Made by a program: the position numbers and the translations under genes. A stretch of DNA of 63,438 nucleotides, taken from the NCBI GenBank assembly GCA_015207195.1, contig JADEXJ010000014.1:1-63438 (forward strand), given 5' to 3'. A model generated the notes under the pieces. The model was not told the origin of the DNA and made no database searches. It saw only the letters and a program-made list of their open reading frames with translations. Below are positions 1 to 63,438 of the stretch, piece after piece; the first letter of the stretch is position 1; each line of letters begins with the position of its first letter. Origin of the DNA: Pleurocapsales cyanobacterium LEGE 10410 (GTDB lineage Bacteria > Cyanobacteriota > Cyanobacteriia > Cyanobacteriales > Xenococcaceae).

Positions 1-361
1 AGCAACTAAGCAGAGGAAGCGATAAAAACTCCACACCGACTAGTTTACTCTGACTGTCTGTGAACCTGGCAATTCGCTCTCCTTCGGTTCTCAGCTATGG
101 GCCACAACGGTACAACTCCCATCCAGTACAATATATGTATTTGATTGCATCAGAGCAACTTCCGTTTGCTACCTAAGACCGTTTTGGTGAAGGATTGCGC
201 CTTCCCTCGGTAGCAACTAAGCAGAGGAAGCGATAAAAACTCCACACCGACTAGTTTACTCTGACTGTCTGTGAACCTGGCGATTCGCTCTCCTTCGGTT
301 CTCAGCTATGGGCCACAACGGTACAACTCCCATCCAGTGCAATATATTTGTTTGATTGCAC
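1..361. repeat. Tandem duplication of a ~150-bp unit (period 211 bp)
   Basis: Bases 1-150 and 212-361 are almost identical, differing at only a few positions (for example A versus G near 81 and 292). The units are separated by about 60 bp that is rich in short inverted stretches. All frames of the unit contain stop codons, so it does not look coding. Each copy ends in an AT-rich stretch containing TTTGATTGCA. I do not recognise the unit. It could be a mobile-element end, a non-coding RNA or a dispersed genomic repeat; the left boundary may lie outside the window. Confidence 0.85.
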
Positions 362-581
362 TTACTATATTATAGATAATTTAGTACTATAGCTTCTGTC
401 AGAAGTTGTATTGTTGCTAGAATTTCTGCCTGTAGTTTCCGACTATAGTCATAAATAGATTTACATAGTTATATGCTGTGTTATAAACAGATGTTTAGCT
501 TCAAATACCTAATTCATGAATAGTGGTAGAAGCATATTACTCATTTTTGATATGCCCCTATGGAAGTTTTCCACTGCACTC
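362..581. other. Intergenic, AT-rich, nothing recognised
   Basis: This spacer lies between the tandem repeat and the 3' end of the transacylase gene. I see no ORF of note and no clear hairpin terminator in it. Confidence 0.5.
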
Positions 582-1493
582 CTAGGAAACAACCGCTTGG
601 TCAACAGTAGTTTGCAGTGCTGCTATTTCTACATTGCTGCCAACGTTCTTTAATTCTAGAGCGGGATACATTTTAAAGATTGTGTTGGTTAAGACCATGC
701 CTGGACCGATCTCGATCGCCTCTTCTACACCTTCTTGAACCAGGCGAGCGACAATTTCTCGCCAGCGGACTTGACCCGTCATTTGCTGCATCAAACGATC
801 TTTTAGAGTTTGAGCGTCAGTGGTGGGAAGTGGTTCAACGTTGGATAGTACGGGGACTTTTGCCGATTGAAATTTAGTCGCGGATAAAACTTGATTAAAC
901 TCGACCGATACATCTGCCATCAAAGGCGAATGAAAAGCTCCGCTAACTTTGAGAGGAACACTACGCCTAATTTTCACTTTCTCCAAGACTGTATTTACTC
1001 CTTCTGGCGTACCAGAAATTACAATCTGAGCATTGTGGTTGTCGTTGGCGATAACTGCACCGCTGATCTGAGCAATTTCCGCTTCCAGGCGATCGCGATT
1101 AAAGCCAACCAAGGCTACCATTACCCCAGGAGGGGCAGTTGCCATCAATTCTGCTCTGCGCTTAACTAAGCTTAAGCCTGCTTCAAAACCAATAACTCCT
1201 GCTGTATAAAGAGCAGCGTATTCTCCTAAACTATGACCCGCCACTACGGACGGTTCGAGTCCTGCTTCTCGCATCAGGTCTGCCAAAATAGTCGAGATTA
1301 CATATAGGCAGGGCTGAGTATACAGTGTTTGAGATAATTTTGATTCTTCATTAAGACATATTTGAGCTAGATCCCAACCCAAAATCTCTTGAGCTTGTTG
1401 GAATCGAATTTTAGCGGTTGGAACATCAACTAAATCTGCTCCCATGCCCAAAGATTGAGAACCTTGCCCTGGAAACACCCATGCTGTTTTCAT
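582..1493 (-). CDS. fabD: Malonyl-CoA:ACP transacylase (FabD-type)
   Basis: The enzyme moves malonyl groups from CoA to the phosphopantetheine arm of an acyl carrier protein in the cytoplasm. Visible landmarks, numbered from the ATG at 1493, are an N-terminal GQGSQ oxyanion motif, GHSLGEY with nucleophile Ser88, a KRRAELM arginine motif and the GAFHSPLM histidine (His188). The length, 303 aa, fits stand-alone FabD proteins (about 290-310 aa). A TTG one codon earlier is possible, but ATG is preferred. It is read away from the PKS operon that starts at 2753, yet sits at its edge. That position suggests a second, cluster-dedicated transacylase supplying malonyl units to the ACP at 6444. It could also be the housekeeping fabD; whether another copy exists in the genome cannot be seen here. 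Confidence 0.93.
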   Translation of the reverse strand: MKTAWVFPGQGSQSLGMGADLVDVPTAKIRFQQAQEILGWDLAQICLNEESKLSQTLYTQPCLYVISTILADLMREAGLEPSVVAGHSLGEYAALYTAGVIGFEAGLSLVKRRAELMATAPPGVMVALVGFNRDRLEAEIAQISGAVIANDNHNAQIVISGTPEGVNTVLEKVKIRRSVPLKVSGAFHSPLMADVSVEFNQVLSATKFQSAKVPVLSNVEPLPTTDAQTLKDRLMQQMTGQVRWREIVARLVQEGVEEAIEIGPGMVLTNTIFKMYPALELKNVGSNVEIAALQTTVDQAVVS

Positions 1494-1597
1494 CAATTTA
1501 ATTCTTAGTAGTGTTAAGTGGATTCGTTGCTACAAAATCAGGTAGTAAAAGAGTTCTAATAACTATTCGCCCGTCGGTTGGTCTGCACCAATGTTTG

Positions 1598-2077
1598 TCA
1601 ATCATCGACAAGTTGTGAATCGACATTGTTGATGAGATTGATAGTTTCACTAACTAGCGTTACCAAACGCTGATAATCTTGAATACTTTGGCGATCTAGG
1701 GTAGTTCCTTCCCTAGCTTTCAGCCATTTTTGGCAGACGCAGTAGTTGCCCAAGCAGAAGTTCCAAACATCGTTAGGGACATTTTCAAAATATTGTGATT
1801 GGTTAATCCAAACTATTCCTTTGTCGGTATTCTGCTGGGGTTCAATGTAAGAGATCTGCCGTACAGTGTTGTGTCCAGGAACTGGATAGGTGACGATGGT
1901 TGGTACTGGTCGTCTAGAGGAGAATTCTTTAACGTCTGCTGGTTGAGTAATTTCGGTGTGTTTTGATGGCTTTCTTTGTAGAGCAGAAGTTTGCCTCAAA
2001 GGCTTGATAATTTTGTTGGAGCGTTTGTAAAGCTTTCTAATTTTTACTTTGGCTCTAGTTTTAAGTGAGAGTTCCAT
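1598..2077 (-). CDS. Small basic protein with a type ISP restriction-enzyme C-terminal-like domain
   Basis: The protein has about 159 aa. Residues 1-50 are very basic (many K/R) and probably disordered. The last ~85 residues, including WINQSQYF, VPNDVWNFCLGNY, CQKWLKAREG and a closing helix ending ETINLI, resemble by eye the C-terminal specificity segment of type ISP restriction-modification enzymes, which reads roughly VW.F.IGGYQV..KWLK.R. No methyltransferase or helicase part is present, so it is a stand-alone or detached piece. Start ATG at 2077 was chosen over an upstream TTG at 2089. It is co-oriented with the transacylase gene 105 bp downstream. Function is unknown; nucleic-acid binding is only an inference from the charge and the family resemblance. 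Confidence 0.6.
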   Translation of the reverse strand: MELSLKTRAKVKIRKLYKRSNKIIKPLRQTSALQRKPSKHTEITQPADVKEFSSRRPVPTIVTYPVPGHNTVRQISYIEPQQNTDKGIVWINQSQYFENVPNDVWNFCLGNYCVCQKWLKAREGTTLDRQSIQDYQRLVTLVSETINLINNVDSQLVDD

Positions 2078-2752
2078 TTTGAGTGACAAATATTTTTAAA
2101 TTTTTAAATTCTTTTAACTAAGAAGAAGCAGTGACTGTTTTACAGGCAATTAACATTTGGCAGGTATGCTAAAAGATAATCGGAGAAATTTTCAGTCTAG
2201 GTTGTCAACCGTTGTCAACTTACGAGCTAGGGTGTTCGAGCTAGGCAATGGACAGCAGGTTATAAAATTTATCAGATTGATGTTTGCTATCTTTGACCGC
2301 ATCTTGACCCTAGTAAAAGCCAGTTTCCAAAAAACGCTATACTAGTACATACCTCTACGTTCGAGACATAACGAAGTAATCTCTGTGGGCTTTAGATCTT
2401 TAACTTAGCATTGCCGAGTATATTTCCCGTTTGAATAAAGCTCAGAAATTAGCTGTTTTATGCTTGTTTTAAGCATAAGTTGTGTTTAATTTGTTGTTAT
2501 TTGCGGGAGACAGCTAGACAAAAGCAGAAACAATCGATCTTTTTAGCAAAATTAGTCGATTTAACGTCGGGGAACAATTGAGACAGAAAAAATACAAAGT
2601 TTCAACAAAGTTCGTACTTTATTTCTACTCACGCCTCAAAAGAACAGATTAATCTAAATAATAAGCAAACACCAAAACCAATAGATACTGAGCTTCGGCA
2701 AACACCGCAAAGATTGAGTTATCGCAACCGTTGAACATTTTAGGTTTATCCC
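2078..2752. promoter_or_regulatory. Divergent intergenic region upstream of the PKS operon
   Basis: This 675-bp gap separates the minus-strand pair from the plus-strand PKS operon, so promoters for both directions should lie here. I could not assign -35/-10 boxes with confidence. A possible 62-codon frame at 2157-2345 has no recognisable similarity and is not called. The sequence is AT-rich, with no strong hairpin noticed. Confidence 0.4.
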
Positions 2753-3664
2753 ATGACTGCTTCATGTCGTCTCCAAACCCTGTTAGCTGCTGGTCATTTC
2801 GTTATATCTGCGGAATTAACGCCACCACGCCACCATAATATGAAAACATTAATGGCGATCGCTACTAAGCTTCAAGCTTATGTAGATGTTTTACAAATAA
2901 ATGACAATGCCTTAGCGCAAGCTCGATTATCTAATCTGGTCGCTGCTCAATTTGTTTGGCACGCAGGTATTGAGCCAGTGGTTCAGATGACTTTGAGGCA
3001 TCGCAATCGTATTGCTCTCCAAAGCGACCTTTTGGGTCTAGCTGCTTTAGGAATTCGCAATCTGATTATAGTTGGCGGTTATCCCTGTTCGATGGGAACT
3101 GACCCAGAAGCTAAAGATGCTCAAGATCTGAGTACGACAGAAGCGATCGCCGCGATCGACAACTTGACGGTGCGGGGACAGATGTTTAACGGCGACAAAA
3201 TTGCCTACATTCCCGATTTCTTTATGGGAACCGTTGCTTTTACTGAAGTTAAACCAGAAAAATTGGCTGATAGCTTAGACAATATTGAAGCCAAGATCGA
3301 TGGTGGAGCTAAGTTCGTTCAGCTACAGGCAACTTTCGATCTCAAGACCTTAGAAAAATGGATGGCAGAAGCAGTCAAGCGAAATCTGCACCACAAAGCT
3401 TATTTTATTGCAGCTATGTATCCTTTTAAGAGCGAAAAGGAGTTGAATTTGCTCAACAGATTAGCAGGTTTAAACGTTCCCCACTGGCTATTTACTAGGA
3501 TACGCCAACATAAATATGCCAGTTTTCAATTCAATCTAGAATTAATTGCTGGGATTCAAGCTATTGAAGGAATTAGAGGGTTGCACTTTCGCTCGATCCA
3601 TTCTCGTAACTGTATTGCAAAACTGATCGAATCAGCCAAATTACGAGACTCCATCGCTGCGTGA
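2753..3664 (+). CDS. Methylenetetrahydrofolate reductase-like protein (MetF family)
   Basis: The 303-aa protein has the MetF TIM-barrel pattern. An early ELTPPR stands in for the EFFPP glutamate motif. It is followed by LQINDNALAQARLS, then the very typical QMTLRHRNRIALQSDLLG and a glycine-rich LIIVGG strand. The known reaction is FAD-dependent reduction of 5,10-methylene- to 5-methyl-tetrahydrofolate, which feeds methionine and S-adenosylmethionine. It resembles the short MetF forms that lack a regulatory domain. It is the first plus-strand gene before the ketosynthases and sits close to KS alpha (about 90 bp), so it is probably co-transcribed. Inference: a cluster paralogue that supports the methyl supply of the two O-methyltransferases at 33-35 kb, or a repurposed flavoenzyme acting on the polyketide. 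Confidence 0.85.
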   Translation: MTASCRLQTLLAAGHFVISAELTPPRHHNMKTLMAIATKLQAYVDVLQINDNALAQARLSNLVAAQFVWHAGIEPVVQMTLRHRNRIALQSDLLGLAALGIRNLIIVGGYPCSMGTDPEAKDAQDLSTTEAIAAIDNLTVRGQMFNGDKIAYIPDFFMGTVAFTEVKPEKLADSLDNIEAKIDGGAKFVQLQATFDLKTLEKWMAEAVKRNLHHKAYFIAAMYPFKSEKELNLLNRLAGLNVPHWLFTRIRQHKYASFQFNLELIAGIQAIEGIRGLHFRSIHSRNCIAKLIESAKLRDSIAA

Positions 3665-3758
3665 GCTGTTGCCCAATGAAATTATCGGGCGGTCAACGTT
3701 CCGAGGTCTTCTCGAAACTACCCCCATTCAATCTAGTTATTTTTTACCTCAAAAAACC

Positions 3759-5036
3759 ATGAAACGAGTAGTAATTACGGGTATTGGAGTGATCGCTCCT
3801 TTAGGTATTGGCAAAGAACAATTTTGGAAAAATGCCATCCAGGGAGAATCATTTTTAACCGCCGACCCCGAAATGGAGGCAATGGGCATCAAAAGTAATG
3901 TTTTGTGCCGAGTCCTAGATTTCGATCTGTCGAACCATAGTTCTGGAGCAGAATTCGAGCATTTAATCGAACAAGACCGCGTAGTGCAGTTTGGGGTTTG
4001 TGCGGGTAAAATGGCTTGGGAAGATTCGGGACTCAATATCGAGCAAGAAGACCGTGAACTGGTAGGAACTATCTATTCTTCGGCAATTGGCGGTACTCCT
4101 TATATTCAAAAGATCTACGAACAGTGTACTAATCGAGGTACGGAAGAGATCGCTCACGTACAGACGGGAGAAAACTTCTATAACGCAGGGATGTTTAATT
4201 ATTCTGCTGCTTTGTTGGCACGCAAGTATAATTTTCAGGGTCACTGCACCTCTCTTTCCACTGGCTGTACTGCTGGGCTAGATGCTTTGGGCTTGAGCTT
4301 TGAACTAATTCAGTCGGGAGAAATGGATGTAATGGTTGCAGGAGCAACCGAAGCACCTCTAACCAGCCTGACTTACGCTACTCTAGATGTAATTGGCTCA
4401 CTGTCCGTAGCCGATTGCGAACCCGAAAAAGCCTCTCGTCCTTTTGATGCTAAACGTGGTGGCTTTGTAATTGGAGAAGCTGCTGCGGTTTTGGTCTTGG
4501 AAGAGTTAGATCATGCTCTAGCCAGAGGAGCGCATATCTATGCGGAGGTAGTTAGCTACTCTAGCGTTAGTAACGCCTTCCACATGACCGACCTGCCCGA
4601 CCACGGTATTCCGATGGCAGCAGTGGTTAGAAAGGTGATGGAGTCGGGACGGGTTGCCCCACAAGAACTAGACTACATTAACGCTCACGGCAGTTCGACA
4701 CCGCAAAATGACGTTTTTGAAACTAATGCTTACAAAACCGTCTTGGGAGACCAAGCCTATCAGGTGCCGATTAGCTCTACCAAATCGATGATCGGACACT
4801 CCCTTTCTTCGGCGAGTTTGGTTGGGGTGGTGGCTACTTTAGGCGCGATCGAACTTTCTACGATTCATCCTACCGCTAACTACGAAGTACCCGATCCAAT
4901 TTGCGACCTCGACTATGTGCCAAACGTTGCTAGGGAACAGGAAGTAAATACCGCGATGTTAACTGCTTCGGGTTTTGGCGGAATTCACTCAGCAGCAATT
5001 CTCCGTAAGGTGAAGCCAGAAGCTACGGCTGCTTGA
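3759..5036 (+). CDS. Type II PKS ketosynthase alpha (KS-alpha)
   Basis: This is the condensing subunit that elongates the ACP-bound poly-beta-ketone, working as a heterodimer with the chain-length factor encoded next. The start is ATG 3759, which gives 425 aa and the standard opening MKRVVITGIGVIAPLG; an in-frame TTG at 3669 would add 30 non-conserved residues. The full catalytic triad is visible: Cys170 in LSTGCTAGLDALG, His310 in NAHGSST and His347 in KSMIGHSLS. The sequence around Cys170 and the QND motif after NAHG are those of aromatic type II KS-alpha proteins rather than FabF. Spacing, synteny with CLF and ACP, and the close match to actinobacterial KS-alpha motifs make the call firm. 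Type II sets of this kind are, to my knowledge, uncommon in cyanobacteria. Confidence 0.95.
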   Translation: MKRVVITGIGVIAPLGIGKEQFWKNAIQGESFLTADPEMEAMGIKSNVLCRVLDFDLSNHSSGAEFEHLIEQDRVVQFGVCAGKMAWEDSGLNIEQEDRELVGTIYSSAIGGTPYIQKIYEQCTNRGTEEIAHVQTGENFYNAGMFNYSAALLARKYNFQGHCTSLSTGCTAGLDALGLSFELIQSGEMDVMVAGATEAPLTSLTYATLDVIGSLSVADCEPEKASRPFDAKRGGFVIGEAAAVLVLEELDHALARGAHIYAEVVSYSSVSNAFHMTDLPDHGIPMAAVVRKVMESGRVAPQELDYINAHGSSTPQNDVFETNAYKTVLGDQAYQVPISSTKSMIGHSLSSASLVGVVATLGAIELSTIHPTANYEVPDPICDLDYVPNVAREQEVNTAMLTASGFGGIHSAAILRKVKPEATAA

Positions 5037-5046
5037 GAACAATTAA

Positions 5047-5117
5047 GGTGGGCAAAACATCAATCTCAAGATTTGAAATCTCAAGATTTGAGATCTCAAG
5101 ATTCAAATTTGCCCACC
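5047..5117. repeat. Inverted GGTGGGCAAA repeat enclosing three 15-bp direct repeats
   Basis: GGTGGGCAAA (5047-5056) pairs with TTTGCCCACC (5108-5117). Between them lie three near-identical 15-mers beginning TCTCAAGAT at 5064, 5079 and 5094. The element fills the KS-alpha/CLF spacer, where translational coupling would normally be tight. Related GGTGGGCA hairpins occur at 59147 and 63076, so this is a dispersed genomic repeat, not a gene-specific structure. Confidence 0.85.
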
Positions 5118-5152
5118 CTACAAGGGAATTAAATCAATATATTACTACAAAG

Positions 5153-6367
5153 ATGACAGATAAAAAACGGGTAGTCGTTACGGGAATCGGAGTTGTCAAT
5201 CCATCGGGGATTGGTAAAGACCAGTTCTGGCAAAATATGACTGAAGGAAACTCGGCGATTCGAGAAATCGATCGCTTCGATCCGACTAATTTTCCCACCA
5301 AAGTAGCAGGAGCGGTTTCTGACTTTAAGCCTGGGGACTTTATTCCCCGCCGTCTGGTGGTTAAGACCGATCGCTTTACCCACTATGCCCTAGCAGCTAG
5401 CGATCTAGCTTTGGCAGATGCAGACCTCGATTTAGAACAAGAAGATTCTTATCGCGTCGGAGTTTGGTTTGGTAACAACGCTGGCGGTTGGGATATTTGC
5501 GAACGAGGTTTTAAAGAGCTATACAACGATGGTGCGACCATGGTTAACCCGTGGCAGGCTACCGCCTGGTTTCCCACCGCTGCTCAAGGTTACGTAACTA
5601 TTCGCTACGGCATTCGTGGCTATAGTAAGAGCTTTGTTTGCGATCGCGCTAGTGGTGCAAGCGGTCTGTATTTTGGCGTAAAGTCAATTCAGCAGGGACA
5701 CAACGACGTAGTGTTAACGGGAGGCTCGGAAGCTCCTATTACCCGCTTTGGCATGGTTTGCTATTACGAAACTGGAGAAATTAGTGGTGCGGAGAATCCC
5801 GACACCGCCTATCAGCCTTTTGACCGCGAGCGTTCGGGCATTGTCTTGGGTGAAGGCAGTACTGTCTTAGTTCTAGAGTCGGAAGAACACGCTCTAGCTC
5901 GTGGGGCAAAGATTTATGGTGAAGTAACTTCGGGGAGCATGACCACCGATATCAGTCCCAGTTCTGGGATTCACTTTAAGCGGGCGATGAATAAAGCCCT
6001 CAAAAATGCAGATCTGACTCCCAAAGATATTGACGTGGTGTTTGCAGAAGGCTGCGGTACTCAGACGGGCGATCGCGTTGAGGCAGAGGCGATCGATGCC
6101 GTGTTTGGCGAAACCGCCCCAGAAGTACCAGTTACCGTACCTAAATCTCTTTTCGGTCATCTTTATGGTGCTAGCTGTACGACCGAGGTTGCCTGTAGCC
6201 TGTTAGCCATGGAAACTGGCAAATTACCCGTAATGCAGTCAGTCAATCCTGATGAGGGGTGCAGGCTAAATTTTGTTACCCAGGCTCAATCTCGTCCCGT
6301 GGCTCGGACGTTGGTTAATTCCCGCGCTCGCGAAGGGGTCAACGCTTCCTTTGTGATTAGCAAGTAG
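5153..6367 (+). CDS. Type II PKS chain-length factor (KS-beta)
   Basis: This non-catalytic partner of KS-alpha sets polyketide length in the dimer. It begins at ATG 5153 (404 aa, MTDKKRVVVTGIGVVNPSG); the open frame reaches back to 5033, but that extension is encoded by the inverted repeat. It has the KS fold (TGGSEAP, ERSGIVLGEG, KSLFGHLYG) but lacks the active-site cysteine. The aligned position is Gly168, in DRASGASGLYFG, and the first catalytic histidine is replaced by Glu299 in FAEGCGT. Most actinobacterial CLFs carry Gln at the cysteine position, so Gly is unusual. The stop codon is part of an STRR repeat (AGCAAGTAGCAAGTAA). Confidence 0.93.
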   Translation: MTDKKRVVVTGIGVVNPSGIGKDQFWQNMTEGNSAIREIDRFDPTNFPTKVAGAVSDFKPGDFIPRRLVVKTDRFTHYALAASDLALADADLDLEQEDSYRVGVWFGNNAGGWDICERGFKELYNDGATMVNPWQATAWFPTAAQGYVTIRYGIRGYSKSFVCDRASGASGLYFGVKSIQQGHNDVVLTGGSEAPITRFGMVCYYETGEISGAENPDTAYQPFDRERSGIVLGEGSTVLVLESEEHALARGAKIYGEVTSGSMTTDISPSSGIHFKRAMNKALKNADLTPKDIDVVFAEGCGTQTGDRVEAEAIDAVFGETAPEVPVTVPKSLFGHLYGASCTTEVACSLLAMETGKLPVMQSVNPDEGCRLNFVTQAQSRPVARTLVNSRAREGVNASFVISK

Positions 6368-6430
6368 CAAGTAATCCACTTATTACTTCTTACTTCTTAC
6401 TTGCTACTCCCTACTTATTACTTTCTTACC
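6360..6430. repeat. STRR-type heptamer repeats after the CLF stop
   Basis: Degenerate units of the AAGTAGC/TTACTTC type fill the CLF-ACP gap and include the CLF stop codon. Similar arrays recur after many genes in this window. Confidence 0.8.
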
Positions 6431-6443
6431 CGTGAGGTGACAA

Positions 6444-6749
6444 ATGATCGATCCAGCATTAAAAGACGTTTTGACGGATCTTGGTTTTGAGGAAGACGAA
6501 CTTACCGATACTGCCTCAATCCGCCAAGATTTACAGCTTGATTCAACCGAAACCGTTGATATTTCTTTAGGACTAAAAAGACGTTTGGGAGTCAACATCA
6601 AACTTGAATCTCGCCAAGATATGACCTTAGCCGAAGTTAGTGAAAAAATTGCTCAAGCTGTTGCTCAATCTAGTCCCGACCAGAATGATTATGTTGAAAC
6701 TAAAACGCCAGTCACATCTCAAACCGCGAACCCTGTTCAACAGAAATAG
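6444..6749 (+). CDS. Acyl carrier protein of the type II PKS
   Basis: The protein has 101 aa: a four-helix ACP core of about 80 residues plus a polar C-terminal tail rich in Q, T and P. The phosphopantetheine attachment serine is Ser34 in LQLDSTETVDIS. The motif is DST, not the usual DSL. A good ribosome binding site (GAGGTGA) precedes the ATG. It carries the growing chain between the transacylase, KS/CLF and cyclases in the cytoplasm. It is followed by its likely activating enzyme, an AcpS-type transferase. The order KS-CLF-ACP-PPTase-CoA ligase recalls, from general knowledge, the anthraquinone type II cluster of Photorhabdus more than the Streptomyces layouts. Confidence 0.92.
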   Translation: MIDPALKDVLTDLGFEEDELTDTASIRQDLQLDSTETVDISLGLKRRLGVNIKLESRQDMTLAEVSEKIAQAVAQSSPDQNDYVETKTPVTSQTANPVQQK

Positions 6750-6849
6750 CACCAACCAAAGCAGCTGCCTAAAAGTCAGTAAAATCAATAAACATAAAGT
6801 AGTAAAGCTATCAACTCATTGTCCGCCTTCCTCTGAATCCACTAAGAAA

Positions 6850-7218
6850 ATGGGAATGGGTCTTGGCATAGACATTGCCTCTATTGACCGAATTACTCAA
6901 CTGATCGATCGCTATGACCGAGAAACCTTAAACTTCTTATTTACTTTTGGCGAGATCGACCGCTCGTTATCAACCAAAAATCCCTATCAAAAGTTTGCCG
7001 TCTGTTTTGCTGCCAAAGAAGCAGTGGGTAAAGCTTTGGGAACTGGACTGGCTGGCATTGACTGGCACGAAATAGAAGCATTTGTTTCCGATTTTCAGTT
7101 AAGCGTCAGGCTTTATGGAAAAGCCAAATTTCAAGCAGCCAAACTGGGTTATACCAACTGGAACGCTAGCTGGTCGAGCTGTAATGACTATGTTCTAGTT
7201 CAAGTTCTTGCTTGCTGA
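6850..7218 (+). CDS. Holo-ACP synthase (AcpS-type phosphopantetheinyl transferase)
   Basis: The enzyme transfers 4'-phosphopantetheine from CoA to the ACP serine, with Mg2+. The start at ATG 6850 gives 122 aa, the normal AcpS size. The upstream open frame to 6640 overlaps the ACP gene in another frame and is not conserved-looking. Motifs are GLGIDIASIDRI (the Asp metal ligand near the N-terminus) and CFAAKEAVGKALG (the KE...K signature). It is flanked by the ACP (100 bp upstream) and the CoA ligase (19 bp downstream), so a dedicated activator of the PKS ACP is the natural reading. Confidence 0.9.
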   Translation: MGMGLGIDIASIDRITQLIDRYDRETLNFLFTFGEIDRSLSTKNPYQKFAVCFAAKEAVGKALGTGLAGIDWHEIEAFVSDFQLSVRLYGKAKFQAAKLGYTNWNASWSSCNDYVLVQVLAC

Positions 7219-7237
7219 ATACCTCTAAGAGAAAGCC

Positions 7238-8809
7238 ATGAATCCACTCTATCAACAACTGCCAAGTATTTTTAATATTGCAGCTTACTTTCTTAAAGCC
7301 AGCCTCAATCAAGAAAATGGCGAAAGAGTTTCCTTTTACTATCAAGATGAAGCCTACAGCTATCGCAAGGTCAATGAGGAAGTCTGTCATGCAGCAGGAT
7401 TACTATCAGAACTTGGTTTAGAACGAGAAAACCGCGTTGCGATTTTGTTACCCGATAGCCCCGATTTGGTTTTTGCCTTCTGGGGTGCAATTTGGATGGG
7501 TGCAATTCCCGTTCCGATCAATACTGCTTGTAAACTTGAGGATATTCAATATATCCTGCAAGATTGTCGGGCGAAGATCTTAATTACCGATCGCGCCTGG
7601 TGTGAGCAACTGTTCCCCGATGGTAACACCGAAGATTTTGAATTTTTGCGTCAGGTGCTGCTTACCGACGGCGAAGATTCCTTGAGCCAGCGGTTGAGCC
7701 AAATAAACACAGTACCTACCCCAGCCCCTACCTCCCCCGACGAACCAGCGTTTTGGCTCTATACTTCTGGCAGCACTGGCAGACCCAAGGGTGTTGTCCA
7801 CCTCCATCGCAGTATGGCAGTCTGCGCTCAAGAATATGCCCAAGCAACCATTGGACTCAAACCAGACGATATTGTCTATTCAGTAGCTAAAGTTCCGTTT
7901 GCCTATGGTTTGGGTAACACCCTATATATGCCAATGGCAGTGGGGGCAGCTTCAGTCCTGACTGATGCTAACAATGTCTTTGATATTATTGCCGATCTCA
8001 ATCGCTATCGTCCCACGGTTCTATTTGCGATTCCTGCAATTTATTCGGGGATTCTCGCAGTGCAAGAAATCGCCCCTCTAGATGCTAGTTCCTTGAGACT
8101 TTGTGTCTCCGCAGCCGAACAGCTACCTAAAAGCGTCTGGCATAAATGGCACAATACCTTTGGTTTAGAGGTTTGTGAGGGCATCGGTACCAGCGAATTT
8201 CTGCACATTTTCTTATCCAACCGTTCGGGAGAATGTCGCCCTGGTAGCTGTGGCAAGCCAGTTCCAGGTTATGACGTACGGATTGTTGATGACCGCGGTT
8301 TTGACTTACCCAGAGGCGAAATTGGCAATCTTCAGGTAGAGGGGGCGAGTTTGATGCTGCAATATTGGAACCGCCACCGCGAAACCAGAGAGGTTATCTA
8401 CGGCAATACCATGCGGACAGGAGATAAATATCTTTGCGATGAGGATGGTTACTTCTTCTTTATGGGTCGTAAAGATGACCTGTTTAAAGTTAGCGGACAG
8501 TGGGTATCCCCCTTTGAAATTGAAGATGTTTTGCTCCAGCACGAAGCGGTTTTAGAAGCTGCGATCGTTCCCGAATCGGATGGCGGTCAGAACCTAACTC
8601 AGGTAGTGGCATATATCACTCTCAAGTCTGGTTTTGAAGAGTCGAGGCAGCTAAAAGATAGCCTACGTAAATTTGTTCGTACTAACTTACCTTCTTTCAA
8701 AGCCCCAAAAACAATTCACTTCTTAGATCGCCTACCCCGTACTTCCACAGGCAAAATTCATCGTAAATCTTTGCTCAAGGCTCGTCAGTTAGTGAAACCA
8801 AGTAATTAA
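7238..8809 (+). CDS. Benzoate-CoA ligase family adenylating enzyme (probable salicyl-CoA ligase)
   Basis: An ANL-superfamily ligase of 523 aa. Its core motifs are LYTSGSTGRPKGVVH (ATP loop), the benzoate-ligase-like FAYGLGNTLYMP, GIGTSEFLHIFLSNR, RTGDKY and the C-terminal catalytic lysine in PRTSTGKIHR. These motifs fit benzoate/hydroxybenzoate-CoA ligases rather than fatty acyl or amino acid activators. It would convert an aryl acid plus ATP and CoA to aryl-CoA and AMP. The salicylate synthase homologue at 11427 in the same operon points to salicylate as the acid. Inference: it loads the aromatic starter unit of the polyketide. Benzoate or another hydroxybenzoate cannot be excluded without modelling the pocket. 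Confidence 0.88.
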   Translation: MNPLYQQLPSIFNIAAYFLKASLNQENGERVSFYYQDEAYSYRKVNEEVCHAAGLLSELGLERENRVAILLPDSPDLVFAFWGAIWMGAIPVPINTACKLEDIQYILQDCRAKILITDRAWCEQLFPDGNTEDFEFLRQVLLTDGEDSLSQRLSQINTVPTPAPTSPDEPAFWLYTSGSTGRPKGVVHLHRSMAVCAQEYAQATIGLKPDDIVYSVAKVPFAYGLGNTLYMPMAVGAASVLTDANNVFDIIADLNRYRPTVLFAIPAIYSGILAVQEIAPLDASSLRLCVSAAEQLPKSVWHKWHNTFGLEVCEGIGTSEFLHIFLSNRSGECRPGSCGKPVPGYDVRIVDDRGFDLPRGEIGNLQVEGASLMLQYWNRHRETREVIYGNTMRTGDKYLCDEDGYFFFMGRKDDLFKVSGQWVSPFEIEDVLLQHEAVLEAAIVPESDGGQNLTQVVAYITLKSGFEESRQLKDSLRKFVRTNLPSFKAPKTIHFLDRLPRTSTGKIHRKSLLKARQLVKPSN

Positions 8810-9000
8810 AAAGTTTTTAGTATTTAGTTTTTAATCTTTAGCTGACAACTAACAACGTCGCCATCCCTAAAGGGATATATGCGAAGCCCTAAAGGACTAG
8901 CTTCGCGTCGCGGTATCCTTTAGGACACTTCGCTATATGCGGTGGCTCCCCTAACGACTGACATCCCTATCCTACCCATACCAACAACCAACTATTAATA
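8810..9000. repeat. Intergenic palindromic element
   Basis: The 191-bp gap holds imperfect inverted repeats built on CCCTAAAGGGATA, CCCTAAAGGA and GGTATCCTTTAGGACA, with the paired GCGAAGC/GCTTCGC. Similar C/T-rich dispersed sequence recurs near 17.3 kb. It could act as a terminator, attenuator or miniature repeat; nothing coding is seen. Confidence 0.6.
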
Positions 9001-9402
9001 ATGACTGCAACTCAAAGCAAAACCAAAAAGCTAGCAATGGGTCCAGAAGACGTTGCTACTATCGAAGACCGAGGCGGTGAGATTCACGTTCTAATTTCTC
9101 CCACTAGCGTTGGCTCGACCAAGATGATTATGGGTACTGCTACTGTCCCAGTTGGGGGTAAGGTTTTACAACACGCCCATCCTCACAGTGAAGAATGTTT
9201 CTACGTGTTGCGAGGCGAAGGCAAAATTGTCTTTGAAGATGGCGAAGTTCCTTTTCAGGCAGGTCAAGCAGTGCTGACTCCCCAGGGACAGGCACACTCG
9301 ATCTTTAACACTGGCGAAGCAGAAATTTTGGTGGTTTTCGCCTCTGGACCTCTCGCGCCATCACCCAAAGAAGGTCACATTATTCTCGAACAAGAAGATT
9401 AG
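9001..9402 (+). CDS. Cupin-fold protein, possible polyketide cyclase
   Basis: A single-domain cupin of 133 aa. The metal-binding motif 1 is HAHPHSEECFYVLRGEG (H.H....E) and motif 2 has PQGQAHSIFNTG. Small cupins accompany type II PKS genes in spore-pigment and tetracenomycin-like clusters, where they act in ring cyclisation. By that context this protein may direct closure of a ring of the nascent polyketide. It is followed, 63 bp later, by the CMD-like gene. Alternatives are a dioxygenase or isomerase role. Confidence 0.8.
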   Translation: MTATQSKTKKLAMGPEDVATIEDRGGEIHVLISPTSVGSTKMIMGTATVPVGGKVLQHAHPHSEECFYVLRGEGKIVFEDGEVPFQAGQAVLTPQGQAHSIFNTGEAEILVVFASGPLAPSPKEGHIILEQED

Positions 9403-9465
9403 TCGAGAAAACATGATGGCAACTCAAACAAAAAAACTAGCAATTATTTTACAGGAGAAAAATCA

Positions 9466-9801
9466 ATGAAAAACATGATGAAAGAAGCCCCCGAAGTGGC
9501 TCAAAGCTTTTTCGATCTAGCTAAATCTGCCAGAGAATATTCACCTCTGGGCATGAAAACCAACGAGTTGATTATTTTGGGCATATTTGCTGCTCATCGT
9601 GGTTTAAGAGGCATTCAAACTCACGTTCAACGCGCTATGGAAGAAGGAGCGACCAAAGAAGAAATCATTTCTGCGATTTTACTAGCATTGCCGATTGTCG
9701 GTATTACTGATACTAACCTGGCTCTCGATGAAGCAATGGTTCACATTGATGCCTATTTACAGAAGCAGGAGCAAACCGAAGGTGCAGTTAGTAGATCTTA
9801 G
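9466..9801 (+). CDS. Carboxymuconolactone decarboxylase / AhpD-like protein
   Basis: A 111-aa all-helical CMD-domain protein (MKTNELIILGIFAAHRG..., then EGATKEEIISAILLALP). The AhpD CxxC pair is absent, so it is not an alkylhydroperoxidase reductant. It has a strong Shine-Dalgarno (AGGAG upstream of ATG 9466). Its 3' end overlaps the next gene by 20 bp, which suggests translational coupling. A small CMD-like protein inside an aromatic PKS operon could act in proton transfer, decarboxylation or cyclisation; its substrate is unknown. Confidence 0.8.
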   Translation: MKNMMKEAPEVAQSFFDLAKSAREYSPLGMKTNELIILGIFAAHRGLRGIQTHVQRAMEEGATKEEIISAILLALPIVGITDTNLALDEAMVHIDAYLQKQEQTEGAVSRS

Positions 9802-10567
9802 TGTCTTAGTCGAAAATTCAATTTCCGAACCGATGAAAATCGAGGTCGATCGCCTGGATCATCATCGGGGGGCAAAAGAGTTTTGCGGTAAGGTAGAAGC
9901 TCGCAATCAGGCTAAAGGCGATTCCCGTCGCCTGGCAGTGGAAGATTTTCCCGACAGTGCTTTTATTACTCTCGATACGGTAACGCTACCGACCCACATG
10001 GGAACTCACATTGATGCGCCAATTCATTATGGGGTAGAGAGTGAAGGCAAACCCTCGCGCACTGTAGATCAGCTACCTTTGGACTGGTTTTATCGTCCTG
10101 GAGTACGTTTGGACTTGACCCATCGTCAAGCGGGAGAGTTTATCACCGTTGAGGATATCCAAACTGCTTTAAAAAAGTCGCAGCACCAACTGCAACCTTT
10201 AGATATAGTCTTGCTGTGGACGGGAACGGATCGGCTTTGGGGCAAACGGGAATACTTTAGTGATGCCCCTGGCATGAGTCGCGATGCTACTGAATGGATC
10301 GTCGAACAAGGAATCAAAGTAATTGGTATCGATACTTATGGATTCGATCGCCCTTTTGTCACCATGCTCGAAGACTTCTGGAAAACAGGCGATCGCAGCA
10401 ACCTTTGGCCCGCCCACTTCTACGGACGGGAACGGGAATACATCCAGATCGAACGTCTGGCAAATCTCGATCGCCTACCGCCGACGGGTTTTCAAGTATC
10501 CTGTTTCCCCCTAAAAATTAAGGATTTGGATGCTAGCTGGGTTCGAGCTGTGGGGATAGTTAACTAG
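9782..10567 (+). CDS. Cyclase-family metal-dependent hydrolase (kynurenine-formamidase-like fold)
   Basis: 261 aa from GTG 9782. This start has an AGGAG 10 nt upstream and begins VQLVDLS, as the family does; the longer TTG frame from 9695 lies inside the preceding gene. Key motifs are THMGTHIDAPIH (the HxGTHxDxPxH metal site), LLWTG, and IGIDTYGFDRP near the C-terminal third. The family includes kynurenine formamidase and polyketide cyclases such as OxyN in tetracycline-type pathways. In this operon a ring-closing cyclase is the natural role. The stop codon TAG is the first base triplet of a GGAGTTA repeat. Confidence 0.85.
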   Translation: MQLVDLSVLVENSISEPMKIEVDRLDHHRGAKEFCGKVEARNQAKGDSRRLAVEDFPDSAFITLDTVTLPTHMGTHIDAPIHYGVESEGKPSRTVDQLPLDWFYRPGVRLDLTHRQAGEFITVEDIQTALKKSQHQLQPLDIVLLWTGTDRLWGKREYFSDAPGMSRDATEWIVEQGIKVIGIDTYGFDRPFVTMLEDFWKTGDRSNLWPAHFYGREREYIQIERLANLDRLPPTGFQVSCFPLKIKDLDASWVRAVGIVN

Positions 10568-10804
10568 GAGTTAGGAGTTATAGCCGTACAAAAACAGATT
10601 AGGACAAGTTTATCGATCTGCTCGTAAGTAATGAGTAATAAGTAATAAGTGTCCCAATATTAATCCGTATTGCCATAGTGACTGACCGACCGTTACTCGT
10701 TACCTATTGCTTATCTCCCAGTCCCCTAGTCTCCCTATCTCCCAGCCCTTTAATCTCTCTCAGCTAAAGAATTAAATATCTATCAATATAGGAGCAAAAA
10801 ATAA
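10568..10804. repeat. Intergenic STRR-like repeats
   Basis: The gap holds GGAGTTA, AAGTAATGAGTAATAAG and CTCCCAGTCCCCTAGTCTCCC type repeats. A Shine-Dalgarno (AGGAG) lies just before the aromatase start at 10805. No gene is seen. Confidence 0.7.
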
Positions 10805-11299
10805 ATGTCAGAACTCTCGGGCTACACTCATAACACAATCGTAATTTTAAGAGACTTTGATACCGTATTCGATCTAACTAACGATATTGAGCTTTGGCCC
10901 CAGCTATTTACTGAATACAAAGAAGCCAAAGTTTTAGAACGAGATGGCAATAAAGTAACTTTTCAACTTACTACTTTCCCCGAAGAAGACCACCCTTCCC
11001 GTACTTGGGTTTCCACCCGCATCATCGACAAACCAGGAAAAAAAGCAGAAGCTCAACGAGTCAAGCAGGCTTTTCCTTTCAAAATGATGAAAATTTACTG
11101 GACTTACGAAGAACTACCTCAAAACGTAGGTACGGTCATGACCTGGGAACAGAGATTTGAGCCAGCCGAAGGTGCTTGGGCAGTAGAAAAGATCGAATCC
11201 TTCCTCAACCGCAATACCAGAGTTCAGATGCAGGCAATTAAAGAACGAGTTGAGGCTTGGTCTGCCAAACAACCAGAACCTGCCACAGCAACTGTTTAA
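10805..11299 (+). CDS. TcmN-like polyketide aromatase/cyclase (SRPBCC fold)
   Basis: 164 aa, a single START/SRPBCC domain. The N-terminal pattern with TVFDLTNDIELWPQLFTEY, followed by EAKVLERDGNKVTF, is almost diagnostic of mono-domain aromatase/cyclases such as the TcmN N-terminus and WhiE ORFVI. The C-terminal helix NRNTRVQMQAIKERVE also fits. In known systems the protein binds the ACP-tethered chain and folds and aromatises the first ring(s), typically in pathways without a C9 ketoreductase. That agrees with the absence of an SDR ketoreductase here. ATG 10805 has AGGAG 9-10 nt upstream. Confidence 0.93.
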   Translation: MSELSGYTHNTIVILRDFDTVFDLTNDIELWPQLFTEYKEAKVLERDGNKVTFQLTTFPEEDHPSRTWVSTRIIDKPGKKAEAQRVKQAFPFKMMKIYWTYEELPQNVGTVMTWEQRFEPAEGAWAVEKIESFLNRNTRVQMQAIKERVEAWSAKQPEPATATV

Positions 11300-11426
11300 C
11301 TTTATCTAACCTCTGTCCTTCAAGTTCTGTCAATTCATCGCTACCAGTTACTCGATGGATTGGCAAACTCAAAGCTTCTTTCAAGTAATCATCCCCCATT
11401 CAGAAATCAACAAACTATAGATAGCC

Positions 11427-12758
11427 ATGTATTTACTAGCCGATAACCTACAGACATACCACGAAGTTTTTGTTCCAGGTAAAACCGACCCCTTGATGCT
11501 ATTGCGTAATGCGATCGCTGCGGAGATTTTTGACGACTATATGATGTATGAGGGGGAAAATGAGGTTCGCATCGTTGCCAATCCGATAGCTGATGTAGCA
11601 GTAGGAAAAGACACGATCTTTAGTAGCTATAGAGGTGATACATATTCAGAACCCGTAAGCGATCCCCTCAAGCAGGTTGAAACAGTATTTAATCATCTAC
11701 CCGTAGAAAGCTGGACGGCGTATGGTTATGTCGGGTTTGATATTGCTCGCTTTTATTCTGCCTATTCTAAAGCGATCGAGCAGCCCATACTTTACTTCTT
11801 TGTCCCAGAAATTGAACTGCGGATTACCGACAAAGGAGTACATATCCGCAGCATTAATTCTCCGACTCAACTGTTAGAAGCCCTATCAGCCAAAACCGAA
11901 CAGCCAGAATATGCTGCCACTCCTCCAACCGTCGAAGAAGGAGACAATCACGAGTATGAAACTAGAGTTGCCGACTTAGTTTCAGCCATTCAACGTGGGG
12001 AGCTGCACAAGGCAATTATCTCTCGTTCTGTAGAGGTTAAAGGAAACCTTGACGTACTCGGTACTTATACTTTGGGTGCAGCCAGCAACAACTCCGCTCG
12101 TTCTTACTGCTTTAAATTACAAGACGTGCGTTCGGTGGGCTTTAGTCCTGAAATATTGATGGAAGTCAACGATAGTGGATTTGTAATTACCAATCCTCTA
12201 GCGGGAACCAGACATCGCGAAGCAGATCCTGCTAAAGACGCTGCACTACACGGCGAACTATTTACTGATGCCAAGGAAGTCAAAGAACACGCTCTTTCTA
12301 TTTGGCTGGCACAGGATGAAATATCTCAAGTTTGTCAGCCAGAAACCGTACAGGTATTCGACTTTATGGAAGTCAAGAAATATCGCTGCGTTCAGCATCT
12401 TTCTTCGCGGGTTGGCGGACAGCTAAAATCTGATAAGTCTTTGTGGGATGCCTTGAAAGTTCTCTTCCCTGGGATTACTGTTTCGGGAATCAATAAAACA
12501 CTAGCTCTTGAGTGGATCGATCGCCTGGAAGACAAACCCAGAGGACTCTATGCAGGGGGTATTGGTTGGGTAGATAGCGATGGTACGGCAGATTTAGCGA
12601 TCGCCATTCGTTCTGCTTATCAATACAATGACAGCGTATTTCTCAATGCAGGGGCGGGAATTGTGGGCGAATCTGTTCCGCAAAAGGAATACATCGAGTC
12701 CGTCAATAAGATGAATACTATGCTTTCTAACATTGTGATGGAAGCTGAAGAGAAGTAG
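11427..12758 (+). CDS. Chorismate-utilising enzyme, salicylate synthase type (MbtI/Irp9-like)
   Basis: 443 aa with a complete chorismate-binding domain: GELHKAIISR (catalytic Lys195), ITNPLAGTRHRE (258-263 region), DAKEVKEHALS, VQHLSSRVGG, FPGITVSGINK, PRGLYAG and a closing AGAGIVGESVPQKEY. This set matches MbtI/YbtS/Irp9 salicylate synthases better than TrpE, which would read differently around the glutamine-amidotransferase interface. The known reaction is chorismate to isochorismate to salicylate plus pyruvate, Mg2+-dependent. Within this PKS operon it would provide the acid activated by the ligase at 7238. A plain isochorismate synthase is the main alternative. The stop codon is embedded in an STRR array. 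Confidence 0.88.
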   Translation: MYLLADNLQTYHEVFVPGKTDPLMLLRNAIAAEIFDDYMMYEGENEVRIVANPIADVAVGKDTIFSSYRGDTYSEPVSDPLKQVETVFNHLPVESWTAYGYVGFDIARFYSAYSKAIEQPILYFFVPEIELRITDKGVHIRSINSPTQLLEALSAKTEQPEYAATPPTVEEGDNHEYETRVADLVSAIQRGELHKAIISRSVEVKGNLDVLGTYTLGAASNNSARSYCFKLQDVRSVGFSPEILMEVNDSGFVITNPLAGTRHREADPAKDAALHGELFTDAKEVKEHALSIWLAQDEISQVCQPETVQVFDFMEVKKYRCVQHLSSRVGGQLKSDKSLWDALKVLFPGITVSGINKTLALEWIDRLEDKPRGLYAGGIGWVDSDGTADLAIAIRSAYQYNDSVFLNAGAGIVGESVPQKEYIESVNKMNTMLSNIVMEAEEK

Positions 12759-12866
12759 GAAGTAGAAAGTAGGAAGTAATAAGTAATAAATATTCTTTTG
12801 CTTCCTCTACTCTCCCAGTCCTACGAAGGGAAACCAAAGTAAAATTTTTATCTATCCCTAATTCTT
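12752..12866. repeat. STRR array and spacer after the salicylate synthase gene
   Basis: Tandem AAGTAGG/AAGTAAT units begin at the stop codon TAG (12756-12758) and run to about 12790. A short T-rich spacer leads to the next gene. Confidence 0.8.
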
Positions 12867-13655
12867 ATGCCCATAGTTCAAGTTGCAGATTACGAGGTTA
12901 ATTATCAAGCTCCCCAGGGATTGCCTAGTTCCGATGCAGAATCTTTGATGTTGCTAGTACACGGTGCGGGAGGAAGTAGCCGTCATTGGCAGCCGATGCT
13001 ATCTCAGTTAGATAGCAAGCTCTTTCCCCTGGCGGTGGATCTACCAGGACACGGTGCAACGTCGGGAACAGTCCCCAACTCTATAGAAGCAGTTGCCGAT
13101 TTTTTAGCTGCTTTTTTGACCGCGCTAAACCTTGAACAGCAAATTTGTTACGTAGGGCAGTCTTTGGGGGGTTTAATTGGCTTACAGTTTGCTCTGACTT
13201 ATCCTCAGCGAGTCGAACGACTAGTATTGATGACGACGGCAGCTAAGATTCAGCTTCATCCCGACTTTTTGGCTTCGGCACTAAGCGGAGAATGGGATTT
13301 AGCAACCCTGAGTCAAAGCTTTGCTCCTGAAATACCAGAAACCGTCAAGAATTTGGTCTTAAATGAGTTTAGACATACTCGTCTCGATCTAGATGCTGCT
13401 GATTTTATGGGAATCTCTCAGGTGGATCTTAGTGATGCAATTATCACCTTAGAAATCCCTACGATGATTTTGACTGGCGGTGACGACGTGATTATTTCAC
13501 CCCGCAAAGGAAGACTGTTAAAGAAACAACTGCCCAATGCCCGTTTAGTAAATATTCCCGATGCAGGTCACTATTTACAGGTGGAACAACCAAGTGAGGT
13601 AGCGCGAGAGATTGAGGGGTTTTTATTGGGTGAACCTGTAGGAAGTAGCAAGTAA
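12867..13655 (+). CDS. Alpha/beta hydrolase
   Basis: 262 aa with a canonical fold: oxyanion HGAGGSS at 33-38, nucleophile Ser99 in VGQSLGG, an acid in TGGDDVIISP and a catalytic His in DAGHYLQVEQP. Possible roles in the pathway are a thioesterase-like release of the chain, a C-C bond hydrolase that shortens it, or an editing hydrolase for mis-primed ACP. The substrate is not deducible from sequence. The final residues VGSSK and the stop codon are encoded by the beginning of an STRR repeat. Confidence 0.85.
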   Translation: MPIVQVADYEVNYQAPQGLPSSDAESLMLLVHGAGGSSRHWQPMLSQLDSKLFPLAVDLPGHGATSGTVPNSIEAVADFLAAFLTALNLEQQICYVGQSLGGLIGLQFALTYPQRVERLVLMTTAAKIQLHPDFLASALSGEWDLATLSQSFAPEIPETVKNLVLNEFRHTRLDLDAADFMGISQVDLSDAIITLEIPTMILTGGDDVIISPRKGRLLKKQLPNARLVNIPDAGHYLQVEQPSEVAREIEGFLLGEPVGSSK

Positions 13656-13715
13656 CAAGTAGTAAGTAATAAGTAGTAGGTAATAAGTAGTAGGTAATAA
13701 GTAATAAGTATTATT
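13640..13715. repeat. STRR array overlapping the hydrolase 3' end
   Basis: Units of AAGTAGC, AAGTAGT and AAGTAAT run from the last codons of the hydrolase into the intergenic gap. Confidence 0.85.
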
Positions 13716-13785
13716 TACTTTACTCTTCTGTCTCCCTGCACCCCTATCCTTTTGCACCTTCACGCCTTATTACCGAGAGCCGATT

Positions 13786-14790
13786 ATGATGCAACTAAAT
13801 TTTATTAGCAATAACCATCGGTCTAAACGAAGCTATGCCATTATTGGAACTGGGGCGATTGGTGGTTTTTACGGTGCTTGCCTCCAAAAAGCAGGCTTTG
13901 ACGTACATTTTTTGTTAAATCGCGATTACCATCACGTTAGTCAACACGGACTAGCGATCGAGTCTCCTGATGGTAATTTTGCTTTGCCTTCGGTTCAAGC
14001 CTATAACGATGTTAACCAGATGCCCTCCTGTGATGTAGTTATTGTTGCTCTCAAAACTACTAAAAATTATTTGTTGCCTCAAATTTTGCCCCAAGTGCTA
14101 AAAGATGATGGAGTAGTCTTGGTGCTGCAAAATGGTTGGGGAGCCGAATCAGAGATCGCGCAAATTGTGGGCAGCGATCGCCTAATGGGAGGAATTTGTT
14201 TTACTTTAAACTACAAATTAGGAGCGGGTCACATTCGTCATCTCGACTATGGCTTAATTACCTTAGCTGACTATGCTCCTGACTATGTGGCTGCGGGAAT
14301 TAGTCAGAGAATGCGTCAGATCGCAGCCGACTTCACCAAAGCTAACGTTATGATTCAGCTCCATGAAGATTTGTTCTTAGCTCGTTGGCAAAAGTTGATC
14401 TGTAATATTCCCGTCAACGGTCTTTCCGTGGTGTTAAACTCCACCAATAAACAACTGTTTAGTAATGTTCATGTTCGCACCTCAATCGAACAGCTAATGG
14501 CGGAAATAGTTAGCGCAGCAGCAGCATACGGTCGGCATATTCCCGAACCGTTTATCCAAAAAAGAATTAAACAAAGTGCTGCCATGGAAGACTATGAAAC
14601 CAGCATGAAAATAGATTTTAATCAAGGGCGATCGCTAGAGGTCGAAGCTATTTTTGGCAATCCCCTAAGAACAGCTTGGCAGGCTGGAGTACAAATGCCC
14701 CAGGTATCAATGCTCTACCGACAGCTCAAGTTTTTTGACGCACACACTCGTTTTTCTCAGTCCGTGCCATTGTCTCATAAGAGTAGCTAA
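13786..14790 (+). CDS. Ketopantoate reductase-like oxidoreductase (ApbA/PanE family)
   Basis: 334 aa. The N-terminal Rossmann nucleotide site is IIGTGAIGGFYGACL, followed by the family pattern VALKTTKNY and VLVLQNGWGAE. The C-terminal helical domain contains WQKLICNIPVNGLS. The known family reaction is NADPH reduction of 2-ketopantoate, but many members act on other ketones. No SDR ketoreductase is present in the cluster, so this enzyme is the visible candidate for a carbonyl reduction step. It may equally be a metabolic PanE. The stop TAA lies at the edge of a TAGCAAG repeat. Confidence 0.85.
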   Translation: MMQLNFISNNHRSKRSYAIIGTGAIGGFYGACLQKAGFDVHFLLNRDYHHVSQHGLAIESPDGNFALPSVQAYNDVNQMPSCDVVIVALKTTKNYLLPQILPQVLKDDGVVLVLQNGWGAESEIAQIVGSDRLMGGICFTLNYKLGAGHIRHLDYGLITLADYAPDYVAAGISQRMRQIAADFTKANVMIQLHEDLFLARWQKLICNIPVNGLSVVLNSTNKQLFSNVHVRTSIEQLMAEIVSAAAAYGRHIPEPFIQKRIKQSAAMEDYETSMKIDFNQGRSLEVEAIFGNPLRTAWQAGVQMPQVSMLYRQLKFFDAHTRFSQSVPLSHKSS

Positions 14791-14899
14791 TAGCAAGTAG
14801 CTCGCTTCGAGGACTTGTCCCCTATGGATCGGGATAAAGAAGTAGGAAGTTTAAAAACGTCGCGCTTACGTCTGCGCTTAATTACTAATAATCAGAAAA

Positions 14900-15799
14900 A
14901 TGACTGATAATAAATTGCTAGAATTAGCCCGCGATAAAGAATATCAGCAAGTTTTGGATAATCATCAACAATATCCGATAGAAACCGTCACCGAGGTAGC
15001 GGATTATTTGAGAGAAGAAGACGTTTACAACGTGGCGATGTCTCTATATCGCTATTTGCTTAAACAGCAAGAAGCCTCCGATTATTACTTCGGCATCGGT
15101 CAGTGTTATGGCAAGGTTTATAATTACAGCCTAGCTTTGTGGCATCTAGAAAAAGCATTCGCTCTTCAGAAAAAGCGTTCGGGAGCAAACTACTATGCCT
15201 ATATTCTTGAAAGAAATTTTCAGCTGGAACGGGCTGCTCGATGGTATAAACGGGCTTTGAATGAAGGATACGACCGAGATCTCTGGACTCTGTCCCATTA
15301 CGCCTATTTTCTGGAGAAATATGGTCAGACAGAGGAAGCAATAAAGTATTACGAACGAGTTTTAGAACTTAATCCTGCTTATACCTGGGCGATCAAACGC
15401 TATGCTTTATTTCTGCTCAAACAGGGGCAAGCCGAAAGATCCTTGGAGATGATGCAGGCTGCCTTGGCAAAATTTCCTAAAAGTCCTTTTGTGAAACTTA
15501 ACTATTTGGAGTATTTGATTATTCGCGGTATGGATCGTGAATATGAGTCATATTTGGCTAGCCTAGATTATGACAATGCGCCTTTTCCTTTTCAGGTATT
15601 AGTAGATTTGTTTGACTATTTCTGGCGATATCTACTGCGAGGAGAAACAAATGGCGAGCAGGCTCAAGCTTATGAACAGAAAGCTAATCAGCTAAAAGAC
15701 AGCATCCATCGAGATTTTGACGATCTAAATGAAATTTTAGCGTCTCAAGGTGGCGATCTTGATGAATGGCGAAGGTTGGTTAAATTTTTGCTGAAGTAA
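14900..15799 (+). CDS. TPR-repeat protein
   Basis: 299 aa of tandem tetratricopeptide-like helices. Clear units include DYYFGIGQCYGKVYNYSLAL, ALNEGYDRDLWTLSHYAYFL and AIKYYERVLELNPAYTWAI. It is a soluble scaffold for protein-protein contact, with no signal peptide. It sits between the ketopantoate-reductase-like gene and an exporter, in the same orientation as the PKS genes. It may help assemble the dissociated synthase, but that is only inference. Confidence 0.8.
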   Translation: MTDNKLLELARDKEYQQVLDNHQQYPIETVTEVADYLREEDVYNVAMSLYRYLLKQQEASDYYFGIGQCYGKVYNYSLALWHLEKAFALQKKRSGANYYAYILERNFQLERAARWYKRALNEGYDRDLWTLSHYAYFLEKYGQTEEAIKYYERVLELNPAYTWAIKRYALFLLKQGQAERSLEMMQAALAKFPKSPFVKLNYLEYLIIRGMDREYESYLASLDYDNAPFPFQVLVDLFDYFWRYLLRGETNGEQAQAYEQKANQLKDSIHRDFDDLNEILASQGGDLDEWRRLVKFLLK

Positions 15800-15857
15800 T
15801 CTTGAGGCTGAACCCGAAAGGCTGTTTAACTCTACGACACAAATTGGAATAAAACTT

Positions 15858-17108
15858 TTGAAGTCAAGACAAGTCGAAAAAAAACTCCCAATTCTACGTG
15901 CCTTTCGCTATCGAAATTATCGTCTCTATTTTCTGGGACAGGGGATTTCGCAGATTGGGAACTGGAGTACTATCCTAGCTACCAGTTGGTTAGTCTATCA
16001 GCTGACTGACTCTGCTCTTTTACTAGGTGTAGTAGGGTTTGCCAGCCGTATTCCCACTCTATTCATTTCACCCCTAGCGGGAGTAGTTGCCGATCGCAGT
16101 CCGCGTCATCGTATCATTGTTATTACTCAGATTTTATCGATGGTGCAGTCTTTTTGTCTAGCAGCCTTGGCTTTGACGGATGTAATCAACGTCTGGCAAA
16201 TTATCGCCCTATCTCTGTTTCAAGGGACGGTCAACGCTCTGTATATGCCGACACTTCAGGCATTTGTCAAAGAAATTATCGAGCAACCAGAAGATTTGGG
16301 GAATGCGATCGCTCTTAACTCTTCTTTGATTAGCAGTGCTAGATTAATCGGACCTGCTATGGCTGGTTTTTTGGTAGCTAGCTTTGGGGCGGGGATTTGC
16401 TTTTTGCTAGATGGGATTAGTTATTTGGCGGTAATTGCTGCTTTTTTGGCCATGAAAGTTCCTCCAACCAAGATTATCCCCAGCACAACCTCCATCCTCC
16501 AAAAGCTCAAGGAAGGTTTCGACTATGCCTATGATAATTCAGCAATTCGCTCGATGTTATTGCTGTTGTCTTTACTAGGATTTGTTGGCTTGCCCTATGT
16601 GATTTTAACGCCTATATTTGCTGCCGATATTCTCCAAGGTGGTTCGGAAACTTTGGGTCTATTGATGGGTGCTTCGGCTTTGGGGGCTTTTATTGCCAGT
16701 ATTTATCTCAGTTCGAGATCTAATATCTTCGGTTTGGAAAAAGCGATCGCGATCGCTCCTTTTCTACTGGGAACTGGCTTTATTGTTTTCTCACTCTCCC
16801 AGGTTTTGCTCTACTCTTTGCCGATCATGGTAGTGATTGGCTTTAGCGTGATTTTACAGCTCGCTTCTACTAATACTGTGTTGCAAACTATAGTTGATGA
16901 TGATAAGCGGGGCAGACTAATGAGCTTGGTTTCGATGGCATTTATGGGGGTAGTTCCCTTCGGCAATTTGTTTTCTGGGTGGCTAGCTAGTCAGATCGGC
17001 GTAACTAATACCTTTGTTATCAATGGCTTGGTATGTCTGGGAGGTTCGATCCTGTTTATCCGTCAGCTTAAAAATGTTGAGCGAGTCTTAAGGATTTGGC
17101 GTTGCTGA
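15858..17108 (+). CDS. MFS transporter (EntS-like exporter)
   Basis: 416 aa with about 12 hydrophobic helices. The TM1 entry RNYRLYFLGQGISQIGNW and the loop motif GVVADRSPRHR are typical of the enterobactin-exporter-like MFS subfamily. The start is TTG 15858; no better ATG precedes the conserved cytoplasmic segment. As the last gene of the plus-strand run it is a candidate exporter of the polyketide or of an intermediate. Confidence 0.87.
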   Translation: MKSRQVEKKLPILRAFRYRNYRLYFLGQGISQIGNWSTILATSWLVYQLTDSALLLGVVGFASRIPTLFISPLAGVVADRSPRHRIIVITQILSMVQSFCLAALALTDVINVWQIIALSLFQGTVNALYMPTLQAFVKEIIEQPEDLGNAIALNSSLISSARLIGPAMAGFLVASFGAGICFLLDGISYLAVIAAFLAMKVPPTKIIPSTTSILQKLKEGFDYAYDNSAIRSMLLLLSLLGFVGLPYVILTPIFAADILQGGSETLGLLMGASALGAFIASIYLSSRSNIFGLEKAIAIAPFLLGTGFIVFSLSQVLLYSLPIMVVIGFSVILQLASTNTVLQTIVDDDKRGRLMSLVSMAFMGVVPFGNLFSGWLASQIGVTNTFVINGLVCLGGSILFIRQLKNVERVLRIWRC

Positions 17109-17114
17109 ATCAAG

Positions 17115-17812
17115 ATATGAATCGACAAAGGGTTTACTTGCATGTAGGAATCAGAACATCCCAAAATCGAAGATAGTAAACTAACAAACGAATTGAATGC
17201 TATAACATTTCCTTAGATTTAGAATAACAAAGTGTTTTTCGATGCAGTCGAGCCAAATAGTGTCTGAGACGAGTATTCTCTCCCTCAAACCTAGTCATAC
17301 GAAGCGAAGCGGAGCTAATCCTTGACCGTCCCTAAAAACTAGCCCTATCCTAAACAAAGGCGACGGTTCGCCGCATGTATTCCCTTATCCCACAGGGATT
17401 TCCTTCGGTCTGCGAAGCGGTAACTTTTAGGATAAGTTTTACAAACGATCCAATCGCCGTCTGGAATAAATTGTGAATAGACTTTCCATCCGTCTCATCA
17501 AGTTCTTCTACCTCTAGAATTGTTACTGGGTCATAAGCATTGGACAACAACTTTCCTACTTCTTTGACCCAGGTAATTATTGTTGTGTGATAAACTTCCT
17601 TAACTTTCTATATTGCACGAAAACCCATGCATGCCATTAACGTGCATTTTTAGACATTCTCGTTTAAATTCGTCATAATAACCCTGATGGTTATTGTAGT
17701 CTGTGATACATTAGCGATCGCAATTTACACAAACATAGTTTTACTTTCCTTGCCGATTCTTTCCATTTTCAAGAGTATGTTCGGACTTACATTCTGGACA
17801 TTGCATTATTTT
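17115..17812 (-). pseudogene. Decayed IS1-family transposase
   Basis: Read on the minus strand from about 17806 downwards, the sequence starts MQCPECKSEHTLENG with IS1-type zinc-finger cysteines. It continues through ECLKMHVNGMHG, NAYDPVTILEVEELDE and, near the end, MTRFEGENTRLRHYLARLH with CYSKSKEML. These pieces lie in order but in different frames and are interrupted by stop codons, so the element is dead. It marks a former insertion between the PKS core and the tailoring/export arm. Confidence 0.85.
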
Positions 17813-17877
17813 TTGCCTAATTCATGTCTCAATTATGCAATACTGAGAATTAAATAGCGATCGCTCTGCTTCTCCTG

Positions 17878-19044
17878 CTAAAGCCGTAATCTCCGATCTT
17901 TGGTAATAACTTCATTGTGACCAGGTGAGTCAATGACTTTTCTGTTCAAACTAACGAGTAGAGTTTGGAGTTTGCGAATCTGGACTTTTCTCAACAATCT
18001 ATAGTGATAAGTTTTGTAGGGATAGGGAAGCAAAGCAAGACATAGCAATTTTAATTTTTTATGGTTAACCATGGGAAATTTCAAGTCGACGTTTTCAAAT
18101 TCAGTTGAAATTTTGATTGGTTTGGTATATTCGGTTTGACAGTCGATTTCTTCAAATGCTAGCTTCATTTCTTTAGATAAATACTTATGAATCGGCATGC
18201 CAAACACGAGACAATCTTGATTTGATTGTTCGGTAGTAAAACCAGCCGGATTGCTATTAATTTCCCAAGTTTGAATTTTTCCTGCCAAAACACTATAGTC
18301 GATTCTTCCGTAATTAATACGTGCTGTCTGAAATATTTTTCTTAATTCAGATTCATGGGGGTTAGTTTCTAAATATTCTGTTTCTTCGAGATTTCTCATT
18401 TTTTTGGCTTTTTCGGTTTGAGCGTTACCGCTATTTTTAAGCATCCAGCTAAATCCCAAAAACATACTAAAAGGTATAATGCGCTCGCCAATAATTAGAG
18501 CCGAATACTTTCTAAAAATTCCGCTGTCATCTGAAGTATCAGAATACTCGGTAATCATCCGATTTTCTTTACTTTTTCCCTGTCTACTGAGTTCATTAAT
18601 GACACGATCTAATTCTTCGCGGGTATTGAGTAACTGCGTTGTTGGACCTTGATGATCGTTGGTAACTCGTAGAAAAACAGGAAATTTATTTGGTATTTTA
18701 TCATCGTCATATTCATCTAGATGATAAACATTGAATTCGTTCGAGCCATGATAATACAGAGTGCGTAATAGTTCATAGCGTTTCATCGAGAGAAGCGGAT
18801 GATTTAATAAACGCAGATTTTTAATAGTTGAAAGTCTCTGCCAAATTTTAGCTACTTCTTCTGCCTGAACAGGAGTCAAAAATTCAACATCAGAAAAAAT
18901 ATATGTTCCATATGGTATGTATTTATAGCGAATTATTTGCTCATAGGTAATGAAATTTACCTGGAGGATCAAATTGAGTCCCCAGTCTTTCAAGTAGTTT
19001 CTAAACGGGTGTTTGTTAACTTCTGTACTTAGAAAATAAATCAT
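17878..19044 (-). CDS. ATP-grasp-like protein of unknown function
   Basis: 388 aa. The central part (FPVFLRVTNDHQGP, later INYGRIDYSVLAGKIQ and WEINSNPAG) looks like an ATP-grasp fold: a phosphate-binding strand followed by the D...E.N.NP metal-binding ending. No signal peptide or membrane segment is seen. Related hypothetical proteins ligate acids to amines or handle cofactors, but no substrate can be named. It is flanked by transposase remnants on both sides and could be accessory cargo or part of the cluster. The AT-rich upstream region would contain its promoter. Confidence 0.65.
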   Translation of the reverse strand: MIYFLSTEVNKHPFRNYLKDWGLNLILQVNFITYEQIIRYKYIPYGTYIFSDVEFLTPVQAEEVAKIWQRLSTIKNLRLLNHPLLSMKRYELLRTLYYHGSNEFNVYHLDEYDDDKIPNKFPVFLRVTNDHQGPTTQLLNTREELDRVINELSRQGKSKENRMITEYSDTSDDSGIFRKYSALIIGERIIPFSMFLGFSWMLKNSGNAQTEKAKKMRNLEETEYLETNPHESELRKIFQTARINYGRIDYSVLAGKIQTWEINSNPAGFTTEQSNQDCLVFGMPIHKYLSKEMKLAFEEIDCQTEYTKPIKISTEFENVDLKFPMVNHKKLKLLCLALLPYPYKTYHYRLLRKVQIRKLQTLLVSLNRKVIDSPGHNEVITKDRRLRL

Positions 19045-19705
19045 GATTTTAGCTAATTATGGTCGGTCAATGTTTGATGAGATTAAAAGACAAACAGAAA
19101 TTATTAGGGCGATTTTAGTATTATCCAAATAACTATATTCTGGAAGAAATTTCATAATTATCACTAAAATTGTTGTTCGTTTTGACTTAGTGCAGGGAGC
19201 GAGTTTTTCCCAAACGACAATTTTTATTAAATGTCGATTCGTTTTCAATTGTCTTAACGATCTACATTTAGACAATCTATAAAACGCTGGGATGTAACAT
19301 TAGACCTCGCTTTTCTGGGTATTTAAGACAAAGTAGTCTGCTTATTCAACAGAATCTGAAAACCTAAAATGTAAGTCTTTATCTATAGATATTGGGGTGA
19401 TTTGCAACCATTTATGCGTTGTAGCGATATTTTTCGACAAAGGTGAATTTATTTTTAGTAGTTTTCAACTGGCGATACGAATAACAATAAGCAAAAATCT
19501 TCGATGTAAAATTAGCGTTATGTCATATTTTATAAGGTAACAAATTGATGAAAAATAATTTAGAAAATAGCTTTTTTAGACTATTTTATACTTTGAGACC
19601 ACCAATATAATATTATGTATACTTTTTTACATAGTAGGTCTGAATTGCAAATTTTTGTCTATAAATTTTGCAAAAAAAAAAATCGGTACTATTTATACCA
19701 ATTCT
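19045..19705. other. AT-rich intergenic region
   Basis: About 660 bp, AT-rich, ending in an A-run near 19675. A 72-codon minus-strand frame at 19057-19275 has no recognisable features and is not called. Nothing else was seen. Confidence 0.5.
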
Positions 19706-19870
19706 TTAAATGTTGACTACAGATAATGCTTTCAGTACATGAGTCCGTCCTGTAATCGAAGCAAGAACCTCCTTGGGCATTTCTTCAAGTCTTTGAGTAA
19801 TTAGGGCTTGCAACTCTTCCCAACAAGTTGGGGTTTTCCATCTTAGAGCTAATTCGTAAACAAAAGATTA
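19706..19870 (-). pseudogene. C-terminal remnant of a transposase
   Basis: On the minus strand this encodes a short open segment beginning FVYELALRWKTPTCWEELQ, with LEEMPKEVLASITG and a stop at 19706. It is preceded by an in-frame stop. The wording resembles the tail of a cyanobacterial DDE transposase; the family is uncertain. It is only about 54 residues, so it is a remnant. Confidence 0.5.
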
Positions 19871-19884
19871 AGCCGTAAACCTCA

Positions 19885-20530
19885 GTGCCATTAGACGAAT
19901 TAATGACACGACTTGTAAGGTTAGAGCGATCGCTTAAAAAATATGTGATGTGGGATGGTCAATGGCAAAGAGTTGAATCAGTTGAAACCATTTTGAAAAA
20001 TCATCATCCAGAAAGCTTTGGTCACAAATTAGTACGATGTCGTAATGGAGAAAAAAGAGAAATTTGGGCTTTTACAAAAGTAGTTCGTTTGAAAAAGTAT
20101 GGTCGAAAAAGATTAGTAATCGTTCATGAGAAGTCAGATTTAAGTGATTCTCCGAGATTTTTTGTGACTGATGCACTACATTGGGACGCTTCGAGAGTAT
20201 TTGCTACTTGGACTTATCGTTGGTCAGTAGAAATTTTCCATGAGTTCTCCAAACAATTAGTTGGGTTTGAGTCGGCTCAGTTACGGAATGAAGAAGCGGT
20301 AAAACGCCACTAGATGCGGCGAACTATGCGCCTTTCTCTCAAATTGACTTTTCTGGGATGTCCAAAGCCTTTTGGTGAAGGCAGTAATGGTTTTAACACC
20401 TACCACTCAGCATCGCTTAAATCACTTGGATAAGATTTTCTATGAAGTGCTGCGATTTGAGGAAGACGACTCATTTACGTTTCTTTATTCAACACTAACT
20501 AGCTTATATTCTATTAAATGAAGAAGAAAA
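19885..20530 (+). pseudogene. Truncated transposase remnant (IS4/IS701-like)
   Basis: Codons 19885-20313 read as a 142-aa C-terminal piece of a DDE transposase. It includes FATWTYRWSVEIFHEFSKQ, a YREK-like region, and FESAQLRNEEAVKRH. The frame is broken at 20313 and related-looking sequence continues to about 20500. The N-terminal catalytic part is missing. Together with the IS1 remnant it shows repeated insertion between the two arms of the cluster. Confidence 0.75.
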
Positions 20531-20578
20531 ACTACGGTTTTCAAAATAGATGCGGTTTAAAATGCCCAAAGTATTAAT

Positions 20579-22225
20579 TTAAGGCAGATCGGATAAACCA
20601 CCATCGGGCAAATTACTAACCGCTCTTTGGATTTGAGCATAAGACTGATTATAGTCAACAATGGCGTTGAGCAAATTACCGCGAGTGGTAGTCAACTCAG
20701 TTTGAGCATCAATTACGTCGGTTTGTGTTCCTACCCCTGCTTGAAATCTCAGCCTTGCCAATCGCAAACTTTCTTGGGCTAGTTCAACAGCTTGGGTAGC
20801 TGTATCAATGTTTTCTTGATTGGCATTGAGATTAAAATAAGCACTTTCTACCTCCAAACGAATTGCATCTCGCTGATCGGCAAATTCTGCTTCGTCAATT
20901 TGAATATCTGTAGAGGCTTGTCTGGCTCTTGCTCTTGCTGCACCGCCATCAAACAATGCCCACTGTACATTTGCTCCAATCGAGTAGCCATCATCAACCC
21001 CCGTATCATCGTCTAATTCTTCCTGGAGGTCATAACTCGCCACCAGACTGACTTGAGGTCGATTATCAGCTAAGGCAATGGTGCGTTGTTCGGCGTTGAT
21101 TTCTCTTTCTAATAAAAATTGTTCTAATTCTGCACGGTTTTTGTATGCCAAAACAATGCTTTCAGGCAAAGAAGAATTCCAGTTTCCAGCAGGTTCAACT
21201 TCATCAGCCGTTTGCAAGGCTACTTTCTGTCCAACATTTAAGGTGTCGGCTAGTGTTCTTTGAGCGGTTTCTTGATTAGCTTGTTCTATATTTAGTCTTT
21301 GTCGTGCTTGAGCTAATTCAACCCTAGCCTGTAGTACCTCAAATTCCGTTCCTACGCCCGCTCGTTCCAGAAGTTCCGCATCATCAAGAGTTTGAGTTGC
21401 TTCTTCTACGGCAGCTTGTTCGATTTCTACTTGAGCATCGGCACTCTGGAGATTGTAGTAGTCGGTGGCAACCTGTAACCTGGTGTTTTCGATCGCCTGC
21501 TCTAGAGCCAGCTGGTTAAAGCGAACCTGTTTTTCCGCACTGTCAATAGTCGCTCCTCTGCGCCCGCCTGTATAGATATCGTAACTTAGAGACAGGGAAC
21601 CATCGAATGTGTTAGTGGCAGAGTCGTCAACCGAGAGAGCTTGTGGCACATCAATAGCTTGACTGCCTGCTGTTTGCCGATTGTCAAAACCGATCAATGT
21701 ACTGAGGCTGGGATACAGTTCAGCCCTAGCTTCATCTAATTGTTCCAATGAGCGATCGACGTTTAAACGAGATATTTCGACTTCCCTGTTGCTAACCAAG
21801 GCTACTGCAACAGCTTCTTCCAGCGTGATTGGTTGTTCTAAATCAACGGTTACTTCGTCAGGTTGAGTTGGAAACAATAATGGGTCGGTATCGGTATTGT
21901 ATATATCCAGTTCAATAATTGACGGCAATACTTCTGGTGTATCTTCGGGAGTTACGGGAGTTAGCTGAGCTAATTTGTTTGATATCGGTAGGAAAGACCA
22001 GTTAGAGGCGGTTAGAAAAACTTGGGAATCAGAATCAACTCGGTTGGACGTTGGTAACAGCGCGGTTGCCAGATTGACCTTTAATCTATTTGGCTGGGGT
22101 CTAATTTTTTCTGTGCCGAGAACTCGATCGCTATCAGGCACTTCAGCATTAGCAGAGGTAGTGTGATTAAATAAGATAGCTGTACCCACACCAAAGGCAC
22201 AGGCTATTTTTTTAGTATGGTTCAT
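20579..22225 (-). CDS. TolC-type outer-membrane efflux protein
   Basis: 548 aa with an N-terminal signal peptide (basic MNHTKK, a hydrophobic core, then SANA). Two TolC repeats follow, each with the ALVSNREVE/ALAYKNRAEL-type helix starts, the LSYDIYTGGRRGA strand and the RLRFQAGVGTQTDVIDAQ motif. A 100-residue pre-domain rich in P and T precedes the barrel part, as in cyanobacterial TolC proteins. It lies last in a row with DevA, DevC and DevB homologues, so the four likely form one tripartite efflux path through inner membrane, periplasm and outer membrane. Cargo by context: the halogenated polyketide. Confidence 0.9.
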   Translation of the reverse strand: MNHTKKIACAFGVGTAILFNHTTSANAEVPDSDRVLGTEKIRPQPNRLKVNLATALLPTSNRVDSDSQVFLTASNWSFLPISNKLAQLTPVTPEDTPEVLPSIIELDIYNTDTDPLLFPTQPDEVTVDLEQPITLEEAVAVALVSNREVEISRLNVDRSLEQLDEARAELYPSLSTLIGFDNRQTAGSQAIDVPQALSVDDSATNTFDGSLSLSYDIYTGGRRGATIDSAEKQVRFNQLALEQAIENTRLQVATDYYNLQSADAQVEIEQAAVEEATQTLDDAELLERAGVGTEFEVLQARVELAQARQRLNIEQANQETAQRTLADTLNVGQKVALQTADEVEPAGNWNSSLPESIVLAYKNRAELEQFLLEREINAEQRTIALADNRPQVSLVASYDLQEELDDDTGVDDGYSIGANVQWALFDGGAARARARQASTDIQIDEAEFADQRDAIRLEVESAYFNLNANQENIDTATQAVELAQESLRLARLRFQAGVGTQTDVIDAQTELTTTRGNLLNAIVDYNQSYAQIQRAVSNLPDGGLSDLP

Positions 22226-22403
22226 CTTAAATCTTTGGTAGTGAATTTGGAGCTTTGTATAGTTTCAGATTTAAATTACTGATGTTACGCGCTAGTTTAT
22301 CGGCTAGGGTAGGGAAAGGCTTAAAGGGTAAAGGTTTTGTTGAACCATTTTTATACACAACTGATGAACATTAATCGCTCGTCGGTTTGCGTAAGGTCAG
22401 TTA

Positions 22404-23117
22404 CTAAGCCAAACGTCCATCTTCCAGATTGAGGCGACGATCGGCAAAATCGAAAATGCGAACATCATGAGTAACTAGCACCACGGTGCAGCTTTGCTCC
22501 TTGGCTAAATTCTGCATCAGCCTAATTACCTCCAAACCCGATTTTTTATCTAAAGAGGCGGTAGGTTCATCGGCTAAAACAATTTTCGGATAAGAGGCTA
22601 GAGCGCGGGCGATCGCCACTCTTTGTTGTTGTCCGACAGAAAGCTTGTTGGGGCGAGTATCGATCCAGTCGCCTAAACCCACCTTAATTAATAGTTCTTC
22701 CGCTCGTGCGATACCTTTACGGCGAGGGATGTCTGAATGTAGTCCCAGTCCCATTTGCACGTTTTGTCTGGCAGTTAGGGAATCGAGCAAGTTGTGTCCC
22801 TGGAAAATATAGCCGATGTTGCGTCGCAAATGTCTGAGCTGTCTGGACGATGCTCCGTTTAGTTCTTCCCCCAGAACCCGAAGGCTACCCGATTGGGGCG
22901 ATCGCAGTCCACCAATTAGAGTCAGCAGGGTAGTTTTACCAGACCCAGAAGGTCCCGTCAAAAAGACAATTTCTCCTGCACGAATCTCAACATTAATATC
23001 AAATAAGATTTGCTTGCGCAGATTTTTCTTACCGTGATGATAGTCAAGTCCCTCAATTGCCACAACTGTCTTTGGTTGGGCGATTTTGTTGAATACTACA
23101 ACTGTATTTGGTTGCAT
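22404..23117 (-). CDS. DevA-like ABC transporter ATP-binding protein
   Basis: About 237 aa from the ATG at 23117, which sits just after the permease stop; the open frame extends 17 codons further into the permease gene. It has Walker A GPSGSGKTT, Q-loop IFQGHNLLDSL, signature LSVGQQQRVAIARA, Walker B IVLADEPTASLD and the H-loop LVTHD. It belongs to the MacB/LolD/DevA clade. It energises the permease at 23122. The order is DevB-DevC-DevA-TolC in transcription direction. Confidence 0.9.
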   Translation of the reverse strand: MQPNTVVVFNKIAQPKTVVAIEGLDYHHGKKNLRKQILFDINVEIRAGEIVFLTGPSGSGKTTLLTLIGGLRSPQSGSLRVLGEELNGASSRQLRHLRRNIGYIFQGHNLLDSLTARQNVQMGLGLHSDIPRRKGIARAEELLIKVGLGDWIDTRPNKLSVGQQQRVAIARALASYPKIVLADEPTASLDKKSGLEVIRLMQNLAKEQSCTVVLVTHDVRIFDFADRRLNLEDGRLA

Positions 23118-23121
23118 GATT

Positions 23122-24282
23122 TTAAAATATGTCGGCTGGGTCGGCAGATTGGGTTTTACGCATAGCAATTAATCCCGAAATAATGCACATCAAGACGGTC
23201 AGCGAGAACACCGTCAAGCTTCGTTCCAAGGTCATATTCAAGGGTAAACCCGACCCTTCCCTAGCACCCTTGTAAAGCTGTAGGCACAGAGCAAATCCAG
23301 GAATAAATCCTAAAATAGAAAGCAATATTGCTTCTTGGAACACAAGCTTTGACAAATAAAAATTACTGTACCCAATCGCTTTAAGGGTGGCATACTCTAC
23401 TATCTGATCGGTAATATCGGCATACAGGATTTGATAGACAATTACCGTCCCAACGACAAAACCCAAAATTGCTCCGATGGTAAAGATAAAGCCAATTGAG
23501 GTGCTGCCTCGCCAATAATCTTTTTCAAATTGAATAAATTCTTCTTTAGAGAGAACGCGGACATCGTTGGGCAAGCTTCGTTTAAGTTTTGCGATCGTCT
23601 GCCCGACCGATGCCCCATTTTTTAAAGAGATAGCCCCGATATCAATTAGACCATTGGAACGCTGCTCGTCAAAAATGCGAATAAAGTTCAGACCGCTAGT
23701 AACCACGGTGCCGTCAGAACCAAATGAAGTCCCCAAAGTAAATACTCCGCCAACGCTAACGCGACGGTCTTCTAACTCAACGTTAACTTCAGAGTCGCGA
23801 GCCAATAATTCTTCGATGTTGCCAAATTCCTCTCGCGAAGCGCGATCGTATAATACTACGTCTGCTCGTCTTAACTTAGATAAGTTTTTCTCAATTTCAG
23901 GCAGATCCAAAATATTATCTTCAGGATCGATCCCAATGGTCATGAGGCTGCGTTTTCCTCCCGTTTCTGGATTTCTCCACGAACCATAACTAATATAAAT
24001 AGGACTGACCGACTCGACTTCTGGTAAACCTAATGATTGATATAAACGTTTTTGCGAAAATTCTTTCAAATCTACCAGAGCAAGAGATTGAGAATTAAGC
24101 ACGAAGATATCTGCTTTTAATTGATGATGTAATCTAACCGCGCTATCAAATAGGGCATCGCGGAATCCTAGCTGCATCATCATTAAAATTACCGCAAAGG
24201 CAATACCTGCTAGGGCAACGAGTAAACGAGTTTTTTCTCTAGTCAATTGCATCCATGCTAGAGGTGGAATTAAACCAAACAT
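23122..24282 (-). CDS. DevC-like ABC transporter permease
   Basis: 386 aa of the FtsX/MacB/DevC family. It has an N-terminal TM (LVALAGIAFAVILMMMQLGF), a large periplasmic domain of about 210 residues, then three C-terminal TM helices, including IGFIFTIGAILGFVVGTVIV. It fits the cyanobacterial DevC permease, which exports heterocyst glycolipids in Anabaena. The neighbouring halogenase and PKS genes suggest a different cargo here. Confidence 0.9.
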   Translation of the reverse strand: MFGLIPPLAWMQLTREKTRLLVALAGIAFAVILMMMQLGFRDALFDSAVRLHHQLKADIFVLNSQSLALVDLKEFSQKRLYQSLGLPEVESVSPIYISYGSWRNPETGGKRSLMTIGIDPEDNILDLPEIEKNLSKLRRADVVLYDRASREEFGNIEELLARDSEVNVELEDRRVSVGGVFTLGTSFGSDGTVVTSGLNFIRIFDEQRSNGLIDIGAISLKNGASVGQTIAKLKRSLPNDVRVLSKEEFIQFEKDYWRGSTSIGFIFTIGAILGFVVGTVIVYQILYADITDQIVEYATLKAIGYSNFYLSKLVFQEAILLSILGFIPGFALCLQLYKGAREGSGLPLNMTLERSLTVFSLTVLMCIISGLIAMRKTQSADPADIF

Positions 24283-24312
24283 ATATTTAAATTTCTCTAA
24301 GCTGGAGTAATA

Positions 24313-25500
24313 TTAGGGCGTAAGGGAAACATCGCCAGATTCAATTTCTACATCAACCTGTAAGTTAATTAAGCCAGCGACCAAAGAACTGTCTTCTTCG
24401 TTCAAACGAATTTTGACCTCAATCACTCTAGAATCTGTATCCGCAGCAGGGTCGTTGTCCAAAATATCATTTCTACCAATTTGTGAGCTAACTCGTTCTA
24501 CCGTCCCCGTAATTGCTCTAGGCAAGCTAGGATCAGTGACAATTGCTGTTTGTCCGAGTTCAATCTCTTGAATGTCGCTTTCATAGACTTCTGCAACCAC
24601 ATACATCTGTTCAATATCACCTAGCTGCAAGATTCCATCATCGCCAACAACCTCACCAGAATAAGCTGCAATATCTAAAACTTGTCCTGGGCGGGGTGCG
24701 CGGACTATAGTTCGCTCTAAGCTAGCCTCTGCTAGTTCCAAATTACTTTGTGCCGATTGAACCTCAATTTCGCTTTGAGTTTGAGCCAGCTCTGCTCTGG
24801 CAGATTCTAACTGCGCCCTGGCATTTGCCAGATTTTGGGTACGAGCTTCTGTCAACTGAGCAAGCTCGGCTTTGGCATTATCAAGCTCGGCTTCTTTACT
24901 ATAGAAATTGACTGCGTTTTCATCGAGAACTTGTTGAGAAACAGCCCCTTCATCCACTAAAAACTGATTGCGTTGATAATCCTTGCGTGTAGTATTTAAT
25001 TCTGCGGTTAACTGCTTGACTCTAGCCTTTTGAGCTTCGACTTCATAGGACTGGGGTGACTCGATTTGGGCAATACGAGTTTCCGCTTCTTTGATTTGAG
25101 CCTCACCGAATTTAGTCGAACTATCATAGCGCACCTGGGCTTCTGCTAACTGACTAGCCGCCAAATTTTTCTCTGCCAGCTTTTCGTCATAATCTTCCAA
25201 GTAAGCTAGAATCTCTCCTTGCTGTACCTGCTGTCCTTCGCTGACTAGCAACTCACTGATGCGACTGCCAGAGGTTCCACTAACTGTAATAACTTCACCC
25301 CTAGGCTCAATCCGACCCAAAGAAGTTACGTTTCTAACCACTGGTACTTCAGGAGCTGGTTGTGCAGCAGGAGGATTATTAGCCTGGGGAGGATTAGCTT
25401 GAAGTCGCCAAAAATATAGTGCAGCTAGACCAGGAACAAAAGAAGCTAAAGTTGCTAGGGAAACCGCTATCCGACCTTTATTTGCTATCTGTTGTGACAT
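24313..25500 (-). CDS. DevB-like membrane-fusion (HlyD-family) adaptor
   Basis: 395 aa. It has an N-terminal membrane anchor (LATLASFVPGLAALYFW) and a biotinyl-lipoyl half-motif (ISELLVSEGQQVQQGEILAYL). A long coiled-coil hairpin (about 110-250) is rich in A, E and Q, and the beta-barrel segment RTIVRAPRPGQVLD follows. It bridges the DevC permease and TolC. It starts 30 bp after the halogenase stop, so the two are probably co-transcribed. Confidence 0.9.
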   Translation of the reverse strand: MSQQIANKGRIAVSLATLASFVPGLAALYFWRLQANPPQANNPPAAQPAPEVPVVRNVTSLGRIEPRGEVITVSGTSGSRISELLVSEGQQVQQGEILAYLEDYDEKLAEKNLAASQLAEAQVRYDSSTKFGEAQIKEAETRIAQIESPQSYEVEAQKARVKQLTAELNTTRKDYQRNQFLVDEGAVSQQVLDENAVNFYSKEAELDNAKAELAQLTEARTQNLANARAQLESARAELAQTQSEIEVQSAQSNLELAEASLERTIVRAPRPGQVLDIAAYSGEVVGDDGILQLGDIEQMYVVAEVYESDIQEIELGQTAIVTDPSLPRAITGTVERVSSQIGRNDILDNDPAADTDSRVIEVKIRLNEEDSSLVAGLINLQVDVEIESGDVSLTP

Positions 25501-25530
25501 AATTATTTAACTGCTCCGTTCGACAGAAAT

Positions 25531-26781
25531 TTAGTTTGGTACTGTTTCCAAAGCACGGTTGGTTAACGAGTGGAGTCCGTGCAAACCTGAAATTAGAGAA
25601 ACAAAATCTTGACGAGAAGACCAATTGCTGTCAGTTTGGACAATTTTTTGCGCTTCACCAAAGTAAGAATCTTTGGGTAAATGAGCATCATAAAAATATT
25701 TAACGAAGGACAGAACATCGCCTAGGAAATTTTTGTACGCCGTCTCATAAGTGTTTAAGAACTCGGCTTCTTTTTGCGGATTATTCAAAGCTTGATTGAG
25801 CATGTTTGCTCCCAAACTTCCAGAATTCATTGCCAGCCACACGCCAGTAGAAAAAAGCGGATCGACAAACCCAGCAGCATCTCCCGCTATTAAAAAGCCA
25901 GGACCACAGAATTGTTTGCAAGTATATGACCAATCGCGAATTGAACGAATTGGTTGAGCTTGTTCGGCATCGATCAAACGACGACCAGTTTCGGCACTAT
26001 TAGTTACAACTTGAAGATAAGTTTTTTCAATGCTTTCGCTGAGTAGCTGTCGGTACTTATCCACTGTAGTTACCCAGCCGATACTGGTAAGCCCATCGTG
26101 TCGAGGAATTACCCAAATCCAACCATTTGGGGTATTTTCAGTTAGGATGTTTCCCGCAGCCAAACCATCGTACTGTTCGACATTTTTGAAGTAAGTCCAG
26201 GTGGCGATATTCCTTAGTTTGTCATCATCTTCAACTAGATTTAGGTGACGACCTAGAATTGCAGCTTGACCCGTAGCATCGACAATATACTTAGCAGTAG
26301 CATTTTGTATCTGTCCTTGAGAGTTTTTAAATTCAACTCCCTTGCAGCGATCACCATCAAAATGTACGTTTGTCACCTTGTGTTCTTCACGAACATCTAC
26401 GCCTTTGCTTTGCGCGTGTCTGAGCAGTAGTTCGTCAAATTCAGAGCGAATAACTTGGTAAGTAGAACCATACTTTTGGGCTGCAATCGAGCGATCGCAA
26501 AAGCGAACGTCCCAGGGTGCGCGATCCTGTCCCCAAACAAATGTAGCTCCATACTTTTTAACAAAGCCATGAGCATCAACTTTATCCAACACTTCTAATT
26601 CATCAAGGATTGGCACGACTCCAGGAACCATTGATTCTCCAATGTGATAACGAGGAAACTTTTCGCTTTCTAAAAGCAAAACATCGCGATTTTGTTTGGA
26701 TAGTAATGTGGCGATTGTCGAACCAGCTGGACCACCGCCAATTACAACTACGTCATGGTCATGTTCCTTTTGTAGTGGCAT
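25531..26781 (-). CDS. FAD-dependent halogenase
   Basis: 416 aa. The FAD site is IGGGPAGST (14-22) and the FADH-loop motif FPRYHIGES (42-50). The halogenase signature WIWVIP lies at 221-226 and GDAAGFVDPLFSTG at 300-313. A lysine pair, K75-K76 in GFVKKYGA, is placed where phenol/pyrrole halogenases carry the catalytic Lys that relays hypohalous acid. The protein is shorter than tryptophan halogenases (about 530 aa) and fits the phenolic variant class. It would chlorinate or brominate an activated aromatic ring using reduced flavin supplied by a separate reductase. A good RBS (AGAGGAA) precedes the ATG. Geranylgeranyl-reductase-like oxidoreductases share the fold, but WxWxIP argues for halogenation. 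Confidence 0.87.
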   Translation of the reverse strand: MPLQKEHDHDVVVIGGGPAGSTIATLLSKQNRDVLLLESEKFPRYHIGESMVPGVVPILDELEVLDKVDAHGFVKKYGATFVWGQDRAPWDVRFCDRSIAAQKYGSTYQVIRSEFDELLLRHAQSKGVDVREEHKVTNVHFDGDRCKGVEFKNSQGQIQNATAKYIVDATGQAAILGRHLNLVEDDDKLRNIATWTYFKNVEQYDGLAAGNILTENTPNGWIWVIPRHDGLTSIGWVTTVDKYRQLLSESIEKTYLQVVTNSAETGRRLIDAEQAQPIRSIRDWSYTCKQFCGPGFLIAGDAAGFVDPLFSTGVWLAMNSGSLGANMLNQALNNPQKEAEFLNTYETAYKNFLGDVLSFVKYFYDAHLPKDSYFGEAQKIVQTDSNWSSRQDFVSLISGLHGLHSLTNRALETVPN

Positions 26782-26944
26782 AATTTAAGATTCCTCTTAA
26801 CTAAAACTCAAGTTGAATAGCTAACTCCAACTATGACATTTAAAACCTAAAGCTGAGATTGATAAAGGTCTGAAAATTGCGCAATTTATGTTTATTTTGT
26901 GTAGATAGCCGTATTGCGAGTAGAGAGTCTATCTTAAGGGATTC

Positions 26945-27090
26945 CCTAACAGGGAGTAGCAAGTAGCGAGTAGCAAGTAGCGAATAGCAAGTAGCGAATA
27001 GCGAGTAGCAAGTAGCAAGTAGCAAGTAGCGAGTAGCGAGTAGCGAATAGCGAGTAGCAAGTAGCAAGTAGCAAGTAGCGAGTAGTTTAT
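26945..27090. repeat. STRR heptamer array (GTAGCRA type)
   Basis: About 20 tandem copies of AGTAGCA/AGTAGCG/AATAGCG. The array lies upstream of the halogenase gene, between it and the yjdF-like gene. The apparent frame LLATRYSLLATRY is only the translation of the repeat. Confidence 0.95.
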
Positions 27091-27117
27091 TTCTTACTTC
27101 TCCTCCAACCCCAGTCT

Positions 27118-27534
27118 CTATCTCCCCCGATGTTTCTGTTTTCGCTTGTTTCTAGCTAGTTCGCGTTTATACTCGCGTTTGGCTGCCCGTTCTTCCTTGG
27201 AGACAGCAACCTGTTCTTGTTTGTTTTCTTCCTGCTGGATCCGCATAACCTCCTGAGATTGAGTGGAGATACCCGATCGCTCTTTTTCTCGTCTAATCTG
27301 ACGTTGCAGGCGTTTAGGATTGATGCGTCGTTTTTTGGCAGCAGGATCTATAGGTAAACCGACCCTCATGCGCTCTAGCAGAGTTTTATACTCAAGGCTC
27401 AGGATAAACTCATAAACATTTTCCGAGCTTGGTTCGGAACCGAAAACATGACGGGTTGCATAGAGCAAACCATCACGCTCATCTTCGATTAGAGCGATCC
27501 AAAAGGGCGACTCAAATAAGATCGACAGCTTCAT
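27118..27534 (-). CDS. YjdF-family protein
   Basis: 138 aa from ATG 27534, 7 bp after the MFS stop. The N-terminal half MKLSILFESPFWIALIED and the later VYEFILSLEYKTLLERM fit the YjdF (DUF2992) family. The C-terminal third is an extremely basic and acidic low-complexity tail (KRRINPKRLQRQIRREKERS...). In Firmicutes yjdF genes are controlled by a riboswitch for azaaromatic compounds and are thought to help detoxify aromatics. Here the gene is paired with an MFS exporter inside an aromatic PKS cluster, which suggests self-protection; this remains inference. Confidence 0.8.
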   Translation of the reverse strand: MKLSILFESPFWIALIEDERDGLLYATRHVFGSEPSSENVYEFILSLEYKTLLERMRVGLPIDPAAKKRRINPKRLQRQIRREKERSGISTQSQEVMRIQQEENKQEQVAVSKEERAAKREYKRELARNKRKQKHRGR

Positions 27535-27541
27535 ATCTCTT

Positions 27542-28738
27542 TCAAATCTTCTCGGCAATAAATGATGTAGAGACTTTGACTACTAAAAATGTTACCGATG
27601 CCTGTAGGAGTAATATTCCCGTCAGAATATAGGTATTGTCCAACCCCATAAAACTAGCTATTGGTTGAGCGAAGATGGGTGAGAGAAACTGTCCGAGAAA
27701 CAGCGAGGTCGTCAATCCGCCTAAAGCTCGCCCGCGTAAAGGAGGGGGAACTACTGTCACCAGCCAAACGCTAAAGTTAGGCATCATCAGCCCAAATCCA
27801 AATCCAGCAACAATCAGACCAACCAACACTATCTGATAGCTTCCTCCCGCGCCAACAATCATTAGACCGATCGCCGTTAGCAAAAGACCCACAATTACCA
27901 CACTGCTATAGTCCATTCTCTGTTTGACAGCACCATATCTAGAAGAGGCGATCGCCCCAGCGAGAGTAGAGGCAGCAATTGCTATTCCACTTTCTGCTGG
28001 GCTTGAGTTACTCAGATCTTTGAGATAGAACGGCAGCTGTACGGGAATCAGAAAATAAGCCATGTTGTAAAAAACAGCAGTTCCATAAATTCCCCACAAT
28101 AACTGCCTGGGTAGTTTTAACTGATGTCCCCCCCCTAAACCACCTCTTGCTACCTTTTCGAGCTTCGGTTCAAAGATGTTAACGACAATCAGCAACATAA
28201 AGACCACGGCAACTGCATAGAGCAAAAAGGGCATCCGCCAGTTAATGTTGGCAATAATACCCCCCAGACAGATGAAAACTACTCCGCCCATGCCCATCGC
28301 AGCAGCCTGAAGACCCATAAAACTGGCTCGCTGCTGTCCTTGATAATAATCGCCGATAATAGTTAATACTCCAGTCATCGTTCCTGCCACCGAGATGCCC
28401 AGCAAAATCCGACTGAACAGAATTGCCCACAAAGAGTTAAGCAAGAACCCCGCACTACCTGCACAGGCAAAAAGTAAGGTAGAGCCGACTAATAATGGTT
28501 TACGTCCGATGCGATCGGTTAATAGTCCAGCAAACGGACCCCCAAGGGCAATAAATAATGCGGGAATAGTCAAGGCTAATTTAGACAAATAAGCAGCATT
28601 ATCGACGTTGGCATTGGCAAAGTGTTCGCTCATCTCTGGCAATGAAGGAGCTATGGTAGCTCCCGCCATCACGGTCAGGCTGCTAACTAACAGCAGAGTA
28701 GCCTTGATGGGAACTGAATCAGGATTGGGTCGCTTCAT
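27542..28738 (-). CDS. MFS drug transporter
   Basis: 398 aa with 12 predicted TM helices. The early GATIAPSLPEMSEHF and the loop GGPFAGLLTDRIGRKP are typical of Bcr/EmrB/multidrug MFS proteins. It stands immediately upstream of yjdF and is co-oriented with the halogenase/efflux genes. A role in resistance or export of the aromatic product is plausible. Confidence 0.87.
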   Translation of the reverse strand: MKRPNPDSVPIKATLLLVSSLTVMAGATIAPSLPEMSEHFANANVDNAAYLSKLALTIPALFIALGGPFAGLLTDRIGRKPLLVGSTLLFACAGSAGFLLNSLWAILFSRILLGISVAGTMTGVLTIIGDYYQGQQRASFMGLQAAAMGMGGVVFICLGGIIANINWRMPFLLYAVAVVFMLLIVVNIFEPKLEKVARGGLGGGHQLKLPRQLLWGIYGTAVFYNMAYFLIPVQLPFYLKDLSNSSPAESGIAIAASTLAGAIASSRYGAVKQRMDYSSVVIVGLLLTAIGLMIVGAGGSYQIVLVGLIVAGFGFGLMMPNFSVWLVTVVPPPLRGRALGGLTTSLFLGQFLSPIFAQPIASFMGLDNTYILTGILLLQASVTFLVVKVSTSFIAEKI

Positions 28739-28992
28739 GAATTTTGATTTAGGTCGCAGGTGTTTAGCTGCCTTTGATAGTTCTAGGTTGAATATTGCTA
28801 TAGCTAAATGCTTAGAGTAACCACACCATCTAGGCGCGATCGCCTATGTTGCTTATCAGCTACGTCTAGATTTAAATGATTTAACGTTCAAACGTGTAGA
28901 TAGATTTTGATTAGCTGCGACTTATTTTACTCCGAAGAATAAATTTGGAAGTATAAGTTATGGAGGAATAAAGTGTTAAAAGAGCTTATTGC

Positions 28993-29043
28993 TGCAAAAA
29001 AAAAGGAAAAGGCTCTAGTTTAGTCTAGAATTTCCTTTTCCCG
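28993..29043 (-). terminator. Rho-independent terminator of the RTX gene
   Basis: On the minus strand, GGAAAAGG...CTAG pairs with CTAGA...CCTTTTCC around a short loop and is followed by a run of nine T (plus-strand A-run at about 28997-29005). It lies about 40 bp after the RTX stop codon. Confidence 0.75.
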
Positions 29044-29084
29044 ATCCTTGAAGGAACAAGATTGTGGTTGTGTGTGACTAAAAA

Positions 29085-30671
29085 TTAAACGAAATCTGAA
29101 GGACTAATTACGCTGGCATCTACTTCGTATAGAGAAGCCAGTACTTCTCCCGTAGAGGATAGGCTAATTTCGGTATTATCATCCTGTTGTGAAATGTTCA
29201 GATGGCTGAATTGCACATCTCCATAAAGAGAAAGCTTATCTACTCCATTAACATAATCGAGAATCAGATCCTCACCGCGACCCGATGTAATCTTGAAGAT
29301 ATCAGCATCAGCACCACCGACTAGAGTATCATGACCTTTACCACCTTTGAGAATATCGTCTCCCTCACCGCCCCGTAGAATATCCTTGCCTCTACCACCT
29401 AAGAGGGTATCATTGCCCAAACCTCCAACAATGAGGTCTTTGCCACCTTTTCCATCAATATGATTGTTGCCCGAATCGCCGTATAGGCGATCGTGTTTAC
29501 GAGTGGGATTAGAGATAGGGTCGGCGCGGAAAATAGCAAAAGTGCCGTCTTCGAGTCGAGCCTGAACAGCAACTTGACCCAAATCGTTAAATGCTTCTTG
29601 AACAAATGTAATTTCCCCAACCGTAGAGCCAGCAATTTCATCACCCACCGAAGCAACCCGCGTAATGCCAAGTTCTGATGCCACATAGATTCCCGCACTG
29701 CCATCATCTAGTTCGGCATAGAATGCCACTTCTCCATTGTTGTTAAGAGCGGTTTCAGAACTAAAAAAGTCAAACTTTCCACTATCGTCTACTAACAGTT
29801 CTGTCTCTCCATAACTATTAGTATAAATACCACGGGTACCATCATCCCGTTGTACTAAAAAGGCAGTCGTTCCTTCGTCGTTAAGGTCGGGATAGCTAAA
29901 GAGATCGAATTCACCCTCGCTGTTGGCAACTTCAGTAATTGTCTCACCATCGCCGACAAAGATTCCCTGTCCTCCAGCATCCAAACCAGCGTTAAATGCC
30001 ACCTCATCATGTTCATTGAGAGCGGGAGAAATATCCAACGAGGTTATCGGACCGTCACCACCAAGAACATCCAAACTAACGTCAAAGCTGCTAAAAATAC
30101 CGTCGGTGGAGGCAATTTCTGTAGTCTCACCATCACTAAGAGTATAAATCCCCGAAGTTACAGGGAAATCAACTGGCACATTTAAAAAATTTCCTGCTGC
30201 ATAGGAAATTGTTCCGCGATTGTTAAGATTGACTCCAGCAAAAGCGTTGAATGCGTCGGTACTTTCTAAGACAACGACTGGTTCTTGTTCGCCATCACCA
30301 ACTTGAATCGTAATTCTGTCAAACTGGATAATCGGTTCACCGTTCTCATCCAAAACTGGTGCGCCATTTTCATCGGTCAAGAGACTGGTTTCACTCTGAA
30401 TAAAAGCAGCTTGTCCGAGGTCGTTGATTGACGGTTCAAAAACAGGCTTAAACTCTCCTGTAGTCAAAAATGCCTCGCTATTGTCGATAAAAGTTCCCGT
30501 CGAAACATCATCTTGATAGTTGTTGGCATAAAATATAGCGAAAGGAGGCAGCTCGGGACTAAGAAAACCTTCAAAAGCAACGTCACTTCTTTCATTGATT
30601 ACGCCAGCAGTAAAAGAAGTGAAAGGAGGGGCAATAAAGCTAGATACTTGAGTAAAATCAAACTTATTCAT
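29085..30671 (-). CDS. Secreted beta-propeller-like repeat protein with C-terminal RTX calcium-binding repeats
   Basis: 528 aa. Residues about 10-400 consist of repeated units of the type LN..G.VAF.A.LDDGS.GIYV..GE, about seven copies, like the DUF7453 repeats. Residues 410-470 have classical RTX nonapeptides (GGKGKDILRGG, GGEGDDILKGG). No Sec signal is visible, as expected of type I secretion substrates. It sits between the two MFS/P450 segments in the same orientation. A cell-surface or extracellular Ca2+-dependent protein is the safest description; a link to the polyketide is unproven. It ends at a good terminator. Confidence 0.8.
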   Translation of the reverse strand: MNKFDFTQVSSFIAPPFTSFTAGVINERSDVAFEGFLSPELPPFAIFYANNYQDDVSTGTFIDNSEAFLTTGEFKPVFEPSINDLGQAAFIQSETSLLTDENGAPVLDENGEPIIQFDRITIQVGDGEQEPVVVLESTDAFNAFAGVNLNNRGTISYAAGNFLNVPVDFPVTSGIYTLSDGETTEIASTDGIFSSFDVSLDVLGGDGPITSLDISPALNEHDEVAFNAGLDAGGQGIFVGDGETITEVANSEGEFDLFSYPDLNDEGTTAFLVQRDDGTRGIYTNSYGETELLVDDSGKFDFFSSETALNNNGEVAFYAELDDGSAGIYVASELGITRVASVGDEIAGSTVGEITFVQEAFNDLGQVAVQARLEDGTFAIFRADPISNPTRKHDRLYGDSGNNHIDGKGGKDLIVGGLGNDTLLGGRGKDILRGGEGDDILKGGKGHDTLVGGADADIFKITSGRGEDLILDYVNGVDKLSLYGDVQFSHLNISQQDDNTEISLSSTGEVLASLYEVDASVISPSDFV

Positions 30672-31756
30672 GGTTAGTGGAAATAGAGTTAATAAATGCG
30701 ATCTGCAAGGTTAGTTACAAAGTATCGGTCGGGTTGGACAAAGAGCGATACAACATCAAAGAATAATTAATATGTTGTCGAAATAACTGGCTAGCTAGAG
30801 TTACAGAAATTCCAGAAAACGATGATTTTCATTTGATAATTGATAAGATTGAGACGACAAGGTTCAGCTTTATTTCGTGTGAATTACTGAAAACTTGCTA
30901 ACAAATTCTAGTTACGCGCATTGAGTTAAGATTGGATTTTCTAAGTGACAAGGCTCAAATTGCGTTCAAAATCATAGTAAAATTTGAGCAAATTATACTG
31001 ATAGGAAAACTTAGATAGTAATCTCAGAACATCAATCAAAAAATAGTTTTGGTTCGATCAATTACGACTTACCAAACAAATAACCTGATAACTTTAAGAG
31101 CCTATTAAAACTGTATAAAATTACAAATTACTGAGAGATTTTGTCGAGTGGGATCGAGAGAAAACGACAAAACCTACTACGACTATTGGTCAAGCATCAA
31201 CTAAATTTTTTTTTCGATAAACTTTACAGAAGCTTGACATATTTATCACTCTACAATCAAGTACTTTCACTGAAGTTCATCCAAACTTCATCATCTGCCT
31301 GCATGTGGCTCGACCGTAGCCCACACGCTTTGCGCTCTGAGCGTCGATCAAACGAAACTAATCAGCTGACAAACTGTTGATTATGATTAATGGGTCACTG
31401 GTGCTGGTTCATCTGCATATAAAACTTGCGAATTAATTATGTACTACAAAATTTGTATCATGTAAATTTAAGGTCTGAGGTGGATAAAAGACTAAAAATC
31501 AAATGAGTTATGTGTGTTTTATGTATGCTTTATGGTTTATGATTGAGCATTTTGTGATTCGATCCTTATTAGTTTCACAGCTTAAATCTACAAAATTAAG
31601 ACAATTCTTCGACATAACTTAGACAAAACCTATTGAGTAAAATCCAGATTGTCTGTTTGGTTTGCACTGCTGGATTAACTCATGAGTATGAGTGGTACAC
31701 AAAGAAAAACGGGCGTTGCTGAATTGTAATGATTCAATCGAGCAAGAACAGTGATA
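30672..31756. other. Intergenic region between RTX and P450 genes
   Basis: About 1.1 kb, AT-rich, with no convincing gene. A 79-codon plus-strand frame at 31141-31380 is low-complexity and unsupported. The promoter of the RTX gene should lie near 30672-30800. Confidence 0.5.
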
Positions 31757-31788
31757 CAAAAAAACGATATGAATTGAATTCATATCGT
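31757..31788 (-). terminator. Terminator of the P450 operon
   Basis: A perfect palindrome, ACGATATGAATT then G then AATTCATATCGT (31764-31788). On the minus strand it is followed by a seven-T run (plus-strand A's at 31758-31764). It lies about 90 bp past the P450 stop and should end the ABM-OMT-OMT-P450 transcript. Confidence 0.8.
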
Positions 31789-31880
31789 CTCAGATTCTAA
31801 ATTAACTTTAATTGTACCGACCTACTTACTTGCGTAGACCTTCAACCTTTTTTCCTTTGATAGTAATTGAATGAGTAGTA

Positions 31881-33245
31881 TTACTCTGGTACTGATTCTG
31901 CAAGGGCATGTAAACTTACCTCAAGATCCTCCTGTACCTTGGAAGGCTCGTAAACTGGAGCAATAGCACTTTTCTCTGGAGCTATTTTCCAGTCATAGTT
32001 GCGCAGCAGCAAAGACATAAAAATCTTCATTTCCATTTGAGCAAACTGATAGCCCAGACAAACATGAGGACCACTGCCAAAACCGACTAGGGCAAAAGGA
32101 TGCTGTTTATCTTCTTCGCGAGGCGGGGCAAAGCGATCTGGATCAAAGCGATCGGGATCGGCATATAGTTCTGGCAGGCGGTGAGTCAACAATGGCGACA
32201 CATCTACCATCCATCCCTTAGGAATCCGATAGCCATCATACTCAATATCTTCCAGGACTCCGCGAGAAATATTCTGTACGGGAGGATAGAGTCTTTCTAC
32301 TTCTTTAAGGGCATAGCCAAGCTGGGTCATCTGTTTTAAGTGAGATAGTTGCAAGGGTTCATCCCCTACTACCTCAGCTTGTTCGTTTAACAAACGCTCT
32401 TTCCAAGCGGGATTGGCATCTAATTCGAACAGTAGCCAGGAAATTAGCACGGCTGGATTTTCGTGTCCTGCAAATAAGACCATCAATAGCTGGTCGATGA
32501 TTTCAGTATCGCTTAAGGGTTCGCCGTTTTCGGTAACAGAAGCCAGAAATAAACCCAAAAAGTCTTGAGAAGCTCCTAAATCGCCATTTTTACGCCTTTT
32601 ATCAATCTTTTTCTGTAAAAAAGCCTTGAGCTTACGACGCGCTCCCTGAGAACGTCCGTAAAGAGTAAAAGGTAGATCGATATGTATCCGCGCTCTACGT
32701 CCCACTAACATAGTCAGAAAATGCTTGAGTGCTTCCCCAAACTCTTCTGGGGTTTCTACGCCAATAATTAAGCGTAATGCCACCGTTACAGAAAATTCCG
32801 TAAAACTGTCGATCGCCCCTAGAGTTTCTCCCGTGGCTTTTTCGCTCAGAAAGTCCTGAGAAATCTCGTCTATGGTAGCAAAATAATTATTAAGTGCCTG
32901 TCCGTGCATCGCTGGGTGCATCAGCTTGCGGGTTGCTTTGTGTTGTTTGCCATCCTGGAGTAACAATCCCGTACCAAAGATCGGCTTGAGAAATACCCAC
33001 CCTTGTCCTGCGGATAGACAATCTGCTTTATCTTTCAGCACCAGGCGGTTAGCTTCAGGACCAATTAAAAAAGCAAACTTTTTGCCAAAGATGCGCGACT
33101 TAAAAATCGAACCATAACGCTCTAGACGCTGGCGATAGAACATCTCTTCTCCCGAAAAGAGTTCCTCTGTCTCGCCTTTGGAACCACCAAAGCTGCCTGG
33201 CATTTCTTCGGCAGACTTAAGCTGCGCTCGTTGTTGCAATACCAT
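31881..33245 (-). CDS. Cytochrome P450
   Basis: 454 aa with all heme-thiolate landmarks: the I helix FAGHENPAVLISW (258-270), ExxR in KEVERLYPP (E315, R318), the PERF-like FDPDRFAPP and the cysteine loop FALVGFGSGPHVCLG with Cys396. Unusually, the conserved I-helix threonine position is Asn263, followed by Pro. Similar Thr-to-Asn changes are known from aryl-coupling P450s of glycopeptide pathways. It is the last gene of a four-gene minus-strand operon with the ABM and two methyltransferases. Hydroxylation, ether formation or phenol coupling of the aromatic product are possible. The spacer before its ATG is repeat sequence without a clear ribosome binding site. Confidence 0.93.
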   Translation of the reverse strand: MVLQQRAQLKSAEEMPGSFGGSKGETEELFSGEEMFYRQRLERYGSIFKSRIFGKKFAFLIGPEANRLVLKDKADCLSAGQGWVFLKPIFGTGLLLQDGKQHKATRKLMHPAMHGQALNNYFATIDEISQDFLSEKATGETLGAIDSFTEFSVTVALRLIIGVETPEEFGEALKHFLTMLVGRRARIHIDLPFTLYGRSQGARRKLKAFLQKKIDKRRKNGDLGASQDFLGLFLASVTENGEPLSDTEIIDQLLMVLFAGHENPAVLISWLLFELDANPAWKERLLNEQAEVVGDEPLQLSHLKQMTQLGYALKEVERLYPPVQNISRGVLEDIEYDGYRIPKGWMVDVSPLLTHRLPELYADPDRFDPDRFAPPREEDKQHPFALVGFGSGPHVCLGYQFAQMEMKIFMSLLLRNYDWKIAPEKSAIAPVYEPSKVQEDLEVSLHALAESVPE

Positions 33246-33279
33246 TTACTTATTATTTGTTACTTATTATTTATTACTT

Positions 33280-34338
33280 TTAAACAGGTACAGCCTCGAT
33301 GATGCTGTTAGCAGTTTGGGTAGGAATAATTCGGCTAACCTCAAAACCAGCTTTGGTTAGTAAATCGCGATATTCTTCTGCTTTGCGTTCTCGTCCACCA
33401 GGAGTTGTCAACAAAGATTCGATATCGATCAACTTACCGACGAAAGGTTCGTTACCTTCGGGCAGAATCATTTCCACCAGCAACAGCTTTCCTGTATCAG
33501 TTATTCCCTGACGGCAGTTTTGTAGTATTTTAATTGCCCGTTCATCATCCCAGTTATGGATCGTGAACATCAAAATATATGTATCCCCACCGCTAGGAAC
33601 GGTTTTGACACATTCCCCAGCCACCAGTTCACAGCGATCGCTCAACCCCGCCTGTTCGATGGCTGGTTTGGCAGCAGCGATCGCACTTTCAAAATCAAAT
33701 AAAATTCCCTTCATCTGTGGATGAGCTTTGAGGAGGGGGATTAGGGTACTTCCCGCCCCCGCAAAGATCCCCAACTCTACTACTGTCTTGGTGTCGGAAA
33801 AATCGTAGTTGGTTAGCAGAGAATTAGATGCCCGACTGGAGATGCTAACTTTAGAATCACTGGCTGTTTTTGCTGCTTCGGGATCGAGATAGAAATCAAA
33901 TAATCCCTGTCCGAAAAGATGGTCGAAGGCAGGTTTGCCAGTTTCAATGCTGTAGGGTAATTCTCCCCAAACTTCCCAATGCCAGTCTTGACCGAGAAAT
34001 TTAATCGCATCGCGGAGTGAACCAGGAGTATCGCCCCGCAAAAATTCCGCAGGAGGAGTCAATTTAAATTTACCTTCATCTTCGGCAAAGATACCTACGC
34101 TAGCCAGCGATCGCATTACTCGATAGAGAGATTGTTCGTGGGCTTCGGTTGCTTGAGCTAGTTCGGCAACACTTTTTGGTTCGTCTGCTAATAAATCTGC
34201 TATGCCCAATTCGGCAACGACATAGATAATTCTGGCAACCCGAAAGCCACCCAAAAATCGTAACATGGCGATTGGTGGGGGAACATTAGGCAAAACTTTA
34301 GCCTGTTGTCCCTTAGGCGCATCTGTAGTAGTTGTCAC
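33280..34338 (-). CDS. SAM-dependent O-methyltransferase (ASMT-like) 1
   Basis: 352 aa. The N-terminal winged-helix dimerisation domain (ELGIADLLADEPKSVAELAQ) is followed by the SAM-binding VVELGIFAGAGS and the catalytic-base motif TIHNWDDERA. It belongs to the class of plant-type/actinobacterial O-methyltransferases acting on phenols. It shares an operon with a paralogue at 34482 (clear similarity over the length), so two phenolic positions may be methylated. The methyl donor would come from the SAM cycle, to which the MetF-like gene at 2753 may contribute. Confidence 0.9.
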   Translation of the reverse strand: MTTTTDAPKGQQAKVLPNVPPPIAMLRFLGGFRVARIIYVVAELGIADLLADEPKSVAELAQATEAHEQSLYRVMRSLASVGIFAEDEGKFKLTPPAEFLRGDTPGSLRDAIKFLGQDWHWEVWGELPYSIETGKPAFDHLFGQGLFDFYLDPEAAKTASDSKVSISSRASNSLLTNYDFSDTKTVVELGIFAGAGSTLIPLLKAHPQMKGILFDFESAIAAAKPAIEQAGLSDRCELVAGECVKTVPSGGDTYILMFTIHNWDDERAIKILQNCRQGITDTGKLLLVEMILPEGNEPFVGKLIDIESLLTTPGGRERKAEEYRDLLTKAGFEVSRIIPTQTANSIIEAVPV

Positions 34339-34481
34339 GTTTGCTCCAATTTATGTTTGTATAGATAACTTGTTTGTGGATCTCAAAAGCAACAAGTAAA
34401 ATACGCTTGATTGCGAATATGTAGATAAGCCAAGGAATACTTGCAAATCGCAGCAACTTATTACTTATTACTTATTACTTC

Positions 34482-35549
34482 CTAAACTGGTATAGCTTCA
34501 ATAATGCTCATCGGTGATTTGGTAGGAATGATTCGGGTAGTTTCAAACCCTGCTTGGCTCAACAGTTGACCATACTCTTCTGCCGTACGTTCGATCGCCC
34601 CAGGAGTCATAATCATCGCTTCCACGTCTAAAATCTTTGCCAAAGAAGGTTCGTTACCAGGAGGCACGATCATTTCCACAATCAACAGCTTACCGTTGTC
34701 GGCGATCGCCTGACGGAGATTGCTCAAGATCAAACCCACCTTTTCGTCGTCATAATCGTGGATTAAATTCTTGACGATATAGGCATCTCCCCCAGCAGAA
34801 ACGGACTCAAAAAAGTCTCCGCCAGCTAATTCGCAACGCTCCCCAACGGATTTATCCTCAACTGTCCCTTTAGCATTTTCTAAACGGGCGGAAGTATCAA
34901 AATAAATTCCCGTTACCCCTGGGTTTTGTTGCAGTATGGTTGCGAGCAATTCCCCATCTCCCTGTCCGCCAGTGGCAAGATCGACAACCTGCTTAAAACC
35001 AGAAAAGTCATAGCTGTCTAAGATCGAGCGATCGCTTAAGGTCAACGCCCCTTTCATGGCTGCATCGAAGTTTTTCGCATCCTCTGGGTGCTGCTCGTAG
35101 TAATCTTCAAAACTCATGCCATATACGGCTTCAAAGGCAGATTCCCCAGTTTTGACGCTATGTAAAATATCTTTCCACATTTGCCAGTGCCACTGCGCTC
35201 CCATTACCGTAGCATAGCCCCGCAGAGAACCAGGAGCATCAGTCTTTAATAAAGCAGCTCTAGGGGTCAAGCGAAATTTTTGTGCTTCTATCTCGGCAAA
35301 AATATCAAAACTGGCAAGAGTTCTTAATAAGCGATATAATGATTGCGGATCGCTTTTGGTTTCTTGTGCTAACTCTACAACACTCCTTGGTCGCTCCGCG
35401 AGCAAATCAGCTATTCCTAGCTGTGCTGCTACCGAAATGTTTTGCGTCAAACGGTAAGCATTCATCATTTGCAGGATCTGAACCTGCGGTGGCATTCCCT
35501 TAGGTTGAGGCGGTGCTGACTGTGGTTTGTTCGGTTTGGCTATAGTCAT
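34482..35549 (-). CDS. SAM-dependent O-methyltransferase (ASMT-like) 2
   Basis: 355 aa from ATG 35549, which starts 2 bp after the ABM stop; an upstream in-frame start at 35603 would overlap the ABM gene. It has an N-terminal dimerisation helix set (QLGIADLLAERPRSVVELAQ), the SAM motif VVDLATGGQGDGE, catalytic LIHDYDDEK and a C-terminal family ending ETTRIIPTKSP. It is paralogous to the gene at 33280. The 3' end is embedded in an AAGTAAT repeat, which supplies the stop. Confidence 0.9.
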   Translation of the reverse strand: MTIAKPNKPQSAPPQPKGMPPQVQILQMMNAYRLTQNISVAAQLGIADLLAERPRSVVELAQETKSDPQSLYRLLRTLASFDIFAEIEAQKFRLTPRAALLKTDAPGSLRGYATVMGAQWHWQMWKDILHSVKTGESAFEAVYGMSFEDYYEQHPEDAKNFDAAMKGALTLSDRSILDSYDFSGFKQVVDLATGGQGDGELLATILQQNPGVTGIYFDTSARLENAKGTVEDKSVGERCELAGGDFFESVSAGGDAYIVKNLIHDYDDEKVGLILSNLRQAIADNGKLLIVEMIVPPGNEPSLAKILDVEAMIMTPGAIERTAEEYGQLLSQAGFETTRIIPTKSPMSIIEAIPV

Positions 35550-35550
35550 A

Positions 35551-35895
35551 TTATGAATGTTTGGTGTAGCAAACTTCGTAGAGTACGGGAGAAGATTCAG
35601 CAATTTTACCGATCTTAGGCATGTGTTCTAGGGCAGTGGGATTTTGAAAAATGGCACGAAAGTCTTCTACGCTTTTCCACTGGGCATAGTTAGTTACCCA
35701 TTCTCCATCCAAACTTTTGTGGATATTGGCACTAATGAAGCCAGGTAGTTTTGCCATAGCATCTTCGGTTGCTTCAACCAGCATATCTACCAATAGCTGT
35801 TGATTTTCTGGCTTGACCTTGAAAACATTAACTAAAGTAACTAAGTCTGCATCTACAGAAATTGTTGCTTTTTGCTCTGTCGAAATCGCACTCAT
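35551..35895 (-). CDS. ABM-superfamily monooxygenase (ActVA-Orf6-like)
   Basis: 114 aa, one antibiotic biosynthesis monooxygenase domain: VTLVNVFKVKPENQQLL at the start, then LPGFISANIH and VTNYAQWKS. These dimeric cofactor-free enzymes oxidise aromatic polyketides, for example forming quinones. It is the first gene of a minus-strand operon and has an AGAGGAAAA ribosome binding site. It fits a late oxidation step of the PKS product. Confidence 0.88.
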   Translation of the reverse strand: MSAISTEQKATISVDADLVTLVNVFKVKPENQQLLVDMLVEATEDAMAKLPGFISANIHKSLDGEWVTNYAQWKSVEDFRAIFQNPTALEHMPKIGKIAESSPVLYEVCYTKHS

Positions 35896-37216
35896 TGATA
35901 TTTTCCTCTAATTGATCTGCTTTGTTGTAACTATGATTTGCCAAGGAAACTAAAGCTCTATCCTTTATGAAAATACTGTTTACCAAACTTTTTTATCCCA
36001 GCAGGATTAGCTAAAATTAAAGCTTGGAGATAAATTGACTCTAAAACTCGCAGCCAAATTACTAGAACTCACTAAGTTATCTTTTCCTATAAGAATTGCG
36101 ATCGATTCGCGATCGCAAGATTTTTCAAAAGTTATTTGACAACTATTTCGTTTTCTTGGGTCTTCAACGTTATCGAATCTACTGATTAAGTTTGCCACAG
36201 GGCAACTATGAAGGTGTATGAATAAGAAATACCTTAAGTTCAAATTGTGTCTAACTTTTGCTCAATTTTTTTGACAATTGTATTTTATTTAACAGTTTAG
36301 AGATAAATTTTAAATCTTGATTTTTTAAACTGACCGAGGCGATCAATATTTACCTTTAGTTAACTGTTTATCTAGCGTAAGTTCATCAAAAGATTAAAAC
36401 ACGAGCTAAAGACAGCTGGTAAAGTACTGTCAGCTATTTATTAGGACGAATTGCTAGTCGGGTTTACTATAGCTATTAAAAGCTATAACTAACTTCAATA
36501 ACGATAAAATTCAATCTTATTTTCATTTTCATAGCTTTCTTAACATGATCGATCTGACAAGAGATAGTAAAAAGTTTTGAACTTCAGACTATGTTTATGC
36601 TCAGACTTATCAGATAAAGCTCGTTGGAAAATTAAACTTTTCAAGGGCAACAAATGGTTTTTGCTCTCTTATTTGCGCTTTTGCTTGATTATGCTCTGAG
36701 TTTTGAAAAGTTTAACTATTGTTATATACTTGGTTTGTATGACTTTTCAGCCATTTCTAATCTTGTCTAATTATTGCGCTTAAAATTATAGCCAGTATAA
36801 TGATTCGGTCAAAAAAAATATTAAATTTAAATTAAGCTCTCACAAAATAACCAAAAGGAAACAGGTTGGCTGTAACTAAATAATAAAACTATTTCTTTAG
36901 ATAATTTTTATATTTGGAAAAAATACGGTATATCAGGTAACGTTGACCATAAATTGTTGGGAATTTGAACTAAATATTAGTCGAGTTAGTAAATCTAGAT
37001 GATATATATTTCAAGCGTCTCAAAGCGATTGGAGTAAATAAGTATTACTTAAGATTATTTAAATACTTTTTTGCTTTCGATCAATTTTTAAAGTTATAGT
37101 AGCCATATTAATTTTTTTTGTTCTTTAGATTACTTTTAATTTGATTGTAGCTATTGTAAAGTTATCAGTAATAAGTATCGAACAACTTAATAACAACCCA
37201 AGGCGAACACTATACT
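35896..37216. promoter_or_regulatory. Large divergent intergenic region
   Basis: 1.3 kb of very AT-rich sequence between the tailoring operon and the NACHT gene. Promoters of both should lie here; none could be pinned to exact boxes. A 78-codon minus-strand frame (36007-36243) includes LISRFDNVEDPRKRN, faintly like the N-terminus of ISAs1 transposases, but it is not supported enough to call. Confidence 0.45.
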
Positions 37217-39601
37217 ATGACACGCATTTCTAAAAGATCGCTAAAGGCTTCTAAGGAAGGGATTCAGTTGGCAAGTAGGGCGATCTTAAGATTTCCTACT
37301 AAGATCGACTTTGCTGCCGAATTAGAAATATCTCGTTCTACGGTACAGAATTTTTTTGCTGGCAAGCCTGTTGGGAGAGAAAATTTTCACAAAATTTGTC
37401 AGGAATTAGAGCTTTGCTGGCAAGACGTGGCAGAACTTCCCCAACAACAATTAATAACCGAACCAACAGTAACACTCGATCAGGTGGTAGCTGACAGTCT
37501 GCCCACTGAAGGTGATTCTGTAATAGCAGAACTGCGTCATCGGGTTCGACAAAGGATCCATTCGATGTGCGGAACCATGCGGGTATTGGATATGTCTCGT
37601 CCGATGCCAACAGAATATATTTATGTTGATGTCAATGTTTATGAGAAAATTAAGGGACGAAGAAGACTAGAATTTGATAGTGTATCTGAGGCTTTTGTTT
37701 CTAGTAGAAGAAGCAAATCTTTCAACCCCAAAGAAACCACCCCAGAGTGGATATCGGGATTGTCAGCAGCAAATAGATACTCGAAGCTAATTGTCTTTGG
37801 CAAGCCAGGGGCAGGTAAAACGATGTTTCTCAAACATTTGTCTCTCCAGTGTTTGCAGGGTGCTTTTGAAAGCGATCGCATTCCGATATTTGTTCCCCTC
37901 AGAGACTTTGCTGAATCCAACTTTTGCGCCAATTTGACCGATTACATCGCCTTACAGCTAGCCAAACACAATCAGCCATTAAAAACAGATTTGGTTAAAA
38001 AACTGCTCAACGAAGGCAAATTTTTTCTAGTTCTTGACGGATTAGATGAAATAAAGCCCTGCATACATCAGCAGGTTTGCAAGTATTTGCGAAGGTTTAC
38101 CGAATGGTTTCCCAATAATCGTTATCTTCTAAGCTGTCGTCATGGCACAGAATGCTGTAATTTCGAGCAGTTTACTGAAATAGAAATTGGTGATTTTCAG
38201 CCAGAACAAATTGCTGATTTTGCTACCAAATGGTTTGATAGCGAAGGTGAACAAAAAAGCATTAGCTTTCTGCAAAAACTCAAGTACAGCAATTCGATTC
38301 AAGAATTTGCCACCAGTCCGTTACTGCTAACTTTATTATGTATTCTCTTTGAAGAATCAGATTTTCCTGCCAGTCGTTCGGAAATCTATGAAGAAGGTCT
38401 GGATATTATGTTCAAGCAGTGGGATGCAGAGCGCAATATCGAGCGGGGAACAGAAGACGGTCTATCTCCAGAACAGGAAAAAGAGCTGTTGTGCATGATG
38501 GCTCTAAAAGCATTTGAAAAAAATCAATATCTATTTAAAGAAGGGGAGCTAAAGTTTCACGTTATTAACTATTTAACTAATCTTCCCAATACGAATACAT
38601 CCAAAATAAACGCCAAAAAAGTACTCAAATCAATTGAAGCTAAACATGGACTGCTAGTAGAACAAGCCAAAAAGGTTTATTCGTTCTCTCACCTGGCATT
38701 TCAAGAATACTTAACTGCCCGCAAGTTTGTTTGTGAATGCGATCTAGAAGTTTCCGCAGCAATGCTACACCATCTAGTCAAAAATATGCTTGATGAGAGA
38801 TGGCGCGAGATTTTCTTGTTGGTGGCAGAAATGTCACCCCAGGCAGATATGCTGCTGGAAATAATGAGCCAGCAAATAAATTCTCAATTAGCCCAAACAC
38901 CTGAGATCAAACAGTTTCTTGACTGGGTTAACTGTAAAACAGAGGTAGTTATAGAAAATTCTGCTGCTTATTCGGAGCAGACACAATTTCAACCTGCTAC
39001 CATACGGGCGTTTTATCTTAGCTTGGGATTGAGCCAAATTGTAGGTGATGTTGGCAGCAATTTCGATTTGGCTTTGAGTCTTAACCCACTATTTAGTCGT
39101 ACCTTCGCTAATAACCCCGATCTAACACTAGACCTAAATCTACTTCATGTTTCCAATCTGGGGCGTAACTTGGTCTTAATCCAACGTCCTGCTCTAACTT
39201 TTCAGCGTACTTTAGATCGAGCGATCGCTCACGCCACTAAAATCAAACCAGAACTAGCCCAAGAGCTGCAAACAACTAAGCAACAGCTTCCTTCATCAAA
39301 AAATAGTAAAACCGAATTTTGGTTATGGTGGCACCAAAACGGCACGGCTTGGTCAGATAAGATTGACTCTATAGTCATGAAACATCGTAACATAGGCTAT
39401 CAGTGGCAGTTTGACAACGAGCAGCATGACTCTCTTAAGAAGTATCACCAAGCAAACCTATTATTAGTAGATTGTCTGAGTCGTAGTTGTTACCTAAATC
39501 CCAAGATCAAAGAAATTATCAAAGATCGGCTACTTACCCCGACATTCATTGAACAAAAAAAGTCTCAGATTGAATCAGTATTAGCTCACAGTTTGACCTA
39601 G
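37217..39601 (+). CDS. NACHT-domain STAND NTPase with N-terminal HTH
   Basis: 794 aa. Residues 1-75 form a small helix-turn-helix-like domain (FAAELEISRSTVQNFFAG). A linker of about 100 residues leads to the NACHT core: Walker A FGKPGAGKT (194-202), FVPLRDF, Walker B FFLVLDGLDEI and sensor LLSCRHGTE. After a helical part, the C-terminal 300 residues look like the NCH2-type helical domain of bacterial NACHT proteins. There is no obvious nuclease or protease effector. Such proteins are widespread in cyanobacteria; some bacterial NACHT proteins defend against phages, others are regulators. It borders the cluster without overlapping it, so it may be independent. Confidence 0.85.
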   Translation: MTRISKRSLKASKEGIQLASRAILRFPTKIDFAAELEISRSTVQNFFAGKPVGRENFHKICQELELCWQDVAELPQQQLITEPTVTLDQVVADSLPTEGDSVIAELRHRVRQRIHSMCGTMRVLDMSRPMPTEYIYVDVNVYEKIKGRRRLEFDSVSEAFVSSRRSKSFNPKETTPEWISGLSAANRYSKLIVFGKPGAGKTMFLKHLSLQCLQGAFESDRIPIFVPLRDFAESNFCANLTDYIALQLAKHNQPLKTDLVKKLLNEGKFFLVLDGLDEIKPCIHQQVCKYLRRFTEWFPNNRYLLSCRHGTECCNFEQFTEIEIGDFQPEQIADFATKWFDSEGEQKSISFLQKLKYSNSIQEFATSPLLLTLLCILFEESDFPASRSEIYEEGLDIMFKQWDAERNIERGTEDGLSPEQEKELLCMMALKAFEKNQYLFKEGELKFHVINYLTNLPNTNTSKINAKKVLKSIEAKHGLLVEQAKKVYSFSHLAFQEYLTARKFVCECDLEVSAAMLHHLVKNMLDERWREIFLLVAEMSPQADMLLEIMSQQINSQLAQTPEIKQFLDWVNCKTEVVIENSAAYSEQTQFQPATIRAFYLSLGLSQIVGDVGSNFDLALSLNPLFSRTFANNPDLTLDLNLLHVSNLGRNLVLIQRPALTFQRTLDRAIAHATKIKPELAQELQTTKQQLPSSKNSKTEFWLWWHQNGTAWSDKIDSIVMKHRNIGYQWQFDNEQHDSLKKYHQANLLLVDCLSRSCYLNPKIKEIIKDRLLTPTFIEQKKSQIESVLAHSLT

Positions 39602-39712
39602 TATTAATGTCATTTGTTCTTTGTCCTTGGTATATCTAAACAGAATTTAGGCTCACGAGTGCTTGGCTAAAGTTTCTCGTCATACATTGACTCAAACATC
39701 AATCAACCATGA

Positions 39713-40120
39713 ATGTGTAGAGCTAAGTTTTCTCAATTAATCTCGATTGAACAAGAAATATATTGCATCGAAGAAAGTCAAGGGCGATCGCTTGTTGACC
39801 AACCAGATTTGTTCTCAGCTTACGAAAAAGACTATTGCCAAAATAAGCCCACACCCTCAGTTTCTGCTGCTGGTTTATGGTGCGCCAAACAAGCCTTTAT
39901 CAAAGCTGCTATTCATCTAAGATTAGAAAAATTCAACTATTTAGATTTAGAAATCCGTCACTATCCTAGCGGGAAGCCCAGAGTAAAGCTGTACGGACAC
40001 CTGGCACGCCAGTTTAAAGAACAAAACATCGATCTAGACGTAGCAATTGCCCATACAAAAACTTTAGCGGTGGCAAGCGTGCTTTTATGGCAGGCGTTGC
40101 CTCATAATGAGATGGTTTAG
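39713..40120 (+). CDS. Degenerate AcpS-like phosphopantetheinyl transferase domain
   Basis: 135 aa. The C-terminal half (LWCAKQAFIKAAIHLRLEKFNY, IRHYPSGKPRVKL, AIAHTKTLAVASVLL) follows the AcpS/Sfp fold. The diagnostic KE pair reads KQ and the N-terminal GxDxxxxxR Mg2+ site is missing or unrecognisable (LISIEQEIYCI). It may be a dead or divergent PPTase. It is far from the ACP gene, which already has its own AcpS at 6850. Confidence 0.55.
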   Translation: MCRAKFSQLISIEQEIYCIEESQGRSLVDQPDLFSAYEKDYCQNKPTPSVSAAGLWCAKQAFIKAAIHLRLEKFNYLDLEIRHYPSGKPRVKLYGHLARQFKEQNIDLDVAIAHTKTLAVASVLLWQALPHNEMV

Positions 40121-40210
40121 GCTGATTTTCCGTTATGTTGCGTAAGCTCAGTAATTAATTTCTCTCTATCAAAAGCTATAAAATCGGGAAAATAATGATG
40201 TATTGAAATT

Positions 40211-40381
40211 ATGAAACGTCCTAGCAATCTTATTCTTGCTTTTATCTTGGCGATCGCCAGTGCTTTTATTGCTTATGCTGCAAGTCGATTGTTTTTTAGA
40301 GCGATCGAGGCTCCCGAAGTAGACATAGAAGAAAATCTGGAATCTCAGCTATACATTCCTCTTGGGGAGATAGGGAGTTAG
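40211..40381 (+). CDS. Small single-pass membrane protein
   Basis: 56 aa: MKRPSNLILAFILAIASAF begins a clear TM helix (residues 7-24), followed by a charged tail. Short proteins of this shape are common and conserved in cyanobacteria; the function is unknown. The last codons (LGEIGS and the TAG) coincide with the start of a GGGAGTTA/GGGAGATA repeat array. Confidence 0.6.
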   Translation: MKRPSNLILAFILAIASAFIAYAASRLFFRAIEAPEVDIEENLESQLYIPLGEIGS

Positions 40382-40405
40382 GGAGTTAGGGAGATAGGGA
40401 GATGT
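40365..40405. repeat. Short GGGAGTTA/GGGAGATA repeat array
   Basis: Units of TAGGGAGT and TAGGGAGA run from the last codons of the small membrane protein into the gap, again supplying the stop codon. Confidence 0.85.
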
Positions 40406-40450
40406 TTGAGTGTTACAAATTATTGTGCCTACCTACTTAATATCTGTTTT

Positions 40451-40765
40451 CTAATTGCTTTCTTCAAGTCGTTGCAAAACATTATGCAAACCAGTAGCAA
40501 TAGTTTCAACTACGCTTTCATCAGTCCAATAACTACAGTGAGATAAGGGATTCCACGATTCTAACCAACCTCCAGCATTGACTTCTTGATCTTCAGTCAC
40601 CGCTTCTGAATACGCTTGGTTAAGTGACTTCAAAGGATATCCCATAACGTCGCTTTTATTATAAAAATTAATCCATTCGCCCTCTAAGTTTGAACTCTCT
40701 TCTTGATCAAATTCGTTACCGACACAAATACCATGGGCGATCGCGATCGCAATTTTAGATGACAT
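40451..40765 (-). CDS. Short protein resembling a hydrolase with an internal deletion
   Basis: 104 aa. It begins MSSKIAIAIAHGI, like the N-terminal strand of alpha/beta hydrolases (IAIVHGIG), but then passes directly into INFYNKSDVMGYPLKSLNQ and SWNPLSHCSYWTD, which normally sit at the C-terminal end of such proteins. The nucleophile-bearing centre is missing. It may be an internally deleted remnant or a small conserved protein. Confidence 0.45.
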   Translation of the reverse strand: MSSKIAIAIAHGICVGNEFDQEESSNLEGEWINFYNKSDVMGYPLKSLNQAYSEAVTEDQEVNAGGWLESWNPLSHCSYWTDESVVETIATGLHNVLQRLEESN

Positions 40766-41428
40766 AACTATTTACTTGATATTGTTAAAAAATAATATTC
40801 TTGATGATTGCATGTCGTAGGCGATTTGAGTTTTTCCCGAACCTAGGCGATTAATGAGCGACAGTTGCTATAAAAAACTATAGTAATCCTATTTGGGAAT
40901 GGAAAGTTGTGGGTTACGAACGTTGATAAGCTGTTCTAACAATAAATAATTTTAAAATATTGGCTTATTTTATTTATGGCACTGGTTCTAGAGGATCACT
41001 TTACCTACGCACTTTTAGACCACAAAACCAAAACAATAATTTCGCGACGCGCCTTGTAAATTAAAGAATTGATGCGTCTTACCGCCGAAAATATCGATCT
41101 TTTGAGGTAAATAACACAAAAAACATTTGTGCTTGAAATATCATTTTATTCAAAAGTATCAGATTAAAGAGCGATGATCTTTCAAGGGACTGTTTGTATT
41201 CACATCAAAAAGACTCCTATTTTTAATCGACGATTACTTGAGATCGAATAGAAGAATATCGAATGGTAATAGTCTCAATCAGCTCGATTTTTATCCCTCT
41301 AAAAGATTTTTCTTACTTCAAAATAAAATACCCAGACTGGCAAAAATAATATTTCAGTGGTAATTTATCCTTTAATATCGAAATTGCTTGAGAAAAAATT
41401 AAAAATATTTCTAATCTGACCAAATTGT
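40766..41428. other. Intergenic region before the ABC transporter
   Basis: 663 bp, AT-rich. A 27-codon frame (MALVLEDHFTYALLDHK, start near 40977) is too short to support. The ABC transporter promoter should lie near its 3' end. Confidence 0.4.
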
Positions 41429-43420
41429 ATGGTACAAAATCCGTCTCAAATTAATAGAATCGATCGCCGTCTTTGGCAGCGTTTTGTGGAAGTCGCTCTA
41501 CCCTATTGGTATCCTTCTAAAAGACAAGCTGGGATTTTCTTCTTCGTGCTGCTGATGCTGTTGGTGTTTCTGTTTGCTGCCCTGTTTGTGGCGATCGCCG
41601 TCGCTACTTGGCTGGGAGAACAGCTAGCCCCCGAATTTACCCAGCAGGCTGCTTCTGGTTTGATTGGCATGAGACAAAGCGCGTTAACCAGTTCTAGTCT
41701 TCAAACCGTATTGGCTTTGGCTTTACTCATCCCCGCAGCAATTTTTGCCTGGCAATGGCGTAGACTACGAGGACGGGTGACTCAGTGGGCATTATTAGCC
41801 CTGCTGTTGTTGTTTTCTATTATGGTTAGCGGTTTAAACGTCGTGTTGTCCTTCGTGGTACGTTTTATCGAAACCGCTTTGGTAAACAAAGAAGTATCTA
41901 CATTCTGGCTCTTTCTTGGAGTATTTGGGGCAGTATTTGTGATCGGGACACCTATAGTAGTAATTTACCGCTACTGCCAGGAACTACTGGGGGTTCGTTG
42001 GCGCGAGTGGCTGACGGATAACTTTATGCAGCGATACTTGCAAAATAGAGCCTACTATCAGGTTAATGCCCTCAAGCAGATTGATAACCCAGATCAGCGT
42101 ATTGCCGAAGATATAAGATCTTTTACTCGCACGAGCCTAACTTTTCTGTTGATCATTCTCGATTCTGTAATCACCCTTTTTTCCTTTGTTGGGGTGCTGT
42201 GGGCAATTTCTAGTAGTTTGTCTATGGTACTAATCATCTATGCCGTGTTTGGTACGGTGGTGACTGTATTAATCGGGAGAAGATTGATCGGACTTAACTA
42301 CAATCAGCTACGGCGAGAGGCAGACTTTCGTTATGGACTGGTGCATCTACGAGACAATGCAGAGTCGATCGCCTTTTATGGGGGAGAAGAACAAGAATTA
42401 GAGAGTATTGGACAAAGGTTTGCCAGGGCAATTAGAAATTATCATGTTTTGATTGGCTGGCAGCGTAACCTAGACTTTTTTACTACAGGACACAATTATT
42501 TTGTCCGAATTTTGCCTTATTTAGTCGTTGCACCAATATACCTGGCGGGAGAAATAGATTTTGGAGCGATTAGCCAGGCAAGTTTGGCGTTTATTCAGAT
42601 TTTTAGTGCGTTAGCGGTTATTATTACTCAGTTCGAGCTGTTAACGGCGTTTGCTGCGGGAATCAATCGGATTGCAGCTTTTGACGAAACCCTAACCAGC
42701 TTGAGTACAGGTCAAAAATCAACCCCCGAAGCTAGCACCATCGATACAGAATTAGATTCTCGTTTGGCATTAGAAGAAGTTACGCTACAGACACCCAACA
42801 GACAACAAACCCTGGTGCGCGATCTTTCCGTAGCGATCGCCCCAGGACAGAGTTTGGCAATCGTCGGGGAAAGCGGTGTGGGGAAAAGTTCCTTATTAAG
42901 AGCGATCGCTGGACTGTGGAATAAAGGTGCGGGACGTATTGTCAGACCGAGATCGGATTCGATGTTGTTTTTACCCCAAAAACCCTACATGATCTTGGGG
43001 ACGCTACGACAGCAGTTACTCTATCCTCACACCGATAGTCAGATACCTGACGAGCGACTCTATCAAGTTTTGCAGCAGGTAAATCTAGCAGATTTGCCCG
43101 ACAAAGTGGGAGGACTGGACGTAGAACTGAGTTGGTCGGATGTTCTGTCTTTAGGCGAACAACAGCGATTGGCTTTTGCACGGTTACTACTAACTCAACC
43201 AAACTATGCGATTTTGGATGAAGCTACCTCTGCCCTAGACGTACAAAATGAAAAACGACTCTATCAACTATTACAGGAGTCAAAAACTACCATCGTTAGC
43301 GTCGGTCATCGTCCCAGTCTATTAAAATATCATCAACAAGTTTTACAAATTCAGGGTCAATCTCAATGGCAATTATTTTCTGCGGAAGATTACCTGGATA
43401 GGAACGAACAGGTAGTATAA
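41429..43420 (+). CDS. ABC-D-type transporter (SbmA/BacA/YddA-like), permease fused to ATPase
   Basis: 663 aa. Six TM helices in the first 400 residues (first: FFFVLLMLLVFLFAALFVAIAV) carry the SbmA/ABCD pattern QRYLQNRAYY with IDNPDQRIAEDI. The NBD follows: GESGVGKSS, LSLGEQQRLAFARLLL, AILDEATSALD. Relatives import peptides or fatty acyl/cobalamin-like substrates; the cyanobacterial ones are poorly studied. It stands alone, 135 bp before the potassium channel gene. Confidence 0.88.
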   Translation: MVQNPSQINRIDRRLWQRFVEVALPYWYPSKRQAGIFFFVLLMLLVFLFAALFVAIAVATWLGEQLAPEFTQQAASGLIGMRQSALTSSSLQTVLALALLIPAAIFAWQWRRLRGRVTQWALLALLLLFSIMVSGLNVVLSFVVRFIETALVNKEVSTFWLFLGVFGAVFVIGTPIVVIYRYCQELLGVRWREWLTDNFMQRYLQNRAYYQVNALKQIDNPDQRIAEDIRSFTRTSLTFLLIILDSVITLFSFVGVLWAISSSLSMVLIIYAVFGTVVTVLIGRRLIGLNYNQLRREADFRYGLVHLRDNAESIAFYGGEEQELESIGQRFARAIRNYHVLIGWQRNLDFFTTGHNYFVRILPYLVVAPIYLAGEIDFGAISQASLAFIQIFSALAVIITQFELLTAFAAGINRIAAFDETLTSLSTGQKSTPEASTIDTELDSRLALEEVTLQTPNRQQTLVRDLSVAIAPGQSLAIVGESGVGKSSLLRAIAGLWNKGAGRIVRPRSDSMLFLPQKPYMILGTLRQQLLYPHTDSQIPDERLYQVLQQVNLADLPDKVGGLDVELSWSDVLSLGEQQRLAFARLLLTQPNYAILDEATSALDVQNEKRLYQLLQESKTTIVSVGHRPSLLKYHQQVLQIQGQSQWQLFSAEDYLDRNEQVV

Positions 43421-43554
43421 GATGCCATGAACTATCCGTTCGCAACCCAAGGATGAAAATAGAGTGATCTATGAATTTACGTAATTGTAGCTTCTATTTT
43501 CAAGCTAGGTCTATGATAAGTTGATGATTAATTCCCAGAATCGATCTAACCGCT

Positions 43555-44487
43555 ATGCTGCCTCTACCAAACCCCAGACGCAGAGAACATCCAAGCAACC
43601 GCAACCCTGCAAATCGCCGTACTACCAAATTTAAAATCAATTTTCGTAATGGACGTTTTGAAATCCCAGGTGTAGATACTTGGCACAGCTATTGGCGCGA
43701 ACCCTATTACTTAATGTTGACCGTACCCTGGTGGGGATTTTTGGGGTTAACGGCGATCGCCTATGGAGCAATCAATGTTTTCTTTGCTTTAGGTTACTTG
43801 ATTGGAGGAGACTGTATTGCTAATGCCGAACCAGGCTCGTTTAGGGATGCTTTTTTCTTTAGCGTACAAACCCTCGCCTCCATTGGTTATGGCTCGATGT
43901 ATCCTACCTGTACCTACGCAGATGTACTGGTGACTATAGAAGCTTTGATCGGAACTGTAGGAATTGCTTTGATGACTGGATTGGCTTTTGCCAAGTTTTC
44001 CCAACCTACTGCCAAAATTGTGTTTAGCAAGGTAGCTGTTATTGCGGAACACAACGGAATCCCTACATTAATGTTTAGGGCTGCCAACCAACGACACAAC
44101 CAAATCCTAGAAGCTCAAGTCTATGTATATTTGATGCGAGATGAAATAAGTGCTGAAGGGGAATTTATGCGTCGGTTCTATTTACTTGACTTATTAAGAA
44201 ACCGAACCCCAAGATTTACTTTAAGCTGGACTATTATGCACCCAATTGACGAAACTAGTCCGTTGTGGAAGGCTACCCCAGAATCTTTAGCTAAAACCAG
44301 GGCAATGCTGGTGGTTTCTTTGAATGGAATCGATGAAACCGTATACAACTCGATTCACGCACCCTATTCTTATATAGATCCTGATATTTTGTGGAACCAT
44401 CGTTTTATAGATATTTTTCATCAAACTGCCGATGGACAACGCTATATAGACTTTAAAAACTTCCACCAAACCAAACGAGTAACTTAA
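43555..44487 (+). CDS. Inward-rectifier (Kir-type) potassium channel
   Basis: 310 aa. TM1 (WGFLGLTAIAYGAINVFFAL), the pore helix SFRDAFFFSVQTLAS and selectivity filter SIGYG, then TM2 (VTIEALIGTVGIALMTGLAF). The C-terminal half is the IgG-like cytoplasmic Kir domain (FRAANQRHNQILEAQV, MHPIDETSPLW). This is the KirBac architecture and conducts K+ across the plasma membrane. Confidence 0.93.
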   Translation: MLPLPNPRRREHPSNRNPANRRTTKFKINFRNGRFEIPGVDTWHSYWREPYYLMLTVPWWGFLGLTAIAYGAINVFFALGYLIGGDCIANAEPGSFRDAFFFSVQTLASIGYGSMYPTCTYADVLVTIEALIGTVGIALMTGLAFAKFSQPTAKIVFSKVAVIAEHNGIPTLMFRAANQRHNQILEAQVYVYLMRDEISAEGEFMRRFYLLDLLRNRTPRFTLSWTIMHPIDETSPLWKATPESLAKTRAMLVVSLNGIDETVYNSIHAPYSYIDPDILWNHRFIDIFHQTADGQRYIDFKNFHQTKRVT

Positions 44488-44504
44488 TTCAATCGGCGAT
44501 CGCT

Positions 44505-44705
44505 GGGAGTAGGGAGTAGGGAGTAGGAAGTAGGGAGTAGGAAGTAGGGAGTAGGAAGTAGGAAGTAGGGAGTAATGAGTAGGAAGTAGGGAGTAGGGAG
44601 TAGGAAGTAGGGAGTAGGGAGTAGCGAGTAGGGAGTAGGGAGTAGGAAGTAGGAAGTAGGGAGTAGGGAGTAGGGAGTAGGGAGTAGGAAGTAGTGAGTA
44701 GTTTT
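44505..44705. repeat. STRR heptamer array (GTAGGGA/GTAGGAA)
   Basis: About 28 tandem units of GGGAGTA and GGAAGTA directly follow the channel gene, ending near 44700. The translated frame [14 protein letters not shown] is repeat-derived, not a gene. Confidence 0.95.
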
Positions 44706-44851
44706 AAGTACTTCGTGGATGCATATTTTATTTAAAGTAATTATCAGGACTTGATATATATTGTCTATTTTCAAGCCAAAGGCATTTTTCACGGGTTAAA
44801 AATAAAGAGAACCAAAATGGTTACTCTCTACTTTTTTATCAAAATTAAGGT

Positions 44852-45040
44852 TTATTTAAGCTTATGCCCTGCTGCCACAATCAACTGCTTGAAAGTTTCT
44901 GTCGAGGCTTTCGAGTTGATAGTTACGGTTTTGGAGTCGGAATCTATTTCCACTTTTGCACTGGGTTCGGAAGTCAAAATAGTTTCCTTTAGTTTCTCCG
45001 CCGATTCAGAACTATCGATAGTTGGTACATTGAATTGCAT
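44852..45040 (-). CDS. HMA-like small protein
   Basis: 62 aa, ferredoxin-like beta-alpha-beta pattern (MQFNVPTIDSSESAEKL, AKVEIDSDSKTVTI, TFKQLIVAAGHKL), as in heavy-metal-associated domains. The usual CxxC metal site is replaced by DSSES, so it should not bind metal in the classical way. Small HMA-like proteins of this kind recur in cyanobacteria. Confidence 0.7.
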   Translation of the reverse strand: MQFNVPTIDSSESAEKLKETILTSEPSAKVEIDSDSKTVTINSKASTETFKQLIVAAGHKLK

Positions 45041-45405
45041 AGATTTATATCCTTTTTAGGTAAATTTATTCTGCTACGCTACTTAGGGTAAAACGAAGCT
45101 GTATCCCTTAACTTCTATCTTCAGTATGATTATCAATTAAGTTTTGCTCAAAAAAAGCGTCCCAATCATTAAATGAAAAATCAAATCAATAGCTTGTCGC
45201 CCTCAAATACAATACTGTGATTGAGGAATTAAAATCAAATACTTTCTGACTTTTTTTTCTTGCCAAAATTGAGACACTGCACACTTTTACTCGATCAAAC
45301 GAGTGAGTCAATAATTCTTTATCTATACTTCAAAAATCTCATGTCATTGGCGATCGCCAACAGCCAGATTCTAGATTCTTAGACGTAAAACAGCCCCATC
45401 AATAA
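45041..45405. other. Intergenic region
   Basis: 365 bp, AT-rich, containing the promoter side of the HMA-like gene. No gene or clear hairpin was seen. Confidence 0.4.
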
Positions 45406-46428
45406 TTACGGACTAAATTGACACAGCAGCAAGCCAAACCATTGTTGAGGATCGGTATAGGTTTGTATTAAATTTAAATGGCGATCGCCTAAATATTGCT
45501 TCATTGCTGCTAGATCGAACTTACGAGAGATCTCAGTTAAAATTCTTTCTTCTCGCTCCAATTTTACAGTTAAATCAAGGCTTTCCAAGGTAACCGTTTG
45601 AGCCTGTTGGCTAATTAAATACATCTCTATTTGATGTTCTGTTTGATTATAAACAGCCTGATGTTTGAATAAATCTAGGTTGAAATTCCCTTGGAAACGA
45701 TTATTGAGATGCTGCAACATATTAAGGTTAAATGCTGCGGTAACTTCTTGAGAGTCATTGTAGGCTGATTCTAAGATTGCTGGAGGCTTTTGTAAGTCAA
45801 TACCCAGCAAGAAATAATCTCCTGGCTTTAAGGCTGTGGTAATCTGTTCGATAAAGCGATCGCATTCTGTTGGATTGAAATTGCCAATACTGCTACCCAA
45901 AAAAATAATTATTCTCTTACCCAAAAAGCTAGTAGATAATTGTTGCAATGCTTGGCTATAAGTAGCCACTTTTCCCTGTACTTTCAACTTAGGATAATCA
46001 GTTAGCAAATTCTCAGCACTTGCTCGTAAAATGCTGCCACTAACATCAACGGGAGTATAGTACAAAGGAAGATTAAAGGCACGATAAACATCTAATAAAA
46101 AACGGGTTTTAGTAGAGCTACCGCTGCCTAATTCAATTAATTCAATTGCTTTGGTGCGCTCAATAATTTGAGTAGCATATTTTTGGAGAATGCCTGCTTC
46201 AGTACGGGTAGGATAGTATTCTGGTAGTTGACAGATCTCCTCAAATAGTTGCGATCCTCGTTCATCATAGAAGTATCGAGCAGGAAGAGATTTAGGAGTT
46301 GTTCCCAAACCATCAATCACATCTTCTACATCATCTTGTTCTAGGGCTTTAATATCTAACAAGTAATCAATTTTTAATCTTGCTTCTAAGGAATTGCGAT
46401 CGTTGTTGGCTGAAGATGAAATTGACAT
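45406..46428 (-). CDS. egtD: L-histidine N-alpha-methyltransferase
   Basis: 340 aa with EgtD pattern: ARYFYDERGSQLFEEIC and LPEYYPTRTE near the start, SAM site ELGSGSSTKT, FLGSSIGNF, and the later QEVTAAFNLNMLQHLN with N and F histidine-binding region. The enzyme trimethylates histidine to hercynine, the first step to ergothioneine. Its usual partner EgtB (sulfoxide synthase) is not in this window. It is divergent from the glutathione-dependent dehydrogenase gene, both thiol/oxidative-stress related. Confidence 0.93.
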   Translation of the reverse strand: MSISSSANNDRNSLEARLKIDYLLDIKALEQDDVEDVIDGLGTTPKSLPARYFYDERGSQLFEEICQLPEYYPTRTEAGILQKYATQIIERTKAIELIELGSGSSTKTRFLLDVYRAFNLPLYYTPVDVSGSILRASAENLLTDYPKLKVQGKVATYSQALQQLSTSFLGKRIIIFLGSSIGNFNPTECDRFIEQITTALKPGDYFLLGIDLQKPPAILESAYNDSQEVTAAFNLNMLQHLNNRFQGNFNLDLFKHQAVYNQTEHQIEMYLISQQAQTVTLESLDLTVKLEREERILTEISRKFDLAAMKQYLGDRHLNLIQTYTDPQQWFGLLLCQFSP

Positions 46429-46595
46429 TAATTTCTGAGAATAAACTAGTTTTGTAATTTGACCAAGATGACAACTATAAATAAACCGTTATTTTTTATT
46501 TACAAGCTGCATTAGAACAAGCTGGAAATACCTGCTCCTATCTTTAATAACTCGAATAAGCTAAAATTCTTCTGACTATCTTTAACAGGGAGTAA

Positions 46596-47714
<1,119 letters not shown>

Positions 47715-47772
47715 ACTCAACATTATATTGATAGTTACAGCGGTTGGTATTTCAATCTAAGATAACTAAAAT

Positions 47773-47806
47773 AGCGTCCACAGATAAACACAGATAAACG
47801 CAGATG
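47773..47806. repeat. Dispersed CACAGATAAACACAGAT repeat
   Basis: GTCCACAGATAAACACAGATAAACGCAGATG. The same motif occurs in reverse orientation at 59264-59298. It is a short dispersed repeat, function unknown. Confidence 0.85.
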
Positions 47807-47924
47807 GATGAATCGGCTTTTCTACAAGTTGAATTGCGCTATGCACTAATTAGTTGTGCAAAAGGCTGTATAGTCATTGCAAAAAGAAACCAAAGGTATG
47901 AGTCACCGAGATTGAATTAGCTTT

Positions 47925-47984
47925 AACCCTACTAACCACTAACCACTAACCACTAACCACTAACCACTAACCACTAACCACAAG
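47925..47984. repeat. STRR heptamer array (CCACTAA)
   Basis: About seven exact copies of CCACTAA between frmA and menE. Confidence 0.95.
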
Positions 47985-48086
47985 CTAGTCAACCATAAGG
48001 AAATTAATTGAAATGACTATAGGTTTTGCCATTAGTTTTTATACAGAAAATTTTTTATCTAAAATTTATGTATTGTCAGTATCTGT

Positions 48087-49514
48087 ATGTATAGCTGTTC
48101 TGAAATATTAAGTCAGTTAAAATCCCTCAGTAGAGAAGATTGGCTGTGGTATTATTCTGAAGCAAGCGATCGCCACATAATTAACGGTAGTCAAGAATTA
48201 GCTCGGCTAACTGAGGTTAGGTTGCAGGAAATATCCTCTAAAAATAAGTTTTTTACAGGGTTAAAGGTATTGATTGCTGAAGCTAACCCAATTGAGTTTC
48301 TTGCTACTTTTTTGGCTGGTATAATTGCTGAGGTGGATTTATTTCTGTGTGACCATACTTGGCAACAGCAAGAATGGCAACAGGTGCTTAGCTTAGTTCA
48401 GCCCGATTTGGTATATGGCAATTGCCCTAGCGATCTGGTAACCCATCGTCAGACACAAGCTTCGATCGCCAAAAATCCAGTCGATCGCGATCTAGCCCAG
48501 CAGTCTTTGATTATGATTCCCACTGGAGGAACTTCGGGTAAGATTCGCTTTGCTATGCACAGTTGGGCAACTTTAACCGCATCGGTAGCTGGGTTTAAAG
48601 ATTATTTTGGTTGTCAACAAATTAATTCTTGCTGCACCCTACCTCTCTATCATGTGAGTGGTTTAATGCAGTTTATGCGTTCATTTTTAACTCAGGGAAA
48701 TATAATTTTTTGTTCCTATAAAGCGATCGCAACCAAACAAAATATTTTCAATCGACAAGATTATTTTATCTCTTTAGTGCCGACACAACTACAGTTTTTA
48801 ATTGAATCTATCCCCAGCCAGTTAGTACAATTTAAGACAGTATTACTTGGTGGCGCGCTAGCAGCAGAATTGCTGTTAAACCAAGCCAGAGAATTAGCAA
48901 TTCCAGTGGCAATCACCTACGGAATGACAGAAACCGCTTCGGGAATAGTAACGCTAAAACCTAGAGATTTTTGGGCAGGAAATCATAGTAGTGGACAAGT
49001 TTTACCTCATGCCAAAGTTCAAATTGAATCAGATAACAATGTAAGTTTTGATCGCCAAATAGGACTTATAAAAATAAGCTGTGCTTCTCTTTTTTTTGGT
49101 TATTATCCCTTATTTACTCAATCTCAAATATTTACTACCGATGATTTGGGTTATTTTGACGAACGGGGATATTTACATTTGGTTGGGAGAAACAGTCAAA
49201 AAATTATTACAGGGGGAGAAAATGTCTTTCCAGTAGAAGTTGAGGCTGCAATTATAGCAACTAAACTGGTTAAAGATGTTTGTGTTATTGGCATAAGCGA
49301 TCGCACCTGGGGACAGGTAGTTACTGCTGTTTACGTACCCTTAGAATCTAGACTTGATTTAGATCTAATTAAGCAACAGGTTCAGACACAATTGGCTAAA
49401 TACAAACAACCAAAAATCTGGATTGAGGTTGATAGTTTACCCCGTAACAATCGAGGCAAAATTAATTATCAAAAGTTACAGGCGATCGCTAAAGAAGTAA
49501 TAAGTAATAAGTAA
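48087..49514 (+). CDS. menE: 2-succinylbenzoate-CoA ligase (MenE)
   Basis: 475 aa ANL-family ligase. It has ATP loop MIPTGGTSGKIRFAMHS, YGMTETASG, TDDLGYFDERGYLH and the C-terminal lysine in PRNNRGKINY. It fits the short cyanobacterial MenE that makes OSB-CoA in phylloquinone (vitamin K1) synthesis. It differs clearly from the benzoate-type ligase of the PKS cluster. The last residues (EVISNK) and the stop are encoded by the first units of an AAGTAAT array. Confidence 0.85.
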   Translation: MYSCSEILSQLKSLSREDWLWYYSEASDRHIINGSQELARLTEVRLQEISSKNKFFTGLKVLIAEANPIEFLATFLAGIIAEVDLFLCDHTWQQQEWQQVLSLVQPDLVYGNCPSDLVTHRQTQASIAKNPVDRDLAQQSLIMIPTGGTSGKIRFAMHSWATLTASVAGFKDYFGCQQINSCCTLPLYHVSGLMQFMRSFLTQGNIIFCSYKAIATKQNIFNRQDYFISLVPTQLQFLIESIPSQLVQFKTVLLGGALAAELLLNQARELAIPVAITYGMTETASGIVTLKPRDFWAGNHSSGQVLPHAKVQIESDNNVSFDRQIGLIKISCASLFFGYYPLFTQSQIFTTDDLGYFDERGYLHLVGRNSQKIITGGENVFPVEVEAAIIATKLVKDVCVIGISDRTWGQVVTAVYVPLESRLDLDLIKQQVQTQLAKYKQPKIWIEVDSLPRNNRGKINYQKLQAIAKEVISNK

Positions 49515-49680
49515 TAAGTAATAAGTAATAAGTCTAATGATGCATCCATAAAATAGTTACAAACTTCCTACTCCCTACTCCCTACTTCTGAGACAGTTGC
49601 GTTGGGCGGGTTCCCCGACTTGAGCAAACTGTCGAACCCGAAGGGCTACTCCCTACTTCCTACTCCCTTCATTTTAACTG
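49497..49680. repeat. STRR arrays flanking a small palindromic element
   Basis: AAGTAAT units (49497-49535) include the menE stop. CTCCCTA/CTTCCTA units at about 49566-49585 and 49648-49672 flank a 60-bp element with GACAGTT...AACTGTC inverted ends (49593-49640). The element looks inserted into the heptamer array. Confidence 0.8.
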
Positions 49681-49817
49681 TTTATCCGAACCTGATATCA
49701 CCTGATTAGTAGCATACTTGTTTCTATTTCAGATAAGTATTTGTTTTCGCTAAAAATTTTATAGCCATAGCTTTTTGGTAAAATAATCGGGTATTAAATC
49801 AAGGTCAACCATCTTTC

Positions 49818-50660
49818 ATGAAAATTTGGCAAGCTGACTTTTATTATCTTCCGTCTCAGGCTGGACAAGATAGACAATGGGAATTGGTAATTTGCGATCG
49901 CGCTGCTGTTTCCGATAGCCATGTAGCGAAGCCAATCTATACCGCCCAATGTTATTCAGCAGATGCCAATGCTTCGTGGTTGGAACAACAAATTTTACTA
50001 GCAGCTGAAGGTAGTTTACCCAGTCGCCTAGAGGTATTTCGCCCTCAAGCGTTAGGATTACTAACTGTAGTTGCAGAAAAGTTGGGTATTAAGATTGAGC
50101 CTACCAGAAATACTGAAGCTCTCAAACAAATATTAAATCAAAGAGCTAAAAATTATCCCAACTATCATCCTTTGGCACTAGAAAAACCGCCCCCACAGAC
50201 TTTACCTGAAGAAATTTGGGGCGATCGCTGGCAAATAGCTAATATAGCTGCGGGACAAATTGTCGATTTATTTGGCGATCGCCCGATACCTATCTGTAGT
50301 TTGCCAAAAGATTTTTATCCCATTAATTTGAATCTTTCATCCGATCTATTTGTTCCTGGCATAGTAGTTTATGGTGGCAGAAAATCGATGCAGCTTGCCC
50401 GCTGGATCGAGCGACAAAATCCAGCGTTTATCAACTATATTCCTACTGAAGTAGGCAAGTCTGGAGGTTTTGTTTTGGAAACAGGTTTAGTAGATCGGTG
50501 GGTATTTAATACTTTTGAATCCCAACAGGCTGCGTCAATTGCTCAAGAATACGAACGAAAAAAACGAGCTGGCAAAGGTTTACACTTTTTGTTAATTCAA
50601 CCCGATGATTCGGGAATGACCTATACAGCTTTTTGGCTCTTAAAAGAACCCATGATTTGA
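49818..50660 (+). CDS. Tab2/Atab2 family RNA-binding protein
   Basis: 280 aa with Tab2-like opening MKIWQADFYYLPSQ and the conserved DRWQIANIAAGQIVDLF, PGIVVYGGRKSMQLARW and the C-terminal GLHFLLIQPDDSGMTY. Plant and algal homologues act in translation or assembly of photosystem I; the cyanobacterial family is assumed to act likewise. Soluble, no TM segments. Confidence 0.88.
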   Translation: MKIWQADFYYLPSQAGQDRQWELVICDRAAVSDSHVAKPIYTAQCYSADANASWLEQQILLAAEGSLPSRLEVFRPQALGLLTVVAEKLGIKIEPTRNTEALKQILNQRAKNYPNYHPLALEKPPPQTLPEEIWGDRWQIANIAAGQIVDLFGDRPIPICSLPKDFYPINLNLSSDLFVPGIVVYGGRKSMQLARWIERQNPAFINYIPTEVGKSGGFVLETGLVDRWVFNTFESQQAASIAQEYERKKRAGKGLHFLLIQPDDSGMTYTAFWLLKEPMI

Positions 50661-50676
50661 GAAGCCTTAGTTGATT

Positions 50677-51690
50677 CTAGTTTTGTTTTAGTTGTGACAA
50701 CTGCTTTTTTTGAGTCCGCTTGTGATTATCAGTCAAAACTCGATTCACGCCATTGTCGATAGTGGCGATCGCTCGCGCCATAAAATCTGCACCCAAACCA
50801 AAGGTCAGACGGTGGGCTAGAGGTTCGATAATCGTGCCATAACGTCGCCAACAAAGACGCTTGTATTTCGTTGTAAAATAGGCATCTTCTGCCAAACTCC
50901 ACTTTTCTAGCATCCGCTTCAAACTTGCCATCTGCCAAGCATTACTCCAGCGCAACATATAGTAGTGTAGATCCGAGGTTTCTATAGGGGGACCTGGCAA
51001 ATAAGTCACTACACAATCTGGTTCAAAGTAGACTTTTTCTCCTGCTTCTCGGACGGTCATACAAAAGTCTAAATGTTCTTTAGTATTGAGAAAAGCTTCG
51101 TCCAGCATTCCCACGCGATCGAATATGTCTCGTCTGACTAATACGCAGTGGAACTCGGCTAGTTCGGTTTGGGTGCGCTGTAGTTGACTTCTAACGTCGG
51201 CAACGCGCTTACCCTGGAGATACATTTTCTCCCGCAGTCTTCTTCTGCCCTTTTTGTCCACAAAAATATGAGATTCACCCCCCGCAAAGTGAACTATCTC
51301 GTGAAGTGGTTCATACTGACACATTAAAGGACCTACCACCCCAGCTTTGGTAGCTTCCGCACAGTCTACGAGGTTAGTCAACCAACCAGTTGTCACAATG
51401 ACATCATTATCAATAAATACCACATATTTAGTATCTACCTGCTGTAGACCAAGGTTGCGTGCCTGATTGGGGTATAAATAGCATTCAGTACGAATTAGCT
51501 TAAAGTTATTATTTTGTTTCGCCTGTTCTTGAAGATATAGTTTGGTTTTAGCTGGAGAGTTGCCGTCTATATAAATTAGTTTAAAGGGGATTTTTGTGTG
51601 TTCGTAGATACTTTCTAGAGATTGTCGGGCGCAGCTAAATCTTTCTCTGGGAACGACAACTATAGTTACTTGTGGTTCTGACATATTCAT
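50677..51690 (-). CDS. Family 2 glycosyltransferase
   Basis: 337 aa. GT-A start VTIVVVPRERFSCARQSLESI, DxD-like FIDNDV at about 97, and the later ELAEFHCVLVRRDIFDRVG with NTKEHLDF. It probably adds a sugar to a cell-surface or extracellular polysaccharide. It ends a group of minus-strand GT genes. Confidence 0.85.
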   Translation of the reverse strand: MNMSEPQVTIVVVPRERFSCARQSLESIYEHTKIPFKLIYIDGNSPAKTKLYLQEQAKQNNNFKLIRTECYLYPNQARNLGLQQVDTKYVVFIDNDVIVTTGWLTNLVDCAEATKAGVVGPLMCQYEPLHEIVHFAGGESHIFVDKKGRRRLREKMYLQGKRVADVRSQLQRTQTELAEFHCVLVRRDIFDRVGMLDEAFLNTKEHLDFCMTVREAGEKVYFEPDCVVTYLPGPPIETSDLHYYMLRWSNAWQMASLKRMLEKWSLAEDAYFTTKYKRLCWRRYGTIIEPLAHRLTFGLGADFMARAIATIDNGVNRVLTDNHKRTQKKQLSQLKQN

Positions 51691-51819
51691 AATTAATCTA
51701 AAATTTTGTTTTAAGTTTAATTGAGTAAGGCGATCGCCCGTATTCGTAATTTTAAAATTAAATGTTATGGATGATACTGATGATTTTTTGAGACCTAATC
51801 GATTGTAAATACGAAAAAC

Positions 51820-53085
51820 TTAGGTTGTTCTAGTTGCTATTTTATCTGAATTTATTAAAGAACGATAAATGTTCATCAAATCATCATTTATTCGCTCTAA
51901 ATTATAGTGTTGCAGGACAAATTCCCTACCCTCCTTGCCCATATCAGACCACAGTTCGGGATGTTCGATTAAATAGCCTAGTTTATCGGCTAAGGCTTCG
52001 GCATTTCTCTCAGGAACTAGAAAACCAGATTTACCATCCTCGACTAGTTCTGGTATGCCACCGTGGTAGGTACTAATTACGGGTAAGCCAATTGCCATCG
52101 CCTCTTTTAAGACATTAATCGGTGCATCTTGGTTACCATCAGCTGCGGTAACGCTAGGGGCGACAAAAATATGAGTATTGCTTAAAGTCTCGACTATTTC
52201 TGTCTCATTGCGCCAGCCCATAAGTTCTACATTTTCTGTAAGATTGAGTTCTTGAATTAAATCGGTAAAATAAGAGCGCAAATGACCTTCACCGATGATT
52301 TTGTAACGTAAGTGGGGATAAGACGGAGCTAGTTTAGCCATAGCCCGAATTACATACTCGATCCCTTTCTTTTCGACTAGCCTACCCGTAGTGACAATTT
52401 GAATTTCCCCATCTTCAGGTAAAGAACGGGGTTGATAGGTAAAGCGATCGCAATCTAATCCCGAACGATTAACCTCGATCTGATCTGAAGGACAACCAAT
52501 AGAAATGGCTTTATTGCGGAAAAAATCGCAGTTAGTCAGAAAAAAGTCGCCGTAACGAAATAGCTGTTGGTAAACATCTTGTCCCTTTTGTTGGACAAAG
52601 CTACTAATATCATGTCCTCGAAAGGTAGTAATTAACTTAGCTTGGGGAACATTAACTTGGCGAAATGCCATGCCCCGAAAACCTTGAGTTCCAAACTGAC
52701 AGTGAACGATGTCGTAATCACGATCTAGGTTGGGAATAATTGTATGCAATAACCATAAAGAAAGGGTCAAATCGGTTAGGGGAAAAGGATAGAGCGATCG
52801 CCGTAACTGACTGGGACATACTTTGATATGTTTGGGAATGATTTTGATTCCTTTGATTAACCTCGCTAGTAGATTCTCTGGTAATTCAGGTAAGTAATAG
52901 GCTCGTTCTAAAAGATGGTATTTTTTAACTAGGGGATGAACCTTATCGCTATTACCGCGACGTTCGGCATAAATATCTACTTCGCAACCGCGGTCGATTA
53001 GTCCCGCAATTTGATTTAAAATAAATGTCTCCGAAAGGATCGGAAATTCATAGACCATAAAGGCAACTTTAAGGCGATCGCTCAT
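51820..53085 (-). CDS. Family 4 glycosyltransferase
   Basis: 421 aa from ATG 53085, in an ATGA overlap with the preceding GT2 stop; an upstream in-frame start at 53130 lies within that gene. The GT-B sequence has VAFMVYEFPILSETFILNQ, VTTGRLVEKKGIEYVIRA and the donor-site motif PINVLKEAMAIGLPVIST. Typical of exopolysaccharide (colanic-acid-like) assembly. Confidence 0.9.
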   Translation of the reverse strand: MSDRLKVAFMVYEFPILSETFILNQIAGLIDRGCEVDIYAERRGNSDKVHPLVKKYHLLERAYYLPELPENLLARLIKGIKIIPKHIKVCPSQLRRSLYPFPLTDLTLSLWLLHTIIPNLDRDYDIVHCQFGTQGFRGMAFRQVNVPQAKLITTFRGHDISSFVQQKGQDVYQQLFRYGDFFLTNCDFFRNKAISIGCPSDQIEVNRSGLDCDRFTYQPRSLPEDGEIQIVTTGRLVEKKGIEYVIRAMAKLAPSYPHLRYKIIGEGHLRSYFTDLIQELNLTENVELMGWRNETEIVETLSNTHIFVAPSVTAADGNQDAPINVLKEAMAIGLPVISTYHGGIPELVEDGKSGFLVPERNAEALADKLGYLIEHPELWSDMGKEGREFVLQHYNLERINDDLMNIYRSLINSDKIATRTT

Positions 53086-54002
53086 TGTCTGGCAGAAACT
53101 CCTCCTAGTTTTAGTCTTAATAATTCCCATACGGTGATATAACGTACCAAAGTCATAGTTAAAATGACCTTTAGCTTGTCAGATATGCTTTTTAATCGGG
53201 GATCGGCATAATTATTGAACGCAAAAAAAACTGGTGGCATTAAATTAAAGGCGATCGCTTTAGTTAACAGCCAATTTGATTTAAGCCAGTTGTCTTCTGG
53301 CTGGTGATGGCGATCATAAGCCCCCCCAGCATAGCGAATTACTTTTTTTCGTAGTTGTTTAAAGGAATAGAGGGCGGGATGCCTTACCAAAACATCTTTG
53401 GCGTATACCTGTTGATACCCTGAGGCGTGAACTCGATTGCCCCATTCAATATCCCCATTAGATTTGAGTTGAGAATTAAAGTTGCCCACGCGATCGATCA
53501 CCTTTTTCCAAGTGAAAAGATTTGCTGTCACGCTGTAATGATGTTTGGCAATGCAATCTTGTTGGCGAAAAGCCAGAATACTTTCATAAAGTTCTATCGT
53601 TGAGGGTCGATTTTGCTCGCGCCAAAAAATCTCAATCTCTCCCCCTACCAAACCACAATTAGCAACTCTTTGTAAATGAGCAACTCCTTGTTCAATCCAG
53701 TCTGGTGCGGGAATACAGTCGGCATCGGTAAAGGCGATCGCCTCTCCTTTGGCTACGGTTAGACCTTTGTTTCTAGCTGCATATGAGCCTGGTATTGCTT
53801 CATACAAAGCGATCGCGCCCTCAGATTGCGCAAGATCTTTGATATTTTCAGCTACATCCGAGCCATTATCTATGACTATGACTTCATAACGCTCTTTAGC
53901 ATAGGTTTGTTGCTTTAAAGCCTGCAAGCACGAGCGCAAACGTTTTTCATCATTATAGACAGGAATAATTACTGAAACCAAAGGCAGCAAGCAGTCGGAC
54001 AT
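53082..54002 (-). CDS. Family 2 glycosyltransferase
   Basis: 306 aa. The GT-A part contains VSVIIPVYNDEKRLRSCL, FTDADC (DxD) and KSNGDIEWGNRVH (the ED-like acceptor motif). Hydrophobic C-terminal stretches suggest membrane association. Overlaps the GT4 start by 4 bp, so they are translationally coupled. Confidence 0.9.
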   Translation of the reverse strand: MSDCLLPLVSVIIPVYNDEKRLRSCLQALKQQTYAKERYEVIVIDNGSDVAENIKDLAQSEGAIALYEAIPGSYAARNKGLTVAKGEAIAFTDADCIPAPDWIEQGVAHLQRVANCGLVGGEIEIFWREQNRPSTIELYESILAFRQQDCIAKHHYSVTANLFTWKKVIDRVGNFNSQLKSNGDIEWGNRVHASGYQQVYAKDVLVRHPALYSFKQLRKKVIRYAGGAYDRHHQPEDNWLKSNWLLTKAIAFNLMPPVFFAFNNYADPRLKSISDKLKVILTMTLVRYITVWELLRLKLGGVSARQ

Positions 54003-54177
54003 CGATTATTTATTACACATAAAATTAATTAGTTGCCAGATAAATATTATGTATAGCTATTACCCCAACACATTAAAGTTTTGGCTAACTTACGGCTATA
54101 TTAACTTTTTTGAGATTAAATTGAACAACTAGGAAATAAATTTTTCTCTGTACTGGCTAAAATTATTATTTGTAACG

Positions 54178-55065
54178 ATGCACCAGACATCTTTTTTCTC
54201 AATCGTTATTCCTACCTACAATCGTTCCGAAAGACTAGCAAGTTGTTTAAAGGCGATCGCTGAAGTTAATTATCCTCGCGATAGTTTTGAAGTAATTGTC
54301 GTGGATGACGGCAGTAAAAAGCCTCTAGATGCGGTGGTTGAACCCTTTAAAAGCGAAATTCAAATCACACTACTACGTCAAGAAAACGCTGGTCCTGCTG
54401 CTGCGAGAAATTATGGTGCAGCAAACGCACGGGGAGAGTTTCTGGCATTTACGGACGATGACTGTCAACCTACTGCCGATTGGCTAACTCAATTTGCAGC
54501 CAGTTTCGTCGATGCGCCCCAAGCGATGCTAGGGGGTAAAACAATTAATGCTCTGGCTAACAATCCTTTCTCTACTGCTTCGCAAAAGCTAATCGACTAC
54601 CTTTACGAATATTACAATCCAGCTAAAGGAAAGGAAGCGTTTTTTGCCTCAAACAATATTGCCATGCCTACAGCCAATTTTAGGGCATTGGATGGTTTTG
54701 ATGTTTCTTTTCCTCTGGCTGCTGCTGAAGATCGCGATTTTTGCGATCGCTGGAATCAGACATATCCCATGGTATATGTTCCTCAAGCGCAGATCCAGCA
54801 TTATCATCAACTTAGCTTCACCTCGTTTTGGAAACAGCACTTCGGTTACGGTCGAGGGGCTTTTTGCTTTCATCAAATACGTTCCCAAAGAGGAGCCAAA
54901 GAAATTGAAGTTGAACCAATAAGTTTCTATCTCGATCTCCTTTCCTATCCGCTTTCGCAAACTTTAAGACAGCCCAAACTATTGATATCTGGCTTGTTTT
55001 TTCTCTCTCAACTAGCTAATGTTGCGGGATTTTATTGGGAAAGAATTAATTCTAAATTTGCTTAA
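54178..55065 (+). CDS. Family 2 glycosyltransferase
   Basis: 295 aa with FSIVIPTYNRSERLASCL, FTDDDCQP (DxD) and AAAEDRDFCDRW. It is divergent from the GT2-GT4-GT2 operon and in line with the GT87-like remnant, so the two directions together form a polysaccharide locus. Confidence 0.9.
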   Translation: MHQTSFFSIVIPTYNRSERLASCLKAIAEVNYPRDSFEVIVVDDGSKKPLDAVVEPFKSEIQITLLRQENAGPAAARNYGAANARGEFLAFTDDDCQPTADWLTQFAASFVDAPQAMLGGKTINALANNPFSTASQKLIDYLYEYYNPAKGKEAFFASNNIAMPTANFRALDGFDVSFPLAAAEDRDFCDRWNQTYPMVYVPQAQIQHYHQLSFTSFWKQHFGYGRGAFCFHQIRSQRGAKEIEVEPISFYLDLLSYPLSQTLRQPKLLISGLFFLSQLANVAGFYWERINSKFA

Positions 55066-55417
55066 AAAACCTATTTTTAAACCAACTCAAAGCCGAAAAC
55101 TACAAATGCTTGCAAACAGAGTCGAAGAACAAGTATTTAACATAAATAGGCAAAAAAATTAGATACTACCTTAAGTATATTGTTGATTTATTTATCAGAT
55201 ATAATTCAAACGCCGTAGTAGTTTTGATTTAATTCCCTTTTTTTTGATCGATCTCACAATATGTTTTAGTTGATGTAGTCAAAATTCAAAAGACAAGCCA
55301 TAATAGACATTATTTATTGTCAAGAGACGTTTGATGGCAAATACACACTAAAACTTTGGCAAACAATATTGTATATTTTACCGTTATTTAGCAAAAAAAA
55401 TACAAAAGTTAAGCAAG
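55066..55417. other. Intergenic region, AT-rich
   Basis: 352 bp with no gene seen; it probably holds the promoter of the GT87-like gene. Confidence 0.4.
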
Positions 55418-56769
55418 ATGTTAAATAAAATAGAAACTATATTCAAAGCAAAAAACCAGGTATTAATTCTGGTGTTTTTATCGGCAATAGCCATAACTAT
55501 TTTAGCTTTTATATTCGATTTAAGAAACACTCTTACATATCCAGGAACAGACTTAAGAAATAGAGTTGTTGGAGCCAGATTGATGCTTGAGGGCATAGAT
55601 CCTTACTTTTTTAAATGGCATACAGGCTTGCCCGAAACATTTTATGACCCTTTAGATATTCCTAGTGAGGCACTATCAAAACTTAGTGTACCTCCGACTG
55701 TTTTAGTATTGCACTCAACAATAGCTAAACTTCCTTATTTACAACAAAAGATCTTGTGGCTGATAGTTCAGTGGGGTGCGTTTATCGGTACTGTCTCGAT
55801 CTTTATTAAAGGGAGCGATTCCAAAATTAAAGCTAGTGCTGTAGCAATCGTCGGTTTTTTTTTGCCAATAGCTTTTTTTGGCGTTTTCATATCAACTCAG
55901 GTCAAATATATATAGTTTATGTATTCTTGCTATCGATAGCATGGTTTTGTTTAAATAAAACTTTTAAATTTAATAACTTTGTTGGTGGAGTCCTAGTAGG
56001 AATTACCGCCAGCTTAAGACCTCCATTTGTTCTCTTGTTTATTCCTTTTTTAATCTCCCGAAGGTATTCTTTTTTGCTGGGAGGTTTGGCAGGTATCTTA
56101 TTTAATTTATCTTTATCTTTTGCTGTAGTAGATCTTTTTATTTGGCAAAAATATCTATTAGCCATGTTTGGCATGACTGGTTATATAAATTTAAGTACCT
56201 TCTCTCCAGAACAGATCACCATACCTCGTCTAGATATTGTTTATCCTAAAGTTGTTGAAGGTTTCGATTTTGCTATTAGAAATCCTTTAGAAGCTCATCT
56301 TGATAATACGTCTTTATATGACGTACTAAATGCTATAGACATACCAAACAAAAGAGACATCTTGATTGCTGGATTTATAATTACTATTGTCTTTTTCTTG
56401 CTATTTTCTCTAAAATATCTGTTAAAAAATAGAGATCTCAAATCAACGTTCTTATTTGGCGTTTTGATCTGTTTGATTTGCGAGTTTTTTATTCCAGTAG
56501 GCAGATATTCATACTATGACGTGCAGATGCTGTTACCTTTATTAATCTTAATCAATCAAGCTAGCGTGATGAAGCTGATATCGAGTAGATTAATTATCTT
56601 TTTGCTATCTGGAATGCTTTTAGGTATGGGATGTTTTGCTTGGGTTCCCAGATTCTTATTTTTTAGTACTTATCTAATTACTTTCTATGTCTTCACTTCA
56701 TCTTTGGTTTTTCTCAAGCAAGAAGCAAAATTTGAAACAAAATCTTCTCAACTAAGCGTAGCTGATTGA
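55418..56769 (+). pseudogene. GT87-like (DUF2029) membrane glycosyltransferase split by a frameshift
   Basis: Codons from 55418 give an N-terminal half (TM1, YPGTDLRNRVVGARLMLEG, DP...P, PPTVLVLHS) ending at TAG 55915. A second frame joins from about 55885 and reads HINSGQIYIVYVFLLSI, the GQ-containing hydrophobic segment expected of this family, then runs to 56769. One missing T in the TTTT at 55884-55887 would restore one ORF of about 450 aa. The combined protein has about nine TM helices and would use a polyprenyl-linked sugar. It is either a recent mutation or a sequencing indel in a poly-T. Confidence 0.85.
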
Positions 56770-56941
56770 AGCGATCGCCTAGAGATTCAGATTGGATGTA
56801 TCTAGGTAGCAATAGATAGTAACTGGCAGCCTATAAACATTTATCAATAGGAGTTATAAGAAGATCTTGTCGTTTTTGGCTCGCTTGAAACTGTAAGATT
56901 TACTAAACACTTGCAGTTAGATCGATAAAGGATATATTTTT

Positions 56942-59140
56942 ATGACCGTCGCCACTAACGTTCCCGCTTTTTGTCAAGGCATTCAACATTTTAAAGACCA
57001 ATTACCTGGTTTTGAACAATATGGACAATCAGCAGCCATCGAACCAGGAAAAACTGAGATCGCTTCTCCTACAAATAAAGCAGCAGTTTATCAAACCATG
57101 TTAGCAGCGGATGCCTTGCGCTATCTCACTCTCCAAATTACCGCTAGCAAACAGTCTGGACATCCAGGGGGGTTTGCTAGTATCGCCGACACGATTGCTG
57201 CATTGGTGATGCTGGGATACAAAAACATTGTTACTGAGGTGGGACACCATGCCCCAGGCTTTTATAGCAACGTTTTTTTAGATAGCTCTCTTGAGGCAAT
57301 GAACATCAATAATGTTCAAGATCTACGAGATGGCTTTCGGGAAATGCACGGACTTCTGGGACATCTTTCGGGGCAAATCCCTGGTTTACTAAGCCCCGCA
57401 GGACCTTTGGGACAGGGACAGCACTTTGCAATGGCTGGGGCAAAACTTCATCCTGATGTTTTATTTCCCGTAACTATCGGTGATGGTGGTTTGGGCGAAC
57501 CATACATTATGAGTAGCTTTGGGCATTTCAATACTGCCTATCCTCAAATAACTAACTTTCTGCCTATTTTGGTTTGGAATGGCTTTTCCCAAGAACATCA
57601 CAGCATGGTTTCCACCAAGTCCAATGACGAGATGATTAACTATTGGGCAGGTAACGGCTTTAAGGAAGTTATTCTGGTTGATGCCAAAGATTATGACGAT
57701 AGCAACCAAGTAAGCGATTATGTTGACAGCACTCTATTTTCTCTAGAAGCGAGAATGGCGTTTACCCAGGCAATACTAGAAGCGACAGATAAAGCAGCTA
57801 AATCGGCACTGAACGGTACGCTAACGGTATTAATCGTCAAACAGTTAAAAGGTGCAGGAGTACATAAACGTGGCGCACAGTCCCATAACCTCTATCCAGG
57901 AGACAGCGTCGAGAAAGATTATATTATTTCGGCTTTAAAAGAAAGGACTTTGACTCCCGCAGCTTGGCAACTAGTAAGAGACAACTATGTACGTTCTAAT
58001 GGTGGTGCAGCAGTCGAGACAGCAGTTACTGAACAAGAATTTCCTCTTCCAGATTTAGGAAAGATTCCTGTAGAAGAATATCCCGTCGGTGGCGAGAAGA
58101 AAGTTGCTACTACAGCGATGGGGGCGATCGCTGTATATGTAGGACAGCAAGATCAAAACTTTATCGTAACCAATGCCGATGGCAATGCTGCTTCTGGCAT
58201 CAAAAACATCAACACAGCCTTAAAAATTATTCACCCTACCACGGACGAAACCTATTTCCAGCAGCCTCAAGGACAGGTATATGAACCGTTAAGCGAAGAT
58301 GCCTGTGCGGGATTAGCAGCAGGACAGGCTTTGTTTGGGGGGCGGAGTCTCTGGTGTTCCTACGAATCTTTTGCTGTTAACGGTTTACCCATCTGGCAGA
58401 CAGTAACTCAAGCAATGGCAGAATTACGGCGAGCTACTCCTTCCACTATTACTCTATTTACCGCAGGGGCATTAGAACAAGGGCGCAACGGCTGGACACA
58501 CCAACGTCCCGAAATTGAAAATTACTTTGCTGGAATGATGCGTAACGGCAATATCTTCCCTCTCTTTCCCTGCGATGCTAATAGTATTCAAGCTTGTTAT
58601 GAATGGGCATTAGGTACAAAAAATAAAGGCGTTACGATTACCGCTAGTAAATCTCCTTTAGAAATTCGTACTACCATAGAGCAAACTCGTGAAGGATTAG
58701 CTAAAGGTGGCATAGTTTTACAGGAGACTCCAGGAGATAAATCCCTTGTCTTTGCTGTCGTTGGTGACATGACTTTGATTCCCGTCTTTGAAGCTGCCGA
58801 ACAGTTGAAGAGTCAAGGGATTGGTTCCAAAATTGTCTCGATAATTAGCCCTCGTCGTTTATATCGCCCCACTGATGTAGCTTGGGATAGTTGTAGTCAG
58901 CAGGATGGAGATTTTCTCAGTGATGAAGAGTTTGCTACTATGTTTGATGGCGATGCCTTATTAGGAATTACAGGTGGTTCTAGTGCCATGTTGGAACCCG
59001 TAATGTTGCGTTGTAATAGCAAGCGAGATGTTTTTGCTTGGAAACAGGGAGAAACTGCCTCTAGTGCTGTTCAAATTATGGAGTTCAACGGTCTTACTGC
59101 CGATAACTTCGTGCAGCGGGCAAAAGAATTGATTGGCTGA
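56942..59140 (+). CDS. Transketolase-family ThDP enzyme
   Basis: 732 aa with the ThDP-dependent fold: SKQSGHPGGFASIADTI, GDGGLGEPYIM (the ThDP/Mg2+ site), WNGFSQEHHSMVS, and Pyr-domain VTNADGNAASG and SLWCSYESFAVNG. Some wording resembles phosphoketolase rather than classic TktA, which is about 660 aa. Either a variant transketolase of the pentose-phosphate/Calvin network or a related C2-transferase. Classical cyanobacterial tkt is likely elsewhere. Confidence 0.75.
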   Translation: MTVATNVPAFCQGIQHFKDQLPGFEQYGQSAAIEPGKTEIASPTNKAAVYQTMLAADALRYLTLQITASKQSGHPGGFASIADTIAALVMLGYKNIVTEVGHHAPGFYSNVFLDSSLEAMNINNVQDLRDGFREMHGLLGHLSGQIPGLLSPAGPLGQGQHFAMAGAKLHPDVLFPVTIGDGGLGEPYIMSSFGHFNTAYPQITNFLPILVWNGFSQEHHSMVSTKSNDEMINYWAGNGFKEVILVDAKDYDDSNQVSDYVDSTLFSLEARMAFTQAILEATDKAAKSALNGTLTVLIVKQLKGAGVHKRGAQSHNLYPGDSVEKDYIISALKERTLTPAAWQLVRDNYVRSNGGAAVETAVTEQEFPLPDLGKIPVEEYPVGGEKKVATTAMGAIAVYVGQQDQNFIVTNADGNAASGIKNINTALKIIHPTTDETYFQQPQGQVYEPLSEDACAGLAAGQALFGGRSLWCSYESFAVNGLPIWQTVTQAMAELRRATPSTITLFTAGALEQGRNGWTHQRPEIENYFAGMMRNGNIFPLFPCDANSIQACYEWALGTKNKGVTITASKSPLEIRTTIEQTREGLAKGGIVLQETPGDKSLVFAVVGDMTLIPVFEAAEQLKSQGIGSKIVSIISPRRLYRPTDVAWDSCSQQDGDFLSDEEFATMFDGDALLGITGGSSAMLEPVMLRCNSKRDVFAWKQGETASSAVQIMEFNGLTADNFVQRAKELIG

Positions 59141-59146
59141 TGGCAA

Positions 59147-59164
59147 GGTGGGCAACTGCCCACC
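59147..59164. repeat. GGTGGGCA inverted repeat, likely terminator hairpin
   Basis: GGTGGGCA (59147-59154) and TGCCCACC (59157-59164) with a 2-bp loop, six bases after the stop of the preceding gene. There is no clear T-run, so termination is only possible. A member of the dispersed GTGGGCAA family. Confidence 0.75.
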
Positions 59165-59261
59165 CTACAGTATGGCAAGCCCAAAACAGTGCGATAGGTG
59201 ATCGCAGAATACCAATCATTATCTATGATTATCAAAAGCCTAAAAGTAGTTAATAGAAAAA

Positions 59262-59300
59262 CAAATCATCTGTGTTCATCTGTGTTCATCTGTGGACAAT
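59262..59300. repeat. Dispersed CATCTGTGTT repeat
   Basis: ATCTGTGTTCATCTGTGTT CATCTGTGGAC type units, the reverse complement of the repeat at 47773. It lies directly after the shortened GST gene. Confidence 0.85.
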
Positions 59301-59309
59301 TCTAATGCC

Positions 59310-59882
59310 TCAAATTAGCTGTGTCAGTTCACTACAGTACTTCAACTTCGGATACTCATCCAGAGGTACACCAAGACTAGGTAGCCAAGGTATCATCGTT
59401 CCAGCAACAATATCAGCCCTAGTAAGGCAGTTACTAATAAAATATGGATGCCCACCTAATAAGCCTTCAAAGAAGTTCAGCACTTTATGCGCTTTTTGCT
59501 TTGCTTGTTCTAATTTTTCTGGCTCTTTGGTAAAACCCATTATTTCCGAACTGAGTCGAGTCAAAATAGGTGAGAGTTCGTTGACTGTTACCATTTCCAC
59601 CATTCTTACGGTAGCTAGGGCTTTTGCATCGGTAGGTAGTAGAGGAGTTTGGGAATATTTTGCCTCTAAGTAATCAAGAATTGCCAAAGACTCGACAAGA
59701 ATAAAATCACCATCGACTAAAACGGGAATATGATGAAAGGGACTAATTTCGACAAACTCTGGAGCAAATTGATCGCCGTCCAATTTAACTATGACTTGTT
59801 CAAATGGAATGTCTTTCTCTAGAAGTGCAACCCACACGCGACGAGAATTAGCAGAGATTGGATTGTGATAAAGTTTAAGCAT
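59310..59882 (-). CDS. Glutathione S-transferase (maybe 3'-truncated)
   Basis: 190 aa. The N-terminal thioredoxin-like domain has YHNPISANSRRVW (Ser-type active site), HHIPVLVDGDF and VESLAILDYLE. The helical domain follows with FEGLLGGHPYF. GSTs are commonly 200-230 aa; the end YPKLKYCSELTQLI is abrupt, and a dispersed repeat starts at the stop codon, so the last helix may have been lost. Confidence 0.85.
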   Translation of the reverse strand: MLKLYHNPISANSRRVWVALLEKDIPFEQVIVKLDGDQFAPEFVEISPFHHIPVLVDGDFILVESLAILDYLEAKYSQTPLLPTDAKALATVRMVEMVTVNELSPILTRLSSEIMGFTKEPEKLEQAKQKAHKVLNFFEGLLGGHPYFISNCLTRADIVAGTMIPWLPSLGVPLDEYPKLKYCSELTQLI

Positions 59883-59920
59883 AGATAAACCTCTTTCTAA
59901 TCAGCTAAGTTGGAATTTTT

Positions 59921-60256
59921 TCAATTTTCAAACACTCCCATTGCCCTGAGGCGAATAGTTAGGAGTTCTATATCTGTAATGGCTTTATGAGAACCATTTT
60001 TTGTATTAGCAGGAGTAAACCAGAAAGTTCCCGCTTGGCATTCTTTTCCGTCTGTCTCAATAATTCCTTCAAGAACATAAACATATTCGTCATAGGGATG
60101 ATAATGCATTGGTATGACAGTGCCTTATTTCATTCGTAACCGATGAATCGAACCTTGTGGTACTGGTTCGGCTAAAGGTAATATTTGTGTACCTGGGAAT
60201 TGCTCTAAGTCCTGCCAGGATTGAGTATTAGTGTTAATAAATTTTTGTTCGGACAT
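59921..60256 (-). pseudogene. Small cupin gene interrupted by a nonsense codon
   Basis: On the minus strand, ATG 60256 starts MSEQKFINTNTQSWQDL and continues to IHRLRMK, then TAA (60127-60125). The same frame continues GTVIPMHYHPYDEYVYVLEG with metal-binding histidines and runs to a stop at 59921. Removing the stop gives one 111-aa cupin. A shorter cousin with near-identical C-terminus lies at 63149. A downstream ATG in MHYHPY could give a truncated 62-aa product. Confidence 0.85.
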
Positions 60257-60355
60257 TTTTATTCATTCCCTTCTATTACTGGTTGCTGTTGGCGTTCGAG
60301 CGATCGCTTAACTTGAGCTTGCATAGTTGTCAATTATTATTAGAAACAATTGAGC

Positions 60356-62167
60356 TTAAATTTGATATGCTTGAGCCTGAATTTGCCATAGATGGGCATA
60401 TTCCCCCTGTTGTTGCAGTAATTCTTGGTGAGTACCCAGTTCGGTTAATTTGCCAGCTTTTAACACCATAATCAGATCGCACATCGATACGGAAGCTAGG
60501 CGATGAGTAACTAAAATTGCTGTTTTACCCGTGACTAATTCTGAGAAACGGTTATAGATTTCGTATTCGCTACGGGGATCTAAAGCTGCTGTAGGTTCGT
60601 CTAAAACTAACAACTGCGATCGCTTTTCTCGGATGAAAGCTCTGGCGATCGCAATTTTTTGCCATTCTCCTCCAGAAAGTTCTGTGCCATCAAATTGTTT
60701 ACCTAATAAGGTTTGGTATCGCTCTTCCAGGCGATCGATCTTATCGGCAATTCCCGCTTTTGAAGCTGCTAGTTTTAATTTTTCTAATTTCTCTAAAGCA
60801 GTTACATCCCCTAGAGCAATGTTTTCCCCAACTGTCAAACTATAACGACAAAAATCTTGAAATACTACCCCTATTTGTTGTCGCCACTGGTTTAAATCTA
60901 ACTTTTTAAGGTCGATGCCATCGATTAAAATTTTGCCAGCACTAGGATCGTAAAGTCGAGCTAACAGTTTGATAATAGTTGTTTTTCCCGCGCCATTTTC
61001 TCCTACCAAGGCGACAGTGTTACCTGGTTTGAGGGTAAAAGAAACTCGATCTAATGCTAGTCTGCCATCAGGATAAGCAAAAGATACATTGTCAAAGATA
61101 ATTCCTGACCTAATCGGAGTGGGAATCTTTTTGTCACTAAAAGTAAGATCCATAGTTGGTTTAGTGTCTAAAAACTTAAACAGACGTTCCATGAAAATCA
61201 AAGCTTCTTGCAAACTAAAAAAATAACTAAATAAGATGTGTAAGCTGGTTTGGATATTGTTTAAAGCTTGAATAAATAGCAAGATATTTCCTGCGGTAAT
61301 TTGATTATTTACAGCTTTTATTACTACCCGATGAAAAGCGATCGCATTGCCACCAGCACTCCATATTTCCCAGATACTTAAGTTCCATGCTTGCTTACCG
61401 CGTATTTTACGCATAGCTTGATATTTATCGGCAAAGGCTTCTTGATACCGTTGTTTAAATAATGAACCCAGACCAAATAAACGTACTTCTTTGGCATAAG
61501 TATCGGTTAATAATACAGAAGAATAATATTTCATTCTTCGAGTCTGGGGACTTTTTCTCGACATTGTTTGCCAAAGATCCCATTGAATTTTAAAAGAGAA
61601 GTAAACCTTGGGAAATGATGTAGCTAGAAGTAATAAAGGAATCCACCAACCCAGAGGAAATAACAAAAACAACATTGTAATGAGACTTAGCAAATATTGA
61701 CAGCCATCGACAAAAAACAATAATAGATTGAATGGTTGCTGATTTACTTCTTCTTCAATTAACTGAAGCTCGTTATAAAAATTACTGTCTTCAAAATAAA
61801 TTAAATCTGCGAAACTGTTGGCTTTATCCAAGATTAATAAATTTATATGAGCAGAGAGTTTTTCAGTGATGTTTTTAAAATTAACCTCATAAAATGGCTC
61901 TGGAATATTCTGTAATAAAATAGCTGCTACCCAAGCAAAAACTAGATAAGATAAATTTCCAGAATTATCTAGCTGTTGAGAATTGAAACCACTCGTCACA
62001 GCATCAACTATTTGTTTATTAATCCAAATACTGAACCCAGGAATGATACCTCGGAGGATCGTCATGAAAGTCAGAAAAGTAACTTCTTTGGGAGCAGCCT
62101 GCCAAATTAGAGGGAAAGAACGCACCAAAATTCGGCTATAGTTAGCGAATAAATTGAAATATTGCAT
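60356..62167 (-). CDS. ABC transporter, fused permease-ATPase (exporter)
   Basis: 603 aa. Six TM helices in the first ~320 residues, then the NBD: GENGAGKTT, QIGVVFQDF, LSGGEWQKIAIARAF, LLVLDEPTAALD and LVTHRLAS. Type IV half-transporter likely working as a homodimer; cargo unknown (lipid, peptide or drug). Confidence 0.9.
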   Translation of the reverse strand: MQYFNLFANYSRILVRSFPLIWQAAPKEVTFLTFMTILRGIIPGFSIWINKQIVDAVTSGFNSQQLDNSGNLSYLVFAWVAAILLQNIPEPFYEVNFKNITEKLSAHINLLILDKANSFADLIYFEDSNFYNELQLIEEEVNQQPFNLLLFFVDGCQYLLSLITMLFLLFPLGWWIPLLLLATSFPKVYFSFKIQWDLWQTMSRKSPQTRRMKYYSSVLLTDTYAKEVRLFGLGSLFKQRYQEAFADKYQAMRKIRGKQAWNLSIWEIWSAGGNAIAFHRVVIKAVNNQITAGNILLFIQALNNIQTSLHILFSYFFSLQEALIFMERLFKFLDTKPTMDLTFSDKKIPTPIRSGIIFDNVSFAYPDGRLALDRVSFTLKPGNTVALVGENGAGKTTIIKLLARLYDPSAGKILIDGIDLKKLDLNQWRQQIGVVFQDFCRYSLTVGENIALGDVTALEKLEKLKLAASKAGIADKIDRLEERYQTLLGKQFDGTELSGGEWQKIAIARAFIREKRSQLLVLDEPTAALDPRSEYEIYNRFSELVTGKTAILVTHRLASVSMCDLIMVLKAGKLTELGTHQELLQQQGEYAHLWQIQAQAYQI

Positions 62168-62567
62168 CTTTTAATCAAAACTTTAACTGTGTCCTGCAAT
62201 AGACATGAGATTACTGTGGGCAGCACCAAGATCTGCCTCTCTAAGTGTCTATAGTAAAATTTGACTGGTGCAGGAACTAGCGCATGACTGCAATATTATC
62301 CTCTCTGCAATATGTAAGATAATGTAGATGAGCGATTACCCTTCGGGCTTGTACAAAAGATGAGTATACGTTCCGCGATCGCTACATCACTAGACTAATT
62401 TAATCTCCAACGGCATTATAGCAATATAAGCTTGTATCTTCTTTTTTGCCAGTGCTAAAAGATATTAACTTGCTTGATTCATAGCTTTCAAACGATAAAC
62501 TCAATGCCGTTAATTTTAAAAGCCTAGATTTGATAAAACGCGATTGCTGAGACTGATAATCGAAGCA
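62168..62567. other. Intergenic region
   Basis: 400 bp with several HIP1-like GCGATCGC sites; the ABC exporter promoter should lie near 62168. No gene seen. Confidence 0.4.
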
Positions 62568-62969
62568 TTACTCTTGTTTATCAGAGGTTCTCGCCTTGTG
62601 AATCATTTCTTGGATTGTTTCAGTTTCGCCAATTTCGTAAAGGCTAATCAAACCATCCTCAATGGTAAAGATTTGCTGCACTGTTGCATCCGCAAGTAAA
62701 TTGCCTTGTAAATCTTTGATGACTTGATGAACGGTAACAACGTTGCGATTATTTTCATCCGTCTCGAATTTTAGCGTCTTGAGCTTCGGTTGAATATGCT
62801 TAAATTGATTAGTCCAGTATTCGCGCACTGCGTCGCGTCCGTAAACAAAACCGCCTTCCACTCCGTTCGCCCATTTCACATCTGGGCGCATCAACGAGAT
62901 AATTGGTTCAATTTCACGATTATTAAAGGCATCGTATAAATTTTGCAGAAATTGTTGATTTGAACTCAT
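62568..62969 (-). CDS. NTF2/SnoaL-like protein
   Basis: 133 aa from ATG 62969 (a GGTGA lies upstream; a second ATG at 62981 is possible). The NTF2-like cone fold shows FLQNLYDAFNNREIEPIISLMRPDVKW and the closing FTIEDGLISLYEI. The family covers isomerases, cyclases and many binders without known substrate. It is far from the PKS genes, so a stress or detoxification role is as likely as cyclisation. Confidence 0.8.
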   Translation of the reverse strand: MSSNQQFLQNLYDAFNNREIEPIISLMRPDVKWANGVEGGFVYGRDAVREYWTNQFKHIQPKLKTLKFETDENNRNVVTVHQVIKDLQGNLLADATVQQIFTIEDGLISLYEIGETETIQEMIHKARTSDKQE

Positions 62970-63075
62970 AATTATCACCATACGCTAAGAGTTTTGTTTG
63001 AGAATTTTATAGCGATCGCTGTTAACAGCCAGTATTGTGTCAATTGATTTTTTCAATACAAAGCAAATAATGTAG

Positions 63076-63133
63076 GGTGGGCAATTTTAACGATCAATTA
63101 TGTCGTTGAGTTGAAATTAAAATTTGCCCACCT
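63076..63133. repeat. GGTGGGCAA inverted repeat
   Basis: GGTGGGCAA (63076-63084) pairs with TTGCCCACC (63125-63133), enclosing about 40 bp. The third copy of the element seen at 5047 and 59147. Confidence 0.85.
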
Positions 63134-63148
63134 TTAAGGTATTAGGTT

Positions 63149-63313
63149 TTAAGTTTTAAACTTTCCCATTGCACCAAGGCGAATAGTTAAAAGTTCTACA
63201 TCCCTAACTGCTTTATGAGAACCATTTTTGGTATTGGCAGGAGTAAACCAAAAAGTTCCCGCTTGGCATTTCTTTCCGTCTGTCTCAATTATTCCTTCAA
63301 GAACATATACGTA
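63149..63313 (-). pseudogene. Truncated second copy of the small cupin gene
   Basis: The minus-strand C-terminal part YVYVLEGIIETDG through LLTIRLGAMGKFKT is nearly identical to the gene at 59921. Upstream of codon VYV the frame passes into the insertion at 63314, so the histidine-bearing N-terminal half is gone. The predicted start MMTGLLNKSPREL belongs to the insertion, not to a cupin. Confidence 0.8.
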
Positions 63314-63373
63314 GGGCTTGCTGAAAAAGTCTGAGTAAAACATTAGTTCTCTTGGTGATTTATTCAACAAGCC
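63314..63373. mobile_element. Small transposon-like insertion (MITE or IS end)
   Basis: Left end GGGCTTGCTGAAAAAGTC (63314-63331) matches, as an imperfect inverted repeat, the right end TGATTTATTCAACAAGCC. The total length is about 60 bp, too short for a transposase. It truncates the cupin copy. The window ends 65 bp later, so a larger element cannot be excluded. Confidence 0.65.
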
Positions 63374-63438
63374 AGTCATCATATTTAATAATTATCAATT
63401 AATGTTTAAAATATAATTTCTATTAATAACAAAGCTCT

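Follow-up and report, generated by a model that had tools for sequence, protein, structure and literature searches.

The minimal polyketide synthase (PKS) of gloPKS, the cluster of Gloeocapsa PCC 7428, has been reported to give salicyl-primed C29 products in vitro, with the ligase loading salicylate on an engineered gloACP and the KS-CLF producing the C29 compounds (PMC11744666). The thermorubin cluster of Laceyella sacchari is set beside the present locus by its published description, the likeness consisting of a salicylate starter, a C29 chain and a type II PKS (PMC11744666; starter also PMC12664062). No Laceyella sequence was recognized among the loci retrieved, for which 398 genomes drawn from the phylum of G674 were also searched. 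A further described system is the yjdF riboswitch with the YjdF protein (PF11208, the family also found here), the ligands of which are planar polycyclic compounds (PMC4793209, PMC10987639). The function and natural ligand of YjdF were stated to be unknown in these reports of 2016 and 2024, and a Bacillus subtilis yjdF knockout was described as unchanged in its sensitivity to the compounds tested (PMC4793209).

The locus analyzed here lies in a window of 63,438 nt, the whole stretch of contig JADEXJ010000014.1 of Pleurocapsales cyanobacterium LEGE 10410 that was studied. Judged from sequence, it is orthologous to gloPKS (genome G441, assigned to PCC 7428 because a stretch of plasmid is identical), and the kind of cluster is already known. 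Both loci share the order MTHFR-KS-CLF-ACP-PPT-ligase-cupin-CMD-cyclase-SRPBCC-salicylate synthase-hydrolase-PanE, with identities of 81% for KSα and 76% for CLF, and genes for NACHT, TPR and YjdF proteins also lie near the gloPKS core. The ACP carries Gln31, Ser34 and Thr35, the same residues as published for gloACP (PMC11744666). An earlier note on this DNA had allowed for the same cluster having already been characterized; this is so only in part, through the reconstitution in vitro of the orthologous PCC 7428 minimal PKS (PMC11744666).

The type II core operon

Family assignments place KSα, CLF, ACP, PPTase, cupin, CMD-like protein, PF04199 cyclase and TcmN-like aromatase within positions 2753-14790. 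The operon and its neighbors are:

582..1496, minus: FabD-type malonyl-CoA:ACP transacylase (TIGR00128 302.3 bits, cut-off 260.9)
2753..3664, plus: divergent MTHFR-family protein (PF02219 89.5 bits, cut-off 24)
3759..5036, plus: KS-alpha (PF00109/PF02801)
5153..6367, plus: CLF / KS-beta (PF00109/PF02801)
6444..6749, plus: acyl carrier protein (DST motif, attachment Ser34)
6850..7218, plus: AcpS-type phosphopantetheinyl transferase (PF01648; TIGR00556 57.2, cut-off 45.35)
7238..8809, plus: aryl-CoA (salicylate/benzoate) ligase, predicted by family (TIGR02262 507.9, cut-off 375.25)
9001..9402, plus: cupin, putative cyclase (PF07883)
9466..9801, plus: CMD-like protein (PF02627)
9695..10567, plus: PF04199 cyclase (127.8 bits)
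10805..11299, plus: TcmN-like aromatase/cyclase, SRPBCC (PF03364 41.2, cut-off 23.4)
11427..12758, plus: salicylate synthase (TIGR03494 348.7, cut-off 325.15, equivalog)
12867..13655, plus: alpha/beta hydrolase (PF00561; in 11 out of 11 comparator loci)
13786..14790, plus: ketopantoate-reductase-like (PanE-like) oxidoreductase (NF004887 400.7, cut-off 360; in 8 out of 11 comparator loci)
14900..15799, plus: TPR protein, recurrent neighbor (in 10 out of 11 comparator loci)
15858..17108, plus: MFS_3 exporter (PF05977; also in G406, G070 and G498)
37217..39601, plus: NACHT protein, recurrent neighbor, possibly regulatory (PF05729)
39713..40120, plus: second PPTase (PF01648; TIGR00556 46.5, cut-off 45.35)

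Start codons were chosen from homologues and spacing: KSα most likely starts at ATG 3759 and not at TTG 3669, the mechanical start of the reading frame, and CLF at ATG 5153 and not at TTG 5033. FabD, of which the genome holds two copies above the cut-off (the second at G000:C248), adjoins the cluster in G406, G070 and G498 too. In 10 out of 11 comparator genomes the best NACHT match lies at the cluster or on the arm contig. The protein at 2753 scores below the NCBIfam MTHFR cut-offs and reads GGYP at the site where the two other MTHFRs of the genome read TGDP. The Asp of the GD(P) loop, which in MTHFR sits near flavin and folate, is absent from the MTHFR-like cluster copies (10 aligned; GGYP in nine, GGSS in one).

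All genes named in the earlier note are present, including FabD, the core set, ABM, P450, two Methyltransf_2 proteins and a Trp_halogenase-type enzyme. Its inventory left out the starter genes, namely the salicylate synthase (11427) and the CoA ligase (7238), as well as the MTHFR-like protein (2753), the hydrolase (12867), the PanE-like protein (13786), the MFS exporter (15858), the efflux set (20579-25500), the MFS-YjdF pair (28738-27118), the NACHT protein (37217) and the second PPTase (39713).

The KSα has an intact catalytic triad, as had been claimed (Cys170, His310 and His347, counted along the 425-aa form). The CLF carries Arg in place of Cys, the position being Gln in the three Streptomyces CLFs compared, and Glu in place of the first His. 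In the KSα tree 12 cyanobacterial and five Bacillota clusters form one group (SH-like support 1.0), which is joined by three Streptomyces KSα (0.994) apart from FabF; in the CLF tree the corresponding group (0.998) joins the Streptomyces CLFs (0.971), again apart from FabF. The tree comparison with FabF that the earlier note had put forward as a check thus places neither protein with FabF, since each groups with its Streptomyces counterpart, and its proposal of a type II aromatic PKS in a cyanobacterium is upheld. The locus is, on its gene sequences, a true type II aromatic PKS locus with a predicted aromatic product.

The same run of core genes was found in the same order in 10 out of 11 cyanobacterial comparator loci, so that the gene set is conserved beyond chance. 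A twelfth locus (G641, 4.3 kb read), which has KSα and CLF, was left out of the comparator set. The KSα is carried by 11 genomes in a draw of 388 from the order (counting the own genome and one decayed copy) and by 3 out of 386 genomes of the phylum draw; the rarity in cyanobacteria that had been proposed is therefore real but moderate.

Related clusters lie on Bacillota plasmids. In the Apilactobacillus kunkeei pPKS plasmid (L027; PMC9648514) the KSα and CLF identities are 49% and 43%, and ACP, ligase, cupin, CMD, cyclase, SRPBCC and YjdF genes stand in one run that includes a SAM methyltransferase, whereas the 24 kb read hold no salicylate synthase match and no tailoring arm. The plasmid of Priestia megaterium YC4-R4 (L026) and p13T0028 of Staphylococcus saccharolyticus (L028) have the same core order, the latter with a salicylate synthase, but differ from the cyanobacterial loci in ferritin-like, SAM-methyltransferase and TrmH-type genes, the proteins of which gave no match there. 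Together these clusters point to a salicylate-primed aromatic polyketide core common to cyanobacteria and mobile Bacillota plasmids.

YjdF beside the polyketide cluster

An exporter gene and the gene for YjdF form a pair:

27542..28738, minus: MFS_1 exporter, upstream partner of YjdF (PF07690 159.4)
27118..27534, minus: YjdF, DUF2992 (PF11208 129.7, cut-off 23.8)

The most likely YjdF start, ATG 27534, lies 7 nt past the MFS stop codon, and the pair is repeated in G406 and G070. YjdF was found in 9 out of 388 genomes of the order, and every one of the nine belongs to the 11 KSα-bearing genomes (p = 1.1e-16 by genome and 2.5e-7 by genus in a hypergeometric test, four genera); the two KSα genomes without YjdF are G641 and G498, the latter with a decayed cluster. 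In Phormidesmis YjdF lies ~160 kb from the cluster, and G020 has YjdF and no KSα. Among the four related Bacillota plasmid clusters YjdF is present in three and absent from that of Staphylococcus; it was not found on a 10.6-kb Lapidilactobacillus contig. The Priestia YjdF is preceded by an azaaromatic (yjdF) riboswitch (RF01764, 82.6 bits), the only one in the six other loci scanned. Such a riboswitch usually, though not always, precedes yjdF; none was found in the window, where the gene directly follows the MFS gene.

The association of YjdF with an aromatic polyketide cluster is new here, and no prior statement of a YjdF-polyketide link was found in a search of open-access papers, the hits of which concern Bacillus strains to judge by title. 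It is quite possible, if somewhat short of likely, that YjdF has nothing specific to do with the polyketide and is carried along passively or serves in general drug resistance: 27 of the 28 plasmid records with YjdF lie outside the 15 records with this CLF (one is among them), and the four read in detail carry YjdF with resistance-like or mobile cargo. However, within the order YjdF is near-exclusive to KSα genomes across four genera, it lies inside three Bacillota plasmid clusters, and it is absent where the cluster has decayed (G498). Because of this co-occurrence, the Bacillota clusters and the Priestia riboswitch, aromatic polyketides are testable candidate ligands of YjdF and the riboswitch. 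A more far-reaching proposal is offered tentatively: YjdF may serve specifically to handle large planar aromatic polyketides or to protect the producer from them, and the natural yjdF-riboswitch ligands may be type II polyketides primed with salicylate, like those of the thermorubin/gloPKS kind, with producers carrying YjdF alongside the cluster and non-producing Bacillota using riboswitch-controlled YjdF as a defense against producers nearby. That YjdF and its riboswitch can now be given a concrete, testable class of candidate ligands is regarded as the weightier point of this study.

The minus-strand arm with putative tailoring and export genes

The remaining genes of the minus-strand arm are:

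20579..25500, minus: tripartite efflux set (OEP 20579-22225, ABC ATPase 22404-23168, FtsX permease 23122-24282, HlyD 24313-25500)
25531..26781, minus: flavin-dependent halogenase (PF04820 120.5; best PDB match 8zop 'Halogenase')
29085..30671, minus: NxxGxxAF/RTX-repeat protein (PF24251, PF00353, TIGR05002)
31881..33245, minus: cytochrome P450 (PF00067 243.9; FGSGPHVCLG)
33280..34338, minus: O-methyltransferase 1 (PF00891)
34482..35603, minus: O-methyltransferase 2 (PF00891)
35551..35895, minus: ABM monooxygenase/cyclase (PF03992)

Flavin-dependent halogenases are marked by GxGxxG, an active-site Lys and GWxWxIP, and the protein here has GGGPAG at 15, Lys75/76 and GWIWVIP at 220. The efflux set is kept in G406, G498 and contig C85 of G070, and two genomes of the same genus keep the arm order without the halogenase. 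The halogenase is not tied to the KSα, since an 89% identical fragment occurs in G554, a genome of the same genus without such a KSα.

None of the tailoring genes turned up at the PCC 7428 cluster: the 55 kb read there hold no match to P450, O-methyltransferases, ABM, halogenase, OEP, FtsX or HlyD, and the efflux set is matched only by an ABC ATPase at 34%. Nine neighboring proteins scanned in PCC 7428 belong to glycosyltransferase/polysaccharide families (seven), a cellulase family (one) or no family (one). P450, O-methyltransferase and ABM matches are likewise missing at the core in G430, G419, G005, G453 and G530 (20-55 kb read each), and an IS701-like remnant and a 388-aa protein without assignment separate the two arms of the present locus. 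These observations and the G554 fragment would fit two adjacent pathways, in which the type II PKS is encoded on the plus strand and the minus-strand genes (P450, O-methyltransferases, ABM, halogenase and pumps) make another metabolite. This is rather unlikely, as the arm accompanies the core in G406 (in G070 it lies on its own contig), Stenomitos has P450, both O-methyltransferases and ABM close to its core, and type II products are commonly tailored by ABM proteins and O-methyltransferases. A single pathway, in which the halogenase, P450 and O-methyltransferases would act on this polyketide, is preferred; given the PCC 7428 comparison, it is synteny in G406, G070, Stenomitos and, partly, Phormidesmis that connects the arm with the product.

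Proposed pathway and starter unit

The likely overall scheme is that of a gloPKS ortholog, a type II PKS cluster primed by salicylate, with a tailoring arm, export and YjdF protection. Salicylate synthase would convert chorismate to salicylate, which the aryl-CoA ligase would activate for loading on the PPTase-armed ACP. KSα-CLF would then extend the salicyl starter with malonyl units supplied through FabD, about 11 of them to a C29 chain by orthology with gloPKS; salicyl loading and C29 products are drawn from the in vitro work of others on the ortholog (PMC11744666). The cupin, SRPBCC and PF04199 proteins may fold the fused aromatic rings, to be decorated by P450, O-methyltransferases, ABM and perhaps the flavin halogenase. 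The product would leave through the MFS and tripartite pumps, and YjdF, encoded directly downstream of the MFS gene, could protect the producer from this planar aromatic compound.

The starter is very probably salicylate, which makes the cluster one of the gloPKS/thermorubin type. The operon holds a salicylate synthase above the TIGR03494 cut-off, with MbtI-type salicylate synthases as its best PDB matches, and an enzyme of the benzoate-CoA-ligase family. Another or mixed starter (acetate/benzoyl), the salicylate pair serving a siderophore elsewhere, is improbable: acetate priming also gave products in the gloPKS minimal system (PMC11744666), and the closest plasmid-collection matches of the synthase (62-65%), beside ligase matches of 60-64%, are found in two cyanobacteria within NRPS/PKS clusters of siderophore-like type, but the orthologous ligase puts salicylate on engineered gloACP (PMC11744666), and synthase and ligase are whole within the operon in 10 out of 11 comparator loci.

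The type II PKS core and its ketosynthase phylogeny

All genes named in the earlier note were found in Pfam and NCBIfam scans. The ketosynthase alpha (KSα) contains the Cys-His-His triad, its partner chain-length factor (CLF) carries an Arg at the Cys position and a Glu at the first His position, and Gln31, Ser34 and Thr35 of the Gloeocapsa sp. PCC 7428 acyl carrier protein (gloACP) are also found in the window ACP. The cluster and its surroundings are organized as follows:

51-129 and 262-340 (minus strand): left edge, with two CyVA-1 RNAs (RF02965) that each score 67 bits
2753 to 14790, plus strand: core run from the MTHFR-like gene (2753) to the PanE-like gene (14790), then TPR and MFS genes
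17878-19044: 388-amino-acid protein between core and arm, without a Pfam or NCBIfam match
19885-20313: IS701-type transposase remnant between core and arm (below curated cut-offs)
20579-35895, minus strand: the arm, with a tripartite efflux set, halogenase, YjdF (DUF2992, PF11208), MFS, repeat protein, P450, two O-methyltransferases and ABM
26960-27110: short tandem repeats, heptamer-like and degenerate, in the interval from the halogenase to YjdF
43555-44487: Kir-type potassium channel gene, downstream of the cluster
56942-59140: phosphoketolase-like gene, downstream of the cluster

KS-type proteins were compared in a FastTree tree from which matches spanning <330 query residues were left out (the own locus L113 gave none) and in which the genome G498 and the loci L023 and L024 were not included. 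The window CLF was entered from 5150, one codon ahead of its start and with an M as first residue, which has no effect on the results. The KSα of 12 cyanobacterial and five Bacillota clusters group together (support 1.0) and are joined by three Streptomyces KSα (support 0.994), and the CLFs display the same pattern (0.998, and 0.971 with Streptomyces). FabF from the own genome and four Bacillota KS lie outside both groups. The assignment to type II PKS made in the earlier note is borne out, as the pair is placed with Streptomyces type II KSα and CLF and not with FabF, and the tree rejects a FabF/FAS origin. Apart from the genome G674, the Bacillota draw yielded KS of 38-43% identity, and the four of these added to the tree fell with FabF. 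The best PDB sequence matches to KSα were 6smo, which we take to be the Photorhabdus anthraquinone KS, then the FabF-type 4ls5/4ls6 and the actinorhodin KSα 1tqy_A.

Related clusters and the predicted salicyl starter

A search with KSα (E <=1e-110) identified 11 of 388 genomes in the order draw and 3 of 386 in the phylum draw, own genome included in each. A contig scan with two peptide patterns, which under-samples relatives (PCC 7428 is not among its loci), returned 16 loci, including Stenomitos frigidus, Phormidesmis priestleyi, Gloeocapsopsis crepidinum, a Myxosarcina MAG and a Chroococcidiopsidaceae MAG (78-94%). The gene order KS-CLF-ACP-PPT-ligase-cupin-CMD-cyclase-SRPBCC-salicylate synthase-hydrolase is kept in 10 out of 11 comparator cyanobacterial loci (G641, with only 4.3 kb, was excluded; for each query only the top match at a locus counted, and weaker ones overlapping it were discarded), and the comparators further contain the MTHFR-like (9/11), PanE-like (8/11) and TPR (10/11) genes. 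The exception is the decayed cluster of G498, a genome of the same genus, in which parts of the MTHFR-like, KSα and salicylate synthase genes are left and no match was obtained for the genes between the latter two. This copy lies at about 27100-30500 of contig C20 (in L059), with the MTHFR-like and KSα remnants in one open frame, and YjdF is absent from the genome.

Over the 3,000 bases compared, the 204,466-bp cluster contig of one comparator genome (G441) matches the plasmid of Gloeocapsa sp. PCC 7428 at 100%, which identifies G441 as this strain. According to excerpts of PMC11744666, the KS-CLF and ACP of PCC 7428 were expressed, the cluster ligase loads salicylate on engineered holo-ACP, the system extends the salicyl primer with 11 malonyl units to C29 products, and the cluster resembles the thermorubin cluster; gloACP and the thermorubin starter are also mentioned in excerpts of PMC12391972 and PMC12664062. 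The earlier note allowed for the cluster being already characterised, which applies in part, to the PCC 7428 ortholog (PMC11744666, excerpts). Its argument from rarity in cyanobacteria is only partly right: cyanobacteria are listed among 14 phyla with KS-CLF pairs (PMC10132072, excerpt) and, together with the published gloPKS work (PMC11744666), this makes the kind of cluster a known one. The window contains a real, intact-looking type II PKS set, predicted to be salicylate-primed and orthologous to a partly characterised cluster. The 55 kb read of the PCC 7428 locus contain no match to the window P450, O-methyltransferase, ABM or halogenase genes, and seven of its nine scanned neighbours belong to glycosyltransferase or polysaccharide families.

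Two genes overlooked in the earlier note concern the starter unit. The salicylate synthase (11427-12758) scores 348.7 against an equivalog cut-off of 325.15, with MbtI-type enzymes as best PDB matches, and the aryl-CoA ligase (7238-8809) scores 507.9 against a benzoate-CoA ligase family cut-off of 375.25. Together, the two genes predict that the window PKS is primed with a salicyl starter. They are 62-65% (synthase) and 60-64% (ligase) identical to counterparts in siderophore-like NRPS/PKS clusters on Pseudanabaena and Chroococcidiopsis plasmids, whereas the pair in the Staphylococcus saccharolyticus plasmid cluster is only 31% and 27% identical. A single transfer of the complete set from Bacillota is therefore rejected, and the PKS core and the salicylate module look as if they had been exchanged separately. 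The cyanobacterial plasmid loci L116 and L117 encode a salicylate synthase, an aryl-CoA ligase, NRPS and type I PKS, the Pseudanabaena plasmid of the pair additionally a TonB siderophore receptor, and likely make salicylate siderophores. In the comparison of Bacillota cluster proteins with cyanobacterial loci, one weak match (an Apilactobacillus SAM-methyltransferase in G498, 31%) was set aside; the Apilactobacillus plasmid is described in the literature as encoding a putative polyketide antibiotic (PMC9648514, excerpt).

Association of YjdF with the cluster

The most valuable lead from the cluster is its association with YjdF. PF11208 was identified in 9 of the 388 order genomes, all nine among the 11 with KSα; the two without are G498 and G641, the latter read from its absence among the nine matches. 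Hypergeometric p values for the co-occurrence are 1.1e-16 when genomes are counted and 2.5e-7 when genera are counted, treating genomes and genera as independent, which they are not, and taking the KSα and YjdF draws (same size, shared handles) as one. YjdF is located on the same contig within 25 kb of KSα in six of the nine genomes (the own genome, G406, G419, G430, G441 and G453) and on another contig in three; in G070, of the same genus, that contig is the arm-bearing C85. Beyond the order draw, the distance is 12-13 kb in Stenomitos and about 160 kb in Phormidesmis. Four of 373 phylum genomes contain YjdF, three of them with KSα, an approximate figure because the three KSα genomes come from the 386-genome draw. 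The fourth (G020, contig C15, L114 about 10269), a 2.2-Mb genome outside the order, has no match to this KSα.

Three of four Bacillota plasmid lineages with the cluster carry YjdF (Priestia megaterium, Lactobacillus gasseri and one Apilactobacillus record); it is absent from the Staphylococcus plasmid cluster, and the short contig from Lapidilactobacillus showed none. Just before the Priestia gene lies an azaaromatic riboswitch (82.6 bits, cut-off 45), which was found only there among six loci scanned, and no Rfam riboswitch was found in the window. On other plasmids, YjdF mostly occurs separately from this PKS, with 1 of 28 YjdF records among the 15 with this CLF. In four such stretches (L121-L124) no PKS genes were present in the part read, and the neighbours were a macrolide glycosyltransferase and GNATs, an ABC ATPase and MarR, an integrase, or an aminoglycoside phosphotransferase.

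The window yjdF gene starts 7 nt past the MFS stop, and Lys and Arg make up 40% of the last 35 residues, as in the family description in PMC4793209 (excerpt). No relative was confirmed on viral contigs, the PDB gave no convincing one (best E 0.092), and a single-sequence model was poor (pLDDT 61.8, pTM 0.28). The YjdF function is stated as unknown in the excerpts of PMC4793209, PMC10987639 (both also for the natural ligand) and PMC7266159, that of PMC7513527 merely lists a DUF2992 gene, and the word polyketide was not found in those of the first two. The authors of PMC4793209 proposed in 2016 a detoxification of planar compounds, and a yjdF knockout was no more sensitive to the compounds they tested (excerpts); the proposal fits self-protection of a producer.

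The halogenase and other recurrent genes

The window halogenase carries the motifs expected of a flavin halogenase, and the PDB entries it matches best are 8zop, 3e1t and CmlS (3i3l). Unlike the window cluster, its two closest relatives with an arm (G406 and G070, same genus) are without a halogenase, and HlyD adjoins YjdF in both (gap about 230 bp in G070). Matches occur in 3 of 13 genomes of the genus: the own genome, a 37% relative in G569 and an 89% fragment in G554, which lies on a short stretch and is possibly cut by the assembly. The halogenase is therefore rejected as a fixed part of the arm, and its presence in G554, a genome without such a KSα in the order-draw search, speaks against a fixed tie to the PKS. 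On the G070 contig C85 (L102, 11248-12612), a ferric-reductase-like flavoprotein that is the best match of no window protein is encoded beside the P450.

With 89 bits, compared with 203 and 168 for the two other copies in the genome, the MTHFR-like protein is divergent; it no longer has the GDP-loop Asp, so that it may be a repurposed flavoprotein. The Priestia and Staphylococcus clusters are each flanked by a TrmH-type methyltransferase gene, for which SpoU family membership was shown in Priestia; neither product matched anything in the other loci compared, and the gene would fit a ribosome-directed product of these two clusters. In 10 of the 11 comparator genomes, the best NACHT match maps to the cluster or to the contig that carries its arm.
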